Shown here: piece after piece, positions 1 through 64,000 of the stretch | Layout of the letters: each line of letters opens with the position of its first letter | How positions within the stretch are numbered: the first letter of the stretch is position 1 | Program-made: the position numbers and the translations under genes | Assembly: GCA_004335835.1 (NCBI GenBank) | Contig: RWJK01001591.1 | Location: forward strand, 1 to 64,000 | Length of the DNA stretch: 64,000 bases | Reading direction: 5' to 3' | Origin: Scenedesmus sp. ARA3 | Taxonomy: Eukaryota; Chlorophyta; Chlorophyceae; Sphaeropleales; Scenedesmaceae | Notes under the pieces: generated by a model | Seen by the model: the letters and a program-made list of their open reading frames with translations, nothing else | Database searches by the model: none | What the model was told of the DNA's origin: nothing

Positions 1-434
1 GATTTCTTGCTGGCAGCATCAGCCGCCACATCAGCATAGATGGATGCCACCTGCCGCCTGATGTGATTCTTGCACTCCTTATCCGACCCGGACGCAACTG
101 CAACATTGACACCATATTTGCACAAAAGGCTGTGTACATACTTTTGCCAGCCAGTTAGCAGCGTAGCACCGCCCTGGGCCCTCCATTTCGCAGAAACAAC
201 CTGCTTAGGCAATCTGGATACAGGCATACGCTGTACCCTGAAGTAATACTCCATTGTGCGCTGGTGTAGCCACATATGCAGCGGCTTCACACCCCAATCG
301 GCTAGCAAACCCGGTACGACTGAGTTCCCTTTGCCACACCGCATAGCACTCCTGATGATATCAACCTGCAACTTGTCAATCTTGCCCAACAACACCTGAC
401 CACCAGACACCAGGTTGTCCACTCCACGTCTCAT
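1..434 (-). mobile_element. Remnant of a non-LTR (LINE-type) retrotransposon polyprotein, C-terminal side of reverse transcriptase
   Basis: An open frame runs on the minus strand from a Met at 434 to the left edge, with an in-frame stop just upstream. The translation contains KIDKLQVDIIRSAMRCGKG, then LLADWGVKPLHMWLHQRTMEYYF and RVQRMPVSRLPKQVV (the middle stretch here is given as consecutive blocks). This matches the usual layout after the RT thumb of LINE proteins: an 'IQR..R...G....TP....L..LG..PL' segment, an aromatic-rich helix and a 'R..RMP..RL.K.V' segment. No RT catalytic core (YADD-type) is visible because the window ends. It is probably a 5'-truncated or broken copy. The assignment rests on pattern resemblance only; a host gene fragment is possible. 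Confidence 0.42.
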
Positions 435-1987
435 CGTGGTTTGAGTTGCTTTTGTTTTGAGCTAGCAAGCACCAAAAGCCGTGGCATGAATCAATGTCAA
501 GTGAGCCATACCTTGACACTTTGCAGCCCCACCCCGCCAGCTTGTGGAGCTTGCGTTTGAAATTCAAACCACAGTCATGCATACTGTGGGTTGCATCACT
601 TGTCTTCAGCAAGCTGGCAGACAGAGGCGCTCACGTAATAATAATATAAAACAGATGCGGTGATTTTGGCGTGCAGCTCCCTTCGTGCTTGCCACCTGCT
701 CGTCTTCAACGTCTGGCACTGAGCCTGCCGAGGGGCTGACTGCTTCCCGCCCACCAAGGGTTACCAATGCCTGTTGTCATCCTGCAGCTTACGTGCCGCA
801 TATCAAATAGCAGCCGCCTCATAAAAACGTTTTGGAGGCTAGATCATAGCCGTTCAGCACTCCAGCAAGGCTCCCGACACAAATAGAACCGCCAAGCCTG
901 CGGCTCCACGTTTTCTGAAGGCATGTGCCGACTTTAAAGCTCAAACAGAAGCTAAAAGTAATCAATGTGCTTTGTGTTGACCGCTCCAAGGCATGCACGC
1001 CGTCACGCCTGAGCTGACAGCTTCAGAGTGCTTAGCTGGCTTCTTGGGGCAAATTTGGCGTGGGCAAACAAAGCAGCCCCGTTGCATGGAAAATGTTGGT
1101 GGCAGAACCAGCGGCTGTGAGGGCTGATCACGAGACGCAATCAGTATTATGGTGATGCTGTGTCATCGCTCAACTGTAACAAAGGAGACTGGAAGGCCGC
1201 CAAGTAGCCAGCCCAGTCACGTTCAGGTGCTTCTTGGAGTATGTTGCTACCATGTGCACAGCTATTTACCGATCTCAGCACCAAACACAGTCAGTATAGC
1301 CCGCGACACGCAACACGCAGCCGTTCTCTGTCTAGACCACAGGCAAGCACCGAACCGAAGTCTTAAGGACGCTCATTGGCGACACAGGTGGGCTGCGGGC
1401 TAGTGCGGCAGCTGCAGCGCCCCTGCCAGCAGGTCTTGGCACCATGGCGGGCAACCCCGGCATCTGCCTGCCTCGCACGCCACGCGCAGCTCTTGGCAGC
1501 ATACACTGCTGCAACGGGCATGCAATGGGCATGAAAGGGTGCAGAGCAAGGGCTGCGGCACGCTGGGGCTTGGTGTTGCCAGCAGCGTCATGCATGATGC
1601 CGTGCATTTGGGCAGCCCGCCCTTTCGCTAGCCACGCTCAATGGGCCATTTGCTTTACTGTTTGTTGCTAGCGCAGCAGCAGCAGGCGTGCGAGGTGGTT
1701 GAGCGTCCTCGACCCGCTTGTTGACTCCTTGGCGGGGGGTGCAAGGCGGGCAGCACGCACTAGTAGGCAGTCAGCACTCTCAGTCGTGTGCCTCAGCAGC
1801 GTTATCAGCGCGCAGGCTTGGCAGCAGGTGCGACGGAACCTGGCGCATGAACGTATCGTGAAGGCCCTTGGAGCTGCCGTTGTAGACGCTGCAATCACTG
1901 CTCATTGATCTCTTGTTTGTTCCTCTCCGCACCCTGCCCTGTACTTGCGTGAGCAGGCGTTGCCATCAACTCCACGAGGCAACAGTG
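435..1987. other. No recognised gene; upstream region of the PLATZ gene
   Basis: Short open frames on both strands show no recognisable family. A plus-strand frame at 1699-1908 has a protein-like composition (Ala/Arg/Val-rich helices) but no start context or splice partner that I can support. The right end should hold the promoter and 5' UTR of the PLATZ gene, and a further upstream exon cannot be excluded. Confidence 0.5.
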
Positions 1988-3961
1988 ATGGAGTTCCACG
2001 ACCAGTTCGTGGCAGGCGTGCCGCGGCAGGGCTGCCTGCCCATCAGTGGTCAGAGCTATGCGAATACATTTGCGTCTATGCTACTACAGAAGCATGGCCT
2101 CGGTGCAGACCCTCTGTCAGCCAACTCCCGCTCTGGCAGTCCCTACATGGGACCTCAACCAGATGCGAACAACGCAACAGGCACCCTGGACGTGCAGGCC
2201 ATGCAGCTACCACCAGCAGCCAAGCCATTTCCACCAGCAGCAGCACCTTTTGCAGCAGCAATGCACGCCCTGCAGCAGCAGAGGGCTGCAGCGATGCGAG
2301 CACATCAGCACACAGGTGGGTTCGCCAGCAGATGCATGGGGCTTGGGGTCATGGCAAGGTGGCGCGCAGCGACTTTCTGCAGCTGCAGCAGCTGCATGCT
2401 TTACACAGTGGTATCCTGTGCAATGGTATTCCTGTGCATGTTCAAAGTTGATACCTGCTGCGTCATGGCAGTTGAATGCGCCTAGCGTTCTGTGGATTGC
2501 GTTCTGTCATTTCATGTTCACTAGACCGAAACTGACCGTGCTCCTTTGATTGTGCTTCTCTTCTTGTTGACCACAGGCTTGCCAGCCCACTGCGGCGACA
2601 GCCAGTGCAGCCACAGCCACAACAGTGCTCACACTGATGAGCCAGTGATGGGCACACCTCTCAGCCTGTTCATGCCAGCAGAGCAGCAGCAGCAGCGCGC
2701 AGCCTCGCCCATGCCGCTGCAGCAGCTGGCGCCCCCTCGCACACAGGAGCAGCAGCAGGCAGCAGCTGCAGCATCGTCAGCAGCGCAGGTTGAGGCGGCA
2801 ACCCCGCCGGAGTCAGCTGCTGCCCCAGCAGCAGCAGCAGAGGCAGCGCCAGCGCCGGTGGTGGCGCTGCTGCCAGTGCCATACGTGCCGCCAGCCGCCG
2901 CCAGCAGCAGCAAGTCCTGGCTGTACCAGCTGGTCACCTGCCCCTACCTGTTCAAGCCCTGCCCGCAGTGCAGCACCAGCCACAGCGGCCGCGAGGTGCT
3001 CATCACCTACTTTGACCCAGACGCTCCAGAGCGCGGCTACTGCACCTACTGCCCGCAGCGCGCCAGCCGCCCGCGGCTGCTGCAGATCCGCCGCAGCACC
3101 TACCACGAGGTCATCAAGGCCGCAGACGTCAGCAGGATGGCAGACGTGTCGGGCATCCAGCACTACGTCATCAACGGCGCCAAGGTGCTGTTCCTGCGGC
3201 CGCGCCCGCAGCCGCGGCCCCCTAAGGGCGTGGTGGCGCCCGCGCGCTGCTCTGTGGACGGCCGGCAGCTGATGGACGCGCACAGCAGCTACTGCTCGCT
3301 GCGCTGCAAGCTGGAGGTGGAGGACCCGCTGTTTGCAGCACACTACCCCTCAGGCATTGAGGAGATGGAGGCTGCTGCTGCTGCTGCCACTGAAGATGGC
3401 GCTGACGGCCTGGCAGGTACATACCACAGGCAGGGCGGCCACGAGGGCCGGCGCGTGGTGGTGCCAGGCGGCAAGCGCGCCGCATCAGCGGCAGGCGGCC
3501 TGGCCGGCAGCGCAGCAGGCGAGCACCAGCATCAGCACGAGGACGTCAGCAGTGAGGAGGGCGACGCTGGCGCCGGCCGCTCCAAGCGCGCGCGCATGCT
3601 GCCCAGCAAGTTTGCTGACGTGGTGCTTGGCGGCAGCGCGCCATACCAGGCTGCAGGTGCGCCAGGCAGCGGCAGCCATGGCGGCCACAGCAGGCAGCAG
3701 CACCACGGCGTGCAGCACCGCCTGCACCAGCACGGCAAGCAGCACGGCGGCCACAGGCTGGACAATGACACAGCCAGCGACCAGCTGCTGCCTGGCGGCT
3801 CCCCCAGCCTGGCTGACCTTGCTGGGCTGGCTGGCCTGGACGGGCAGCAGCAGCATGCCAGCCCCTGCACCAGCCAGGACTCTGGCCGTAGCACGACCTG
3901 CAAGCAGCGCTGGGCGCACAAGCGCAAGGTGGTCATGCCCTGCAGGGCACCGCTGCAGTAA
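1988..3961 (+). CDS. PLATZ-family zinc-binding transcription factor
   Basis: Two exons, 1988-2315 and 2577-3961, join in frame (CACAG/GTGGGT donor, CCACAG acceptor) to give about 570 residues. Residues about 224-355 are a PLATZ domain: Cys pairs in CPYLFKPCPQC and YCTYCP, then the family core IRRSTYHEVIKAADV, DVSGIQHYVINGAKVLFL, RPQPRPPKGV and the final C..D....YCSLRCK cluster. PLATZ proteins are plant/algal DNA-binding repressors of A/T-rich sequences acting in the nucleus. The N-terminal third is Gln/Ala/Pro-rich and the C-terminal third is Gly/His/Gln-rich with an RSKRAR basic patch, which could serve nuclear import. The start Met was chosen as the first in the frame with a clean N-terminus; an in-frame Met at 1913 is an alternative. 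The stop TAA is at 3959-3961. Domain identity is strong; the first exon is less certain. Confidence 0.88.
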
Positions 3962-6900
3962 AGTAGCAACACATCTGCTGCTGTTGTTCTGAGGTGCGCA
4001 TTGCTGCTTCATCTCATACAAAGGATGTCGACTATGATGAAGCAGTCCTTTTGCTGTGAGACATTGCCAGCGTTGTGGTGTGTGTTGTACAATAATAGGA
4101 TGGCGTTTGTGAGGTTACATTGCAGCAAGCAGCAGCGTCATGCGTTGGTGTGCTGGCTGTCTTTCTTGGCTGCTCCTTTGTGTGCATCATGTGAGTGTGG
4201 TGCATGAGTAGTGCATACAGCGGTGATCTTGCCCCTGCATGCGCCCTAGATCGTAGGCCACAGGCCCCATGCACAGGGCGGAGCATGAGGTGGTGTATTA
4301 GGCACACAGCTGAATGCACCTGCATGGAAGGCTTGTTGAAGCGATCTTCTGCTACGTGGCAGCACGTCTGGCCGCGATATATGGCTGTAGTTGTTGTCTT
4401 TGACCCTATGTATGTACCAGTCCATGCATATCTGGCAGTAGCTTAGGGTTTGTGTTTGCGTAACAACGTGGGCGGCCTGCACGTGTGTGGGGCTGCCACT
4501 AGCTTGTTTGGCGCATGCATTCTTGTTTGCGTACAACATGCTGCTGCTTGCTGTTTGACGGCGGCGGTAGCGGCGACATCGCCAGGCACACCTGTCAAGG
4601 GCGCCTTGATGAGAGACACATTTGGCGTGCTGCTGCAGTGCATGTAGCTCTTGGTGGTGTGATGCTGCAGCCGCATGCGCCATACCTACTGACGCTACAC
4701 CACATGTGCGACTCGCGTGGCATCTGCTTTCATTTTGAAGCAGAAGTTGCGTCGCGGTCTGCACTTGCACTTTGCTTTGTAGTGTATTTGTGACAGAACC
4801 CTTTGCTTGTGACCTGCATTGATCTTGTGTTGCGTGCATGTACCCATTGATTGCATCATGGCCTGCAGCACACTGCAGCGTGAATGTGCAGAGGTGCAGA
4901 AGTGCACCAGCATAACCCTTCTGTTGCAGGTTGAACCTCATACACCTGCATGACATGTCGAAGCACAGAATCTTTGTGTGCTTTATAATTTGTTGACAGC
5001 TGCGCACCTTGCACACCATGCTGCGACAGCTGCGACTATGTGTGCATTCTTACGAGCGGGTCAACTTGTGTACGCGTGTGATATGTACGTGTGAATTGGC
5101 ATTGCAGCGCAATCTGAGGATAGCTGGTGTGTGTATGTGTGCTGGTGTCTGCATGGCAGCATGCATTTCCCGCACACCTTGTAGGGATTGTGATCTGTCG
5201 CTCCTTCCGTGTGTTGGATGATGAGGACCACCTGTGGTGTGTGCTTGGCTTGCTTTGTGCGCAAGCAGCGCTCGGGTGTGTGTGTGCAGGTGCACACTTG
5301 CCGACAGCGCCAGGTGGTGTTAGGAGTAGCGCATCAGCCCGCTGCAACATGGCGTGGCCTGCTGTGCTATGCTTGTCATTCCACTGTTCCACTGGTTGAG
5401 GCAGGCTGAGGTGAGCTGGCAACACATTCCTGCCACGCAGTGCCGTGTGAGTGAAGTGTGTGGTACGCGTGGCAGCTGCGCAAGTCACAGCCCCATCGTG
5501 ACTCGCATGTGTACATCATCCCATAATTCTTTCAACATCACTCTGTTTGTGCTGCTTGCCGTGCGATCGGCGGCTGTGGGGGGTTGGGGTATTCGGGCGG
5601 ACGGCAGGGTGGGTTTGCTCCTCCAGGGGCTGAGTGCCTGGAGCGTGATGGTTGTGCCCTTGTTGAGAAGACGAAGCAGCAGTTTGTGTGGCTGTTGGGG
5701 TTTGTTCCCTGGTTTAGGTTTGTTTGTACCGCCAGTCCATTCACTTCTGGGTGCCTTGCTTATCTTGCCCAGTTAGGAGCTGAAAGGCTCTTCCAGCACC
5801 TGCCTGGTGCATCTGTTTCGTTGGTGCGCGCGTTGCCCGCAACCACACAGTACTGGTTTGCTGTGCGCCACGACGTTGTGGCGCGTTGTTCAAGGATTAT
5901 CCGTGGCACGCTGTGCGCCACTTGGAGCAAAAAGTGGTCAGTAGTGTTGTTCTGGGATGTCTCTATAGGTTGGGTGGAGGGGTGATAGAAGGGTGTGGGT
6001 GGTAAGCTCGCTTGTGCGCGGCGGTGTCGGTGTTGTGATAAAGGCCTGACCTCACAGCAGTTCTGGTTGAGGTAGCTGCATGCTTGAGTGACTGTGTCAT
6101 TTATTGTCACAGCTCACGTGCTGCAGCTATGTGTGCCACACAAAGTGAGTGCCTTGCTTGATAACACGTGCTGTCTCGGATGCTAGTCAGCCCCTGCTTC
6201 GTGCTCGGGCTTGGACTTGGTTTGTTGGTGCGACTTTGCTTATTGCGCACCAAACTTCAATGCGCATTCACCTCACACGTCTGGTGTCCGCATTGTCGTG
6301 CCTCATCCTTCCCCATACAGCAGCATGTATGGGCAGCACACATGTATAACACTGATGGGTGTCATTGCTGCGAGTCTGGTATTGCGTGCTACTGCGCACA
6401 CCACGTGCATGTCGGGTTCAGCTGGCAAGGCTTGCTGTTGATGCATGTTGGTGCTGCTTCATTTCCCGCGGTGTGTGGTGCTATTTATGCTATTGGGGGT
6501 GAAGCTGAGGAAGAGGGAGGCAGGAGGGCGTGCGTCGCTTGTATGTACATCACCACGGGGTCTTTCATGGAAGGCGGGGCGTATCTTCTTTACAAGGGGG
6601 TGGGAGGCGGCAGGTTGGGGCATTGAGGACATGTTGGTGTGCAGGCAGCTGTTGAGCCACCACCTGCTCCAATGTACTGTGCTTTGTTTGTATCCATGTC
6701 ACCCAAAAGGGGGTGGGCTGTGTCCGCCTCTGGGGCTTGCTTGGTAGCCCCAGCAGGGCCAGCACCACCTCCCCTTTTGGCGGCCCCACGGCTGGTGCCA
6801 ATGACTCGTAGTGTGAACTGTCAAACGGAGAAGCAGCAGGTGCTCAGAGGTTCCAGCCCTGGGGTGGAGGAGATTGTGTGAGACAGTATGACATGCATGT

Positions 6901-8845
6901 TCCATGTACGCCTACAGTGCTTGAGGGTTTCGACGCCGCCTGCTGTTTGTTCTCCCTGACATGGCGCTACAGCCGCCTGCTGACTTATGCGAGAGGGGCG
7001 GCGGGTGTCATGTGGGGTTGCTGGTGTTGTGATTGGCTAGGAATTGCTGGGTGGTGAGCAGCAGGAGGGCGGCCGCTGCAGTGTGCCGGTAACAATCAGC
7101 TGGCAACTGGATGTCTGTTGCCGGTGATGTGTTGGCTGTTGTCCTTTGAGCCCCTCTGGCCGGCCGTTGTGCTACAGGACGACACATACTGCGCGGCGTG
7201 CTGCTGCGCTATGTCGACTGCTATCGTTATTGCGCTTGGTTTGGTGGTTTTGCAGTTTGCGCGTAGTATAATGTGCTCGTAATCTGATAGTGGTGAGAAA
7301 GGGTGTTAGCGTCTGCTGTGGGCGCCTGGGGGCACGTATCGGTGGCAGCGACATGTGCGCTCAGCACCCTGGCGGGTGGCGATAGATGTGCAGCGATTGT
7401 TGGCTGTTTGTTGATGGTGGCCGCCTTACTACTGATGCTTGCGGCAGCGATGATTGTGTTTCGCAGCGGCTGGGCGGCGCAGCCTTTTTCTGGTGCGGCT
7501 TGACTTGCGCAAGGTGCTGTATGCTTGGGATGAGGGAGGGGTGGGCCGGCTGGCCTTCAAAGCTTAGAGAGAAGATATGTATGGGAGGCACTTGTTGGCG
7601 CGTGGGCTCGGCTACACTTTGTGTACAGCTTCCTTTCAATGTAACGTACATATTACCATTACCAACGTTCACAGCTTGCTGTCTTACGTCCTCTGCTGTT
7701 GATCTTCGGCCTACATGTAATGTGCACTAGCGCTGCCAGCTTCAAATACGGCACGGCTACCCGCTGCAAAACAGGAATACATTGCAAAGCGCCATGGCAT
7801 AACACCAGCGAATACATCAGATAGAGTAAGAATCCGATTTGCCTGGCAGCCAAGCACCAGAACGCTCATATTCAGAGCATGTGCTGACGCCACGTGGTTG
7901 CGCTGGGAATCTCAGGCTGGATACTTGCGCTGTACAAGCTACTGGCATATCATATGATCTGGCATAGCAAACTGCCACCTTGCCAAGGTCCAGCTGACAG
8001 CAAGTGCCGCGTGCTGTCCACAGATATGCATGTATATGCCTATAAAGGCATGCAGGACCCATGCTTCACACATGGTGTTACAAAGACCCGTGCATGCTAC
8101 TCTACTACAGGGCTTGCTGTACACTTGCCATACGAAAGCCGGGTGCAAGCCAATTTGCTGCTCATGTCCATGTACGGCACAAGAGAGCGGGCTGCGCAGC
8201 CAGGCAGTTGAGAAGAGCTGAAGCAGATCACACGGCAGCAGACACCGCAGCAGCATGCTGCAATTGCCATGGAGGCATCAAACAGCACAGCGGCTATTGC
8301 TGCATCCTTCAGCCGCACCCGTAAACCCCAGCGTTCCGCCAGCACTGCTGCACGTTGCTGTTCATAACGTGTCATTTGTACACTGCAGCCAACATTTCTG
8401 TCAACAGGCAGCTCCAAGTCGCTGCTGCTGCAGCTGCTGCTGCTGAAACCCTGAACGTACTGCAAATAGCACGGCAAAATGCAGTGCCCCAGCCAGCTGC
8501 TGCCACAGCAGCCGCACTGTCGGCTCGCGTGCCACCAGCTGCCACCAGCGTGCCACCAGCTGCAAGCAGCTGCAAGCAGCAGCCTCCGACTGACACTGCT
8601 CTGGGCACTGCAGCGTACTGCTGGCATGGGCCAGCATCAATCAGCTGGTGTGCTGCGTGCTGCGTGCTGGCTGCTGCTGCTGCTGCTGCTGCTGCTGCGC
8701 GGCAAAAAAAACGTGCTGTGCCAGCGCCACGCCGCATGACGCCTCTGGTGCCGCCGCTGCCGCTGCTGCTGTTGGTCAAAAACCGCCACCTGCCCACCGC
8801 CGCTGCGTCCAGCAGCCCGCTCCTGCGAGCACAAGCGCAGCATCT
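3962..8845. other. About 5 kb without a recognised gene
   Basis: The stretch begins as the 3' flank of the PLATZ gene and ends as the 3' flank of the UBC gene, which points the other way, so it is a convergent intergenic region. From about 4000 to 7700 the plus strand is rich in TG/GTG words and there is no frame with coding texture or plausible splice-linked family match. From about 8180 to 8800 it is dominated by CTG/CAG and CCACCAGCTG-like low-complexity sequence. A UTR or lncRNA could be present but nothing in the sequence proves it. Confidence 0.5.
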
Positions 8846-8931
8846 CCTGCAAACACTTCCTGCACCTCCTGCAAACACCTCCTGCAAACACTTCCTGCAC
8901 CTCCTGCAAACACCTCCTGCAAACACTTCCA
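8846..8931. repeat. Minisatellite, about 35-bp unit
   Basis: The words CTCCTGCAAACAC and TTCCTGCAC alternate in a regular order giving a unit of about 35 bp repeated roughly two and a half times, just beyond the stop codon of the UBC gene (minus strand). It passes into a CAG run at 8937-8961. Confidence 0.8.
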
Positions 8932-8995
8932 GATCAGCAGCAGCAGCAGCAGCAGCAGCAGCTGCTGCTGCCGCCTGCTCCAGCAGCCGCCGCTG

Positions 8996-10050
8996 TCAGC
9001 TGCCCAGCAGCGCCTCTAGTGCTGCATTCTCATCCCCGCCTGCTGCCTTGAGTGCTGCTACTGCTGCCGCCTTGTCAAAGCCCATGTCAACAATCTTCTG
9101 GATCTTTGCCTCGTCGTCGCCGTCTGGGCGCGCAAACGCCTCTGTCCAGTAGCGTGCAGTTTTGTCGAATGTGGCCTTCTCGCTGCGATACTGGTTGGCC
9201 ACGACTGCGTCTTGCGGGTCATCCGGCTGCGGGGATGCCAGCAGTGCCTGCAAGCTGAGGAGTGCTGTCTTGAGGGTCAGCGCAGGGCTCCACTGGTCTT
9301 TCAGGATGTCTGTTGGGTGTAGGGTTTGCAGGACAAGGGTTTGACGAACGGGGGCAGCGTATGGCGTGCGATGTGTTGGTTACAAGACAGGTGGCAAGGG
9401 TGTAGGGATGTTGAGAACTAAGCAGCGTAAGATTGCTGCACAGCTGGCGCAAGCAGCGGGCGCAGCGGATGGAATTTGCGCCGGCTGATGCTAGCTGGGC
9501 ACTTTGCAAGATGCTGCTGCTTGACAGGCTGCGTGGCCATGGCGAGCTGCTGAGTGCGCTGTTGAGGTATAAGTGCCAAAATCATAAAAAAAACTGATTA
9601 GAAACACGTATTCTGTTCTGGATGATGTTGCTGATGGCGCTGCTTGCTGCTGTGAGGCAGCCATGCTGTGGCACATGAAGCTTTCTCTGCTGTACCTCTG
9701 CCTGGCCTGCATGCAAGCTAGGTAGCAGTTACACACGCGTGCCTGTTTGAGGATGCATGATTAGCTGCTGCTCATAGCCCACCTAAGCAGATGGCGCCGC
9801 TTTGTGAGGAGACGTTTGGGTGCCACACGCGTGTCATGAACTTCATCTTAGGCGGAGCAAAGGGGTACTGTGCATCCAACTGGATGTCAACCTTGAACAC
9901 ACCACCCTCGTACGGTGTGTCCTTAGGCCCTGGGACGCAGCCGATGAGCCGCAGCAGGTTGTCTGACACTACTTCTGCTGTGACCCCAGAGGCCTTGTCG
10001 TGTTCTATCTCCTTGAGCTCTTTCTGTATTCTACCAAACGTGCCGTCCAT
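8996..10050 (-). CDS. UBC27: Ubiquitin-conjugating enzyme E2 with C-terminal UBA domain (UBC27/UBE2K type)
   Basis: Two exons on the minus strand, 10050-9783 and 9309-8996, splice in frame (CTTAG/GTGGGC donor, CCCAACAG acceptor) to 193 residues, close to the family's usual 190-200. The UBC fold shows [19 protein letters not shown], the HPN motif at 77-79 and the active-site Cys88 in [15 protein letters not shown], followed by [22 protein letters not shown] split over helices typical of this subgroup. Residues about 153-193 form a UBA domain ([28 protein letters not shown]). The intron falls one base after the Cys88-Leu89 codons. The enzyme accepts ubiquitin from E1 and builds chains, with UBA favouring Lys48 linkages in known members. 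It is divergent from the LON-domain gene, 593 bp between start codons. Confidence 0.95.
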
Positions 10051-10643
10051 TGTTTAGCTATCTTAAATCGCTATAGTCCAGCCGCTACCGCTGAAACAGT
10101 GGTGATCAGCAGTCTGGTGCCGTGGGGGGCTGCGTGTGAAGCAATGCAGAAAGCAGAGGCCGCCGTGACCGGTGCCTGCAAGTATCGGCCGGACGTTGAT
10201 GCGATATAGTATGCTGGATGCAGAGTTCAGGCTAGCAGGTGTCCAAGAAAAAAGTTGCGGAAGCTGATAGTTGCTAAGAAGCACCAATTCAACATAATTC
10301 ATGAACATGGATCGCACTTAACAAGTACTGCAGTTCACGTGAGCCCTTGTCTGCATACGTGTTGTGTTGCAAGGGCGTGACAGGACAGAACGCCATCAAG
10401 GCACGCCGCAACACCTGCTACTTTTCGTCAAATATATACTCCTGCGTCTCACAAATGAAGTGGCAGGCGTCGATGTCATGAAAGCCGTGGCCTAGCTGGG
10501 AGTGATTTCACCTGGGCAACCACTCCTTGGGAGGGCAGCTGTGGCCTGCTCTATTTTTGAAGGGGCGCATTTGCAAGCAGACAGAAACCCATAGCATCCA
10601 GACACAGCATTGCCAAGGCTCCTGCGCTCTTGTGAAGCGCACC
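10051..10643. promoter_or_regulatory. Divergent intergenic region between UBC27 and LON-domain gene
   Basis: Both 5' ends must lie here because the two genes point away from each other. An AT-rich AAATATATA stretch occurs near 10430-10438, about 210 bp upstream of the LON-domain start codon. No specific factor site is claimed. Confidence 0.5.
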
Positions 10644-13428
10644 ATGCATGCCACCAGCACTAGGGTTTCGCAGCGGGTGCTGCCCTGCTGCTTGCCTAAG
10701 AGGCTCAGGCATGCAGCTGCGAACAGCAGGAGGCGAAATGCGGGTCTGCCTGCTGCCACTGGGCCCGGTCCTGCCTCCAGTGGCACAGTGGAGTCTGTCA
10801 TATCGATCCCGCTGTTCCCTCTGTCAAACGTGCTGCATCCAGCACAGGCAGGGAGCTTGTTGGGTGAGCTATTGCTGTCTTGTGTGTGCAATGCTGTTGC
10901 TGATGGTACAAGGGACTTGGTCAGCAGTACAGAATCATGTGCAGACGTCTAGGAATGGCTTATAGCTGCATGGCACCTTCCAACACAGCAGTTGCAGCGA
11001 TTAAACAAACTGGATATTGCCGCTCACTGCACGACAGATGGTAGCCACTGAGCTGACATGGCATGGCCAGCGGACATTGGGCAGAACCTCCCCTATGTAC
11101 ACGCGGCATACCAGCAAACCACATGTGCCCTTGCACACCGTACGGCAGCTGTTCCTTGCTGCCGCATGTTCCCACCACACCAAACACACCAATACGCCCA
11201 GCAGCACATGTACCTCCCCTCACCACCACCCCTTCCGCACGCCTGCACGCCCTTTTCCACCCCGCCACTCTCTCCCCGCAGTATTTGAGCCTCGCTACCT
11301 GGCTCTGTTCAGGGACCTGCAGGCAGCAGCGCCGCAGGGCAGCAGAGCCAGTGAGGCAAAGTTTGCATTCGGGCACATCCTGGCAGCTGGAGCCGCGCCG
11401 CCTGCATTGATGCAAGACAGCGTCGGCGGGCTGCCTGCCTGCGGCGTGTGCGCGACTGTGAAGGGCATCGAGGAGCTTGAGAACGGCCGGCTGCAGGTGG
11501 GTTGCTGGGGTTTCAAGCGGGGTTTTGAAGGGTAGGGTTTTGAAGGGCAGGGCAGGGTTTGTGAGTTTGTGAGGGCATCGAAGAGCTTGAGAACGGCCGG
11601 CCGCAGGCGGAGTGAGGTGTATGGCTTGGGGTCAGGTAGGGTTGTCAGGGGTGGGGCACGATGTGCCACTGTGAGCGGCATCGAAGTAGGACAACGGCCG
11701 CCTGCAGGTGCGCTTGTAGATCAGCTGTGCATGTGATGGCTTGTCAGGGGCAGGGGCCTGGCTGAGCAGGGATTGAGTTCCTTGCTAGTGCTGCTGCCCG
11801 TCTGGGTGAGCCAGCCGACATGAGTGCGATGCACGCACCAGACAGGCAGGCCAAGCACCAGCGTCATTACAGCAGGGTCCACGCAAACAGCCGCGCCACC
11901 GCCGTATACATGAGCAACAAACGATTGTCCTACGTCTGTCATATACATGAGCAGTATTGTATCTGCTCCTCGTTGTGGCGCTTGCACTTGCAGGTCAGCT
12001 ACCAAGGCTGGCGCAGGTTCAAGCTGCTGACAGTGGACCACGATTCCAAGCCCTACCCCATGGCAGCAGCCACATGGATGGATGATGACACAGCCTCTCT
12101 CAGCCAGGAGCAGCAGGCAGCAACATATGCATTGGAGCAGCAGGTGTACGGCCTACTGCAGCAGGTTGCCAGTTATATGCGGCAGCTAGAGCAGGGCTCT
12201 GCTGCTGGGGCAGCAGTAGCGGCGCCAGCGTCTGGGCCTACCGGGTTGCACGGCAGCAGCAGCGGTAGTAAGGCGCAGCAGCGTCCGCTGTTGCCTGACA
12301 GCGTGCTGCTGTTTGCGCCGCTTCCTCCAAGCCGGCAGCAGTCTGTGGCTGATTACCTTATCAAAGCAGGTAGGAGCTGAGCTGGTGTGCGGCGGGTGAG
12401 GGTGTGCACGCATGTACACGTGTGGGTGCCATTTGGCCTGACAGCGGGACACTGTGCGCAAATACAGGCAGCGAGCGCCCAAATCATAAACACGCAATGT
12501 CTGTCATCTGCGGTGCATAACAAGTTGTAACACCAGTTGCCTGTCCATTGCCCGTTTGTTATTGCGCTGCTGCAGGTGGCAGCACTGGTGACAAGATCGC
12601 CACCTGGCAGCGCATGGGCAGCGTGTACGGCCAGACCTCCAGCAAAAAGAAGCCGCCACAGGACCCCTACCAGGTGGGGCGCCTGGGCACTGCTAGCATG
12701 CCTAGTAAGCCTTTCGTACCTCCGCTTCGGTCGAATGCTTCCATGTGCTCTGCAAGCTGAAAATTCTGCGAACTCCCTGCTAATTGCCTGCACTGTGATG
12801 CTCTCTGTGACAGCATCAATGCACCTTCAGACGAGACAACTGCTGCAGGCGCAAGGTGCAAGAGTTGGTTGGAGGCAGTCAACAGCAGCTTGAGGGAGAG
12901 GCATTCTGATTCCGCATGTGTTGCTGGTGCGCATGCAGCATGGGCAGCCGGTCAATGGTCAAACCAGGGCCGCCAGGATCACCTTAGAAGCAGGCTAGAG
13001 GTGATTAGGATGCCTGTGCACCTGTACCAGGCGTACTTTGGACATACAGCAAGGTTTAGCAACACAACACTTCCGCCTTCGGCCATCACCTGCTCTTACA
13101 TAAGTGAATATACACACCTGCTCATGCCACGCATCCTGCCACTCCCTCTGCTGCTGTTGCACCGCTCACCAACAAAACAATTCTGTCTATGAACACCTTC
13201 TCGCACCGCTGCCAGGCCGCCCGTGACCAGCTGGGCAAGGAGCGCCGCCAGGAGCTGTTCAGCTTTGCTGCCGCGTCAGTGCTGGAGCTGGGCCTGCCTG
13301 AGCGGCTGGCGCTGCTGCACTGCACCGACACGGCGGCGCGGCTGCAGTACGTGGCTGCTGCTGTGCAGCCGTTCCTGGCTGACCTGGTGGCCCGGGTGAG
13401 CCTGCAGCAGGCCATGGTGAAGCAGTGA
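10644..13428 (+). CDS. Stand-alone LON substrate-binding (N-terminal) domain protein, probably plastid-targeted
   Basis: Five exons, 10644-10863, 11282-11496, 11994-12369, 12576-12673 and 13216-13428, all with GT-AG introns, join to 373 residues. The LON N-domain signature is split by intron 1: IPLFPLSNVL (55-64) then VFEPRYLALF from residue 74, matching 'PLFPL..V..P......IFEPRY' of Lon/LAN domains. FGHILA, CATVKGIEELENGRLQ and YQGWRRFKLL follow, then a helical part ending in LFSFAAASVLELGLPERLALL and DTAARL. No AAA+ or Ser-Lys protease domain follows, as in plant one-domain relatives such as At1g19740. The first 45 residues are Arg/Ser/Ala-rich with few acids, as expected for a transit peptide. 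Proposed role (inference): a substrate-recognition or adaptor protein in the chloroplast. The coding ends of exons 2 and 5 are repeated in flanking non-coding DNA. Confidence 0.85.
11574..11710 (+). repeat. Two extra copies of the exon 2 end of the LON-domain gene inside intron 2
   Basis: The exon end and donor at 11464-11500 (GGCATCGAGGAGCTTGAGAA then CGGCCGGCTGCAG/GTGG) recur at 11574-11610 and, more diverged, at 11677-11710. The first copy has lost GT (GCAGGCGG), while the second keeps CTGCAG/GTGCGC. The homology of the second copy extends upstream into the exon (CACTGTGAGCGGCATCGAA). Confidence 0.85.
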
Positions 13429-13583
13429 GGCTGCAGTCGGCTGCTGATTGAGTGGTTTCCCAATGAGCCTGCAGCAAGCCATGGTGAAGCAGTAAGGTGG
13501 CACAACTAGCTGCTGCTTGGAGTGCCACTCGGGTTGTGTAGAATGAGCCGTGGGCCCGCCTGCAGCAGGCCATGGTGAAGCAG
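13395..13583 (+). repeat. Three copies of the C-terminal codons of the LON-domain gene, two of them beyond the stop
   Basis: The last codons (GCCTGCAGCAGGCCATGGTG then AAGCAGTGA) at 13398-13428 recur at 13467-13494 with a TAA-like end (AAGCAGTAAGG) and at 13559-13583 with the stop altered to CGA. The copies are diverged by a few bases, so they are not a simple assembly duplication. Confidence 0.9.
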
Positions 13584-14117
13584 CGAAGGTGGAGGTGTGA
13601 AGTGTGGTGCAGGTGTTGCTTGATGAGCGGCGGTGTGTGTGCGATGACATCGTGGTACATGCAGTCCTGCATGCAGGTTACAACTTGACAGGAGCAAGGT
13701 GTTGTATCATATGAGCAGCAGAGATTGCCGTGCAGTTTTTAATATGGTTGTTTATACTGCGCGAGCTCTGCTGGGTGCTTTGCACCTGGCAACCCCTTTG
13801 CCACCCTTGCATGTGTGCTGTGGAGCCGACTATGTATGTAGCACAGTGTATAACAGAGCCTGTGGTGGGGTGCTGCACTGGGCTCAGTGTAGGTTTATGT
13901 ATGCTGTGTACACATCAAACATGAATCGTCCTATTTACATCATGTCCATCACTTTTGACTACCAGGCTGACGACTGGCACTGCCTGTGCATACACATGCG
14001 CTTGGACAGTGCGGTGTCTGTTTGTAGTTGACTGGCTTCCCTTTGGCTGTTTGGGTGGTGTTGCCTAACGACATTCCCAACGTTGATGTGCATGCTACAG
14101 TTGTAATGGCAGGCGGC

Positions 14118-14148
14118 ACGTAGTATACTACGTAGTGCACTACGTAGT
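14118..14148. repeat. Overlapping perfect palindromes
   Basis: ACGTAGTATACTACGT (14118-14133) and the 22-bp palindrome with centre TGCA at 14137-14138 (14127-14148, built from ACTACGTAGTG and its complement) overlap. They could extrude as a cruciform. No adjacent gene end is near enough to call a terminator. Confidence 0.85.
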
Positions 14149-14297
14149 GCTGGTCACAATCAGCAACTGTGGCCGCACATTGCAATGGCAGCCGGCGCGT
14201 AGAGTGCTGGTCACATTCAGCAGCATACATAGGTGCTCTGACACCGGCACATGAAGAGCAAGAATTCATGTGCAATTCACACAGATGCACGACTCAG

Positions 14298-14328
14298 TAG
14301 AGCAGCCAGTACGGTACTGGCTGCTCTA
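14298..14328. repeat. Perfect inverted repeat, 15-bp arms with one-base centre
   Basis: TAGAGCAGCCAGTAC is followed by a single G and then its exact reverse complement GTACTGGCTGCTCTA. The arms show no mismatch. The nearest recognised genes end about 0.9 kb to the left and 1.3 kb to the right. Confidence 0.9.
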
Positions 14329-15305
14329 GCGACGGCTCTAGCCTCTGGTTGATGTGTCATTACTGTTACAGACAGTATGTGTGAACAGTATGCAATCATT
14401 GCATACATGGCGCCGGCAGCGCCAGAGGTGGTGACACACCATCGTATGCTGATGCCAAGCATCACCACAGCCACATCTCCTCAATCCTCTTGACAAAAAC
14501 CACTCCTGACCTTGCTGATGCAAAGCAGCTAATAACATCAACATCGCAAAGCCATGTGACACACTGACCTGCGCTCCCCGCCGGGCCAACATGGCCGTGC
14601 TGCCATGCATGGAGCAACCACAACAGCCGATTGGTAGCTGCTGCGCCACGCAGACATGCACTCAGTGCACCTCACTGCAAGCGCTGATCAGTCACAACAC
14701 GCGGCTCCGTCACACCAAGCATCATAATGATCAGCCACAGTTGCCAACATCTCTATGTACAGTTTGACGAGCCCCTCAGTTGAGGCAAGCCCACCAAGCC
14801 ACTCCCCTCAGCCCCCTCCACTGCCGCTGCCAGGCAAACAAAAAAACACGCAAATGCAGCAACACACGCTGCACTCCAGTATGCTGCAAGCTGCATGCAG
14901 GGCTACCCCAAAACAGCACTTGTAAAGAGCATAATAATGTACAAGGCATGCCAGTACAATCGAGCCTGGCTGCTGCAGCTGCAGCAACCAGCCCTGGCAA
15001 GCACTGGCATGCGGAAAAGAGCACATACACAAAAAGCAGACAGCAGCTGCGCATGCGAGAAAGCCAACATCGCTGCTGCCGCACTACCACCACCACGAAT
15101 CTGACGCTGCTCAACCAAAGGCAACCGCAGCCTCTTTCGAAGCGCATGGGTCACCCCACAAGCAGCATGCACGCAATAGCCCCGGTGACGATTGCCAAGC
15201 GCTGCCCCGCTGCAGCAGTGCACAGCTAGCTGCAGCACACTTGGCGGCACGCAGCATGATAATGTAGCAAAGGTAGCAGGTATGATTATGTCACACGGTA
15301 ACAAA

Positions 15306-15355
15306 ACTGGCGCGCATCATCTGCATCAACACTGGCGCGCATCATCTGCATCAAC
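15306..15355. repeat. 25-bp perfect tandem duplication
   Basis: The unit starting ACTGGCGCGCATCATCTGCA and ending TCAAC occurs twice back to back, with a third partial ACTGGA start. Confidence 0.9.
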
Positions 15356-15597
15356 ACTGGACACGCCCGCCCACATGTCCCCCTAATCAGCGGCTGCAGG
15401 ACAACTGCCCCAAGCGGCACACCTACAACATCGCTTGGAGCGGAGTGTTGCTGCAAGCCCTTTCAGGCCAGTGGCAAACAGCACATACATCATCATCGCC
15501 TGCCGGGCCACTTGAACGCCAAGCACGCAGAGCAAAAGCACACACCGCACTGCACACACAGCACAAAACGCAGCACCCCATACAGCGCATCATGTTA

Positions 15598-18500
15598 TCA
15601 CCACGTCTCGTGGCTGTTGTCCTTGGTCCAGCCAAAGCGGCTGCCCTGCGGCTTGCTGCTGCTGCTGCTGCCCGCTGCCACGCTTGCTGCCATGTCCCAG
15701 CGCACCTCCAGCCCCCGCAGCGTGTAGCCCACCACCATCAGCCAGAACATGACCTTGGCCAGCTCCTGCAGCACAGCCAGCAGCAGCAAGGCAGATTCAA
15801 CACAACTGCTTGCAACAGGTTTGCAAGAGGGGAGCTGTGGCGTGTAAACACCACCATCAGCCAGAACATGACCTTGGCCAGCTCCTGCAAGCACCATGCA
15901 GAGCAGCATAGAGCAGCAGAGTCAGTACTAACAGGTACTGCAGTTGCTTGCAGGAGGTTTGCAGGAGGAGGGCTGCGGTGTGTACACACCACCATCAGCC
16001 AGAACATGACCTTGGCCAGCTCCTGCAAGCACAGCCAGCAGCAGCAAGGCAGATTCAACACAACTGCTTGCAACAGGTTTGCAAGAGGGAAGCTGTGGTG
16101 TGCGAACACCACCATCAGCCAGAACATGACCTTGGCCAGCTCTTGCAAGCACAGCCAGCAGCACACGTGGAGTCAGGTAAAAATGGTCGAAGAGTTGATT
16201 TTAAAATGCAACTGCTTGCTGGAGGTGAGTGCGGCCTGTGCAGTCGAACACAAAACAACAAGCAGCACACAGCAGATGCTTGATCAACCGGCGAACGCCA
16301 CGACTGCAACATTTTCATTCACACCAACAAGCACATAAGGCCCTGCTGACTACTGCAGCACCGCAGCCGCACCTGCGCCGTGCAGTCGCTGCCCGCCCTG
16401 CTGAGGCTATCCCTGTCGCCTGTGCCCATCAGCCTTGCCACAAAGCTGTCCATGGCAGCAGACACCTCAGGGCCCACGCTGCCAGTCAGCTCCGCAATGC
16501 TGGCTGCATCCAGGCAGCGCAGGTAGTCTAGGAGCTCGTTTGCCGCCTCTTCCAGCAGCAGTAAGCCGCCTGCGGGGCCAGCCGGCCGGCCAGGACCCTG
16601 CAGGAATGCGGCGAGGTGCACATGTCAGGGATAACTGTGCCGCGTGGCGCGTGAAAAAGACAAGGTTGGAGGTGTGCTGTGCTCTGCACTTTGGTTACGG
16701 CCGGCAAGTTGCCTGCATGGAAATGCGCTGGGCGTGTTTGAGTGGCGGCGACCAGGCAGCACACGTAGCCTAGAAACTCGTCAGCCGCCTCTTCCAAAAG
16801 TAGCAAACCACCTGCTGGGGCAGCCGGCCGGCCAGGGCCCTGCAAACGTACAAGTGGTACAGCGAGTGTGCAGCCATGCATGATACGTGCTGAATCACCA
16901 TAAATGCGTGAGCCAGAAGGTGAGGTGTGCGGACAACTGTCACTAATGCGCTGGTGGTTGTGCCACCAAGCAGCTGACACAGCCGCATTGTAGCAGCGGA
17001 TCCCGCGCAGCCTCAACTGCTGCGCCACTCAGCTACCTATGCAGCTGCTGTGACTGCTGGTAGCGTGGAAGCTGTTCCACCATTCCTCCACCAAGTGTGG
17101 TGGAGATTGAGGGAACAGCAGCACGCCGACAGCAGTCACCGGCATGCACAAGCAGCTGAGTGGCCCACCACCACCACAACATGCTCTTGGATGCAACCAC
17201 TGTTGTGAACACTGACCCATGCACCAAAGCACGTGTGAGGAGCATACCGCCACAGTTGTGGGTGAGCGCATGTCACGGCCATACGGCAGCCATTCGCTTG
17301 CAGCATCAGAACCGCATAGCTGCTCACAGCCACCACCCGTATAAACCCAAGACAAGACAACCTATGAACCTCCACGCAATAGCTGTTTCAGCAAACCCAG
17401 CCAAACCACAAACGGAGTGGATGTCAGGCATACAGCGCTAGCAGGAAGAGGGCAATACAAGGATTGTAGTATTTAGCCGTGATGCAGATGAAACACAATG
17501 ACGCAGCCCCTCGTGCAGTGTTGGATTCGACTCACCTGCAGCGCACTCTGCGCCGAAACCGGCACTGGCAGCTGCCGCCCCTCTGTCAGCATTGGCTGCT
17601 GCAGGGCACTAAACAGCTGCTGCTGCTGCTGCTGCTGCTGCTGCGCAGGCTGCGGTGGCTGCTGCTGCTGCTGTTGCTGTGGCTGCTGCTCCAGCTGCTG
17701 CCGCAGCCGCGTGACCTCTCCTTCTAGCATCTCTATGTAGCTGACAGCATCTAGTGCCTCTACTCCGTTCTCCTTGTGCCACAGCAGCACATCACCCTGC
17801 ACAAAGACAACCGGCAGGACAGATGCAGCAGCAGCAGCAATGTGTGAGTCAGCCCCATACGAACAGAAACAAGGCAGCTGGGTAGCATACAGAATGAGAC
17901 TGACTGCCAACATGGTACCACAGCTGCATGGTCGCTGCCGAGAAAATAGCACAGTGCTGCTGGCAATTCATGCAGAGCATGTTACCAGCCCAACGCGCCG
18001 CAGCTAGTCACTACACCCCACCTGTGAGTCGCCCCAGCTGCGCATAAAAACACAATGAAACCGCCACAAGCTGCACACAAATGTCGATGCTTTGTCACTC
18101 CTGCTGCTGACTCTGCTGCAGCCCCCTGCTGCTGACTCTGCTGCAGCCAGCTGGCACCACCCGCACCTGCACGCGCGACTTTTGCACCCCGGGTGCATAC
18201 AGCTCATCATCAAGCACGCTGCCTTGGGGAGGCGCTGACTGGGTGCGCTGCAACGCTGCGTTGCTGCTGCTGCTGCTGAAGGGGCCGCTTGCTGCTGCTT
18301 GCCCTGCTGCTACTGTGCTACCGCCCATGGCAGCAGCAGGTGGCATGCCGCCAAGTGCAGTGCGCAGCTCCAACCTGTGACAGCAACAAGGCGGCAACAA
18401 GCACGATTCACGGTATGGTGGTGAGGTCATGCCAGCCGACAACTGCACACAAGAGCTTGCGACGCTGCTTCAGAGCAACCGGACACGGTACAGGAGGCGT

Positions 18501-18929
18501 CACAAACAGCATTGCATGCTGCTGCTGCTGCTGCTGTTGCGGCTGGGTGATTCATCGTGCAGTCCATCCGCCTGCAGCTGTGGCATATATCCACCCTCTT
18601 GTACACGCCTGCTGCTGCTGCTGCTGCCGCTGCTGCTGGCCGCATCTATACTGCGCGCTCCTGAACATGCACCCCAGCATGAGCACGCACAAACAGCACA
18701 ACCCTCTGCAGCTAATGCTGTGGCGCGTGCATCTGTAATACACCCTTGCTGCTGCTGCTGCTGCTGCTGGGCGCACCTGTACTGCGCGTTCCTGAACATG
18801 TATCCTGTCATGAGCACGCTGAGCATGAGCTGGCTCATGTTCTCGCCCACAGTGCTGATGGTCACCGTGAAGAACTGCGGCGGCAGCGTGCCCAGCTGCA
18901 AATGAAGAGGGAAACATCATTTAAAAGAC

Positions 18930-18970
<41 letters not shown>

Positions 18971-19806
18971 GCAGCAGCAGCGCAATTTAACATGTAGTGG
19001 TGTGGCACGGGAGGGATACAGCAGATGCGGGCGTGGTGCAACCCAGAGGCAGCTGCTGACGTAAGCCTGGCATTCAAATGCTGGTGTCTGCACGCCCTCG
19101 CTCACCACACTGACTACATGCTAGCTGCCGCATCATCATCATCAGCAGCACAAGACTTAATGCAGCGACATCCTGCAAGCACAGCAGTGAGTCACTGCTG
19201 CACATCTACCAGCTGACAGAGCAGTGCACGTACACACATCCACGCACCATGTTGGTGATGGTGTTGCGCATTGCTGCAACAACAGCAGGCGGCCCTTGGT
19301 CCACAAACTGCTCAATCAAGGCAGGCTGTACGTCCTTTACATACTTGAGCAGTAACTTCTTCTTCTCAGCAACCTGCATGTGCCATGTGTCAGGAGGGGA
19401 GAGGTGAAGGCAGTGATGTGTGGCACTGTACGCCAATAAGAAGCAAACAGCAACATGCAAGAGACGCGAGGCACAACAGGGATACCAGTGAACAAGATAA
19501 TCTTCAACAAGTTCATGCATGCACCGGGCATACGCGAGAAAACTCTCGACACGGTTTGCAGGAGAAGCCCACCTCCTTCACAGGCACGCCATCTGCCGCG
19601 TTGCTCGCTGCTTGAACTACCAGGCTCCGCTTCAACTGTTTGCACCCAAAGCGGGCTGCACCTTTCCTGAGGTTTGCATCTTGAGAGGTGTGGTGAGCCT
19701 TGAGCGCGCCTGCGCGCCTATCTTTCCCGCATCCAGCGAACGAAGTGCACCACTCTTGCGACTTCCAACAAGAGAACGAAACGGTGTATGCTGAGATGCA
19801 GAGCAT
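15598..19806 (-). CDS. DUF760 family plastid protein
   Basis: Seven exons on the minus strand, 19806-19573, 19373-19248, 18895-18777, 18374-18167, 17796-17536, 16597-16373 and 15765-15598, join in frame to 446 residues. Conserved DUF760 blocks appear in the family order: YVKDVQPALIEQFV..GPPAVVAAMRNTI, LGTLPPQFFTVTI, LMLSVLMTGYMFRNAQYRLEL, then GDVLLWHKENGVEALDAVSYIEMLEGEV (given as the known 'GEVLRW...DA..YIE.LE.E' block), NELLDYLRCLDAASIAELT, and the final ELAKVMFWLMVVGYTLRGLE. Exon 1 looks like a chloroplast transit peptide ending near SLVVQAASN. The family is restricted to plants and algae and its members are mostly plastid proteins of unknown function. A poly-Gln insert lies in exon 5. 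Exon boundaries 3 (end), 6 (start) and 7 (start) each have extra copies in adjacent introns. Confidence 0.92.
15849..16148 (-). repeat. Three extra copies of the exon 7 start and acceptor inside intron 6 of the DUF760 gene
   Basis: On the minus strand, CTGCAG or CTTGCAG followed by GAGCTGGCCAAGGTCATGTT and then CTGGCTGATGGTGGT begins at 16142, 16022 and 15884, before the real exon start at 15765. Spacings are 120, 138 and 119 bp. Each copy encodes ELAKVMFWLMVV and then diverges, while only the last continues as GYTLRGLEVRWD. The first three copies share one open reading frame (16166 to 15738). Confidence 0.93.
16767..16844 (-). repeat. Extra copy of the exon 6 start inside intron 5 of the DUF760 gene
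   Basis: About 75 bp here match the acceptor and start of exon 6 (16523-16600). The copy keeps an AG acceptor (TTTGCAG/GGCCCTGG) and encodes GPGRPAAPAGGLLLLEEAAD, against GPGRPAGPAGGLLLLEEAAN in the exon. The frame remains open. Confidence 0.88.
18638..18688 (-). repeat. Degenerate copy of the exon 3 end inside intron 3 of the DUF760 gene
   Basis: Matches the exon end at 18768-18820; the copy would read LGCMFRSAQYR against TGYMFRNAQYR. The donor base GT is changed to AT (AG/ATGCG), so it is probably not a working splice site. A CTG run flanks both versions. Confidence 0.85.
18931..18966. repeat. (AGC)n microsatellite
   Basis: About twelve uninterrupted AGC units in intron 2 of the DUF760 gene. 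Confidence 0.9.
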
Positions 19807-20109
19807 GGTGCTGATGCAGATGGACAGAGTAGATGACTGGTTGTCCGAGCGCTGATCCGCTCAAACCAGCATACTAACGCCCGATTACGATGACTGATGA
19901 GCCTGGGGCCACGGAACAGAGCTTCCAGGGCTTGTTAGTTATTTGTCACCTGCTGGTGAGCGGGACCGCTTCAGCCTTCCTGTGAACCCAGTGACGTTTA
20001 CGTTCTGAATCACCCCTCATTGTGTGCTAAAAACTGCGGCAGGCTTTTGCGTCTCACGGCACGGCTGAGTGGTGTCTAGAACTGCTACTACATTCATCAA
20101 ACGTTCCAC
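19807..20109. promoter_or_regulatory. Compact divergent promoter between DUF760 and NDUFAF4-like genes
   Basis: Only 303 bp separate the two start codons, so both promoters and 5' UTRs must overlap or abut here. A GTGACGTTTACG word (20000 region) contains an ACGT core. No TATA box is clear for either direction. Confidence 0.55.
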
Positions 20110-21515
20110 ATGGGCCAGGCAGCTTCAGCTGGGCGCAGCTACAAAGCTGCTGAGGCAGCTGGCAAGGCTGCAGCAGCAGCAGTCACACAAGATCTAGGGG
20201 CCGTGGCAGCAGATGCGCAGCGAGGTGAGCAGCACTGACCAGGCAGCAGTACAACCATAGCACTGTGGCTGACAGCACTGCTAGCACACAACCAGCATGT
20301 GGCATCGCCCTTCCATTACGAGCTTGTTGCAGCCACAGGCAGCAAAACCAGTTCACTACACAGCTGTTCGCCGTTCAACTGGACAGCTAGTCACAACCAA
20401 CCGATCTGTCCGGCCTGACTCCACCCCGTGCATGTGCTGCTTTAACAATATGCCTGCAGCTGCACAGCACGCACAGCGCAAAGTGCTGACTTTAGAAGAG
20501 GAGGAGCAGCATGAGGCCAGGGATGAGTCACTGGGCAGCATGCTGGACAAGCTGGGTGGGGCCATCCACGGCACATCACTCAACATCATGCCAACAGAGG
20601 TGAGCAGCAGCAACGCTGCCGCAGCGTTCGGCACAGCATATTCCCCAGCATCTTTGGCCGTTTAGTATTGAATTTTTCGCTAGCATGGTGGCAAGTATGC
20701 CTAAGTGCGCTGTGTGTCTAAGATGCAGCGCGCCAGACGAGCAGCGCCCATTTCTGTGACTAAATGGTGCGTCCTGCTGCTACACTGTATGCCGCACCTC
20801 ACATTCAATGGCTGCGGTGGCGCCAGACATCACACAAGCACCCCTGCCAATCATCCTGTCCAAGCATATCAGCCATTCAATGGTCTCAATCCTACAAATC
20901 CTCACACACATTAATTGAGCTTTGCTGCTGCTGATCCTTGGGGCTCCGATTCAACACTCGCCGCAGCGGCTGGCGCAAGCCACCCCCAGCAGCGCAGGGC
21001 GGCTGCCGCCACACGCGCTGCAGGAGCTGCTGCAGCTGCAGAGCCAGGCTGCTGGCGGGCCTATTGACGCCTCACACATCATAAACAAGTGAGCCAGAGT
21101 AACGGATGGGGGAAGCAGCCGTGGGATCACTGTAAATCCTCAGCGTGTGTGCTGCAGCAGCTTTGGCGGTGTTTGATTATGCTGCACAACTGCACATCCT
21201 GAATGCATCGCCTGCTGCTGCATGAAGCATGCCTGCTTTTCTGATGTTCTGCTCGACCGGCCTGAGGCTCTGCCTACGGCAGGCACTGCTGTTGCTCCGC
21301 GTGCGCATGTGACGTGCAACACTCGCGTTTGTATGTGTGCTGCTGTGCTATGCTGCATCTACTGCTGTTGTGTGCTGCGTAGGTACAAGGCTGACCCGCA
21401 GCTCGTGCAGGCGGTGCTGTCTGTGGTGTGCCTGCCTGAGGTGGTTGAGGCACAAGGCTCTGCAGGCATTGAGGCATTTGCAGAGCACCCTGTGTGGTTT
21501 GGCAGGCGCAGATGA
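20110..21515 (+). CDS. Small conserved-looking protein, candidate NDUFAF4-like complex I assembly factor
   Basis: Four exons, 20110-20224, 20460-20599, 20967-21088 and 21383-21515, splice in frame to 169 residues beginning MGQAASAG. The middle holds EEEEQHEARDESLGSMLDKL. The C-terminal third, GRLPPHALQELLQLQSQAAG, then DASHIINKYKADPQLVQAVL and LPEVVE, resembles the end of NDUFAF4 (G.ls..eal.ll........ta..i...y.l....v..ll.yf..fev). A Gly after the initiator Met, as in NDUFAF4, would permit N-myristoylation. NDUFAF4 is a mitochondrial factor in assembly of NADH dehydrogenase. The similarity is weak and from memory of the pattern, so the gene model is better supported than the function. An acceptor choice for exon 3 (GCCGCAG/CGGCTGG) is the least certain step. 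Confidence 0.5.
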
Positions 21516-23067
21516 ACTTGGCTGCCGCCCCATCACCTCCCATTCAGCACAGTGGTTGCTCTGTGCTGTGCATTTGGTGGTGCCCATCATCATGTGAGGT
21601 GTGACAGCCGGCCGGCCCCTGCAGCTCAGCACCTGTGCAATGCCCCTTGTTCAAGGCGCAGCCCTGCAGTGTGTTACATTCTCACGTCACAAGCTCCACT
21701 TGGTCAGTCAATTCGCCAGCTGGCTGCGAGGCGTGCCGCTAGCCAGCAGCCATGCACCAAAGCCAGCCAGCCAGCCAGCGGACAAGCAAGCCAAGGCACG
21801 CGGTGCAGCTGTGGCAGCAGCCCTGCAGCCGTGCAGCTATGGAGGCTGCAAACCAGCCATGCAGCCAGAGGCAGCTGGCTTGTAGATGCAGTACTGCCTG
21901 GGGCGCCTGTGCACCCTTGCACATGCTTGGCTTGCAGCGCACACAGCTTCCCACGGGTGGGTACGTGCAGCAGTAGCATGGCACTGCATGTACGCCACCG
22001 CCCTGCATTCCCCTGCACCTTTGAGCAATTTATGATTGCAGCGTGATGTTTTCAAACAAGGATGATTGCTTTCATCGTGAAGGTTGCTCAGCATGCAGCA
22101 ATGGAGTGCCAGGGTGGCAGCACATTTGCAGGTTTGAAACGGCCGGAATCACTCGTGGCATGCTCAGAGTTGACCTGTAAGGCAAAGTTGGCTGCAGCAC
22201 GACAGCATGCGGTTACCTTTGCATTGGCATGTGCGACTCCACTGCTGCCAGCAGTGTGCAATGTGTGCGCCTCCTGTGTTATGCTCTGTGGCAACGTTTG
22301 CTGCTGCGAGGGAAGGTTGAAAACGTTTTTCAGTGTGGCGACAAGATTACACCGGCGTTCTGGTGTGCTGTGGTGCTGCTACTAGCCTAGGTTGTGACCT
22401 GGGAAGTGTTCAGCTTCATTTTCGTAAGCGTGCTTTGTACAGCCTGTACTGAGTCATTGTACTGTACAGTGACTGAGTTCTCTCTTGCTCCTGTTCAAGC
22501 ATGCTACCAGACGCGACGGCATGGCGGGCTACCTGCATGGCTTGAGAGCATGAGATGTTGTTTTAACGTGTCGCCTGTGACACGCCTGCAGCTCTATGCA
22601 CGTCTATGCAGCTATGGCACTCGGTTGTTGCTGGTCCCCTGCTCTCAGTGATGTTCTGAATGAGCAGGCCTTGCCTGACATACGCATGCAACAGTTTACT
22701 GCGTAATTGCAGGTAACGCCGAGCTTTGTTTTCTGAATATTGCTGGCTCTGAGTACGGATCTGCTGTTGCATGCTCTCAGAGCATCTTTCAGAACGAAGC
22801 CCAGGGCAACATGGACGAACTCGGGACGAACTTGTTATTCGCGAGCCTGCCACGCATCGTGCAGTCAAGGTTCACGACCTGGTGACAAAGACGTGATGTG
22901 GCGAAAGGCTGACTGCACCACTGCCTGGCTGAAGCTGACATATACTACCACGGCAGAGCCCGACCATCCACTGCCCTTCATGCAGGCGACTGTATCCACA
23001 CAGTAAACACGTGGGCTAGCTTACTAAGGTTCGATATTGTCTCGCAGTTCAGCGCTGCAAAGGCGTG
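21516..23067. other. No recognised gene; 3' flank of the NDUFAF4-like gene and promoter of the subtilase gene
   Basis: Open frames on both strands lack any recognised family and have no consistent splice partners. A short CCAG-rich stretch (AGCCAGCCAGCCAGC) lies near 21762. The last few hundred bases should contain the subtilase promoter. Confidence 0.5.
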
Positions 23068-24287
23068 ATGGATCGCTTGACAGTCCTAGCAGGACTGCTG
23101 CTGTGCCTGCTCCTGTGCTCCTCAGGCGCACTCGCGACGACAGCCACTTTCAGGAGGCCCCCACGTGAGCTTGTTTGCTAGTTCTTGTCAAACCCTGCCC
23201 GCCAAACACGCGTGTACCAGCCAATGGCAACCTGGCAGCCACTACTTACTGCAGTGTCACTGGCCATCTGCAAGCCCTGCAGAGCCAAGAATCCAATCTG
23301 CTGGAAGGGCCCTGCAAGCTTGAACAAAGTCTAGTGATACTAGCTTGAATAGTGTTTAATTATGGTGTTGAATGGTGTCCTGCTTCTTGTGTGTTGCCTG
23401 GCACCTGCTGCCCACCCGCTCGTGGTGCTACCCCAGGTGGTGACCCATTCTGGAGAACTGGCAGGATCCTTGCTAAAGTGTCCAGCACATACTGCAGTGA
23501 AGAGCCAGCTCTATCAACCTCCAGCGATGACTCATCCACATCAGTAGCGTCTGTATCAGTGCTGTCAGCAGCAGCCATACAGGCAGTCACTGCAGTGGCT
23601 GCTGCAGCAGGCCTGACATACCAGAGGCAGGTGGCCACTCCCTGCTGGGTGCTGCTGAAGGCAGCTGACAGCAGTACGGCTGCAATGGCAGCAGCAATCA
23701 CTGCGCTGAAGCAGCCTACTGCAGAGGTGATGGCGGCAGGTAAGGGGGACGCCTGCACACATTGGCTGCAGGACAGGCTGTACCCTTGCTGTTTCATATG
23801 GTTGGCTTGTGTGTCGCATGAACGTGCAGCACAGCCACGGCAATCCAGCATGGCAGGTCCGCTCCCAGTACAGTGCAGCATGTACAGCCGTGGCAGTAGC
23901 GCAGCACTACTGCACACAACACACACACACTGGTGTGCAGCGATGCTGCTGTCGCGCCCCACAGTATTGCATGACGTGCACCACCGATCTTATACGACGG
24001 CGATCTCATATGTCACGTCACTGAAGCCTCACTCAAGGGCGCTGCAGCGCCTCAACCAAACTGCCCCCCTGTGCTTCCAGCAAGTAAATGTGGCTGAGCA
24101 TGCAACACAATCTGTCACTCTTCCACCGGCTTGCCCACTGCTTGTCCTGCCTGCCCCATACCACACCCCGCCCCACTGACAATCAATCGCTGCAGCCACA
24201 GCATCAGCATCATCAGACCCTGTTATCCAGTACGCCGCCCCAGAGATGCGCCGATACAGAAATGCACCTCTGCCCCGCGAACCAGCA

Positions 24288-24318
<31 letters not shown>

Positions 24319-27300
24319 TGCGGCGGGCTTCCAGGCACCGCAACATAACCGTCAGCAGGGCCAACAGCACCAACCGTCGCCGCAGGGTGGCACCTGCGCA
24401 GGCTGTTGATGGCCTGCCTATTGAATGCGGCTCAGGCACCTGCAACAGCATGTGGGGCATGAGCAGGATCAAGGCTGTTGGTGAGTCTGCGGCAGCGCCG
24501 CATGCGTGCTTGACTGAAGCAATGTAGCACGCTGTCTGTCCGGCATTTGAGTGTAGATGTTGACCATCTGGTGCAGGCAGCAGGTGGTGTGCACACAGCT
24601 GATACTCTCCGAGTAAGTTAACAGCCACGCCATGTGCGCGCTAAGCATGATGTCCCACTGCTGCTGCTGCTGCTGCGGTCTGCCTGCTGTAGATCTGTGG
24701 CGGCAGCTGATTGCCGCCAAGAAGATGCCGCTGCCTCAGGCTGGCTTCCTGAAGGGCATGCTGATTGATGATGGTGCGGATTTTTCCCATAATGACTTGA
24801 AGGGGCAGCTGGACACCACCAACTCAAGGCAAGCTAGGCCTAAACGACAGCAATGTGGTTAGGAATGTGTTGCATGCTGGTGTGATTTGAATGATTAGTG
24901 CTATGCAGTGTGTCTGCGTGTGGCGCAATCGGAGCTGGCCAGTCGTAGGTAGCGCCGCCCTGCAGCTTGTGTGAGGGCAGCTACATTCTTGCAGGCAGAG
25001 CAGCAGGGACCCAGCATCTGCCAAAGACCCAGGGGTATGTGCCTGTTAGGCAGCAGGGTGCACTAGGCATCCTCTTCTTCTGGTGGTGGCCTTGCATTGC
25101 ACTTTGCATATGCCTTTGCTTGACACCAACTGTAACAAGCATTCTTATGCTTACACCCTTATGGCGGTCCATGGGGTGAGCTGCTGGCCGTGCATCCATT
25201 ACTGAAGCAATATGCAGTTCATGCGGCAGCACTTGCGAATGCTGTTCCTGTGCCAATGCAGCCACTCTAGTTCGGCTTCAAAAGTAAGCACGTAATCCAA
25301 TCAACATGCTGCCTCAGGCCAACGCACTTCCCTCAGGTTTGGTGCGGGTAAGCTGCTGTGTTGTTGCGGTGTTGGCTTGCAGGACGTTCTATTCGGATAA
25401 TGGAAACCAGCCACCGGGTGGCAAGGAAGCTGCAGGGCAGAGTCACGGCACGCATTGTGCGGTGAGCTGGCCAACACAGCATGCTGCACATGCACAGGTG
25501 GCACAGCAGCAGCTGCAGGGCACAAGCAGTACTGCGTGTGTACAGCGTCACACGAGTGTTTGATCGTGCTTTGTGCAGCCAGTTGCAGGCGATGGGCTGT
25601 GTGCTGCGGTATGTGTAGCTGCTTGAAGTGATGGGCACTGGCAGTCGGCCTTTGCCCTGCAATGCAGCCCTTGCTTCTGTGCATAGCACCTAGCTTATGG
25701 CTTTTTGTTGAGAGTGCAGTGTTGGCAGCTTGACGTACGACCTGTGAATGTGCTGGCACGCTGTTGCAACAACTTGAGTGACACAAGTACGTCAAGCACG
25801 TGAGTGGGTGGGTGCTGCGTTTGTGCATTGCTGCAGGGCACCATTGCTGGAAACTGGAGTCCATATGACAAGCAGGCTGATGCTCGAGGCATTGCAGGCG
25901 TCGTGGGGCCGGCTTACGGCAACTTGGTCAGGTATGTATGCAGTCAGATGTAGATGGAGGGGGTCCCTGATGCTTGCATGCTCCGTACACAGAGCACGCC
26001 ATGTCAGCCAAACCACCACAGGATAGGAGCAGTAATAGTTACCCGCGCATGGCTGTTGCAGTGCTGCGCAAGGCCTGCATGCAAGCGCACCCGCGCACCC
26101 AGCCTACTCAGGCATGCTCAGCCGCTGTTTGTCGTCTCTCTGTGTGCTTATCACGCTGCTGCTGGCTGCCCTGTGAGAACAAAGCACGTGCTGCTCTGCT
26201 GCTGCTGCTGCTGGTAACTGCTGCTGTTGACTTCAGTTGCAATGTGTTTGGCAACGGCGAAGGAGCAAGCGACTCTGACATCGCTGCGTGCATTCAGCAC
26301 GCAGTGCGCGTGAGGGCGCACTATGCCATCAACCTTTCGTGAGTGTTTGTGGATGCATGCGCATTGCATGGCGCATGAGCACTGCATGACGCGTGCACAA
26401 TGCTTGCGCTTGTGCAATGCATGAGGGACATGCAGGTTTCATTATGCATGAGCGCTAGATGCATGATGCATGCGCAGTGCATGCTGTGTTATCTCTACAC
26501 CTGCTTGCCAGCCAATGTCAACGTAGGTGTGACTTACTGCATTGAGTTGCCTTCGCCAGCAGTGCAGCATTTGGTGTGTGCATGTCCATCTATGTTTAAA
26601 AAACTGTCCTTTTAATTGCCACCAGCTAACAGGCGCTGTGTTGCTGAGACATACAAAGGTGCAAAGTTGCACATAAACGGCAACGCCATACTGTTTTGAA
26701 CTTGTGAAATGCAGGCTGGGTGGGCCTGGAGACATCGGCGATGGTGATCAGTACTGGCGCGACACCTTTGCTCCGTTCTGCAATGCGGGCGGGGTGGCGC
26801 TGATCGCTGCCGGCAATGGATATGAAGTGAATGGCGTGGACAAGGGAAGGGACGTTGCCAACCCATACGGTGCGCAAGTCATCGGAGCCTAGTGCTGCTG
26901 CATAAGATTCAGCTTTGAAATGCCTTGCGCATCCATGTGAGCCTTGAGCATGTGCACCACAGCATGTCTCAGCCGCATGAGGGCGAGCAGCAGGATGTTT
27001 TGTTACAGGTGCGAAGGGAGTCAGCACGCGCCACCTGCTGCACTTGCCTGACAATACGGCGCAGGTGTTGGTCAACTGCAGTCAGCGTTTCGGTCAACCT
27101 GCAGCTGACCGCATCTCTGCTGCACGTGAGGCATCGTACATATCCTCTGCATTGCATACAGGCATGCTTGTAGGTCCTCATTGGCGCTGTGCTCAGCCAC
27201 AAATCCTTTTTTATTCTCGTCTTTTGCTCCTGCCTGCAGAGGATGGCCAGCAGCATGACTACCCAGCATATGCAGCAGCCTTCTTCCCCGACTGCATCCT

Positions 27301-30300
27301 GGCGGTTGCTGCCATCGGCCAAGACAATGACAAACTCACAGACTTCTCCAACTATGGACAGCTCGTGAGGATTGCAGCGCCGGTGAGTCGAGTCCGAGGT
27401 TCAGCAGCTGCTGCTGTTGTATAAGAACAAATTGAGACACCCACCGAGCCCTCAAGGCTACGGTGGATGTGCACTTGTGCAATCCAAGTTGGACCCGAAG
27501 ACTGCTGTGCTGCAGTGCAGGGTGCATGAGGGTGGTAATTCCTGCAAGGGTCTGAAGGGCTCAAGCCTGCAGCTGCTGCTGCTGTTGCTGCTGTTGCTGC
27601 TGCTGCCGCTGCCAGGGCGCTGACATTTTGTCTGATGTGAGCAGCGCTGGCGCAAATGGATGGGCGAGCGATGTGTATGATGGTGGGTGCTTGGCGGTTG
27701 AGGTGCTGGCTCCAGCCAAATGAGCAACCTAACCAGCTTGCAACAGATACGCCACATGCTGCAACCATGCTGGCTGGGCATAGGGCGTTACGTGCACGAT
27801 CATCATTACTGGCAAATCAACGGAGTGCCACTCGCTTGGGCTTTGCACAATGACATAGGTACTACATATATTTTAGTAGAATGCAATACTGTACTTGGCC
27901 CGCTGAGTAGCTGACTGCTGCTGCTGCTGCTGCTGCCGCTGCTGCTGCTGTTGCTGCTGCTGCTGGTGTTTGCCTGTCTGTGGCCTTGCGTTGCGGCAGG
28001 CACATCTATGGTAAGCAGGTCAACTCTTTTGTGACCGATGCTCTGTCAAATACTGTGGCGGATAAACGAAACAAGTGTTTGGCGGCAGCACCGCAAGCGC
28101 AGCCGTAGCATGATGGTTGACGTGACCCAGCCTTTCCGACTGAGCGAATCCAGCAACCAAGCATCAACGGCGCTTGTTCACCATCAACATCGCAAACACC
28201 GCAGCTTCCAGAGACAGAGCTGGCATCTGTTGCTCTGCTCTGCTTCCTCACATTGCTTGCAAGCACCTTGCAGCTAAAGCTCAACTAATCTGACCTGCAT
28301 GCTCTGTCTTGTCTGCACACTTTTCTGTCACCTGCTGCGCAGTCGACGCCCCACGTGACTGGTGCCACACTGCTGCTGCGCAACCTGTTTCCAGCCGCCA
28401 CCAACAAGCAAGTCACCACCTGCATTGTATCATCTGCTGATCGCACTGTGAAGCCTTACCGGGCTGGCGAGACCATCAATGGCGGAGTGCTGAATGTGCT
28501 TGCTGCATACAACTGCCTGGCGGGTGGCAGCGTCAACCCAAACCCTCCGCCTGCTACGCAGCTGGATTGCAAGTCGGCGCAGCAAGTGGCAGTGCCTGCG
28601 TGTGTCAACCAGGCTGCTGGTGGGTGCCGGCTGGGCAGGCGTACGTGGAGGCTGTCTGAGGGAACTGTCTCTTATCACCTGACTTGTGTGCGTGGCTCCC
28701 TTCTATCTTCATTGCCTTTGGGATCTGTTACTCACTGCGCATTGCTGTGCCAGATGCTGCTGTTGCCCTTCCCAGGTGCTGCTGAACTGCTGGCCTGTTT
28801 AACGAGACAACTCAGCACGTTTATCGCTGCCCACACACACGCCTTGTGCGCGTTGCTGCATGCATCCATCAGGTACCGAGAACCGCGCATGCAGTCCCTC
28901 TGCAAGTGTGTACTGCCAACCTGTGGGCAGCAGCACCTGCCAGTACCCCTTCAGGCAACCAGGCACCGTGTGCAACACAGCCACCCGGGCAGCATGCACA
29001 GGAACATCTGCCGACTGCCCCACCCCACCGCCTACTGCCAAGGCGTGCGTTGACCCGCCGTACCTCGACGACGCCGATTGGTGAGTTGCTGCTGCTGTTG
29101 ATGATGATGCTAGAATGGTTCACAGGCTTGTGTGCTGTCTGTTGTGGTAAAAAAGGCGGCTGTGCCCAAAACAGCGCAAGAGCGCACAGTCAACAGCAAC
29201 ACAGTGCAAACTTTTGGCGTTGGACGAAGCAAACAGCGTGGCAGCGGTTACACTGCTGCCGAATGACAGCCTAGCTTGTATCCATCTGGAGGTGCTGATT
29301 TGTTGGGTTGCTGTCAAGTGTGCAGCATGTGCGCTCTGTGCATGCTGAACACACCCCAGCAGCAGCAACAGCGGCAGCAAAGCAGAACACTGTGTTGCAA
29401 CAAAGGCAGCACTTGCAACTGCAGTGGCTTGGCTGGTGAGTGCAGCCGTCTTCATGCTGCCATGGTATGTACAAACCACATGTGCCTTCCCGCCATGTAC
29501 TCTGGTTCACAAGCAGGGCATCACTTGGGCTTAGCTTGCTGCCTTAATTTGCTCAGGGACGAAGCCTGCTACAGTGGCATTGCTGTGGGCAGGACCTGCA
29601 GTGCTGAGTGCAGCATTGAATACGACTACTCTGGACCTGGATACACATCAACATGCAAGCCAGATGGCACGTGGAGCAAGCCGAGCGGCTCCTGCCAGTC
29701 TGACTCTGCTAATACCATACAATGCGAGGACGATTGCCAGGTGGCCAACTGTGATGGCTGCAAATGTGGGGAGGATGTTATTACTGGGGACCCCGCCTGC
29801 CAGTGCAATGCACGCCAGGGCTTCATTGATTGGCCCTACACGTGAGTTGCCTGTGCCTATGCCATGCTGCGACATCTGAATAGGTACTCTGCATCAGCTG
29901 ATTGTTTGTTCAAGGAGCAGATGCACTTGTGAGTATGCATTGTGTGGCATGCAGCTACTGCGAAGTGTCTTTCCTGCAACTCTCACTTTAGTGCACAGTG
30001 CTGCTACCCACCTGAGCCCTTCCTTCACATGCATGACCAACAATACATGCCACGCACGTGCGGCACATGTACAGTTGACGAGCCTTGGGGCCGCTGTGTT
30101 TTGTGTGGCTGCTTGCTGCAGAGATGACGAGACTGGGGAAGAGTTCAGCACTTGCAGCTGGAATCTTGAGTATGCAAAGGCCTACAGCGTGCGGGCCAGA
30201 AGGAATGCCAACGTGCTCGTTGAGTTTCACCTCATGGCCGGCTTCAACAAGATCTGCCCGAGCGTGAAAGTTATAACCAAAGTAACGTTCGGAGTACTGC

Positions 30301-30527
30301 AGATATGCCCGGGGGACATCCGTGCCGGCGAATACCTGCCGCTCAGGGCCGCGGGTGGTCAGAGGCTGGGCACAGAGACTTGCGGCGAGGTTGCACGCCA
30401 GGGCAGGAATCTGGCATTTGCTTTCAAGGTGAACAGTCCTGCCAACAGCAGGAACAGGTGTGCTGTACTGCAGGTTGAAACATCGGACGGGTACTACCAG
30501 GAGATGCTGTTGCGCTACGCTGATTGA
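23068..30527 (+). CDS. Secreted subtilisin-like serine protease (S8) with Cys-rich C-terminal modules
   Basis: Fifteen exons: 23068-23164, 23437-23739, 24196-24480, 24693-24828, 25383-25461, 25837-25931, 26237-26338, 26715-26869, 27240-27382, 27616-27682, 28000-28010, 28343-28619, 28873-29080, 29557-29841 and 30122-30527. They give 882 residues in one frame. A signal peptide (MDRLTVLAGLLLCLLLCSSG) opens the protein, followed by a Ser/Arg-rich pro-region. The catalytic set is complete: Asp254 (LIDDGADFSHNDL), His295 (SHGTHCAGTIAG), oxyanion Asn400 (IAAGNGYE) and Ser490 (GTSMSTPHVTGA). After the protease come a Cys-rich segment (CNTATRAACTGTSADCP), a sushi/CCP-like stretch (CSAECSIEY..SGPGYTSTC, DGTWSKPSGSC) and an unassigned domain. 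Intron 4 uses a GC donor (TCAAG/GCAAGC). Chlamydomonas sporangin is a subtilase that digests the mother wall; a similar wall role here is inference. Confidence 0.9.
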
Positions 30528-31807
30528 TCAGGCGAAGGGCGATTCGCAACAATCAGCAACGAAGCAGCCGCCTCTGATGCATTTTTGTCGCGCACTTGAT
30601 GTTACAATGCATGGCATGATGCCCTGACCAACCGCAGCGTGATAGACTGAGCAGGAGTGTGTTTCAGCGGTGCTCTTATCATCAGCTGCCTTGGCAAACT
30701 TTGCCTATAAGGTGGTCTCATGGTCCATGGTTCGCCGTGCTTCCCTTGCGTACAGTGTATATACATCAACTCAACTGCAAAATACGCGCAGACGTGATGG
30801 CCTGCGACTGCAAGAAGTTGTGCGGTGCTGGCAGTTGCTGCTTCCATACACTTTTCTGGAGCTTGCAGCATGTAATTCAACTCTCAGGCAGCAGGCTGCT
30901 TGGTATTGTTGTGGATCACGTGCATTAGAGGCCTGCAGGATATGCTCTCACGGCATGCGTCTGGCGTGCTGAGGGGTTGAGGCTGCTGCACATGCGCTAT
31001 GTCTGACCTGCAGCTGGCTCTGAATGGCAGCAGCAAGGTAGTGGTACGACATGGTGTTGCTGTTGACTGTGGTGACTGTAAGCTAGCGCATGAAGTAGAG
31101 GTTGGCAGGCCATCACGCTTACATGCTCACATTGCATAAAGATTCACAAAGCACCGTCCGGCATCTCCTGAGATTCGGTCACCAAGCCTAACGTGTAACA
31201 ATTACACTTGTTGCAGATTGCCGCCAGGGTCCCCAGCCTGAGGCGATCACAGCAGCGGCGCTGCCAGCCGCAGCAAGCTCAGCTGGAGCAGCAGCCGCAG
31301 GTCGCCAATATGAAAGAGGCAGCTTGCATTTATGAGAGACAGATTGCCATTACGAAAGAGGCAGATTGCCACTATGCGCAGATGGCTTGTTATGCCAACA
31401 GCTAGGAACTTGGATGCCCCTCACACAGCTAGGAATTTGAACGACTGCTACTGACGCAGGGTACTCAATCCAAGCGTGTCGTTGCTCCCAGCACAGCAGG
31501 ATGCCGGTTCGACGACAGCTTCACCCCATTGCTTACATGCTGAAAATGTAAACTTGATCCACTTGCTTTGCATGCGTAAAAAAACTCTGCAAATTCCATG
31601 TTAAGAGCAACCTCGACCTCCACCACCAAAGCCACCCCTTGCAATACCCAGCAGGTGTGCAACGAGCTGCTGTATAAGAACAAATTCGTCATATCAAGCT
31701 CAAATGCTGCCGCTGTTGCTGCTTAGCAGCAAGCTGCAGCTGCCACTCTTGCTTGTTCAATACGACAAATAGCAGCCAAATCACACGGCATATGCACATG
31801 CGGTCGG
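30528..31807. other. Convergent intergenic region, no recognised gene
   Basis: Between the 3' ends of the subtilase and the first Cys-rich gene. Around 31308-31385 a word like GAAAGAGGCAGATTGCCA recurs imperfectly three times. Nothing else is supported. Confidence 0.5.
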
Positions 31808-33079
31808 TCACAGCACCATGCAGCAGCTGCTGCTGCCCTTCACCCACATAACCAGCTGCAGGAACCCCTGCGCCTTCATTGCCATGACGTCAATAAGCCT
31901 GCAGCAGATAAATGCTACAGCTTCCCGCCGTGTCCTGCTACTGCCTTGCCGGCATGCTGCGCCTTCCGTGTTGCCTTACGCTGTCGCATTCATCGTTGCA
32001 TTGCCAGCTGCTGGCTCAGCAGCAGGCGGCGCAGCAGCCCTGTCGGCACGGCTGCACTGCGCTGTCAAGCTCATCGAAGCATTGCCAGCTGCTGGCTCAG
32101 CAGCCGGCGGCAGCAGCCATGATTGGCATCGCTGCCTCACGCTGTCGTATTCATTGTTGCATTGCCAGCTGCTGGCTCAGCGGCAGGCGGCGCAGCAGCC
32201 AGAATCGGCATAGCTGCCTCAGGCATAGGCGCCTCTGCAGCAGGAGCCCCTGCACCAGCAGCACCAGCTTCCGCAGCAGGAGTGCCAGCGCCTGCTGTGC
32301 TGCCAGTCAGCACAGGAATGACCCGTCCGTCTGCACAGTTGAGGGCTGGCGGTGGCTGGAAGTTTGCGCAGCGCTGCGCGGCGCCGAGCAGCACTGGCAC
32401 GAAGGGGCGCACCTTGGCCTCCTGCTCGGCTGTGGAGTTGCAGATGGCGTTGATGAGCACGGGGATGCAGTTGTTGTCGATGATCTGGAGCAGCAGCAGC
32501 AGGAGGAGGGGGAGCAGCAGCAGCAGTAGCAGCGGGTAGCGTGAGCAAGGAATGTGCAGCCGGTAAGCAGCGGAACCAGAGCACACAGGTGGATGTGCAG
32601 CGCTGCATCTAATGCTGTTGCGGTTGAATTCCAAACTGACAGACAAGGATCATGTGCAACCAGCAATTAGCATGCAAGGTTGGGTGACAAGCAAAACCTG
32701 TCGCTGGCTCTGTCCGTCACCCAGCCCAGATTTTGCCAGCAAACGGTACACCTACGTAGCTGTAACATCGCGCAAGGCTACAGGCTCCTGCGCATGCACC
32801 TGTTCATCGCCCGCCATGTGATTTGTCTGACTGCCGAGGTACATCACACAAGTGTACACACCACCACCTACCTGCTTCATCTGCTCTGAGCAGGCAGTGG
32901 AGCAGCAGCCCTGCTTCACCTCCAGGCTGCCATCAAATGCACACGTGGCCAGGCCTTGCACCTGGGCGCTGCAGGGTGAGGGAGGGCCTGAGCTGATGAG
33001 GGGCGAGAAGGTGGAGATGAGGGCACCCGTTGAGTACTCCTCCTTGGTGTACTTGACCACGGGGATGGGGCAGTCTGAG

Positions 33080-33140
<61 letters not shown>

Positions 33141-33721
33141 GCAGCAGCAGAGGAGGCGATGGCAGCGAAGATACAGCAATGTGTCAGCAGTAGGCAGCGT
33201 ATAGGACAAAGCACTGCAGCAGGCGCTTTGAGTTGTGGCGGAGCTAAGGGGGCTGGCTATTGATGCAAATAGAATGTGGTGGAGAAGCTGCAGCTGTATG
33301 CGGTGTTGTCTGTTGATTTGTGAGCGAGTGCAGCTGCCAGAGCACCGCAATTGCTGCTGCACAGCAGCAGACGTGCAACAGCATCTACCAGCTGCTGCTG
33401 GCAGCTGCCCGCATGAACTGTAGTTCGCATGGTGCAGAGGCGCATCTTCTGATCAGGGAAACTAAAAAGCCTCTCAGCTTACCTGCTTCATAGCAACGTG
33501 TTCTCAACTGCATGATCTATGTGCATCTTATCTCATGTGCAGCAGCAGCAGGTCTGCTGCTGCCGTGTGCTCAAATCCTCTCTGCCGCGGGCCAAAACAA
33601 GCACACACTCACCCCCAGTAACATTTGCGACTATGTAAGCAGGGTTGTATTGGCCTCTGCACTGTGGCGCAGCAAGGAAAAGCAGTGCTGCAACGAAACT
33701 GACGAACATCTTGGCGACCAT
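31808..33721 (-). CDS. Secreted Cys-rich protein, paralogue 1 of a local three-gene family
   Basis: Exons on the minus strand: 33721-33613, 33074-32872, 32484-32141 and, tentatively, 31898-31808, giving about 248 residues. A signal peptide (MVAKMFVSFVAALLFLAAPQ) is followed by DCPIPVVKYTKEEYS, C.....GLATCAFDGSLEVK, QGCCSTACSEQMKQ, then Cys-x8-Cys (NNCIPVLINAICNST) and LLGAAQRCANFQPP. The tail is Ala/Pro/Glu-rich with Asn-x-Ser/Thr sites. Exon 3 ends at ACAGC/GTGAGG; without splicing it would stop at TGA 32137 right there. The last exon is chosen only because it keeps frame and phase. The family is not recognised; the Cys pattern and gene structure match the genes at 34647-37628 and 49617-51588. 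Extracellular or cell-surface location is inferred from the signal peptide. Confidence 0.72.
31968..32200 (-). repeat. Three copies of the exon 3 end and donor of Cys-rich paralogue 1
   Basis: The words GAGCCAGCAGCTGGCAATGC and GACAGCG recur three times; the first is the true exon end (about 32200-32137), followed by GTGAGG. The second copy has GACAGCG/CAG and the third GACAGC/GTAAGG, so at least two copies have a plausible donor. The peptide AEPAAGNATMN is encoded each time with small changes. Confidence 0.88.
33081..33151. repeat. Long (GCA)n microsatellite
   Basis: About seventeen uninterrupted GCA units, then a GAA interruption and more GCA, just inside intron 1 of the Cys-rich gene next to its acceptor. 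On the transcribed strand it reads as CTG and forms part of the pyrimidine-rich tract. Confidence 0.92.
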
Positions 33722-34646
33722 GTTGCCGACAGTATCACGAATAAAAGCTGAGGCAAACCTAAAGACACAGTAATCCGCTCTCCTGGAGGCTCTCTCTTGT
33801 CTTTATCGGTGGCCGAGTGCCCTTGCTGGTCATCACCACCCTACCTTGGACAAAACGGTACTCGTACGATGCGCGTGACAGGCAGTTGGCGACAGGTTGC
33901 GTTTGCCGCCCACAGCACGTAAGCAATCGAGCTGTTCTGTAAGTCTTGGTTGAGTTTCAGCTTCGCAACGGGACTCCCTAAGCACGGCACTTCAACCTGG
34001 TCGATGCCGCAGCTGGCATGCAGCGCTGCAGTTGGATGCAATAACAGATGCAGGCAAAACTGCTAGGCCGGGGCCTGCTGCATAAGTACGTGTCATTGTG
34101 TAACACACGAATCCGGCGACAAACATACGCAGCTTGCTAGCTTTGACAAATCAACGGCACAGCTGGCGCATCACAGGAAACACATGCCACCCTGACAACC
34201 CTCCACAGCTGTGCTGCGCCATGAACACATAATCTTGCACATTGCCATGCGAGCTACAGCAACAAGTGCAACTCTTAGAACAGCAAAGGGCTCGTACGTC
34301 TCAAACAAAGCTTCAAATAGCCTATCACCAACCTGCCAAATGGATTGATTGCAATCAAGGCGCGGCCGCAAATGCGCTAGCCCGTCCTCCCTGGTAACAA
34401 CAAAGTGCGCTAGCCCGGCCTCTTTGGGTGCTGCCACGCACAACATCAGCACTTAGAAGCATGCTAGGCCGTAACCACAGCAGCAAGCTTAAAACGAGCA
34501 GCTCATGCACGCATTATTGCCCATGAATGCACACGCCCGCCACTCATGCTCACAGGCAGCTGCACCTACCGCCTGCAGCTCAAACTGCGGCTCTGGCAAA
34601 GCCACAAACCACAAACTCTCTAAACCACAGACTCTTCCAACACCGC
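33722..34646. other. Intergenic between two Cys-rich paralogues
   Basis: Promoter of paralogue 1 and 3' flank of paralogue 2. A minus-strand frame at 34452-34171 has an internal repeat (AGLAHF..EDGLAHL) but no partner exon or family, so it is not called. Confidence 0.45.
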
Positions 34647-37628
34647 CTAGCTCAACACCGCCGTCAACAGCAGCATTGCTGCTGCAGCTGCCCCAGCGCT
34701 CCAATGGCCGATAAGCAGGCTGGTGCTGCTGCTGGATGCAGCTGCCCGTGCTGCTGGTGCAGCAGGTGTTGGTGCTGCCCTGTCTTGGTCAACAGCTGCT
34801 GCAGCAGCAGCAGGTGGCGCCAAGCCCTCGGCTCCCGGCGGTGTGCGTGGCTCAGTGCTGTTTGCTGCGCTCGCTGTCTTGCTACTGTTCATAGGTGTAG
34901 GTCCAGTGGTGTTGCCTGCAACCACGGATGTAACAGCAAGCATGGTATTGCGTGATTTGGGAGCAGCTGATGTGAAAGCAGCACATCTCACCAGGGCCCT
35001 GAGACCGCGGATAACCAGGGCAGCAGCCAATCGTGCTTGTGTGCTAATGCTGTGAATGGATACTGCGGATAACCAGGCAGTAGCTACTTGTACCTGTGTG
35101 ACAATGCCTTCAGCGGAACCGTAACCAGGCAGCAGCTCCGAGCATGAGTCAGCGTAGCTGTGTGCCAAAGCCTTGGAATGGCTACAATCAGCTGCTGCCT
35201 GGTTATTTGCGGTCTTAGGATCAAAAAAAAAAAAAACTGAGCATGTGCTGGACAAGCTTGCGGTGGACACACAGGCAGTGCCGCAATGCAAGAATCATCG
35301 CTGCACTCAGAAACTACACAATAATTGCACAGCACACTGCTCTGCTGTGGTTCATGCAAACCTTGCAACAGCGCAACATGCGGTGCTTGTGCCTACTTTT
35401 CCGCACATAGGTGTGTAACTGTGCATTTTACTGTATTAACTTGTCCTTTTACGTACACTACAGCAGCAGATTCCACCGCAACTCACTTGTGACGATGGCC
35501 CTGCGGCTGCCGTTGCGGCGGGCCGCTGCCTCGTCAATCTCTTCAGGCGTTGCCAGCACGACAGCTGAGGAGGCGGTCTCCACAGGCCTCGGCACGAGAG
35601 GCATGAAGGGATCAGGTGCTGCATAAGGAGCAGCCTCCTGAGCTGCCAGAGCAGCTGCAAGCTCATTCATACCAAAGCTGTTCCCCACAATGGCACTGCC
35701 GCTGCCCCTGCTGTTACTGCTGCCTGCGCTGGTGCCGCTGCCGCTGCTGCTGTTTCCTGCAGCGGCGCCTGTGCTGTTACCTGCAGCGACCCCTGTGCTG
35801 TTTCCTGCAGCGACCCCTGTGCTGTTTCCTGCAGCAACCCCTGTGCCATTTTTAGCCTGCTGCTGCTGCAGCTGCTCCTGTGGTGGCGTTGCTGCAGTGA
35901 TGTTGCTGCCGTTGCCAGCACCTGCGGTGACTGTTGAGGCATTGAGCAAGTCACCAGGCTGTGACAGCAGCTCGCAGGAGGGTTGCAAGCCCAGGCAGCG
36001 CTTGGCAGCACCAAACAGCACGCGGCAAATGGACTCGCGGATCTCTGTGCTGTTGCACATCACCTGCATACATCACATGCCATGTTACGAGTAGCTCAGC
36101 ATGCCAACAGATGCACTTCAATCAGATTTGGTGCTGACATGTAAGGGAGTGCTGCAGTGTTCACCTGAGGACAAGCCCCACTATGCAATACATCAATTCG
36201 TTCTTATACAATTTTTTTTTATACCAGGGGGGACGGAATCCTACTGGCTCGCTACCACAGCTTCTTACACATATTTCAAAACATGTGGTGATATGCTGGC
36301 AATGCTGCAATGCGGCTGCGCACAGCAGCTGCTGCCTGCTGCAGCTCACCTCGATGAACTCCCTGTAGCACTGCCGCCCGCTGCTCACCAGCGCCTGGCA
36401 TTCGGAATACACAGCATTCAGTGCAGGCAGCGCTTCATCCGTGCATCACAACCCAGGAGTGTTTACCTAGTGGTGGGGTGCTGGCTGCTGTGCAGGGGAC
36501 ATGCAGATCATGATGTTGCTGCTGCTGCATGCTGCTGCAGATCAGCTCGGCTTGCGGTTCACCTGGAACCTGCTTACACAACAATGGTACAGCCACAGCA
36601 TGCACAACATGCATTGGCGTGCTGCAGCGGCCTCACCTGCTGCATCTTGCCAGCACAAGCTGTGGAGCAGCAGCCCTCCCTGACCTGCAGGGTGCCGTCT
36701 GCCGCGCAGTCGGTCAGGTTGGGCACTGCCCTGGCGCAGGGGCTGTCCCTGCTGCCCTGGCTGACCATTGGCGTCATCAGCCCAAACAGCTTGTCCACTG
36801 CACAAGAGGTTGTTTGCAATGCGCGACACACAGAATAAAGTAGTAATAAGCACGAAATGCATGTCAGGCAGCATCTGCATGCGCCCTCATTCAGGGACAC
36901 AGCGCTGGAAAATTTCAGGCGTGTCGCACTGCAGATCTCCGCAACAAACAGCATGCAATGTGTGCCACATTGCGAGGCGTTGATCGGCTGACAGCCAAGC
37001 TGTTTCGGCTGGCGCACTCCCCCGCCAGTTTGACTTGCTGCATTGGGCATGATTCGCTGCGTGCTCTTGCTCTTGCTGGCTGTGCCTTGCTGCTGTCTGC
37101 TGTCATCCTGCAGGGCTGCTGCTGTCATCGCTGATGCCATGTGGAGCATGAACTGGTGCGACCACCGCTCGCATTGCAGCAAGCCGTAGTAACCCACCGC
37201 TAAACTCATCCTGTGTGTAAAGGGTGGTGTTGACAGGGCAGTCTGCGGCAGCAAAGCACAGTCGTGTGTTCAGCAAAGTTCGCAGCCTGGCACAAATGTC
37301 AAGTGCAGCCACCAGCAAAGGATGTGCGATCGCAACGGGCGATGTAGCGCCAGCAGCATGGAGAAATGTCGTACCTTTGTTGACATCTTTAACAATTCTG
37401 GACGGATCCACCTCTCCTTGACCTTGGGTGGCAGCCTGTGCATGCAGCAGGCAACCGGGAGCTGTCAGTTGCTGCTACAGTGATGCTACTGCGGCCATGG
37501 CAGCCCTGCTCGCGTAATATGTGCACTAGTTTCGTGTTGATCGTGTACAGGGCAAAGCTGTATCATGGTTTGTCAGGATGTCAGCTCACCAGCAATGCAA
37601 ACAAGCATGCTAGCAGAAATGGCTGCAT
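34647..37628 (-). CDS. Secreted, probably GPI-anchored Cys-rich protein, paralogue 2
   Basis: Seven exons on the minus strand, 37628-37590, 37435-37375, 37242-37198, 36797-36637, 36394-36350, 36063-35487 and 34915-34647, join in frame to 398 residues. The signal peptide is MQPFLLACLFALLAATQG. Conserved core: DCPVNTTLYTQDEFS, C.....NLTDCAADGTLQVR, EGCCSTACAGKMQQ, Cys-x8-Cys (QCYREFIEVMCNST) and LFGAAKRCLGLQPSC. A long linker contains repeated GNSTGVAA units (N-glycosylation sites) and Ser/Gly runs. The last exon is Ala/Pro-rich and ends in a small-residue site followed by a hydrophobic tail (SAGAAAAAMLLLTAVLS), typical of a GPI-anchor signal. Function unknown; cell-wall or surface location is inferred. 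It is divergent from the SPATA17-like gene. Confidence 0.82.
35757..35853 (-). repeat. In-frame coding repeat with N-glycosylation sites
   Basis: A 24-bp unit encoding roughly GVAAGNST is repeated about four times within exon 6 of paralogue 2; each unit carries an Asn-Ser-Thr or Asn-Gly-Thr site. Confidence 0.88.
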
Positions 37629-38176
37629 AGCTTGATCCCTGTCCTACTGCGCGTCTTCCGTCCGCTGATGTTTGACCATCGCATGCCAAAAGTTGTTCGG
37701 CGATCCGCATTGCCCCAGCCCATCCTGCAGCCGGCCCTGATGATACCGTTCGAGCGTCGACAGGTGGAGGACCCAACCGCCATCCAAGGATCCAGCTGGC
37801 TGTCCTACTCAAACATACTCTGACAGCTTTGGCACACGTCACTCCTGATACAAGTTTGGCACCTTTACTTTCACTAGTTTTTGCATCAGCTGTCGCTAGG
37901 GTTTGGCTTCGAGGCTATCCGTATACGGCTATCACAACGCAAGTGAAGTTTTGCTCTGCGAAAGATAGAAGAAAATATGTGTTTCAACCATTTGCTTGGA
38001 GTTAAAGGGATGTAATTTTCGAGTTTCGCGACAATCCATACTGCTCAGCAATGCTGCTTCAGATGCGATAGCCACAGCAATAAAGGCCACAACCCCCCAG
38101 TTACAGCAGTAGTATGTCCCTTGCTTAGCCGTGGAGGCTAGCCCGTAGCTTAGCATGCAAGTCCAACAGTAGCAGC
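37629..38176. promoter_or_regulatory. Divergent intergenic region between Cys-rich paralogue 2 and the SPATA17-like gene
   Basis: 548 bp separate the two start codons. No specific element is called. Confidence 0.5.
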
Positions 38177-41100
38177 ATGGCACTGGACAGGCTCAGTGCA
38201 GCAGCTGCCAGGGCAGTGGACGAGTACTATGAGAGGTGCAGGTGGGCCAAGTTGAAACTGAGACTCACATAAATTTATATCGAGGGTACTGATGCTGGTC
38301 TAGCTGCGGCACCATTTGTGCAGAGCTGCTGAGCAGCACAGGAAGGAGGAGGAGCATGCTGCAGTGGTGCTGCAGTCATGCTGGCGTGGTAAACTGCAAA
38401 GACATGAGCTCCACAAGCTCAGGTGTGAGTCAATGTTTGCACTGTGCCCTGCAGCATTACCGCAGCAGCATCAGCCTTGCTATCAATGCTATCGCTGCTG
38501 TCTTGGTTCTCTGGCACTGCACACGACAGCGCTGCGCGCGATACATGACAGCACATACTGCTGAGCTGCCTTGCTGTGTTACTGCACTTTTTTTGCTGTG
38601 TCAGTCATGTAACCCTGACCATTCAGCGCTGCTGGAGGGGCTATTTGGGCAGGCAGAGATTTGCTGCTGCTCGGTCAGCCAGAAACACGCAGCTGCGAGA
38701 AGTAAGGCTTAGTCTATGGAACTGACAGCATGTAGTTGCTGCAGTCAGCCCAGCACTCAAATGCACCAGACACCAGGCTGCAGCAGCAGTGCAAGTGCAG
38801 CAGTACTGTGTGCGCAAGCTTGCTTTGTCTCTAACAGCAGCACTCCATCAAGCATGCAGCAATGCACACGTGACTTCTGGCATGTGCGCAGGGTCTACTA
38901 CAGTTCAGCATCCACAGGCGTGCTATTCAACTGCATGCCGCTGAGGTCCCGTCTTCCAGCTCATGCATGTGCTGCTGCTTCTGCTGCCGCTGCACCAGGC
39001 TTACTTCAACCACCAGGCTACAGTGATACAGAAGTGCTGGCGCGGCCACTTCAGCAGGAGCAGGGTGCATGACTTCTACAAGCGCAAGGCATACCTGGCG
39101 GCAGTAGCAGCGGCCAATGCGGCTGTGAGAGCTGGCATGGCAGTGGAGCTGCAGGAGGCGCTGCAGCACCAGCAGCAGCAGGCGCAGCAGGCAGCCAAGC
39201 AGCAGTTTGATGCGCAGGTGGGCATGCGCCGGTGCCGCTGTTGCTTGGGTGTGGCGGTGTTTGTGAAGTGGAGGGTGCATATGCTGTGACTAAACTGCAG
39301 GATGCAGCGGTGTTTGTAGCGGCATGCAGCTGCCTCTTTCTGAGGGGCACAAACACATCAGGCATCACAACAGCAGACAAGCAGCGGACCCAGCTGGAGG
39401 AGCGTAGCCTTGCACAGTGCACGCATGTGCTAGCCTGGAGCTGAGCACAGCCTGCCGCCGCAACATTAGCAGCAGCGCCGAGGCAGCCGTACCTGGCTGC
39501 TGCTCTGTGACTTGCTGTTGCTGCGTGGCCGCAGGTGTCGCGCCTGCACCACCTGGCCTCCACAGGCTGCAGGCCTGGCATATTCAGCGGCCAGGCAACA
39601 GCGGGCGCTGCAGTGCGGGTGCCTCCTGTTGTGGCTGGGCAACCGCTGGAGCAGCACCTGAGGGCTGCTGCCAAGCAGCAGGTGAGGCAGCGCTGCATGT
39701 CCTGCAAGCAGTATCTGGCGGGTGTGGGCGGTCACAGTGCTGTCTGCAGTTGACTGCTGCAAGAGCGTGCGTGCATGCCAGTGGCAGCCACAGGAATGGA
39801 CTACAGCAGTTGTTGCATCAAGTTGACCACAACAGGAGGACATGTTGCTCTCCAGCAATTGGTGTGACGGTGTCTTGCCTGCCATGCGGCACCATGTCTC
39901 GCGTTTGATGCACTCGTGTCGTGTTGCGGTTGCGCTCTGCAAGGCTGCCGGAACAGTGAAGCAGCAGCAGGAGGCGATGTGGCAGACCATACACAGCAGC
40001 ATGTCCACCACAAGCAGTGCAGCTGGCTTCAGCTTCCCTGCAGGTTCAGCGGCAGCCAGGGCAGCGTCAGCAGCAGCAGCAGCAGCGGGTCCAGCACTCA
40101 GCAGCAGCGGCGCTGCTTCTGCAGCAGCAGGAGAGCACCTGCCCGCGCAGCTGCGGCCCCTCAGTGGCATGTCCCTGCCGGCATCCACTCTGTACGCCCA
40201 CAGCGCTGGCAGTGTGAGCGGCGCGCTCAGGGGTGTGCCTGCTGCCGGCAAGCTGGCGGCTGCGGTGGTGGCGTCTGTGGACGACTGGTATGCTGCGCGT
40301 GCTGACGCCAACATGCCGGATGGTAGCTTCAACCCCAGCCTGACATTGCAGCAGAGCGCAGAGTATGAGGCGGTGCGGCAGGCGGCAGGGCTGGAGGGGC
40401 GCATCAGCAGGGGCCTGGTGGGTGCTGCGGCGATGTGCCGCTGTTGACACGGAGCTGCAGCTGTGTAGCAGCGGAGTTGCAGTAGGGCCATGATGTGACT
40501 GGTGCTTGTGAGGGCGTCGCATGCGTATGCATGTGAATTGGGTGCAAGCGTGCAGCAAGTGTTGCACAGTCTGCAATGCTTGCGGCGTGTCTGTGCAGAA
40601 GAGTGCAAAGGGTAGCAGAGTAATGCAGCGGGTTGCGGAAAAACATCCGCTGCTACACAGCTGTTACCATGATGGTGCACTGCAGTTGCCGCGGCATCAA
40701 CAGCCTGTTCACCAGCATGTGTGCAACCCCCCATTGGCAGGTGTCTGCAGCATTTCGCGCTATTTATAGCAAGATGGATGCAAAAATGACTGTGCTGTTG
40801 CCGCTGCTGTTGCCACTGCTGTTGCCGCTGCTGTTGCCGCTGCTGTTGCAGATGTTGGTGCTGCACGATGGTCAGCCGTTCAACAACATCACCAAGCCTG
40901 CTCCAGGCATGCAGCCATCAAGCCCTGGTGGCAGCACAATCGCAGCGCCGGCCACAAACAGCAGTCAGGAAGTGGAGTCAAGCAGGTCACCTGTGCAGTA
41001 CCACGGTGGTTCTTGGGGCAATAATGGGCAGCTGTCGCCTGGGCGTTTAGTTGGTGCGCAGCAGCAGCAGACGGCGCGCACAGCAGGCAGCGCCCAGCAC

Positions 41101-41181
41101 GTGCAGCAAGAGCAGAAGCACTGGCAGCACAACAAGCATGCAGGCACGTTCTTTAGCAAGCATTTGAAGCAAGCGTTTTGA
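38177..41181 (+). CDS. SPATA17: IQ-motif protein of the SPATA17 family (cilium-associated)
   Basis: Exons 38177-38235, 38324-38422, 38605-38701, 38999-39217, 39535-39681, 39944-40417 and 40741-41181 join in frame to about 511 residues. Three IQ motifs occur in the spacing of SPATA17: VVLQSCWRGKLQRHELHKL (about 34-52), LTIQRCWRGYLGRQRF (57-72) and ATVIQKCWRGHFSRSR (92-107). They are followed by DFYKRKAYLAAVAAANAAVR, a Gln-rich coiled coil and RLHHLASTGCRPGIFSG, which parallels the conserved 'K.HYLLST...PGIYNS' block. IQ motifs bind calmodulin. SPATA17 is linked to motile cilia, so a flagellar role is inferred. The last two exons are Ala/Gln-rich and poorly conserved; exon 7 could instead start at 40853 after a (CTGCTGTTGCCG)n tract. 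Confidence 0.8.
40793..40852 (+). repeat. 12-bp minisatellite (CTGCTGTTGCCG)n
   Basis: About five units with one A variant. If translated it gives LLPLLLPLLLP within the SPATA17-like C-terminus; if intronic it is a pyrimidine-rich tract ending in the acceptor TTGCAG at 40852. Confidence 0.9.
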
Positions 41182-41701
41182 AACTGGTAGCCACAGCTCA
41201 AGGGTGTGGTAACCTGGGCGACTTCGCACTGCGAACTAGGAGTGTAACTAGTTACTAGGCAGGAGGATTGTTGGGTCCTAAGGCATCGTTGTTGGGCGTA
41301 CTGAGGATTCGCTTTGAGGTTAAGATGATAAGTATATGGCGAAAGTCAGCGGCGAAGAAGTGTCAACAAAATGTAGGTGTTCGTCCGAACATGTGGCGGG
41401 TCATGCCCGCCCGTCAGGATATGCACAGCAGAGCGCGTGAGAGCGGGCCTGAAACATGGAATTTACAATAAGAAAACGTATTTGTGTTTCTTCTGCCAGC
41501 AGAGCAGTACGTGAAGGCTGTCTCTAACAGTATATTCCAGCACCACAAGTCCTCCAACCTGCAGCTGTCATAGTGCAAGCGCCACGCAGGCTTAAATGTA
41601 CTGACGTCTTTCACACCATACACACCAAAGCCTTCTCGCCGGCCGATCTCGCCTGAAAGCCATCCTCAAGGAACCGTAACCCACCTACAGACGCAGCTAA
41701 G
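41182..41701. other. Intergenic between SPATA17-like gene and PTB
   Basis: Both flanking genes are on the plus strand, so this holds the 3' UTR of one and the promoter of the other. No coding frame is convincing. Confidence 0.5.
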
Positions 41702-44700
41702 ATGGCGTGGACGGTGAGCACTTGATTTCTGCAGCACCACCTACCAGCGCAACCTTAAAGTGTTGGAGCACAGCCCATCCTCGCCAGCGTTGCTGTGTCA
41801 TGTGGCGGTGCTGACGCCTGGCAGACCCTGCAACATCGGTCTGCGGAGTTGTGTTAACACTGCTCCCCGTTTCCTGCTGCAGGAGTACACATGGATGATC
41901 GTGATCGTGAGTATATGCGGCAGTATGGCGGCTGCAGCTGGCAGATTCGATGGCTGCCATCTTGTCGTGGCTCACGTGCAATGGCTTTCTACTTGTTACG
42001 CGCCCCTGCCCCGTATAACGTGTATTACCTGCTAAGCTGTAAAACAACTTTTTCTCTTGTTTGCAGCACGGCATTGTTGCCTGGCTGGACGCATATGGCA
42101 TTGGTGAGCATCCGAGCAGTGGCCAATGATCACAGGCTGTAGCAAGGGAAAGCAGTAGTGGTTCTATGGTGTATTTAAGATGCAGGTTACCTGCATTGTA
42201 ATAAAGCAGCAGCGGTTGCGTGCCTGCACGCTGACAGCTGGTGCAGATCCACAGAATATTGTAGACCCTTTCCTGCAGCCAAACACTGACACCAACCTGC
42301 CGCTGCTTGTGTGCTTTGCAGGTGCCAATGATGTTGCCAACTCTTTTGGTGAGTTGGAAACCTTCTCTGCCAGCTCTTGCAGCTTTCTTGCTCTACTGTC
42401 CTTCACAGTGACTCGCCGCAGTGCAGCTCCGTACTGCAAGCACCACTTTGTCAGTATGCTGTATCTATGTTTTGAGTGGCGGCAGCTCTGCAGCCAACAG
42501 GCAGTGCACAGCACTGCTTGGTGCCTATGCAAAGGTATGCAAGCAGGGTGGACTTTATAAGCTGCTGCTTGCTGTGCGCTGATTACTGAAAGACATCCCT
42601 GTCTTCTATCACTGCAGGTACCAGTGTGGGCAGCAAGACCCTCAAGCTGTGGTCAGCTGTCCTCATTGCCGGAATCTTCGAATTCCTAGTGAGCTCATCT
42701 GCCGAGCAGTGTTTGATTTCACACAGCACACAGCACAACATGGTGCTCTGCAAACAGCGTTGCATTCCTTGCTCGCAGCTTCTGCTGCCTCGGCTCGTCA
42801 TCAACCAAGGAGCAGCAGCGCTACAGGTTCCTTGGATCAGAACATTCAGAGCTCCGTCAGCACTGGCACTCCTTCCGCTCCTTCTTGCACTCCTTTTTGC
42901 CTTATCACTCACTCACCAGCACCCAACTTGCTGCGCATTCCTGCAGGGTGCCATGACCCTGGGTGGCCAGGTGACGAGGACCATTGCTGGTGGCATTGCC
43001 AGGCCTGCGACCTTCGCCAAGTTCCCTGCCCTGTTCATGTTCGGCATGCTTACAGCAGAGACGGCCGCCATGATGTGTGAGTACTGCTGCTGCTTCGCTG
43101 CATGTATCTTGCCCTGCAGCACTGTCTGCTGAGTCGCCGCCAGTGATGCATGCATGTGGTTCTGTAGCCAATGTGCACTGCCGACTGCTGCTCCTCCCGC
43201 TCTGATCGTCTACTAGACGTGCCCTATGTTCTGCAGCTGTGCACATAGTAGGCTCACTGATGTTGCTGCTCTGCTGCTGCTGCAGGGATCCTGCTGGCCA
43301 CGTACTTGGAGCTGCCAGTTTCCACCACCCACTCCATCATCGGAGGCATCATCGGTGAGTGCTGAGTTCTCACATGCCGCTGAAACCTAAACAGCGGCAC
43401 TGCAGAGCTGAGGGCATCTGTTCGTGCTTGCTTGCATTGTGCCTCGGCGACCATTGAATATCAAACAGCACATGCTCAATGCAACATGTGTACAGCCGCC
43501 AATGCCATCACGTGGTTCGGCTGCATCACCCAACCCGCAAGGAGTGAGCGCACACCTTCTCAACACCTGTGTTCCCCTCTGCTGCACACCTGCTTCCCAT
43601 GCCAACCGCGTGCAGGCTTTGCCATGGCCTTTGGTGGCGGCAGCGCTGTGTCGTGGTACGAGCCCCGCCCGGACTTCCCGTACGTGCGCGGCATCGCGCC
43701 CATTGTGGTGTCCTGGTTCCTGTCCCCGCTGCTGGCTGCGCTCATCACACTCGTGTTCTTCCTCATCATCCGCACGTTCGTGCTGCGCCGCCAGAACAGC
43801 ACCAAGATCGCATTCTGGGTGCTGCCCTTCCTCATCTTCTTCACCATCTTTGTCAGCCTGCTGTTTGTGCTGGTGAGTTGCAGAGGTAGCGAGCTGTGCA
43901 GAGCTGCGCATTGCGTGTGTGCACGTGCAGAGCTGCGCATTGTGTGTGCACAGCTGCCACGTAATGCAAAGCAGCAAGACTCAAGTGAGTTTGGCAGAGC
44001 CAGTCACTGCCCATCGATGTGGCGACTAGCAGCCTGTTGACTCTGCCGGTAAGCCTGTTGACCGGGCTGGCCCGGCAGAATACTGCTGTAAAGCTGGCAC
44101 AAATCGGCTCCCTTGCCCCTTTGCTCTGCGCACCCGTGTACTGCATCTGCCCTCAACCCACACGCTTGATGTTGCACCTGCCGGTTTCACCTCTGCCCGC
44201 ATTCTTTTCACCCGCAGACCAAGGGTGTCTCTGCCGTGGTCAAGATCAAGACTGAGAAGGCCGCGTGGCTCTCCGCGGTCTCCGGCGTGGGTGCTGCGAT
44301 CATTGGCACTGCCGTGCTGTGGCCGATCATGAAGCGCATGGTTGCAAAGTACGACCGCCAGCACGGCGGCAGCAAGGACGCCAGCGACATCGTGATTGAT
44401 GCCGGCGGCAAGTTCAAGGATGTTGAGGAGGATGAGTTCCAGAAGAAGGTGAACAACATGCTGGCTGCTAAGGAGGTGGACCCCAACGACAAGTCCATCG
44501 GTGCTTACCTCACTCGCTTCAGGTGAGGGCAGCGGCCATGTGTGAACACTGCGCTTCATTTGCTTCAGGGTTGTGGTTAGATCATACTTGATTGCAACAG
44601 CTGGTGATTGCGGGTTGACCATGTCGGATGTGCTTGCATCCATGTTGCCCTGCCGGGTTTCTGCGCGGCGCCCACTGCAAGCGGCTGCTGACTCCTGCTG

Positions 44701-46652
44701 TCTGCTGCCCTTGCACGAACTCTGCGCCGTCTGGCCTCACGCATGGCATCCACGTTGTCGCGGAGCTTTCAACATCAACATGCATGACTCTGGTGACCTG
44801 TGCTGACGTCTGGCTGCTTGCTTCTGCTTGCAGGAACGCTGCTCTATCTGGCCTCACGCATGACATCCACGCTGACGTGGAGGGCAACGACAAGATCCAG
44901 GAGATGCACGACGATGCTGAGAAGTTTGACCCACGCACAGAGGAGGTGTTCAAGGTGGGTTACAAATGCTTCACTAACACAGTAACGACAGGCCTTCAAC
45001 ATTAGCCGGGCATGACGCACATGTGTGCTATTCCATTCCTGCACCTTGCTTGTGTGGAGCTTGCTAGTGCCAGCAACACATGCAGCGCGCGCTGTTCCCC
45101 TGCAGCCTGTTCATTAGGTGCGAGCAAACTGGTGACCATCATGCACTGTTACTAACACATGTAACTAACACATGTTACTTGTCACTACCTGTGCTGTGTT
45201 GCGGCCTGCAGGTGCTGCAGGTCATCTCTGCGTGCGCCATGGCCTTCGCCCACGGAGCCAACGATGTGGCCAACGCCATCGGCTCCTTCGCTGCTGCCCT
45301 GATGGTGTACAAGACCTTCAAGGTGCCCTCCTCTAACAGGTGAGCCACTTGCGTATTCTCCATCATCTGCAGCTGTTTGCTAAGCTGTGATCCTTCGGAT
45401 GCTGGCTACCGCAGTGCAACGCATTGATTTGCAACCCATTTGCGACGTATGCTTGTGTGGCGGCTGGAACTCAACCCTTGACGACTGCTCAGAATTTAAA
45501 AGCACTCTCGCGACACCACCTGATGAAGCACGCGTAGCTGCCAACCATTTCTTTCGGGCAATGCCCTGCCCAACATGACACCTGCGGCTGCCTGTGTTGC
45601 TACTTCCTGCAGTGACACCGAGCTGTGGATCCTGGCTCTGGGAGGCTCTGGTATCGTGGTGGGCCTTGCCACATATGGCTACAACATCATGCGCGTGCTG
45701 GGCGTCAAGTGCACACACATCACACCCTCTCGCGGGTGAGTGCGGGCGCATCTCGGCTGTCTGCAGCTTGTAGTAGACTGGCTGTGCCAGTTTCAGGTGG
45801 CAGTGCATGACCTGGCATGATTGCGGCATGCTGCGGAGCCGCACACGAGCGAATGCACCAGCACACAGCACTGCTCACAGACAGCTACACTGCTGTCGAG
45901 GCACCACCTGACCCATGCCCCTGTGTTGACTGTCGTTGCTGCTTGCTGCTGCCAGTTTCTGCATGGAGCTGGCTACCTCCTTTGTGATTGCTGTGGGCTC
46001 AAGTTTTGGCCTGCCCCTGTCCACCACCCACACCATCACTGGAGCCACTGCTGGTGGCGGTGTGGCTGAGGGCCGCTGGAAGGCACTCAACTGGCTGCTG
46101 TACGCCAAGATGTTTGCCGGTGGGTTTAAACCTGCTGTTTGTAGCTTGCAGGATGTGCTTCGCCTGCATGTGGACATACATTTTGGTGTGATTTCAGCTG
46201 CTGTTGCTTGTACAGCATCCCACCATGTGTACGGCAACCCTGATTGTGCTGCCGCTGTAGTTCTACTTGCTGCCGCTGTGCTGACAGTTTGTTGTGCTGC
46301 TGTGTTCTCTCCTGCAGGCTGGGTGTTCACCCTCATCATCACCGCTGCCATCTCAGCAGTCATCTTCCTGCTGGGCACCCACACTCCCTCCCAGATCGAC
46401 CAGGTGCAGCTGCGCAACTACCAGGAGTCGATGCTGCAGCAGGGCAACCAGACCCTGGCGTTCCTGGCCGCGGAGAACAACAACCTGAAGCCTATGAACA
46501 TGCCGCTGATGGACAGCATTGTAGAGCTGGGCACGCAGAACAGCGACCTGCTCGAGAGCAAGCTGTGGCTGCCGGCGGAGAATGTGACCAGCAACTTTGA
46601 CAGCGTGCAGAGCCTGCTGATGAACTTCACCACCTTTGCAGTGCCCAAGTAA
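41702..46652 (+). CDS. PTB: PHO4-family inorganic phosphate transporter (PTB type)
   Basis: Fourteen exons: 41702-41713, 41883-41906, 42067-42103, 42322-42348, 42618-42688, 42947-43076, 43286-43354, 43616-43872, 44218-44522, 44834-44954, 45212-45339, 45613-45735, 45956-46119 and 46318-46652. They give 600 residues in one frame. Both PHO4 signatures are present: [18 protein letters not shown] (from residue 25) and [17 protein letters not shown] (from 365). The repeats [15 protein letters not shown] and [17 protein letters not shown] are the paired half-domain motifs. A hydrophilic loop between the halves (exons 9-10) and several membrane helices fit a plasma-membrane Na+- or H+-coupled Pi symporter like Chlamydomonas PTB proteins. 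The first four coding exons are only 12, 24, 37 and 27 bp. In exon 10 the start is duplicated upstream. A TGTAA poly(A) signal lies at 46790-46794, about 140 bp after the stop. Confidence 0.96.
44711..44763 (+). repeat. Degenerate copy of the exon 10 start inside intron 9 of PTB
   Basis: Matches 44829-44880, sharing CTGGCCTCACGCATG and CATCCACG. The acceptor CAG/GAAC is changed to CAC/GAAC, so the copy should not be spliced. Confidence 0.88.
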
Positions 46653-46774
46653 ATCTTGAGCGCAAGCGGTGTGGACAAAAGCCACACGGATATGCATTGT
46701 GTGAGCATTTGATTCCGCATGCGAGACAGCGGAGACGGCGTGTGTGTGATGCATGCTCGGGGGTTGTTTGCCTG

Positions 46775-46961
46775 CCGAGCGTGGGTGCTGTAATGCTATC
46801 AGCAGCATGGCGCTTGAGCTGAATCCAATGTGAGCGCAGATGCGGCATTTTGTCAGTGGTGCGCCTATCGAGCGTGGGTGCTGTGGATGCTATCAGCAGC
46901 ATGGAAGCCACGAGCTGAATCCAATGTGAGCACAGAGGCGATATTTTGTCAGTAGTGCGCA
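46775..46961 (+). repeat. Direct duplication of about 93 bp in the PTB 3' flank
   Basis: Both copies contain CGAGCGTGGGTGCTGT, GCTATCAGCAGCATGG, GAGCTGAATCCAATGTGAGC and ATTTTGTCAGT. The first copy carries the TGTAA poly(A) signal; in the second it reads TGTGGA. Confidence 0.9.
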
Positions 46962-48860
46962 ACAGTGACTTGCTGTTGCGCACGCCATCCTGCACGCCGA
47001 TCAAGGCGGTGCAAGTGACATAAGATGCAGCGCCTGCTGCGATCCCATCGTGCTGATGCATGCATGAAGCACAATCCTACTTGTTGCTGCATGTCTGTGC
47101 AGTTACATGGAAAGAAAGAGGGTACATCTGGCAGAGTGCAGTGTCTTTGTATCAGCTGCCAAACCTAATCCCAGGGCCCAGTGTCAGGTGGTGACCAATC
47201 CTCTTGGGTGCTCTGCAAATAGAGACTGATTCAATGCAGACAGAGCAGTCACTTGCTCTGCAGCCACTCTCGAGGCACAAGGACAGGGGTGCTGCTTTTC
47301 AGCTTATCACAGCACTGGTGGTGTTTGTGCACAGAGATTGTTCAGAGTTTCAGATACGGCTGGGTTCTGTGTGCTGCGCATGCATATTATTGAGCTGCAG
47401 TTCCTTTCGGTCCTGCAGCACAGCAACCCGATCCCTGATACACCTGGCTTCCGCGGTTAAGGGTGTGTGTGGTGCGAGCACCTGCTGTGAGTGCCTCGCT
47501 TGCCGCATGGTTTGCATGTTATGTCAGTGTGTGTTTTGGTCAACAATTGTTTGACCATGTCCGAGAGCAACCCAATCCGACTGCGAAGGGAGTGCGTGCA
47601 TTTCACAGGGCGAGTATATATGCCATCAAATGCTTTAAAGGCCAAAGGGCTAGAGATGAGGCATACGTCGGCACTGCTGCTGCATAGCGGCCGTCAGCAT
47701 GCAATCACATACTACATCAGCAGCTGTGAGAGTTGGCGGGCTCAGGTGGTTACTTACAATAGATCATTTCATATACTATAAGTATGGATGGCATGCATGG
47801 CTCTACGTATCCAATCCTATGCAAGAGTAGTGTTAAGGGCCGCGCTTGTACCAGCTTACACAGCATGGAAGTGGGAACCGTAGACTTCCATGTCCAACAC
47901 AGGGCATGGCAGGTCACGGCTTGTCACACTTTGTTGCGAATGTCCAGCTTCGTCTGTGGCATTCTCACATTTGCTTCAGGATGCAGCTTGCTCAGCAACT
48001 GCTGCACAATAGGTTGGAAGGAATGTTGTTGTCCAGGTTCTGTGATGTTGACTCTGTCTCTCATATCCACAATCGAGCACAGCCTGCCGTCTCTCTTGCA
48101 CAGCACACGGGCTTGCTGCTTGAGGTCTGAAACTGCATCATCAGCAGAGTTGGGCCTGCGCGGTGCCTTGCACAGGCGCCTGTCAGGTGTTGGTGGATGT
48201 TTCACAGGCCAGGATGGTGCACAACACAGGAGTTGTGCATGCACTGCTACTGTTCCTGTTCAGATACTGTGGCACACCAGCCACAATCGGGTGCAATTGA
48301 TTCATTGCATGTAATGCACCTCTTCAAAAGCATCCGCGCTTGCCGGCAGGATGGTGCTGCACTGTGAGGCATGTCGAATAAATCTTTGCGGGGTTGAGGG
48401 CGTGTTGTTCGGTGTCACCCGGTCTGCTAGTGTTGGGCATGCGCGTGGTTGCAAAGCATTGCTGACTTGTGGTCAGCTGCAGCGCTTGATGCCCCACGGT
48501 TGTTTGTTGCATGCTTGCATGCCAAGAGCGTGCGGGTGTTGCTACTGTTCCTATTGTTTGTCATGCTGAGGGCGATGGTGCTGTTGGACAGCTTGATGGT
48601 ACCTTCTGATCAAAACAATCGTTTTTTTAGGCTAAAACGCTACTGCTGTCGCCATCAGGGCGGCAGCGGCTCTGCCTTGCAAGTGTACTCGCTATATTAT
48701 CAAGCAGCTCTGCTGTGTGGAGCCAGCAGACACTGTAATCTGCATGCACGGTGAACCTCTTGATACTGTCACCTGCAACTCTTCAATCAGACACTCTGGC
48801 CAGGTCCATGGACCGTGCGCCTCGAGGCGCAAAGAACAGCAACAGCTGCTTGCCATGTAA

Positions 48861-48938
48861 ATGCACATGTGGGCTGCTGATGAACAACATGACATCGACA
48901 TGCACATGTGGGCTGCTGATGAACAACATGACATCGAC
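48861..48938 (+). repeat. Perfect 39-bp tandem duplication
   Basis: The unit begins ATGCACATGTGGGCTGCTGA and ends GACATCGAC, and occurs twice without mismatch. Its length is a multiple of three and both copies are open in one frame (MHMWAADEQHDID), but no gene is recognised around it. Confidence 0.92.
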
Positions 48939-49616
48939 AATGCGGGTGGCAATCAAGTTCAAGCAGCTGCGAGGGTGCTCGCGGCTCAGCTAGATGCAGT
49001 CCAGCTTGCTTACTTAGGGCCTTTGCAACAGCAATGCTGTGTCAGCCGTTGACAGTGTGCGGCAATGTTGTCCGCTGATGCTTGGGCTGATGCCCGGATG
49101 ACTGCAGATGTCACATACCATCATCGTGTCACATTTCATGTCACATACGTAAGTTACGTTGATCATGTTACATGACATGAGCACTGTGCCTGTTCTTCGC
49201 GCCAATGACAGACTCATGACGCAACCACCAGATTGCTGTAGCAGTGTGGGCTGCTACCACGCCACAGCCAGTCGTACAGGTATAAGAGCGTCCGCCATCA
49301 GCAAGCAGTCCCGGCATCCATCCATAGGGCGGGCCATGCACTGTACAGGCAGCCAGTGGTACAGCGATAGGCAATAAAAGCAATCATTGCCAGTGGGCCA
49401 CAAATAGGCCATAATAGCACGACAACAGCAACAGGAGAGCCTGCCTGCAAGGCTGTGCCCAAGCAAGCTGGCATCCCATGAAATCCGAGCAACCTTTTGG
49501 TGTAGAGCAACTCAAAATTGACAGCAACTCTAGTCAAGCAGCGCTGTTTGAAAACTGGCATGCTGCGCGCCGCACTGCAGCAGCAACCAGCCTGCTGCTG
49601 TGCTATGCAGGCCAGC

Positions 49617-51588
49617 TCACAGCACTGCCAGCACCAGCGCAGCAGCTGCCATCACAACAGACACACAGCTGGCAGCAGCCATGCTGACAGCGCTGTTCTT
49701 CTTTGGCTCAGGGGAGGTAGCTGGAGCTGGGGATTCTGCCGGCAGATCTGCACTCTTAGCAGCCACTGCTGTGGCATTAGCGCCCTTTGCTGCTGCTGTG
49801 GTGGTGGTGTTGGATGCCTTAGTGGCATTGGCCTGCAGCACAGCCAGCGTGGAAGAGGATGACAGGAGATGATAGGGCGGTAGTTGCAGCAGGTTTGCAG
49901 GCACAGGAATGGTAACAGGCACTCGAGTCAAAGGCCGCAGGCTGCGCTCAGGGCAACTGAACAAACATACAAATGCATGAGGGAGAATCTGGCAGTGCCG
50001 CTGTGCAAACACTAAACACAGAGTGTGTTTTACTTGCTGGCTTGTGCTTCTTACCGGGCATGCAGCAACGTAGTTGGCGCAACGCTTGGCAGTGTGCGAC
50101 CTGCAGCACAACAACACATGCAGCAAGGCGCAAGATGAGTCACGCATTATCTCCTCACTGGCACATGCATACGTGCTGCGCAGACTGTACTGGTGTTGCG
50201 CACAGCGTCCTTGCACATCATAGTGCAATGCAGGTCGTGCAGTGGGAGCTGCACAATGCAGCGTCTATGCTGCTGCTGCAAGCAATGCAAACAATTCAAC
50301 CCGCGTGCCGACACTACTGCTCATCGAAAATGTTCAGCGTATAGCTGTATGTGTGTGCCGAACAGACCCGTCACGCATTCAACCTAGGCACTCACAGGCC
50401 GAGCTGCACGCTGGCGCTTGCAGGGTCCTTGCAGATGGCCGTGGTGTACTGTGCAAAGCAGCCAGACTTGACGGACTGCAGCAGCAGCAGCAGCAGCAGC
50501 AGTAATGGCGTCAGTGTGAATTGCCCACCAGGCGATGCAAGCATACTGGCGGATTGTAGCACCACGACACGCCCAGCAAAACTAAAGGAACAGTTTCCCC
50601 ACACGTGATCTGTGCTGTGAAAACAATGTAACCAGTCATATCGACTTCTTCGACACGGGATGTGTCTGCAGCTATGCCGCCACACCTATACCTGGCTGCA
50701 ACAATGCTAGTCGCAGCACCCCAGGTATCCAGCTCACCTCTTCAAGGGCAGTAGCGCAGGCCTTGCTGCAGCATCCGGTCATGATTGCCAGGCTGCTCAG
50801 TTTGTCGCTGTCGGTGTAGCAGTTGATCAGCTGCTCGAAAGCTGCGGTGCGGCACTTCTCAGTGACATCCGGTGTCTCCAAAGTGGTGCTCAAGCCCACC
50901 ACGGCGGTTGCTGTTAAGCAGCAGCAGAGAACAGAGGGATAATCAGGTCTCTTGCAGATTGTGAGGAACTGCTGTGTGCTGATGGCAGCATGCTGCAGAG
51001 CGCTGTGAGCTGGCATGACAAGCAGGCAAGCAGCTGCCTTCATGTGACACTATATAATCTATTGTTGTAAGAACGGACAAAAAGGAAAAAAGATTGAAGT
51101 AGGGAAAAAAATTGTCGACGGAGAAACGTGTCAATGCCCAAACACGGACAAAAAAGAAAAAGACAGCAGCGGTTGCTCGCAAGAGTAGGAACAGGCATAC
51201 ACGTCAGCCACAAACAGGGCATTACTCACGATCGAAATCCTTGGGGTCAAATGCCACGCTCTTGACGGGGCACTCTGCGCAAGGAAAGGAAGTCAGCAAA
51301 GTGCAGTGCAGTGACAGCAGTGCACTGTGCTGATCTGCTGGTGACAACAGTAAGCAGCGAGTCGGAGTGTCTGCTGCTACAACCGCTCACTTGCAAGGTC
51401 TGCCACGATCAGAGTCTTGTCATACACTGCCGGAGCAACCGCTGCAGAGGCCTGCACGGAACAAGCAGCGGCTCATGAGCAAATGGTCCCGACAGCTGGT
51501 GGGTCTGCTGCTGCGCTGCAGCCTGCCGACAACTCACAATTTGAGCTGCAACGAGCAATGAAAAACATATGTATTTGACGGATGCCAT
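49617..51588 (-). CDS. Secreted, probably GPI-anchored Cys-rich protein, paralogue 3
   Basis: Six exons on the minus strand, 51588-51538, 51451-51391, 51274-51230, 50910-50738, 50475-50396 and 50100-49617, give 297 residues. Exons 2 and 3 are 61 and 45 bp, exactly as in paralogue 2, with the same phases. The signal peptide is MASVKYICFSLLVAAQI plus ASAA. Core: KCPVKSVAFDPKDFD, EKCRTAAFEQLINC, TGCCSKACATALEE, Cys-x8-Cys (GCFAQYTTAICKD) and SHTAKRCANYVAACP. The tail is Ala/Thr/Pro-rich with N-glycosylation sites and ends KKNSAVSMAAASCVSVV then MAAAALVLAVL, a GPI-type signal. A GTAAGA donor after AACP is present at 50055 region, but splicing there breaks the frame, whereas reading through keeps it. 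The family is not recognised. Confidence 0.82.
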
Positions 51589-52288
51589 TTTGCTGTCGGC
51601 TGTTGCTCTCCTGCGAATGATTGCACAGCTGTCGGGGTGGTGGTTGAAGGCCAACCGATCGCCGGACAGGAACTGGCAGGCGCAGAACTCCTTGAATTGT
51701 CTTACTATGGATGTGAAACGGTTATATCGCGTTGGAGGAAGGGAGTAACCGGCTGCTGAACCCTCCTGGGCTCGGATTAGTAACAAGCACTAATCCGCTG
51801 CACTGGAGGCCTTTTCTACCAGAACCGCCATGTCGTTCGGTTGACACGTTATGCTTTGAAACCCATCATGCCAATCTTACGCAGCAATGCGTCAGTCTGC
51901 TGTGCAGGCAGCAGGATGGTGGCTGGTGCCATGGCCCAGCCACTGCTTGAGTGCCTGCCATCATGGCGCTGTCATGTAGGTGGTGACACACCTCATGGCA
52001 CTGCTGTTGAATCCCAACAGCTACCGGCAGACAGCTTCAAGGCTGGTTCTGTTTCACAAGAATGATCTTCGGCCACAAAAACATTCGTTCAACATCGTGT
52101 GGTACCCAACTGGCCACCTGCCAGTCGGCTGCTGCAACCTGAAGCCTTCAAGCCAGCCTGGTGCGCTGCCTGGCCAAACACCAGCAGTTCAAGCAGGCCT
52201 TTGCCGGCAGCAGCACCATACCAACTTGAGGCTACCTCAGCTGCTGCTTCTGGTGGTGGTGGTGGTGGCAGCAATGGTAAGTCAAATT
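51589..52288. other. Intergenic between SANT/Myb gene and Cys-rich paralogue 3
   Basis: Both flanking genes are on the minus strand, so this holds the promoter of paralogue 3 and the 3' flank of the SANT gene. No further gene is supported. Confidence 0.5.
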
Positions 52289-52374
52289 TCATACCATGCC
52301 CTCTGCACTGCCTGCCTGCACTTCCGCTGCCTCCCCATCTGCCACACTTGCTGCTGCTGACGCATCACCCCCAA

Positions 52375-52420
<46 letters not shown>

Positions 52421-53600
52421 AGCCGCTGTGAAATGCGCCTTCAGCGTGCCCCGCTCATCATCCACCAACATGCCATTCTTCCAGCACCCTGTAACAGCCC
52501 CCAGCTGCTGGTTCTTCTCAAACTCGGCCTGCGCCTCAACCCTACTAAAGCGCCGGCCGTAGTACCACGACAGGTTTTGGCAGCCCAGTAGCTTGGCTGC
52601 CTTGATGCGGATGCTGTGGTCGTCCCAGCCAGGCAGCATGTCTTTGCCGATGTCGCGCCACCTGCCGATGCCGTGCTTGGCCAGGCCAGCGTACAGAGCT
52701 TCCCGCTCAGCATCACCCCAGCGCCTGCAAGAGAGACAGAAATGAGTTGCTGCTGTTGCTTGGAGGCCCACTGGAGTTGTAGGTGTTCAGCACACAGCAG
52801 GCACTGACGCTGACAACGTGGAAGACAACTAGAGAGGGCCGTGACTGCATGGGCGGGGAGAGTAATGTTTGCCTGGTGTGGAGTGTGCACTTGGTGATCC
52901 AGCTGCAGTGGAGCAGATAGTGTGATGATGCATCTGGAGCGTGAAGTAAGCAACGTCATCTGGGTGTCATGCGAATGAGCGTGGCGGGCGTGCCGCTGAC
53001 AACAGCGCCAACACTAGGCATCCCTGCCATCGCTGAAGATGCAGTGCCATACGATTGCAGCGCAGCATTCACGGGTTGCGCCTCAATTGAAGGGCATGTG
53101 GGCACTACTGTTGATTGTTGAGTATCCTTGCCAGTGCCTGTGGCCCGCTGTAGTGGCCCGCGCACTCCTAGGTTGCAATCCCCGTGACATTGACTTTAAC
53201 AGCAGGGTATCAAATGCAGGCGCAAATGGGTACTCCAAGCCATGTGCTGCTGTTTCCAGAGTTCTGCTGCTGCAACTCACTTGTCCTTGAGGGTGACGAC
53301 CTTTTTGGGCCTGAAGAACTCCTGGTTGATGCTGCCATCCGGGTGCAGCATGCCAGGGGGGCTGAACAGGCGACGCATGTGCATGGCGTAGTCCCTGCGC
53401 TGCTGTTGGGGGTCGCCTGCGTGCTGCTGCTGCTGTTGCTGTGGGTGGTCCGCCTGCTGCTGCCGAGGGTCTGCTTCGTGCTGCTGCTGCTGCTGCTGCT
53501 GCTGCGGTTGATGTGGCTGGCTTGCATGCTGCTGGTCTACATGCTGTTGTCCTATTTGCACGGCTCCTGTCTGATCAGCAGCAGCACCAGGAGAGGCCAT
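52289..53600 (-). CDS. SANT/Myb-like domain protein with Gln-rich N-terminus
   Basis: Two exons on the minus strand, 53600-53281 and 52724-52289, join in frame (GACAA/GTGAGT donor) to 251 residues. After a Gln/His-rich N-terminal third come LFSPPGMLHPDGSINQEFF and then a SANT/Myb-type helical domain, KRWGDAEREALYAGLAKHG, GRWRDIGKDMLPGWDDHSI and KAAKLLGCQNLSWYYGRRF (given in blocks). The spaced Trp residues (KRW, GRW) match the first two aromatic positions of a SANT repeat; the third is replaced. A poly-Gln run follows and the end is acidic. A nuclear DNA- or chromatin-binding role is inferred. An in-frame extension upstream of the chosen Met, with an acceptor-like TTTCACAG near 53637, means a further 5' exon is possible. 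Confidence 0.7.
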
Positions 53601-54022
53601 CCGGGCAAGGCACTTCAAGTTTGGCAAGTTTGGCTCCACCTGTGAAAGCTTGCTGTGCTGACGTCTGTTGCTGTTATCCTTGCAGGTTGCAACCTTGCAG
53701 GTTGGTTCAAATACTGCATGGTGTAAGGCATGAGCCAACAGCCATGTTGATCTAGCATGCGGCGTTGAGCCAAAACCCCGCCTGCCATCCCCTGTTATGA
53801 CATGCAGGATAGGGCCCTGCATCAGGTCTCAGCTGCACCTGTCCCATGTGATGCTTCCCCCTGGCAAGTCACAGGTAGCTTCATACTGTCGCTGCTCCTT
53901 TAAGTTGTCACTGCCGAGTACTGAACAGAAGCCAGCAAGGGTCAGGCACAGAGCTGCAGTTCAAAGTTGCGGCAATTTAGAAGTCACAGCTAGCGTGCTG
54001 CTATCGTCGAACACTGACAACC
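53601..54022. promoter_or_regulatory. Divergent intergenic region between SANT/Myb gene and RTF2
   Basis: 422 bp between start codons. No element is called; part may be 5' UTR or an upstream exon of the SANT gene. Confidence 0.45.
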
Positions 54023-55912
54023 ATGCAGTTGTTTGTGAGGGATAGCGAGACGCTGGTGCTGGACGCATGCGAGCAGACAACCATCGCGGAGCTGAAGGCA
54101 GCCTATGCAGCACGCAAAGCCTACGGTATCGATGCTGAGCAGGCTTTGGTAAGTTTACAAACCTTCTGTTCTTACGAGTCACGATATGCTGAGCAGGGTC
54201 CGGCCTGCATGGCAGCAGCAGCAGCATATGCCCTCACTGTGGCCTGGTCCGTCCTGTTTCTTTGCATGGTAGCTGCTCTTTAGAGACCCGCTATCGGATC
54301 CTCAACTTCGCAACACACAGCATACATGTCGCCGTGCCATCATGTGCATCACAGCACCCGTGCTCCAGCTCATGCTGTCTCCATGCCTGCACATTCTGCA
54401 GGTCTTGCTGCACCACAGCAGGCAGCTGCAGGACAATGCCACGCTAGCAGAGGCAGCACTGTACAATGGCGCTACGCTGTCAGTTTGCAGCAGGCTACGA
54501 GGCGGCGGTGGCGATGGCGGCAGCACGGGTGCGGAGAGCAGGAGCTGTTACTTGGAGATGTATGCGCAGCGCAAGCCTGATAAGGTGAGTGCTGGAGTCT
54601 TGGCATGCTGCAGGATTGTGTCTGAGATACAGTTGTGTATCGCTTCGCGTCTGCAGTGCATGCCATTGCAACCGGCAACAGCAGTAGCAGCCTAGACGTT
54701 GCTTATCTGCTGCATGTTGGTCCTGTCCGTACGGTGTGCAGCAGGTGCCTGCTTCTCTGTTGGTTGATTGCTCCTGCATGGTCAGCAGCTCTCAGCATGG
54801 CAGATTTGTACAATCAGCAGTTTGATTGCGCGGGCGGTTCAGCCGCATGCCGCACATTCACAGCACTCACGTGTGTGCACACGCACAACAATATAACCAT
54901 ACCTCCTCTCTCGCATGCCGCCCTGATGCACACAGGTCAACCCTCTAGAGGAGCCGCTGGCGCGCAGCACACTACCCACATCTAAGCTCATGCACAAAAG
55001 CACTGTGACCTGCAAATAATCACACACCATTCCGTCTCCTGCTGCTGCAATGTGCAGGTGAACCCCCTAGAGGAGCTGCTGGCTCGCAGCACGCGCTGCC
55101 GGCTGTCAGGCGAGCGGCTGGCCCCACCCTGCGTGGCAGATGAGCTGGGCAGCCTTTTCAACAAGGAAGCAGTAGTACACGCGCTGCTGAACAAGACCAT
55201 GCCTGCAGCACTCTCGCACATAACGAGCTTGAAGGCAGTTGTTAATCTCAAGCTGGAGCCTGCACACAAGGTCGGCGGCAGCAGCAGCAGCAGCAACGGC
55301 AAAAACGGCAAGGCCCACGGCAGCAGCAGCAGCAGTGATGCGGCAGACTTCCAGTGCCCGGTGACTGGGCTGGAGTTGAATGGGCGCTTCCAGTTTGTCA
55401 TTCACCGGTCGACAGGGCAGGTGCTGAGTGAGCGGGCGCTGAGGGAGGCTCCTGCAGCAGTAGAGGAGCTGCTGGGGGGCAAGTGGGCAGCAGATGATTT
55501 AGTACCTGTGAATCCGCAGGGGGAGGAGCTAGAGAAGCGGCAGCAGGCGGTGGCGGCAGCAGCAGCAGCGGAGCGCGCAAAGAAGAAGGCTAAGAAAGCA
55601 GGCAAGGAGAAGGAGAGGGAGAAGGCAGCAGCAGCAGCAGCAGCAGCATTGGATGGTGCTGGTGTTGCAGGGGCAGTTGCGGATGCTGCAGATGGTGTAG
55701 CAGCAGTTGGCAGCAAGCGGCCGCCGGCGGCGCCGCCAGCAGCAGCGGCAGCAGCAGCAGTAGCAGCTGGTGGGGCAGCAGCAGCAAAGAAGCTGAAGCT
55801 TCCGGCGGGTGCGACGCCAGAGGTATATGCGTCCATCTTTTCAACAGGAAAGCCGAAGATGAAGGAGACCTACTGCTGCAGATCTGCTTCGGGCAGGGGC
55901 CTTGGAATGTGA
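54023..55912 (+). CDS. RTF2: RTF2 (replication termination factor 2) with N-terminal ubiquitin-like domain
   Basis: Three exons, 54023-54148, 54402-54584 and 55058-55912, join in frame to 387 residues. Residues 1-77 align with ubiquitin over its full length: MQLFVRDSETLVLDACEQTT, then RQLQDNATLAEAALYNGATL, ending exactly in RLRGG at 73-77. The RTF2 core follows: CRLSGERLAPPCVADELGSL, FNKEAVVHALL, SHITSLKAVVNLKL, and the second half FQCPVTGLELNGRFQF, STGQVLSERAL. These are the variant RING-like halves of the family. The C-terminus is a Lys/Ala-rich coil with KRPP and AAKKLKLP basic patches. RTF2 acts at stalled replication forks in yeast and animals, and the plant protein, which also has a Ubl extension, affects pre-mRNA splicing. 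Exon 3 has a degenerate duplicate of its start in intron 2. Confidence 0.93.
54931..54970 (+). repeat. Extra copy of the exon 3 start and acceptor inside intron 2 of RTF2
   Basis: CACAG/GTCAACCCTCTAGAGGAG followed by CCGCTGGCGCGCAGCAC matches the true exon start at 55053-55092 (GCAG/GTGAACCCCCTAGAGGAG...). The copy keeps AG and would encode VNPLEEPLARST in frame before its sequence diverges to a TAA about 18 bp later. Confidence 0.9.
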
Positions 55913-56456
55913 TACAGCCGAGCATGTTAATTTGTACAGGGGAAGAGGTCTGCTGGGGCGCACCGGCAGAATCTGTGCTGCTGTGCTGCTGTTGTATACT
56001 ATTGTTGGTGCTGCAGTTGTTGCTGCTGGGCTGGTTTCTGGCCGAGCAAAGGGATGTGAGCGTCCTTGGGGAAAGTTTCTTTGCGTTGTGCATCACGCGC
56101 CGTGCGTGTTACTGCATGGTCAGTTGAACCCTGACAGCCTGAAACCTTGGTGTTCAGAGGCTTTACCAAGTAACTGAGCGTGGCTTGCTGTGGTGTTCGG
56201 CTGTTTAGGACGTGCCTGCAACAGCTGTTCAGGTGGTTCACGGTCACGAACGAGAAGCAAACCCCTGCTTGGGTGCAGCACAAGCAACTGTCTCAGCACT
56301 GTGCCATCATATCGATCAGCACAACTGCAGCTCACAGTCTGAGAACTTGCGACAGAACGCGCATTCCCTATCGATTGTGCCCATGCATGCGTGTATGGCG
56401 ATGCAAGCAGCTTGAGTGAACAACTTTGAGTGCCACAGCAGCAAGAGCCGGACAGC
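55913..56456. other. Intergenic between RTF2 and PRCC
   Basis: Both neighbours are on the plus strand. Contains the RTF2 3' UTR and PRCC promoter/5' UTR; no other gene is supported. Confidence 0.5.
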
Positions 56457-57473
56457 ATGGACCTGCTTACGGGCTACGGCAGTGGATCGGACTCTGAAAC
56501 TGAAGTCGACGTCCCGAATCGTATCCTGGCCAGCAGAACGGCCGTCGAGGCAGCCCCAGCTGTGACTAGCACAGCACCAGCAGCACCTGCAGCAGCAGCA
56601 AAGAAGCCCAGCCTCTTCGGCAGCTTTCCAGGCCCTAAGCATGCTGCCTCTGCTGCTGCACCTGCCGTAGAAGCAGCTCCTGGGCTGCCTCCTGGCTTCT
56701 TCGATAGCCCTGCAACAGCAGCACCACCCGAGAGCAGCAGCGCTGCAGCACCTGCAGGCCTGCCCAGCAACTTCTTTGATGCAGCACCCAGCAGCACAGC
56801 AGCAGCGGCTGCAGCTGAAGAAGCAGAAGCAGCGCCAGGGCCAGCGCTGCGGCCGCCTCCTGCAGCAGTAGCAGACCTCCCGCAGCCAAGTGACCTAAAG
56901 CTGTGGTCAAAGCTGCCAGCTGCAAACAAGCGCAAGGTCACCCTGCGGCCCAAAATAGACATGGCACTGCTGGCAGCATCTGACAGCGATGAGGATGATG
57001 CAGCACCAGCAGCTAAGAAGGCAAAGCCGGCAGCAGCAGCAGCAGGCAAGCCGAGTATACTTAGCTTCCTGCCGGCGCCAAAGCATGCGCCTAAAGGGCC
57101 AAAGGGCGGTGGCAGCAGCAGCGGCATGCTAGGGGGTGGAGGTGGCACGCGGCTTGACACAGGCGGTGGCCTTAGCAGCGAGCAGCAGCAGCAACGCAGT
57201 GCGGATGATGCAAGGCAAGCAGCGCCCGCCCCAGCAGCTATCAGCAATGAAGCCTTCCGCATGCGGCCAGCTGCAGCAGCAGCAGCAGCAGCAGCAGCAG
57301 ATGATGGCAGCAGCGGCGGCTACGGGTACGCTGCACAGCAGTACCAGCAGCAGCAGTACGATGCGCAGCAGTACCACCAGCAGTATGCTGCAGCAGGCAG
57401 CGCTGGCTATGACTATAGCTCCTACTACCAAGGTGCTGCCGCTACAGCCGCACCCGCAGCAGCAGCAAGCCGC

Positions 57474-57510
<37 letters not shown>

Positions 57511-57890
57511 TGCATCCTGAGGAAGCCCTCTTGCAGGAAGCTCTGCAGGCAGAAGCAGCAAAGGCAGCGCGGCGCGGCGCTGGCTCTGGCAGCTCCCAAT
57601 TAGTCATGCCTGACATCCAGTTCAAAGAGGTCAAAGCAGATGCAATCAAGTATGTGGATCCAGCGCAGCGCGAGGCCGCGCAAGGCATGCGGGCCGCGCT
57701 GGGTGCCGATTACGCTGTGAAGCTGCGCGCCGAGGCTGCGCCGCATACTGGCAGCAAGCTGGCGCGCAGCAAGCACCAGATCGGCACGCTGTTTGCGAAT
57801 GCCAAGCTGCGGGAGCTGGAGGTGCTGGAGAACAGGGCCGCGGGCATGAAGTCCAAGGCTGAAACGGCCGGCAAGTACGGCTGGCGCTGA
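56457..57890 (+). CDS. PRCC: PRCC-family nuclear protein
   Basis: A single exon of 477 residues, the only intron-free complete gene in the window. The start MDLLTGYGSGSDSETE resembles the short acidic N-terminus of PRCC proteins; an in-frame Met nine codons earlier (56430) is an alternative. Pro/Ala-rich segments with repeated GLPPGFFD and GLPSNFFD, LKLWSKLPAANKRKVTLRP and DSDEDD follow, then Tyr/Gln-rich low complexity. The C-terminal block IQFKEVKADAIKYVD ... KLARSKHQIGTLFANAKLRE and KAETAGKYGWR matches the PRCC C-terminal domain (human end: RRKHQITYL..QAK.RE......QAKYGF). PRCC is a nuclear protein associated with splicing factors and mitotic checkpoint control in animals. Two diverged copies of the last coding stretch lie downstream. 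Confidence 0.9.
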
Positions 57891-58398
57891 GGGCTAGCTT
57901 CAAGCTAGCTGCAAGTCCAGGGCACAGCAGCAGCTGACGCGTCTGGCGTGTTCGTGGGCAGCGTATTCTGCAGCAGCTGGCGGCCGCGGCATACGGCAGC
58001 AGGTATTTGGCAGCTGTGTAGCTGCATGGGTGTTTGAGGTGCTGCTGCCAAGCTGCGGGAGCTTGAGGTGCTGGAGAACCGCGCAGCGGGCATGAAGTTC
58101 AAGGCGGAACAGCTGGGAAGTACGGCTGGCGCTGAGGCGCCACTTGGGCCATGGGTATGTACAGTGAGGCAGCAGTTGGCGGTGTGTAGGAGAGCAGTTC
58201 TTCTCAGCAGCAGGTAATGTCTATGGCATGTACGGCAACACGATTTGTGGCAGCAGGTCTTATGGCAGCAGGTCTTATGGTAGCTGTGTAACTGCATGGG
58301 TGCTGCTCAAAGCTGCTGGAGCTGGAGGTGCTGGAGAACAGGGCAGCGGGCATGAAGTCCAAGGCGGAGACGGCCGGCAAGTACGGCTGGCGCTGAGG
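57801..58398 (+). repeat. Three copies of the PRCC C-terminal codons, two beyond the stop
   Basis: The original end (57801-57893, GCCAAGCTGCGGGAGCTGGA ... TACGGCTGGCGCTGAGGG) recurs at about 58047-58137 and 58308-58398. Copy 1 has a one-codon deletion with frame change (GAACAGCTGGG) and copy 2 is nearly exact, including TGA. Sequence 5' of both copies (GTAGCTGTGTARCTGCATGGG) is also shared, so the unit is about 260 bp. Copy 2's leader contains TGTAA, a green-algal poly(A) signal. Confidence 0.93.
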
Positions 58399-59399
58399 GC
58401 CAGTTCCCAACAGAAGCGAGATGCGAGACGTTTGCCGATTGCAGAGGCGGTTGTGTTGTTGCAGCAGCTGACGGGCCTGGCGTGTACAGCAGCAGCTCAT
58501 TGTGCAGCAGCTGTGGTGTATTGATAGAGATGGGGCATTTGGAGGCAATTAACAGCATGCGAGCAGTACTTATGCCTTGCCGAGAGCCAGTGAGCGTGGG
58601 TGTGGTTCAGCACAGCGTAAGTATGGCTGCGCAATGTCGCACTTGAGATTGTGTCCGTTGTGGCGTCATGGCAGCTGGAAGATGCACCTGCCGCAAGTTG
58701 GTGCACCTATGTGTCCATCTGCTGGTCTATTGTACCCATTTGCACATCCTGTTCATGCATATGACCCCAGCAGGAGCAGTGCGGTGCTCAGGGGATGAAC
58801 AGCCTGTTCATCCCCTGAGCATCCGGCCTGTGTCTCATGTGATGCTGTTGTACACCTATACTTATGTGCTTGTTCCACGCATCATTACGGCCAAGCTGCT
58901 CGGGTCAGGGCTCATCAGTATCATGTAACAGTTACAGCGCTAGCAGTGACCAGTGACGGCTGGCCGGTTGCCATGTATACAGCAATGTCTTTCCTGCAAA
59001 TCTTTACACAGCAGCTGCCACCCAAAACACATCACTATGTCACCATGAGCACAGCGTGTCCGCCGGCGGTCAAAGACTTTGTGCACTTCTCTGTATGGTG
59101 TGTGTCACGCTAGCAGCTGGCATGCACAACCGCCAATACTTGAGTCACTACTGGCAGGCTGCAAAACGCAGCTGGCACCGCAGTCAACTGCAGCAACATT
59201 TCTGCCAATGTCGCTGCAGCAACAGCAGTCACTTGGGCAGTGCTGTTTGCAACCGCATGCAACCACATTCGCTGCCATACACAACGCGCAAGTCCAACAT
59301 GCAGCAGCTGTGGCTTGATGAGTAACATGATGATGATGATGCAGCAGCTGTTGGCAGCCATTCAACTCCACCGTGGCGTCTGTGACAGCGTGCACATTT
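58399..59399. other. Convergent intergenic region between PRCC and the AT-hook gene
   Basis: No coding frame with recognised features. A perfect 17-bp-arm inverted repeat at 58786-58820 is listed separately. Confidence 0.5.
58786..58820. repeat. Perfect inverted repeat, 17-bp arms with one-base centre
   Basis: GCTCAGGGGATGAACAG, then a single C, then the exact reverse complement CTGTTCATCCCCTGAGC. It lies midway in a convergent intergenic region and would form a strong hairpin in RNA from either strand. Confidence 0.93.
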
Positions 59400-60608
59400 C
59401 TAAGTCTCCGCACCAGCAGCAGCAGCTGCAGCGCGGGCTGCAACACGTGCAGACTTGGAGGGAGAGGGCGCTGGCGGCCCTGCTGCTGCTGCTGGTGGTG
59501 GTGGTGGCATGCCTTCACGGCCGGCTGAGGCAGCTGCTGCCTTGCTGGGGGTGCCTGTTGCAGAGCAGAAGCAAGCAGCCGTGCAGAGCAAGAGGCTCGG
59601 GTGCTGCAAGTTTATCAGGGCATATTATTGAGAGGTGCACAGGAAATTCAAAATCCAATTTGAGCACTCGGGGCCTATTGCATGCAGCTGCGCGATTGGA
59701 TGCCTGCACGATACACATGCATGCAGCAAACGTATGTGTCTGTATGCAGCACTGTACACTGCAGCGTTGTCATGTGACATGACAGATATGGGGCGCAGGT
59801 ATGCAGCCAGCGCACCCAGTGCATCCGAAATACAGTGTGCAAACGGCACTGCCTCGTCTATTCGCTACCCACCTGCAGCAGCAGCAGCAGCAGCCTCGCC
59901 GGCTGGCTTGCTCTGCTTGTCTCCCTTGCTCTTTTGCTGCTGCTTGGCGGCCTTCTCTGCTGCCTTCTCCTTTGCTGCCAGCGCTGCCTCACGCGCCTCA
60001 AGCGCAGCCTGCTGCTGCTGCAGCTCCTCTAGCTCCTGCTGCTGCCTGCTGCCGTCATCTGCAGGGCACACAACAAAAGGAACACAGCAGGCAAGTGACG
60101 CAGCGCAGGGAGATGCATACCATCCCATGTTGGGGCATCCAGCAGGATGCACGCAAGACGCCAATAATATACAAGTCCCACCTGTCTCTACATGCATATG
60201 CTGCACGTGCAGGAGGTGTAGTAGGGCTTGAGCGTTTCTAACTTTGTGCGCTGTATAGGCAGCCGCCATGTACACGTGACCAGACACATGTCGAGGCAGC
60301 TTCAGCACAGGCGCAACCAGCCTCTGCTTGGGGTGCCTGCCTGCATCAGGCCTGCATGCCAACAGCACCCGCAGCAACCCTGCACCAAGCCTGTGCTGTG
60401 CGTATAGCAAGCCATGCGATGAGGCACAGCTGATGCTGCAATGCTTACCTTCTTCTGTGTCGCCTCCATCCGCCGCTGCTGGGACTGCAGGCAGACACAT
60501 GAGCAAGCAGGCAGACACGCAGCTGAGGATACAGGACAGCAGGCCATGCGAGATTGGTTCACGTTGCAAGCTGCAGACCGGGCTACATCAACCGCTAGAG
60601 ACCCACAC

Positions 60609-60662
<54 letters not shown>

Positions 60663-63491
60663 CAGGGCCCCACCGCCAGGGCCCCACCGCCAGCCCCACC
60701 CCCACCCCTACGCTGTGCACAGCACACACTGCAGCTGTCGCCCCCCGAAACTCCAACGCGGACTGTCATGCACACAGTATACTCACGTGCCCCCTTGCCC
60801 TGTGCGAAGGCCATGGCCAGTGCATATAGGTCGTCAGCACGCTGTCTTTCGGCCTTCACCTGGCCCTCCTTGGCCTGCAGCAGCTGCTGGTACAGCGCCT
60901 CCTGCAAGCAAGAAGCAATATGGTGCAGCAACACAGCAGCAGGCATCTCAGCATCTCAAGCCAAGCAGCAGCGCGTGTTGGCCTCCACCTCGCCCTCCTT
61001 GGCCTGCAGCAGCTGCTGGTTCAGCGCCTCCTGCAAGCATCAGGTACCAGAGCACACCAACGCAGCACACAGAAGAGCTGAGCACTTCTGATACAGCAGC
61101 TTTAGAGGCGCGGCAGCTGCGGCGCTTCCTTCGCCTCTCATGAAAGCTGCTGCCCATGCTCCTGCAGCATTGCAGCGCCCGCACGACTCTCGACAGACGT
61201 GCTGTGTCGCGCAGCAGTGATTGCGTGCCAACGCAGTGTGCGTTAGTTGCAGGGCACCCACCAGCAGCCAAGCCATCGACCACAGGTGGGCGCCGCTAGT
61301 TGTTTGGCAGATCTATGCATGACTTGGATGTAACCACTGCCAGAGGCCGCGCAGCAACGGTCATCATTACAGCAGCAGCAGCAGCGGCGGCAGCATACCC
61401 AGTTGAAAATGCTGATAATCACCCTCCCCTGGCCTGCTGCCCACCTTGTCGTCTGTCTCAACGATGATGATCAGCAGCAGCAGCAGCAGCAGCGGCATCA
61501 ACATGAACGCATCACACTGGTCCAACCAGCCCGACTGCCTGCTGCCCACCTTGTCGTCTGTCATGCCGCCCGTGCTGCTGCGGGCCTTCTTGCTGCTGGC
61601 AGGCGTGGCTGCTGACTTGGCCTTGTTTGCGGAGCGCCGCTGCCGCCGGGAGCCCTGCAGCGACACCAGACGGGCCCCACGCAGCAGATAGAGTAGTATC
61701 AGCAGCAGCAGCAGCAGCAGCAGCAGCATGCAAACAGATCAGGCAGGCAGCGGGCTGGTGTTAGAATCTGTATGTGTGCCACTAGGCATTGCGCCATGCG
61801 CGTAGCGGAGCGCCGCTGCCGCCGGGAGCCCTGCAGCGACACCAGACATGGCCACCGAAGCAGACAGCGCAGCAGCAGCAGCAGCAGCAGCAGGCAGGGT
61901 GAGGAGCAGGCCGCGGGTCAGAGTAGACAGATGCATCACTGCCTTGTGGCGCAGATGCATGCATACATGTGTGCACACATCCAAAAGCAACGGCATTCAG
62001 GCACTGTGGACATACGATTCAACCAACGGCTCATACATGCACTCTCAACAGCGCCTGCTGTTTCAGTCTATGCTCGCTGCTGTGGCAGCAGCCAGGGGCG
62101 CGCCATGTCACTGGCGCGATGTGTGTTTGCACGCCTTACCTCATCATCGCCTTCCTCCTCAACCTCCGCGCCATCCTCCCCATCTGCTGCTGCTGCTGCT
62201 GCCGCATAATACACCGGTCACCTCTGTACATGCAAAATGCTATCAAAATGCTTTACATGCAACAACCAATCTCACTGTCAACACCTACCTCATCTCCCTC
62301 CTCCTCATCCAATTCCACATCATCCCCATCTGCTGCTGCTGCTGCTGCTGCCGCCTTGGCCTGTGTTGCGCTCTTAGGCGGCCGCCCCGGCCCCCTGCGC
62401 TGCTGCTCGCTCTTGGGCGGCCTGCCTGGCTTGCGCTTCCCTGGCTGTGGCTGTGCCACATCCAGCCTCACATCGTCCAGCTCACAGTCAGCACCCAGCC
62501 CTTGCTCCTGCAAGCAGTGTGATTGGTGCAGTGAGTGAAGAGTGCTGCGGGCGCAAGGGCTGCGCCTGCCTCACATCGTCCTAGTCACAGTCAGCACCTA
62601 GCCCTTGCTCCTGCAGGCAGTGGGGTTGGTGCAGTAGTCGTCAGCTGGCACAAACAGCAGTGCTGCAGTGTACAGGGGTGTGCCACATCACGTGTCACGT
62701 CGTCCAGCTCACAGTCAGCAGCCAGCCCTTGCTCCTGCAGGCAGTGCGGATGGTGCAAAGAAAGACAGTCTTGCAGGTGCGCTCAGAACTCACAGTCAGC
62801 ACCCAGCCCTTGCTCCTGCAAGAAGTGTGGTTGGGATTTGTTTAGCGGTCAAATGACACACACAGCAGTACTGCAGGCACAAGGCTGTGCCACATCCAGT
62901 CTCACATCGTCCAGCTCACAGTCAGCACCCAGCCCTTGCTCCTGCAAGCAGTGGGGTTGGTGTAGAAGTTGTCAGCTGGCACACACAGCAGTNNNNNNNN
63001 NNNNNNNNNNNNNNNNNNNNNNNNNNNNNNNNNNNNNNNNNNNNACTGCAGGCACAAGGCTGTGCCACATCCAGTCTCACATCGTCCAGCTCACAGTCAG
63101 CACCCAGGCCTTGCTCCTGCAAGCAGTGCGGATGGTGCAGTGATCGAACAGCGCTGCGGGCATTGTCTCAGTGATAGTCAGCACTCAGCCCCTTGCTCCT
63201 GCAGGCAGTGGGGTTGGTGCGGTTATACACCGATGCACTCAGGGATAGTTGGTGCTTTCAATATTATGGAGTACAAAACGAACGCATGCAAACCAACGTG
63301 TGAGGCAAAGTACGATAAGGCTTCAAAAGATGATGCAGTTGCAGACTACTGCATGGCATGCTGCACACACCTTTGCCAGGACCCTGACTTTGTGGTACTC
63401 CTTGTTGGCAGCGTCCTCATCACCGTTGTTCTTTGCAAGCACATCAGCCCACAGCTGAGGGAAGGCACGCTCCCTGCAACACACCAGCAGC

Positions 63492-63544
<53 letters not shown>

Positions 63545-63921
63545 TGACAGCAGCGTCAGCAGTGGCGACGTGCAGGGTTACTGCCTCATGGCTGCTTCAA
63601 GAAAAGAGATGTGCAGCCTTAAAGGCACTCAAGGTCCCTTTCATGGTGCATTTTGGATGTGCAGCAGCATGCATGCATGCTGCAAACTTGAAGAACGTCG
63701 TGTGGCTCTGCAAGCTGTGAAAAAGCTGCTACTGCAGTGTGCTATGCTGGCCTGCTGGGGAAGCAGGATGCTGCTGGTGCAGTCAAGTGCCTTAAATTAA
63801 TATAGTTTTGAATTTTGAAATGGTAATGCGTGCAAGAAAGCTCGGCACGAGGCGTGATCTGTATCGTCTGTTTGATGCTGCTCCGTGCTTACCTTCCTCT
63901 CTTCTTTTCTCCCGGCGTCAT
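59400..63921 (-). CDS. AT-hook protein with coiled coil and basic tail
   Basis: Eight exons on the minus strand, 63921-63893, 63473-63371, 62507-62289, 61654-61550, 60901-60787, 60484-60449, 60058-59873 and 59554-59400, join in frame to 315 residues. It begins MTPGEKKRGRERAFPQLWAD, then an unassigned GDEDAANKEYHKVRVLAK. Two AT-hook cores, KRKPGRPPKS and RRGPGRPPKS, predict binding to the minor groove of A/T-rich DNA. An acidic patch (ELDEEEGDE), a Lys/Ser-rich basic stretch, two coiled-coil segments (EALYQQLLQAKEGQVKAE and QELEELQQQQAALEAREAAL) and an Ala/Pro-rich tail follow. The full-length family is not recognised; a chromatin role is inferred from the hooks. The last exon was preferred to a stop at 59865 because a GTGGGT donor and CAACAG acceptor keep the frame. 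Introns 2-5 carry several copies of the exon edges. Confidence 0.72.
60611..60661. repeat. (GCT)n microsatellite
   Basis: About seventeen uninterrupted triplets in intron 5 of the AT-hook gene. Confidence 0.95.
60979..61039 (-). repeat. Copy of the exon 5 start and acceptor inside intron 4 of the AT-hook gene
   Basis: Matches 60844-60908 at nearly every base (GAGGCGCTGAACCAGCAGCT against GAGGCGCTGTACCAGCAGCT) and keeps GCTTGCAG before it. It would encode EALNQQLLQAKEGEVEAN in the same phase as the real exon. Confidence 0.92.
61433..61457 (-). repeat. Copy of the exon 4 end and donor inside intron 4 of the AT-hook gene
   Basis: GACAGACGACAAG/GTGGGC and its flank, 25 bp, are identical to the true exon end at 61538-61562. 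A usable GT donor is kept. Confidence 0.88.
61807..61847 (-). repeat. Copy of the exon 4 start and acceptor inside intron 3 of the AT-hook gene
   Basis: A 41-bp stretch is identical to 61631-61671, spanning GTCTGGTGTCGCTGCAG and the first exon bases GGCTCCCGGCGGCAGCGGCG. Acceptor and frame are intact. Confidence 0.92.
62136..62205 (-). repeat. Copy of the exon 3 end and donor inside intron 3 of the AT-hook gene
   Basis: Resembles 62285-62354: a CTG run, CAGATGGGGA, an acidic stretch (GAGGTTGAGGAGGAAGGCGA) and GATGAG/GTAAGG. The GT donor is kept and is closer to consensus than the one of the assigned exon. Confidence 0.82.
62569..63220 (-). repeat. Array of six extra exon 3 starts in intron 2 of the AT-hook gene
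   Basis: The exon 3 start and acceptor (minus strand CTGCNNGCAG/GAGCAAGGGCTGGGTGCTGA then CTGTGAGCTGGACGATGTGA) at 62465-62519 recur at 62572-62630, 62695-62756, 62787-62830, 62886-62960, 63061-63138 and 63168-63220. Most keep an AG before GAGCAAGGG. The interior of the array holds an assembly gap. Confidence 0.94.
62993..63044. other. Assembly gap (52 N)
   Basis: A run of N between ...ACACACAGCAGT and ACTGCAGGCACAAGG. The same two words are directly joined at 62867-62887, so the gap sits on a repeat-unit junction and its true size is unknown. Confidence 0.99.
63493..63545. repeat. (CAG)n microsatellite
   Basis: Near-perfect CAG triplets with a TAG interruption, in intron 1 of the AT-hook gene. 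Confidence 0.92.
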
Positions 63922-64000
63922 TGCAGCCTTGGCTTTAAATCAAAACGAAGATTTTGACGCGTGCCTGTTAACGAGCGGCTGGTGATGCGCGCTGTCTGTT

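Follow-up and report, generated by a model that had tools for sequence, protein, structure and literature searches.

Intronic copies of exon edges in a green alga do not evolve like debris

Introduction

Intronic sequence that does not enter the protein should drift. In the window, a 64,000-nucleotide stretch of contig RWJK01001591.1 from Scenedesmus sp. ARA3 (assembly GCA_004335835.1), pieces of exon edge stand again, splice site included, within the adjoining intron. This raises the question of whether such pieces are a recurrent product of one process, and whether they drift as introns should. The assembly belongs to Tetradesmus obliquus or a very near relative. We show that about one in five tested introns hold pieces that drift at silent sites and change far less at amino-acid sites.

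Materials and Methods

Repeats were located by self-comparison and then mapped onto gene models. The gene model was trained on 237 kb and then frozen for a 77-kb hold-out. Only exons of at least 75 bp were counted as source edges; shorter exons were left out. Copies whose homology stopped short of the junction by more than 10-12 bases (three in the flank and mosaic comparison), and copies with N or with less than 70% ungapped identity, were also left out. Two loci (L013 and L016) were left out of the first codon-change count because they hold exon-internal protein repeats.

Results

Exon edges are copied recurrently and into their own introns. The end of the adjoining exon was copied within 40 of 231 introns in the training set and 18 of 73 in the hold-out (pooled, 58/304). 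Probes from exon edges matched their own intron in 47/399 (training) and 22/134 (hold-out) cases, while the same probes matched introns of other genes in 0/399 and 0/134; probes set against other introns gave 0/1050 matches in training. The exon part of each copy is 26-146 bp long and comes with its splice site. This confirms the recurrent exon-edge copies described in the initial annotation, and the local, junction-duplicating process proposed there is found in the window and in most of the other contig pieces sampled. Some copies exceed the divergence ceiling of about 20% given there.

The loci in the window are listed in Table 1. Pfam backs five of the seven genes named in the initial annotation, whose “PTB” gene we take to be the PHO4 phosphate transporter gene; the AT-hook-like and Cys-rich proteins matched no Pfam family.

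Table 1. Source exons, their copies, and other local repeats in the window, with distances and identities.
Feature	Position	Strand	Basis
LON substrate-binding domain gene, source exon (3' edge, donor side)	11410..11496	+	gene model, Pfam
LON gene, copy of exon's last 33 bp in next intron, 110 bp off, 94%, GT to GC	11574..11610	+	self-comparison, gene model, splice-site check
DUF760 gene, source exon (5' edge, acceptor side)	15605..15765	-	gene model, Pfam
DUF760 acceptor-edge copy, 119 bp off, 96%	15840..15887	-	self-comparison, gene model
DUF760 acceptor-edge copy, 257 bp off, 98%	15972..16032	-	self-comparison, gene model
DUF760 acceptor-edge copy, 377 bp off, 100% over 36 bp, AG lost (AA)	16107..16145	-	self-comparison, gene model
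DUF760 gene, second source exon	16373..16597	-	gene model
DUF760 acceptor-edge copy of exon 16373..16597, 242 bp off, 97 bp long, 80%	16743..16844	-	self-comparison, gene model
Cys-rich gene end, array with period ~80	31972..32224	-	self-comparison
PHO4 phosphate transporter gene, source exon (5' edge)	44834..44954	+	gene model, Pfam
PHO4 acceptor-edge copy, 117 bp off, 84%, AG to AC	44710..44765	+	self-comparison, gene model, splice-site check
Rtf2 gene, source exon (5' edge)	55058..55822	+	gene model, Pfam
Rtf2 acceptor-edge copy, 122 bp off, 89%	54933..54970	+	self-comparison, gene model
PRCC gene 3' end, three related segments at 246 and 506 bp near stop, last with stop codon	57800..58405	+	gene model, self-comparison, Pfam
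60-bp segment repeated at 129 bp, 95%; both called small exons	60851..61039	-	self-comparison
AT-hook-like gene, copy of 5' edge of exon 61445-61654, 176 bp off, 100%	61805..61847	-	self-comparison, gene model
AT-hook-like gene, source exon (5' edge)	62285..62507	-	gene model
AT-hook-like array, five edge copies at 103, 227, 308, 434 and 609 bp (88-100%) and a partial sixth	62548..63226	-	self-comparison, gene model

The initial annotation named equally frequent copying of mid-exon segments as its refutation, and this was not seen: mid-exon probes matched their own intron in 6/1337 (training) and 5/197 (hold-out) cases. This scarcity alone does not prove targeting, since a duplication lying wholly inside an exon remains exonic and would be purged. 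Edge dominance is therefore also what neutral junction-spanning duplications would give, being harmless, hence kept, and easier to see than intron-only ones. Such duplications do not account for the shortage of purely non-coding repeat clusters, however, with 17 of 108 observed against 46.9 expected on random placement. An edge of an exon of at least 75 bp was touched by 79 of the same 108 local clusters (41.0 expected).

Copies stand in two step classes. Steps between copies are regular, near 122 or 246 bases: 78 of 111 fall at 79-146 bp and 26 at 213-275 bp, a regularity even stronger than the initial annotation described. A strict period was rejected, as circular statistics were almost flat over 118-140 bp (R 0.61-0.66, best 135), and we therefore claim only two step classes. 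Young arrays (the L024 head array and the L021 and L031 tail arrays) repeat whole units, exon part and spacer together; the L021 spacers are alike at 81 of 87 positions and the L031 array is built of 243-bp units. The spacers of older single copies could not be related to the flank. Whole-unit repetition in young arrays makes birth by tandem duplication across a splice junction likely. Three other sources were rejected: introners or transposons, since the spacers queried from L022 and L021 each occur at one place (2/2); paralogues, since both copies queried match only their own locus; and recursive-splicing intermediates as template, since the inner copy ends, judged by eye, lack the expected AG or GT.

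Copies are constrained in the reading frame of the exon. Across 95 copies compared with their exons, pN/pS was 0.26-0.27 in the exon's frame and 1.28 and 1.25 in the shifted frames; the hold-out alone gave 0.22 in frame. Comparison of copy with copy, both intronic, gave 0.24-0.25 (bootstrap CI 0.16-0.35, 18 arrays). Both values lie below those of a neutral simulation (0.51±0.06 for exon-copy and 0.78±0.10 for copy-copy pairs), and a simulated copy omega of about 0.25-0.45 fits what is observed. A stop codon occurs in one of the 95 copies, where the neutral simulation expects 8.9±3.2. Divergence at silent sites (0.20) is close to that of alignable spacers (0.178, 0.167), but at amino-acid sites it is only 0.043 and 0.042. 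Heads and tails are alike (0.26 vs 0.30), which cassette use does not predict. Four loci (L007, L011, L018, and L030) have ratios of 0.77-1.81 and no constraint, with few changes each.

Thus, the copies do not evolve like debris, a point absent from the initial annotation. Early counts had stood near neutrality (codon positions 98:74:202; of 1174 codons, 138 had amino-acid changes and 159 silent ones), and they lent some support to neutral duplication, but the spacer comparison, the simulation, the frame-shifted ratios, and the copy-copy bootstrap overturned them. With the splice-site scores given below also against it, we consider neutral duplication very improbable. The initial suggestion of slippage or break repair, if followed by neutral decay, does not agree with the pN/pS, stop counts, spacers, and copy-copy ratio. 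Selection for decoy splice sites is unsupported as it was stated, since decoys need no amino-acid-level constraint. Conversion by spliced cDNA was rejected because it would equalise silent sites too, and those differ by about 0.2.

Copied splice sites score like real ones, and copies are missing from the proteins checked. Among copies with unrelated flanks, donors had a median score of 2.35 (n=21; real 2.04, random -1.28) and acceptors 2.5 (n=19; real 3.36, random -2.03). By these scores, the splice sites of the copies look real despite their unrelated flanks. Across 18 introns confirmed by protein, all 19 copies are missing from those proteins, and the 18 junctions retain the normal protein.

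Frame constraint and good splice sites are what would be expected if some transcripts spliced the copies directly, as alternative exon ends or small exons, with translation conserving them. For head copies, donors lean in-frame (34:26:18 by length, modulo 3). Furthermore, isoform P0246 of the annotated T. obliquus gene OEZ86_005727 contains YPDTHKNAAGHTVTMM. Save for one residue, this matches an intronic head copy in L021 if the copy is read as an in-frame insert of 48 bases that has an acceptor of its own and is followed by a GT. However, tail copies show no excess of in-frame acceptors (47:65:57, modulo 3), the open frame past the copied part is like that of random intron, and the 19 copies are absent as described. 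A search across copies for a general in-frame mini-exon signature found none, and cassette exons were rejected as a general rule, with P0246 as one possible exception. Direct use is thus somewhat unlikely as the source of the constraint.

P0246 also bears on whether the arrays could be artefacts of assembly, such as two haplotypes or filled gaps joined in tandem. The AT-hook array is interrupted by a 52-base N gap (62993-63044), and a fixed step could reflect read length. Nevertheless, P0246 was annotated on another assembly and fits one copy, and arrays hold up to six units, whose divergence is graded and includes indels. An artefact is extremely improbable.

The lowest pN/pS is that of the youngest copies. 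The ratio climbs with divergence, from 0.12 in the youngest copies to 0.27 and then 0.35, as if a coding-like difference had preceded neutral decay. Copies might therefore have been born diverged, through illegitimate joining of two diverged gene versions (from another lineage or hybrid ancestry) that put the exon end and intron flank of one beside the resident one. Five of nine copies at 97% or more identity to the exon have unrelated flanks, and the splice sites of copies with unrelated flanks look real, as such joining would give. On the other hand, neither of the two copies searched has a second place in the assembly, many sources would be needed for arrays in which as many as six units have diverged, and the steps would stay unexplained. 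We regard birth in a diverged state as unlikely.

Some copies bear signs of exchange. Among 24 arrays, the farther copy is closer to the exon than the nearest one in 12, the reverse holds in 8, and 4 are ties (by ungapped identities, some of which are depressed by indels). In L024, the near copy differs from the exon at four positions, all within the first 33 bases and all silent by eye, and the far unit differs from the near unit at 5 of the first 36 bases and 1 of the other 82 (Fisher p 0.01, for a mosaic chosen after being seen). We read the similarity of farther copies and this mosaic as signs of exchange.

Discussion

The best explanation we have, which we hold tentatively, is that the copies are latent exon ends that continue to exchange sequence with the exon. 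A local tandem duplication spanning a splice junction (unit of about 122 or 246 bp) would place a second exon end and splice site in the intron, and would be tolerated because the splice site joined to the exon body remains usable. Further tandem duplication would lengthen the array. Exchange between the direct repeats, by unequal crossing-over, conversion, or deletion, could then let a copy, splice site included, take over as the real exon end. Any copy that had gained an amino-acid change, a stop, or a frameshift, or whose splice site was dead, would hence be weeded out, while spacers drift.

The copies, their steps, whole-unit duplication in young arrays, the frame pattern, splice-site quality, and absence from the checked proteins are observed here; exchange as the cause of the coding constraint is what we infer. 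Several points count against it. Exchange frequent enough for selection should hold silent divergence near species diversity, which the value of about 0.2 fits poorly; judged by eye, few differences separate proteins P0241 and P0242 of T. obliquus. The signs of exchange are indirect, the L024 mosaic was chosen after being seen, and L007, L011, L018, and L030 lack constraint, on few changes. Both step classes also remain unexplained by exchange.

It is plausible, if still somewhat doubtful, that latent exon ends are stored in introns throughout the genome, spaced by a ruler of about 122 bp, outside most messages and kept under protein-level selection by swapping with the real exon end or by occasional splicing as one. 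If so, gene structure could remain plastic by this route, introns could grow, alternative exon ends could arise, and gene annotation could be misled. The two step classes, near 122 and 246 bp, suggest that duplication involves a physical ruler.

Mutually exclusive exons that arise by tandem exon duplication are also intronic sequence with splice sites under coding constraint. Here, in contrast, only an exon edge and one splice site are copied, and a splice site at either end, with a length that preserves the frame, was not found as a general rule, P0246 being the possible exception. We found no description of such arrays in the literature searched, which lay mostly outside subscription papers and preprints, nor in the portions consulted of PMC7138796, PMC12899622, and PMC3443670.

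As far as the consulted portions of these sources go, four known systems are comparable. Stwintrons and other complex introns carry duplicated donor elements (PMC7138796) and likewise duplicate a functional splice element within an intron, but here the splice site comes with 26-146 bp of exon. Like introners (PMC9860276), the copies affect many introns of one genome; unlike them, they form no dispersed family, and similar copies at many genomic places were not found for the two spacers tested (L022 and L021, both single-copy). Intron gain during double-strand-break repair in Daphnia involves short direct repeats (PMC3443670). There too, inserted or unrelated sequence lies between direct repeats, but the repeats here are 26-146 bp long and tied to a splice site that already exists. 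Tandem genomic, or internal gene, duplication with intron creation (Gao and Lynch 2009; Hellsten 2011; both via PMC3443670) also duplicates a segment in which splice signals accompany exon sequence, giving new splice options with the protein unchanged, and young arrays share its adjacent, direct, whole-unit copies. Intron gain at a new coding position is not seen here, where the copies lie inside introns and 18 junctions are normal. What sets these copies apart from tandem genomic duplication is their place in existing introns, their arrays, their two step classes, and their constraint at the amino-acid level.

Copying of exon edges

Copies of exon edges are far more frequent than copies of mid-exon sequence, as the initial annotation had proposed. 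Probes of 45 bases from exon tails (the 3', donor-side edges), heads (the 5', acceptor-side edges) and mid-exon positions were compared with their own introns, and with introns of other genes as a control. In the training set, 23 of 196 tails and 24 of 203 heads had an own-intron copy, against just 3/651 and 3/686 mid-exon probes; the same probes had no match in introns of other genes (0/196, 0/203 and 0/651). In a hold-out of 76.8 kb with the gene model frozen, matches were found for 9/67 tails, 13/67 heads and 5/197 mid-exon probes, and for 0/134 probes against other introns. Both sets together have copies in 58 of 304 introns. Introns with copies had a median length of 476.5 bp, versus 274 bp for comparison introns (training set).

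Copy density is strongly uneven among the sampled contig pieces, with none in L009 and L028 versus about half of the introns in L006, L021 and L031. Introns with copies numbered 0/16 in L009 and 7/11 in L006 (score 46) for training, and 0/18 in L028 and 5/10 in L031 (score 40) for the hold-out.

Edge contact also exceeds chance when repeats are taken as the starting point. Direct repeat pairs at E 1e-5 numbered 169, 161 of them within 1 kb; inverted pairs numbered two. Local repeat clusters touched the edge of an exon of at least 75 bp in 79 of 108 cases, versus 41.0 under random placement of whole clusters, and the first pair of each cluster alone did so in 72 of 108 (33.9 expected). Clusters confined to non-coding sequence were fewer than expected (17 vs 46.9), and several of these likewise have periods of 112-129 bp.

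Source organism and gene models

The window is C1201:1-64000, in an assembly of 87,267,035 bases and 1567 contigs. Because the eIF3i gene of contig C1500 is a 99% match to Tetradesmus obliquus and a TPR protein of contig C1400 matches three T. obliquus proteins (P0241-P0243), the source organism is taken, from sequence similarity, as T. obliquus or a very close relative. Two of these three proteins may represent both haplotypes of one diploid strain; PMC12899622 describes UTEX 3031 as diploid, and a link between that strain and these proteins is presumed.

Gene models came from a purpose-written small gene-finding HMM, trained on 237 kb: the window, the 10 kb that follow it, and segments from 18 further contigs. 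It learnt donors CAG|GTGAG and acceptors CTGCAG|, with median exon and intron lengths of 103 bp and 228 bp. Proteins confirmed 18 of 31 tested junctions (10/14 in L021, 3/10 in L022, and 5/7 in the C1201 monooxygenase gene past the window end). Among the unconfirmed junctions are short exons called in error, a second gene that no reference protein covers, and one site differing by an amino acid.

Array anatomy

Tail copies lie downstream of the donor and head copies upstream of the acceptor, and the inner limit of the copied part is mostly common to the copies of one array. The 111 steps between copies fall at 56 bp (1), 79-146 bp (78), 163-178 bp (6) and 213-275 bp (26), with none larger. The medians of the two step classes, 123 and about 248 bp, are alike for heads and tails, and step is nearly independent of copied exon length (r 0.14 and -0.09). 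In 2000 draws from a fitted lognormal, clustering was never as strong as that observed, but this statistic defines no exact period.

Young arrays repeat the whole unit of exon part plus spacer. On visual inspection, most inner spacers resemble one another, while the outermost copy's flank is often unrelated; L006 is among the exceptions. By exon identity, flanks were unrelated at the 1% level in 5/9 copies at 97% or above, 14/21 at 93-97%, 28/42 at 87-93% and 17/18 below.

Repeat features in the window and in sampled contig pieces
Location	Coordinates	Feature
L017	7129-7945	Seven-unit array; steps ~126 bp; units 76-94% alike, each called as a small exon
L004 (C1201 70441-72127), just past the window	6441-8127	Monooxygenase gene; exon-edge copies in three introns, spliced out according to protein P0001
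Window	62993-63044	N run of 52 bases within the AT-hook-like gene's exon-edge array
Window	46770-46960	93-96 bp tandem repeat, two copies ~85%; predicted intergenic, without link to an exon edge
Window	13397-13594	LON-domain gene region; three segments of 34-37 bp, related to one another, at distances of 67, 91 and 158 bp, away from confident exons
Window	8530-63562, many sites	CAG/CTG trinucleotide runs, very common, also in predicted exons as poly-Q, poly-A or poly-S

Splice sites and use in messages

Copies largely keep their splice dinucleotide (AG in 39 of 44 acceptor copies, GT in 25 of 30 donor copies). Donor copies with unrelated flanks score like real donors (p 0.71 for being lower) and acceptor copies slightly under real acceptors (p 0.027); both score much higher than random sites. 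Since a large share of unrelated-flank copies are single or outermost, one way to read these sites is as older, once-used splice sites.

A main rival explanation is that copies are used directly in splicing. A peptide of P0246, an isoform of T. obliquus OEZ86_005727, corresponds to a head copy in an intron when that copy is read as an insert of 48 bases, which may point to such use; against it, none of 19 copies in 18 protein-confirmed introns is present in the confirming proteins. P0001, whose 1140-base source contig is read as a spliced transcript, bypasses three copies in its gene. By eye, two copies there encode L and E in place of the exon's M and P; because L and E match the relative NREL 46B-D3, these copies retain the older state at those residues, and other differences are new in the copies. 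Two head copies in L021 have M, like P0241-P0243, at a residue where the exon of the present assembly has I.

Evolution and origin of the copies

Per site, copies differ from their exons much more at silent than at amino-acid positions. In the exon's frame, 95 copies gave pS 0.218 and pN 0.059 (ratio 0.27), versus ratios of 1.28 and 1.25 in shifted frames. Summed over pairs with alignable spacers, exon-copy differences were 106.5/533 silent, 74.5/1720 amino-acid and 671/3771 spacer, plus 154 spacer indels; copy-copy differences were 47.5/238, 35.5/851 and 433/2596. Because pairs inside an array are non-independent, pN/pS was resampled by array, giving 0.26 (0.20-0.33, 61 arrays) for exon-copy and 0.24 (0.16-0.35, 18 arrays) for copy-copy pairs. 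Neutral copies of a constrained exon gave 0.51 and 0.78 in simulation. Indels in 71 copies (1174 codons; 8 frameshifting, 2 frame-keeping) are far rarer per base than in spacers. Counter to constraint, ratios were 0.77-1.81 in L007, L011, L018 and L030, based on few changes, and 0.43 in the seven copies that have lost a splice dinucleotide. The other main rival explanation is that copies were born already diverged.

Tandem duplication across the exon-intron junction is the likely origin of the copies, which, we propose, then exchange sequence with the exon. This account leaves the step unexplained, and the exchange rate is hard to reconcile with low diversity. Exchange would nevertheless explain why copies keep frame and splice sites, with few stops and indels, while spacers are left free, why heads and tails behave similarly, and why a copy's distance is no guide to its similarity.
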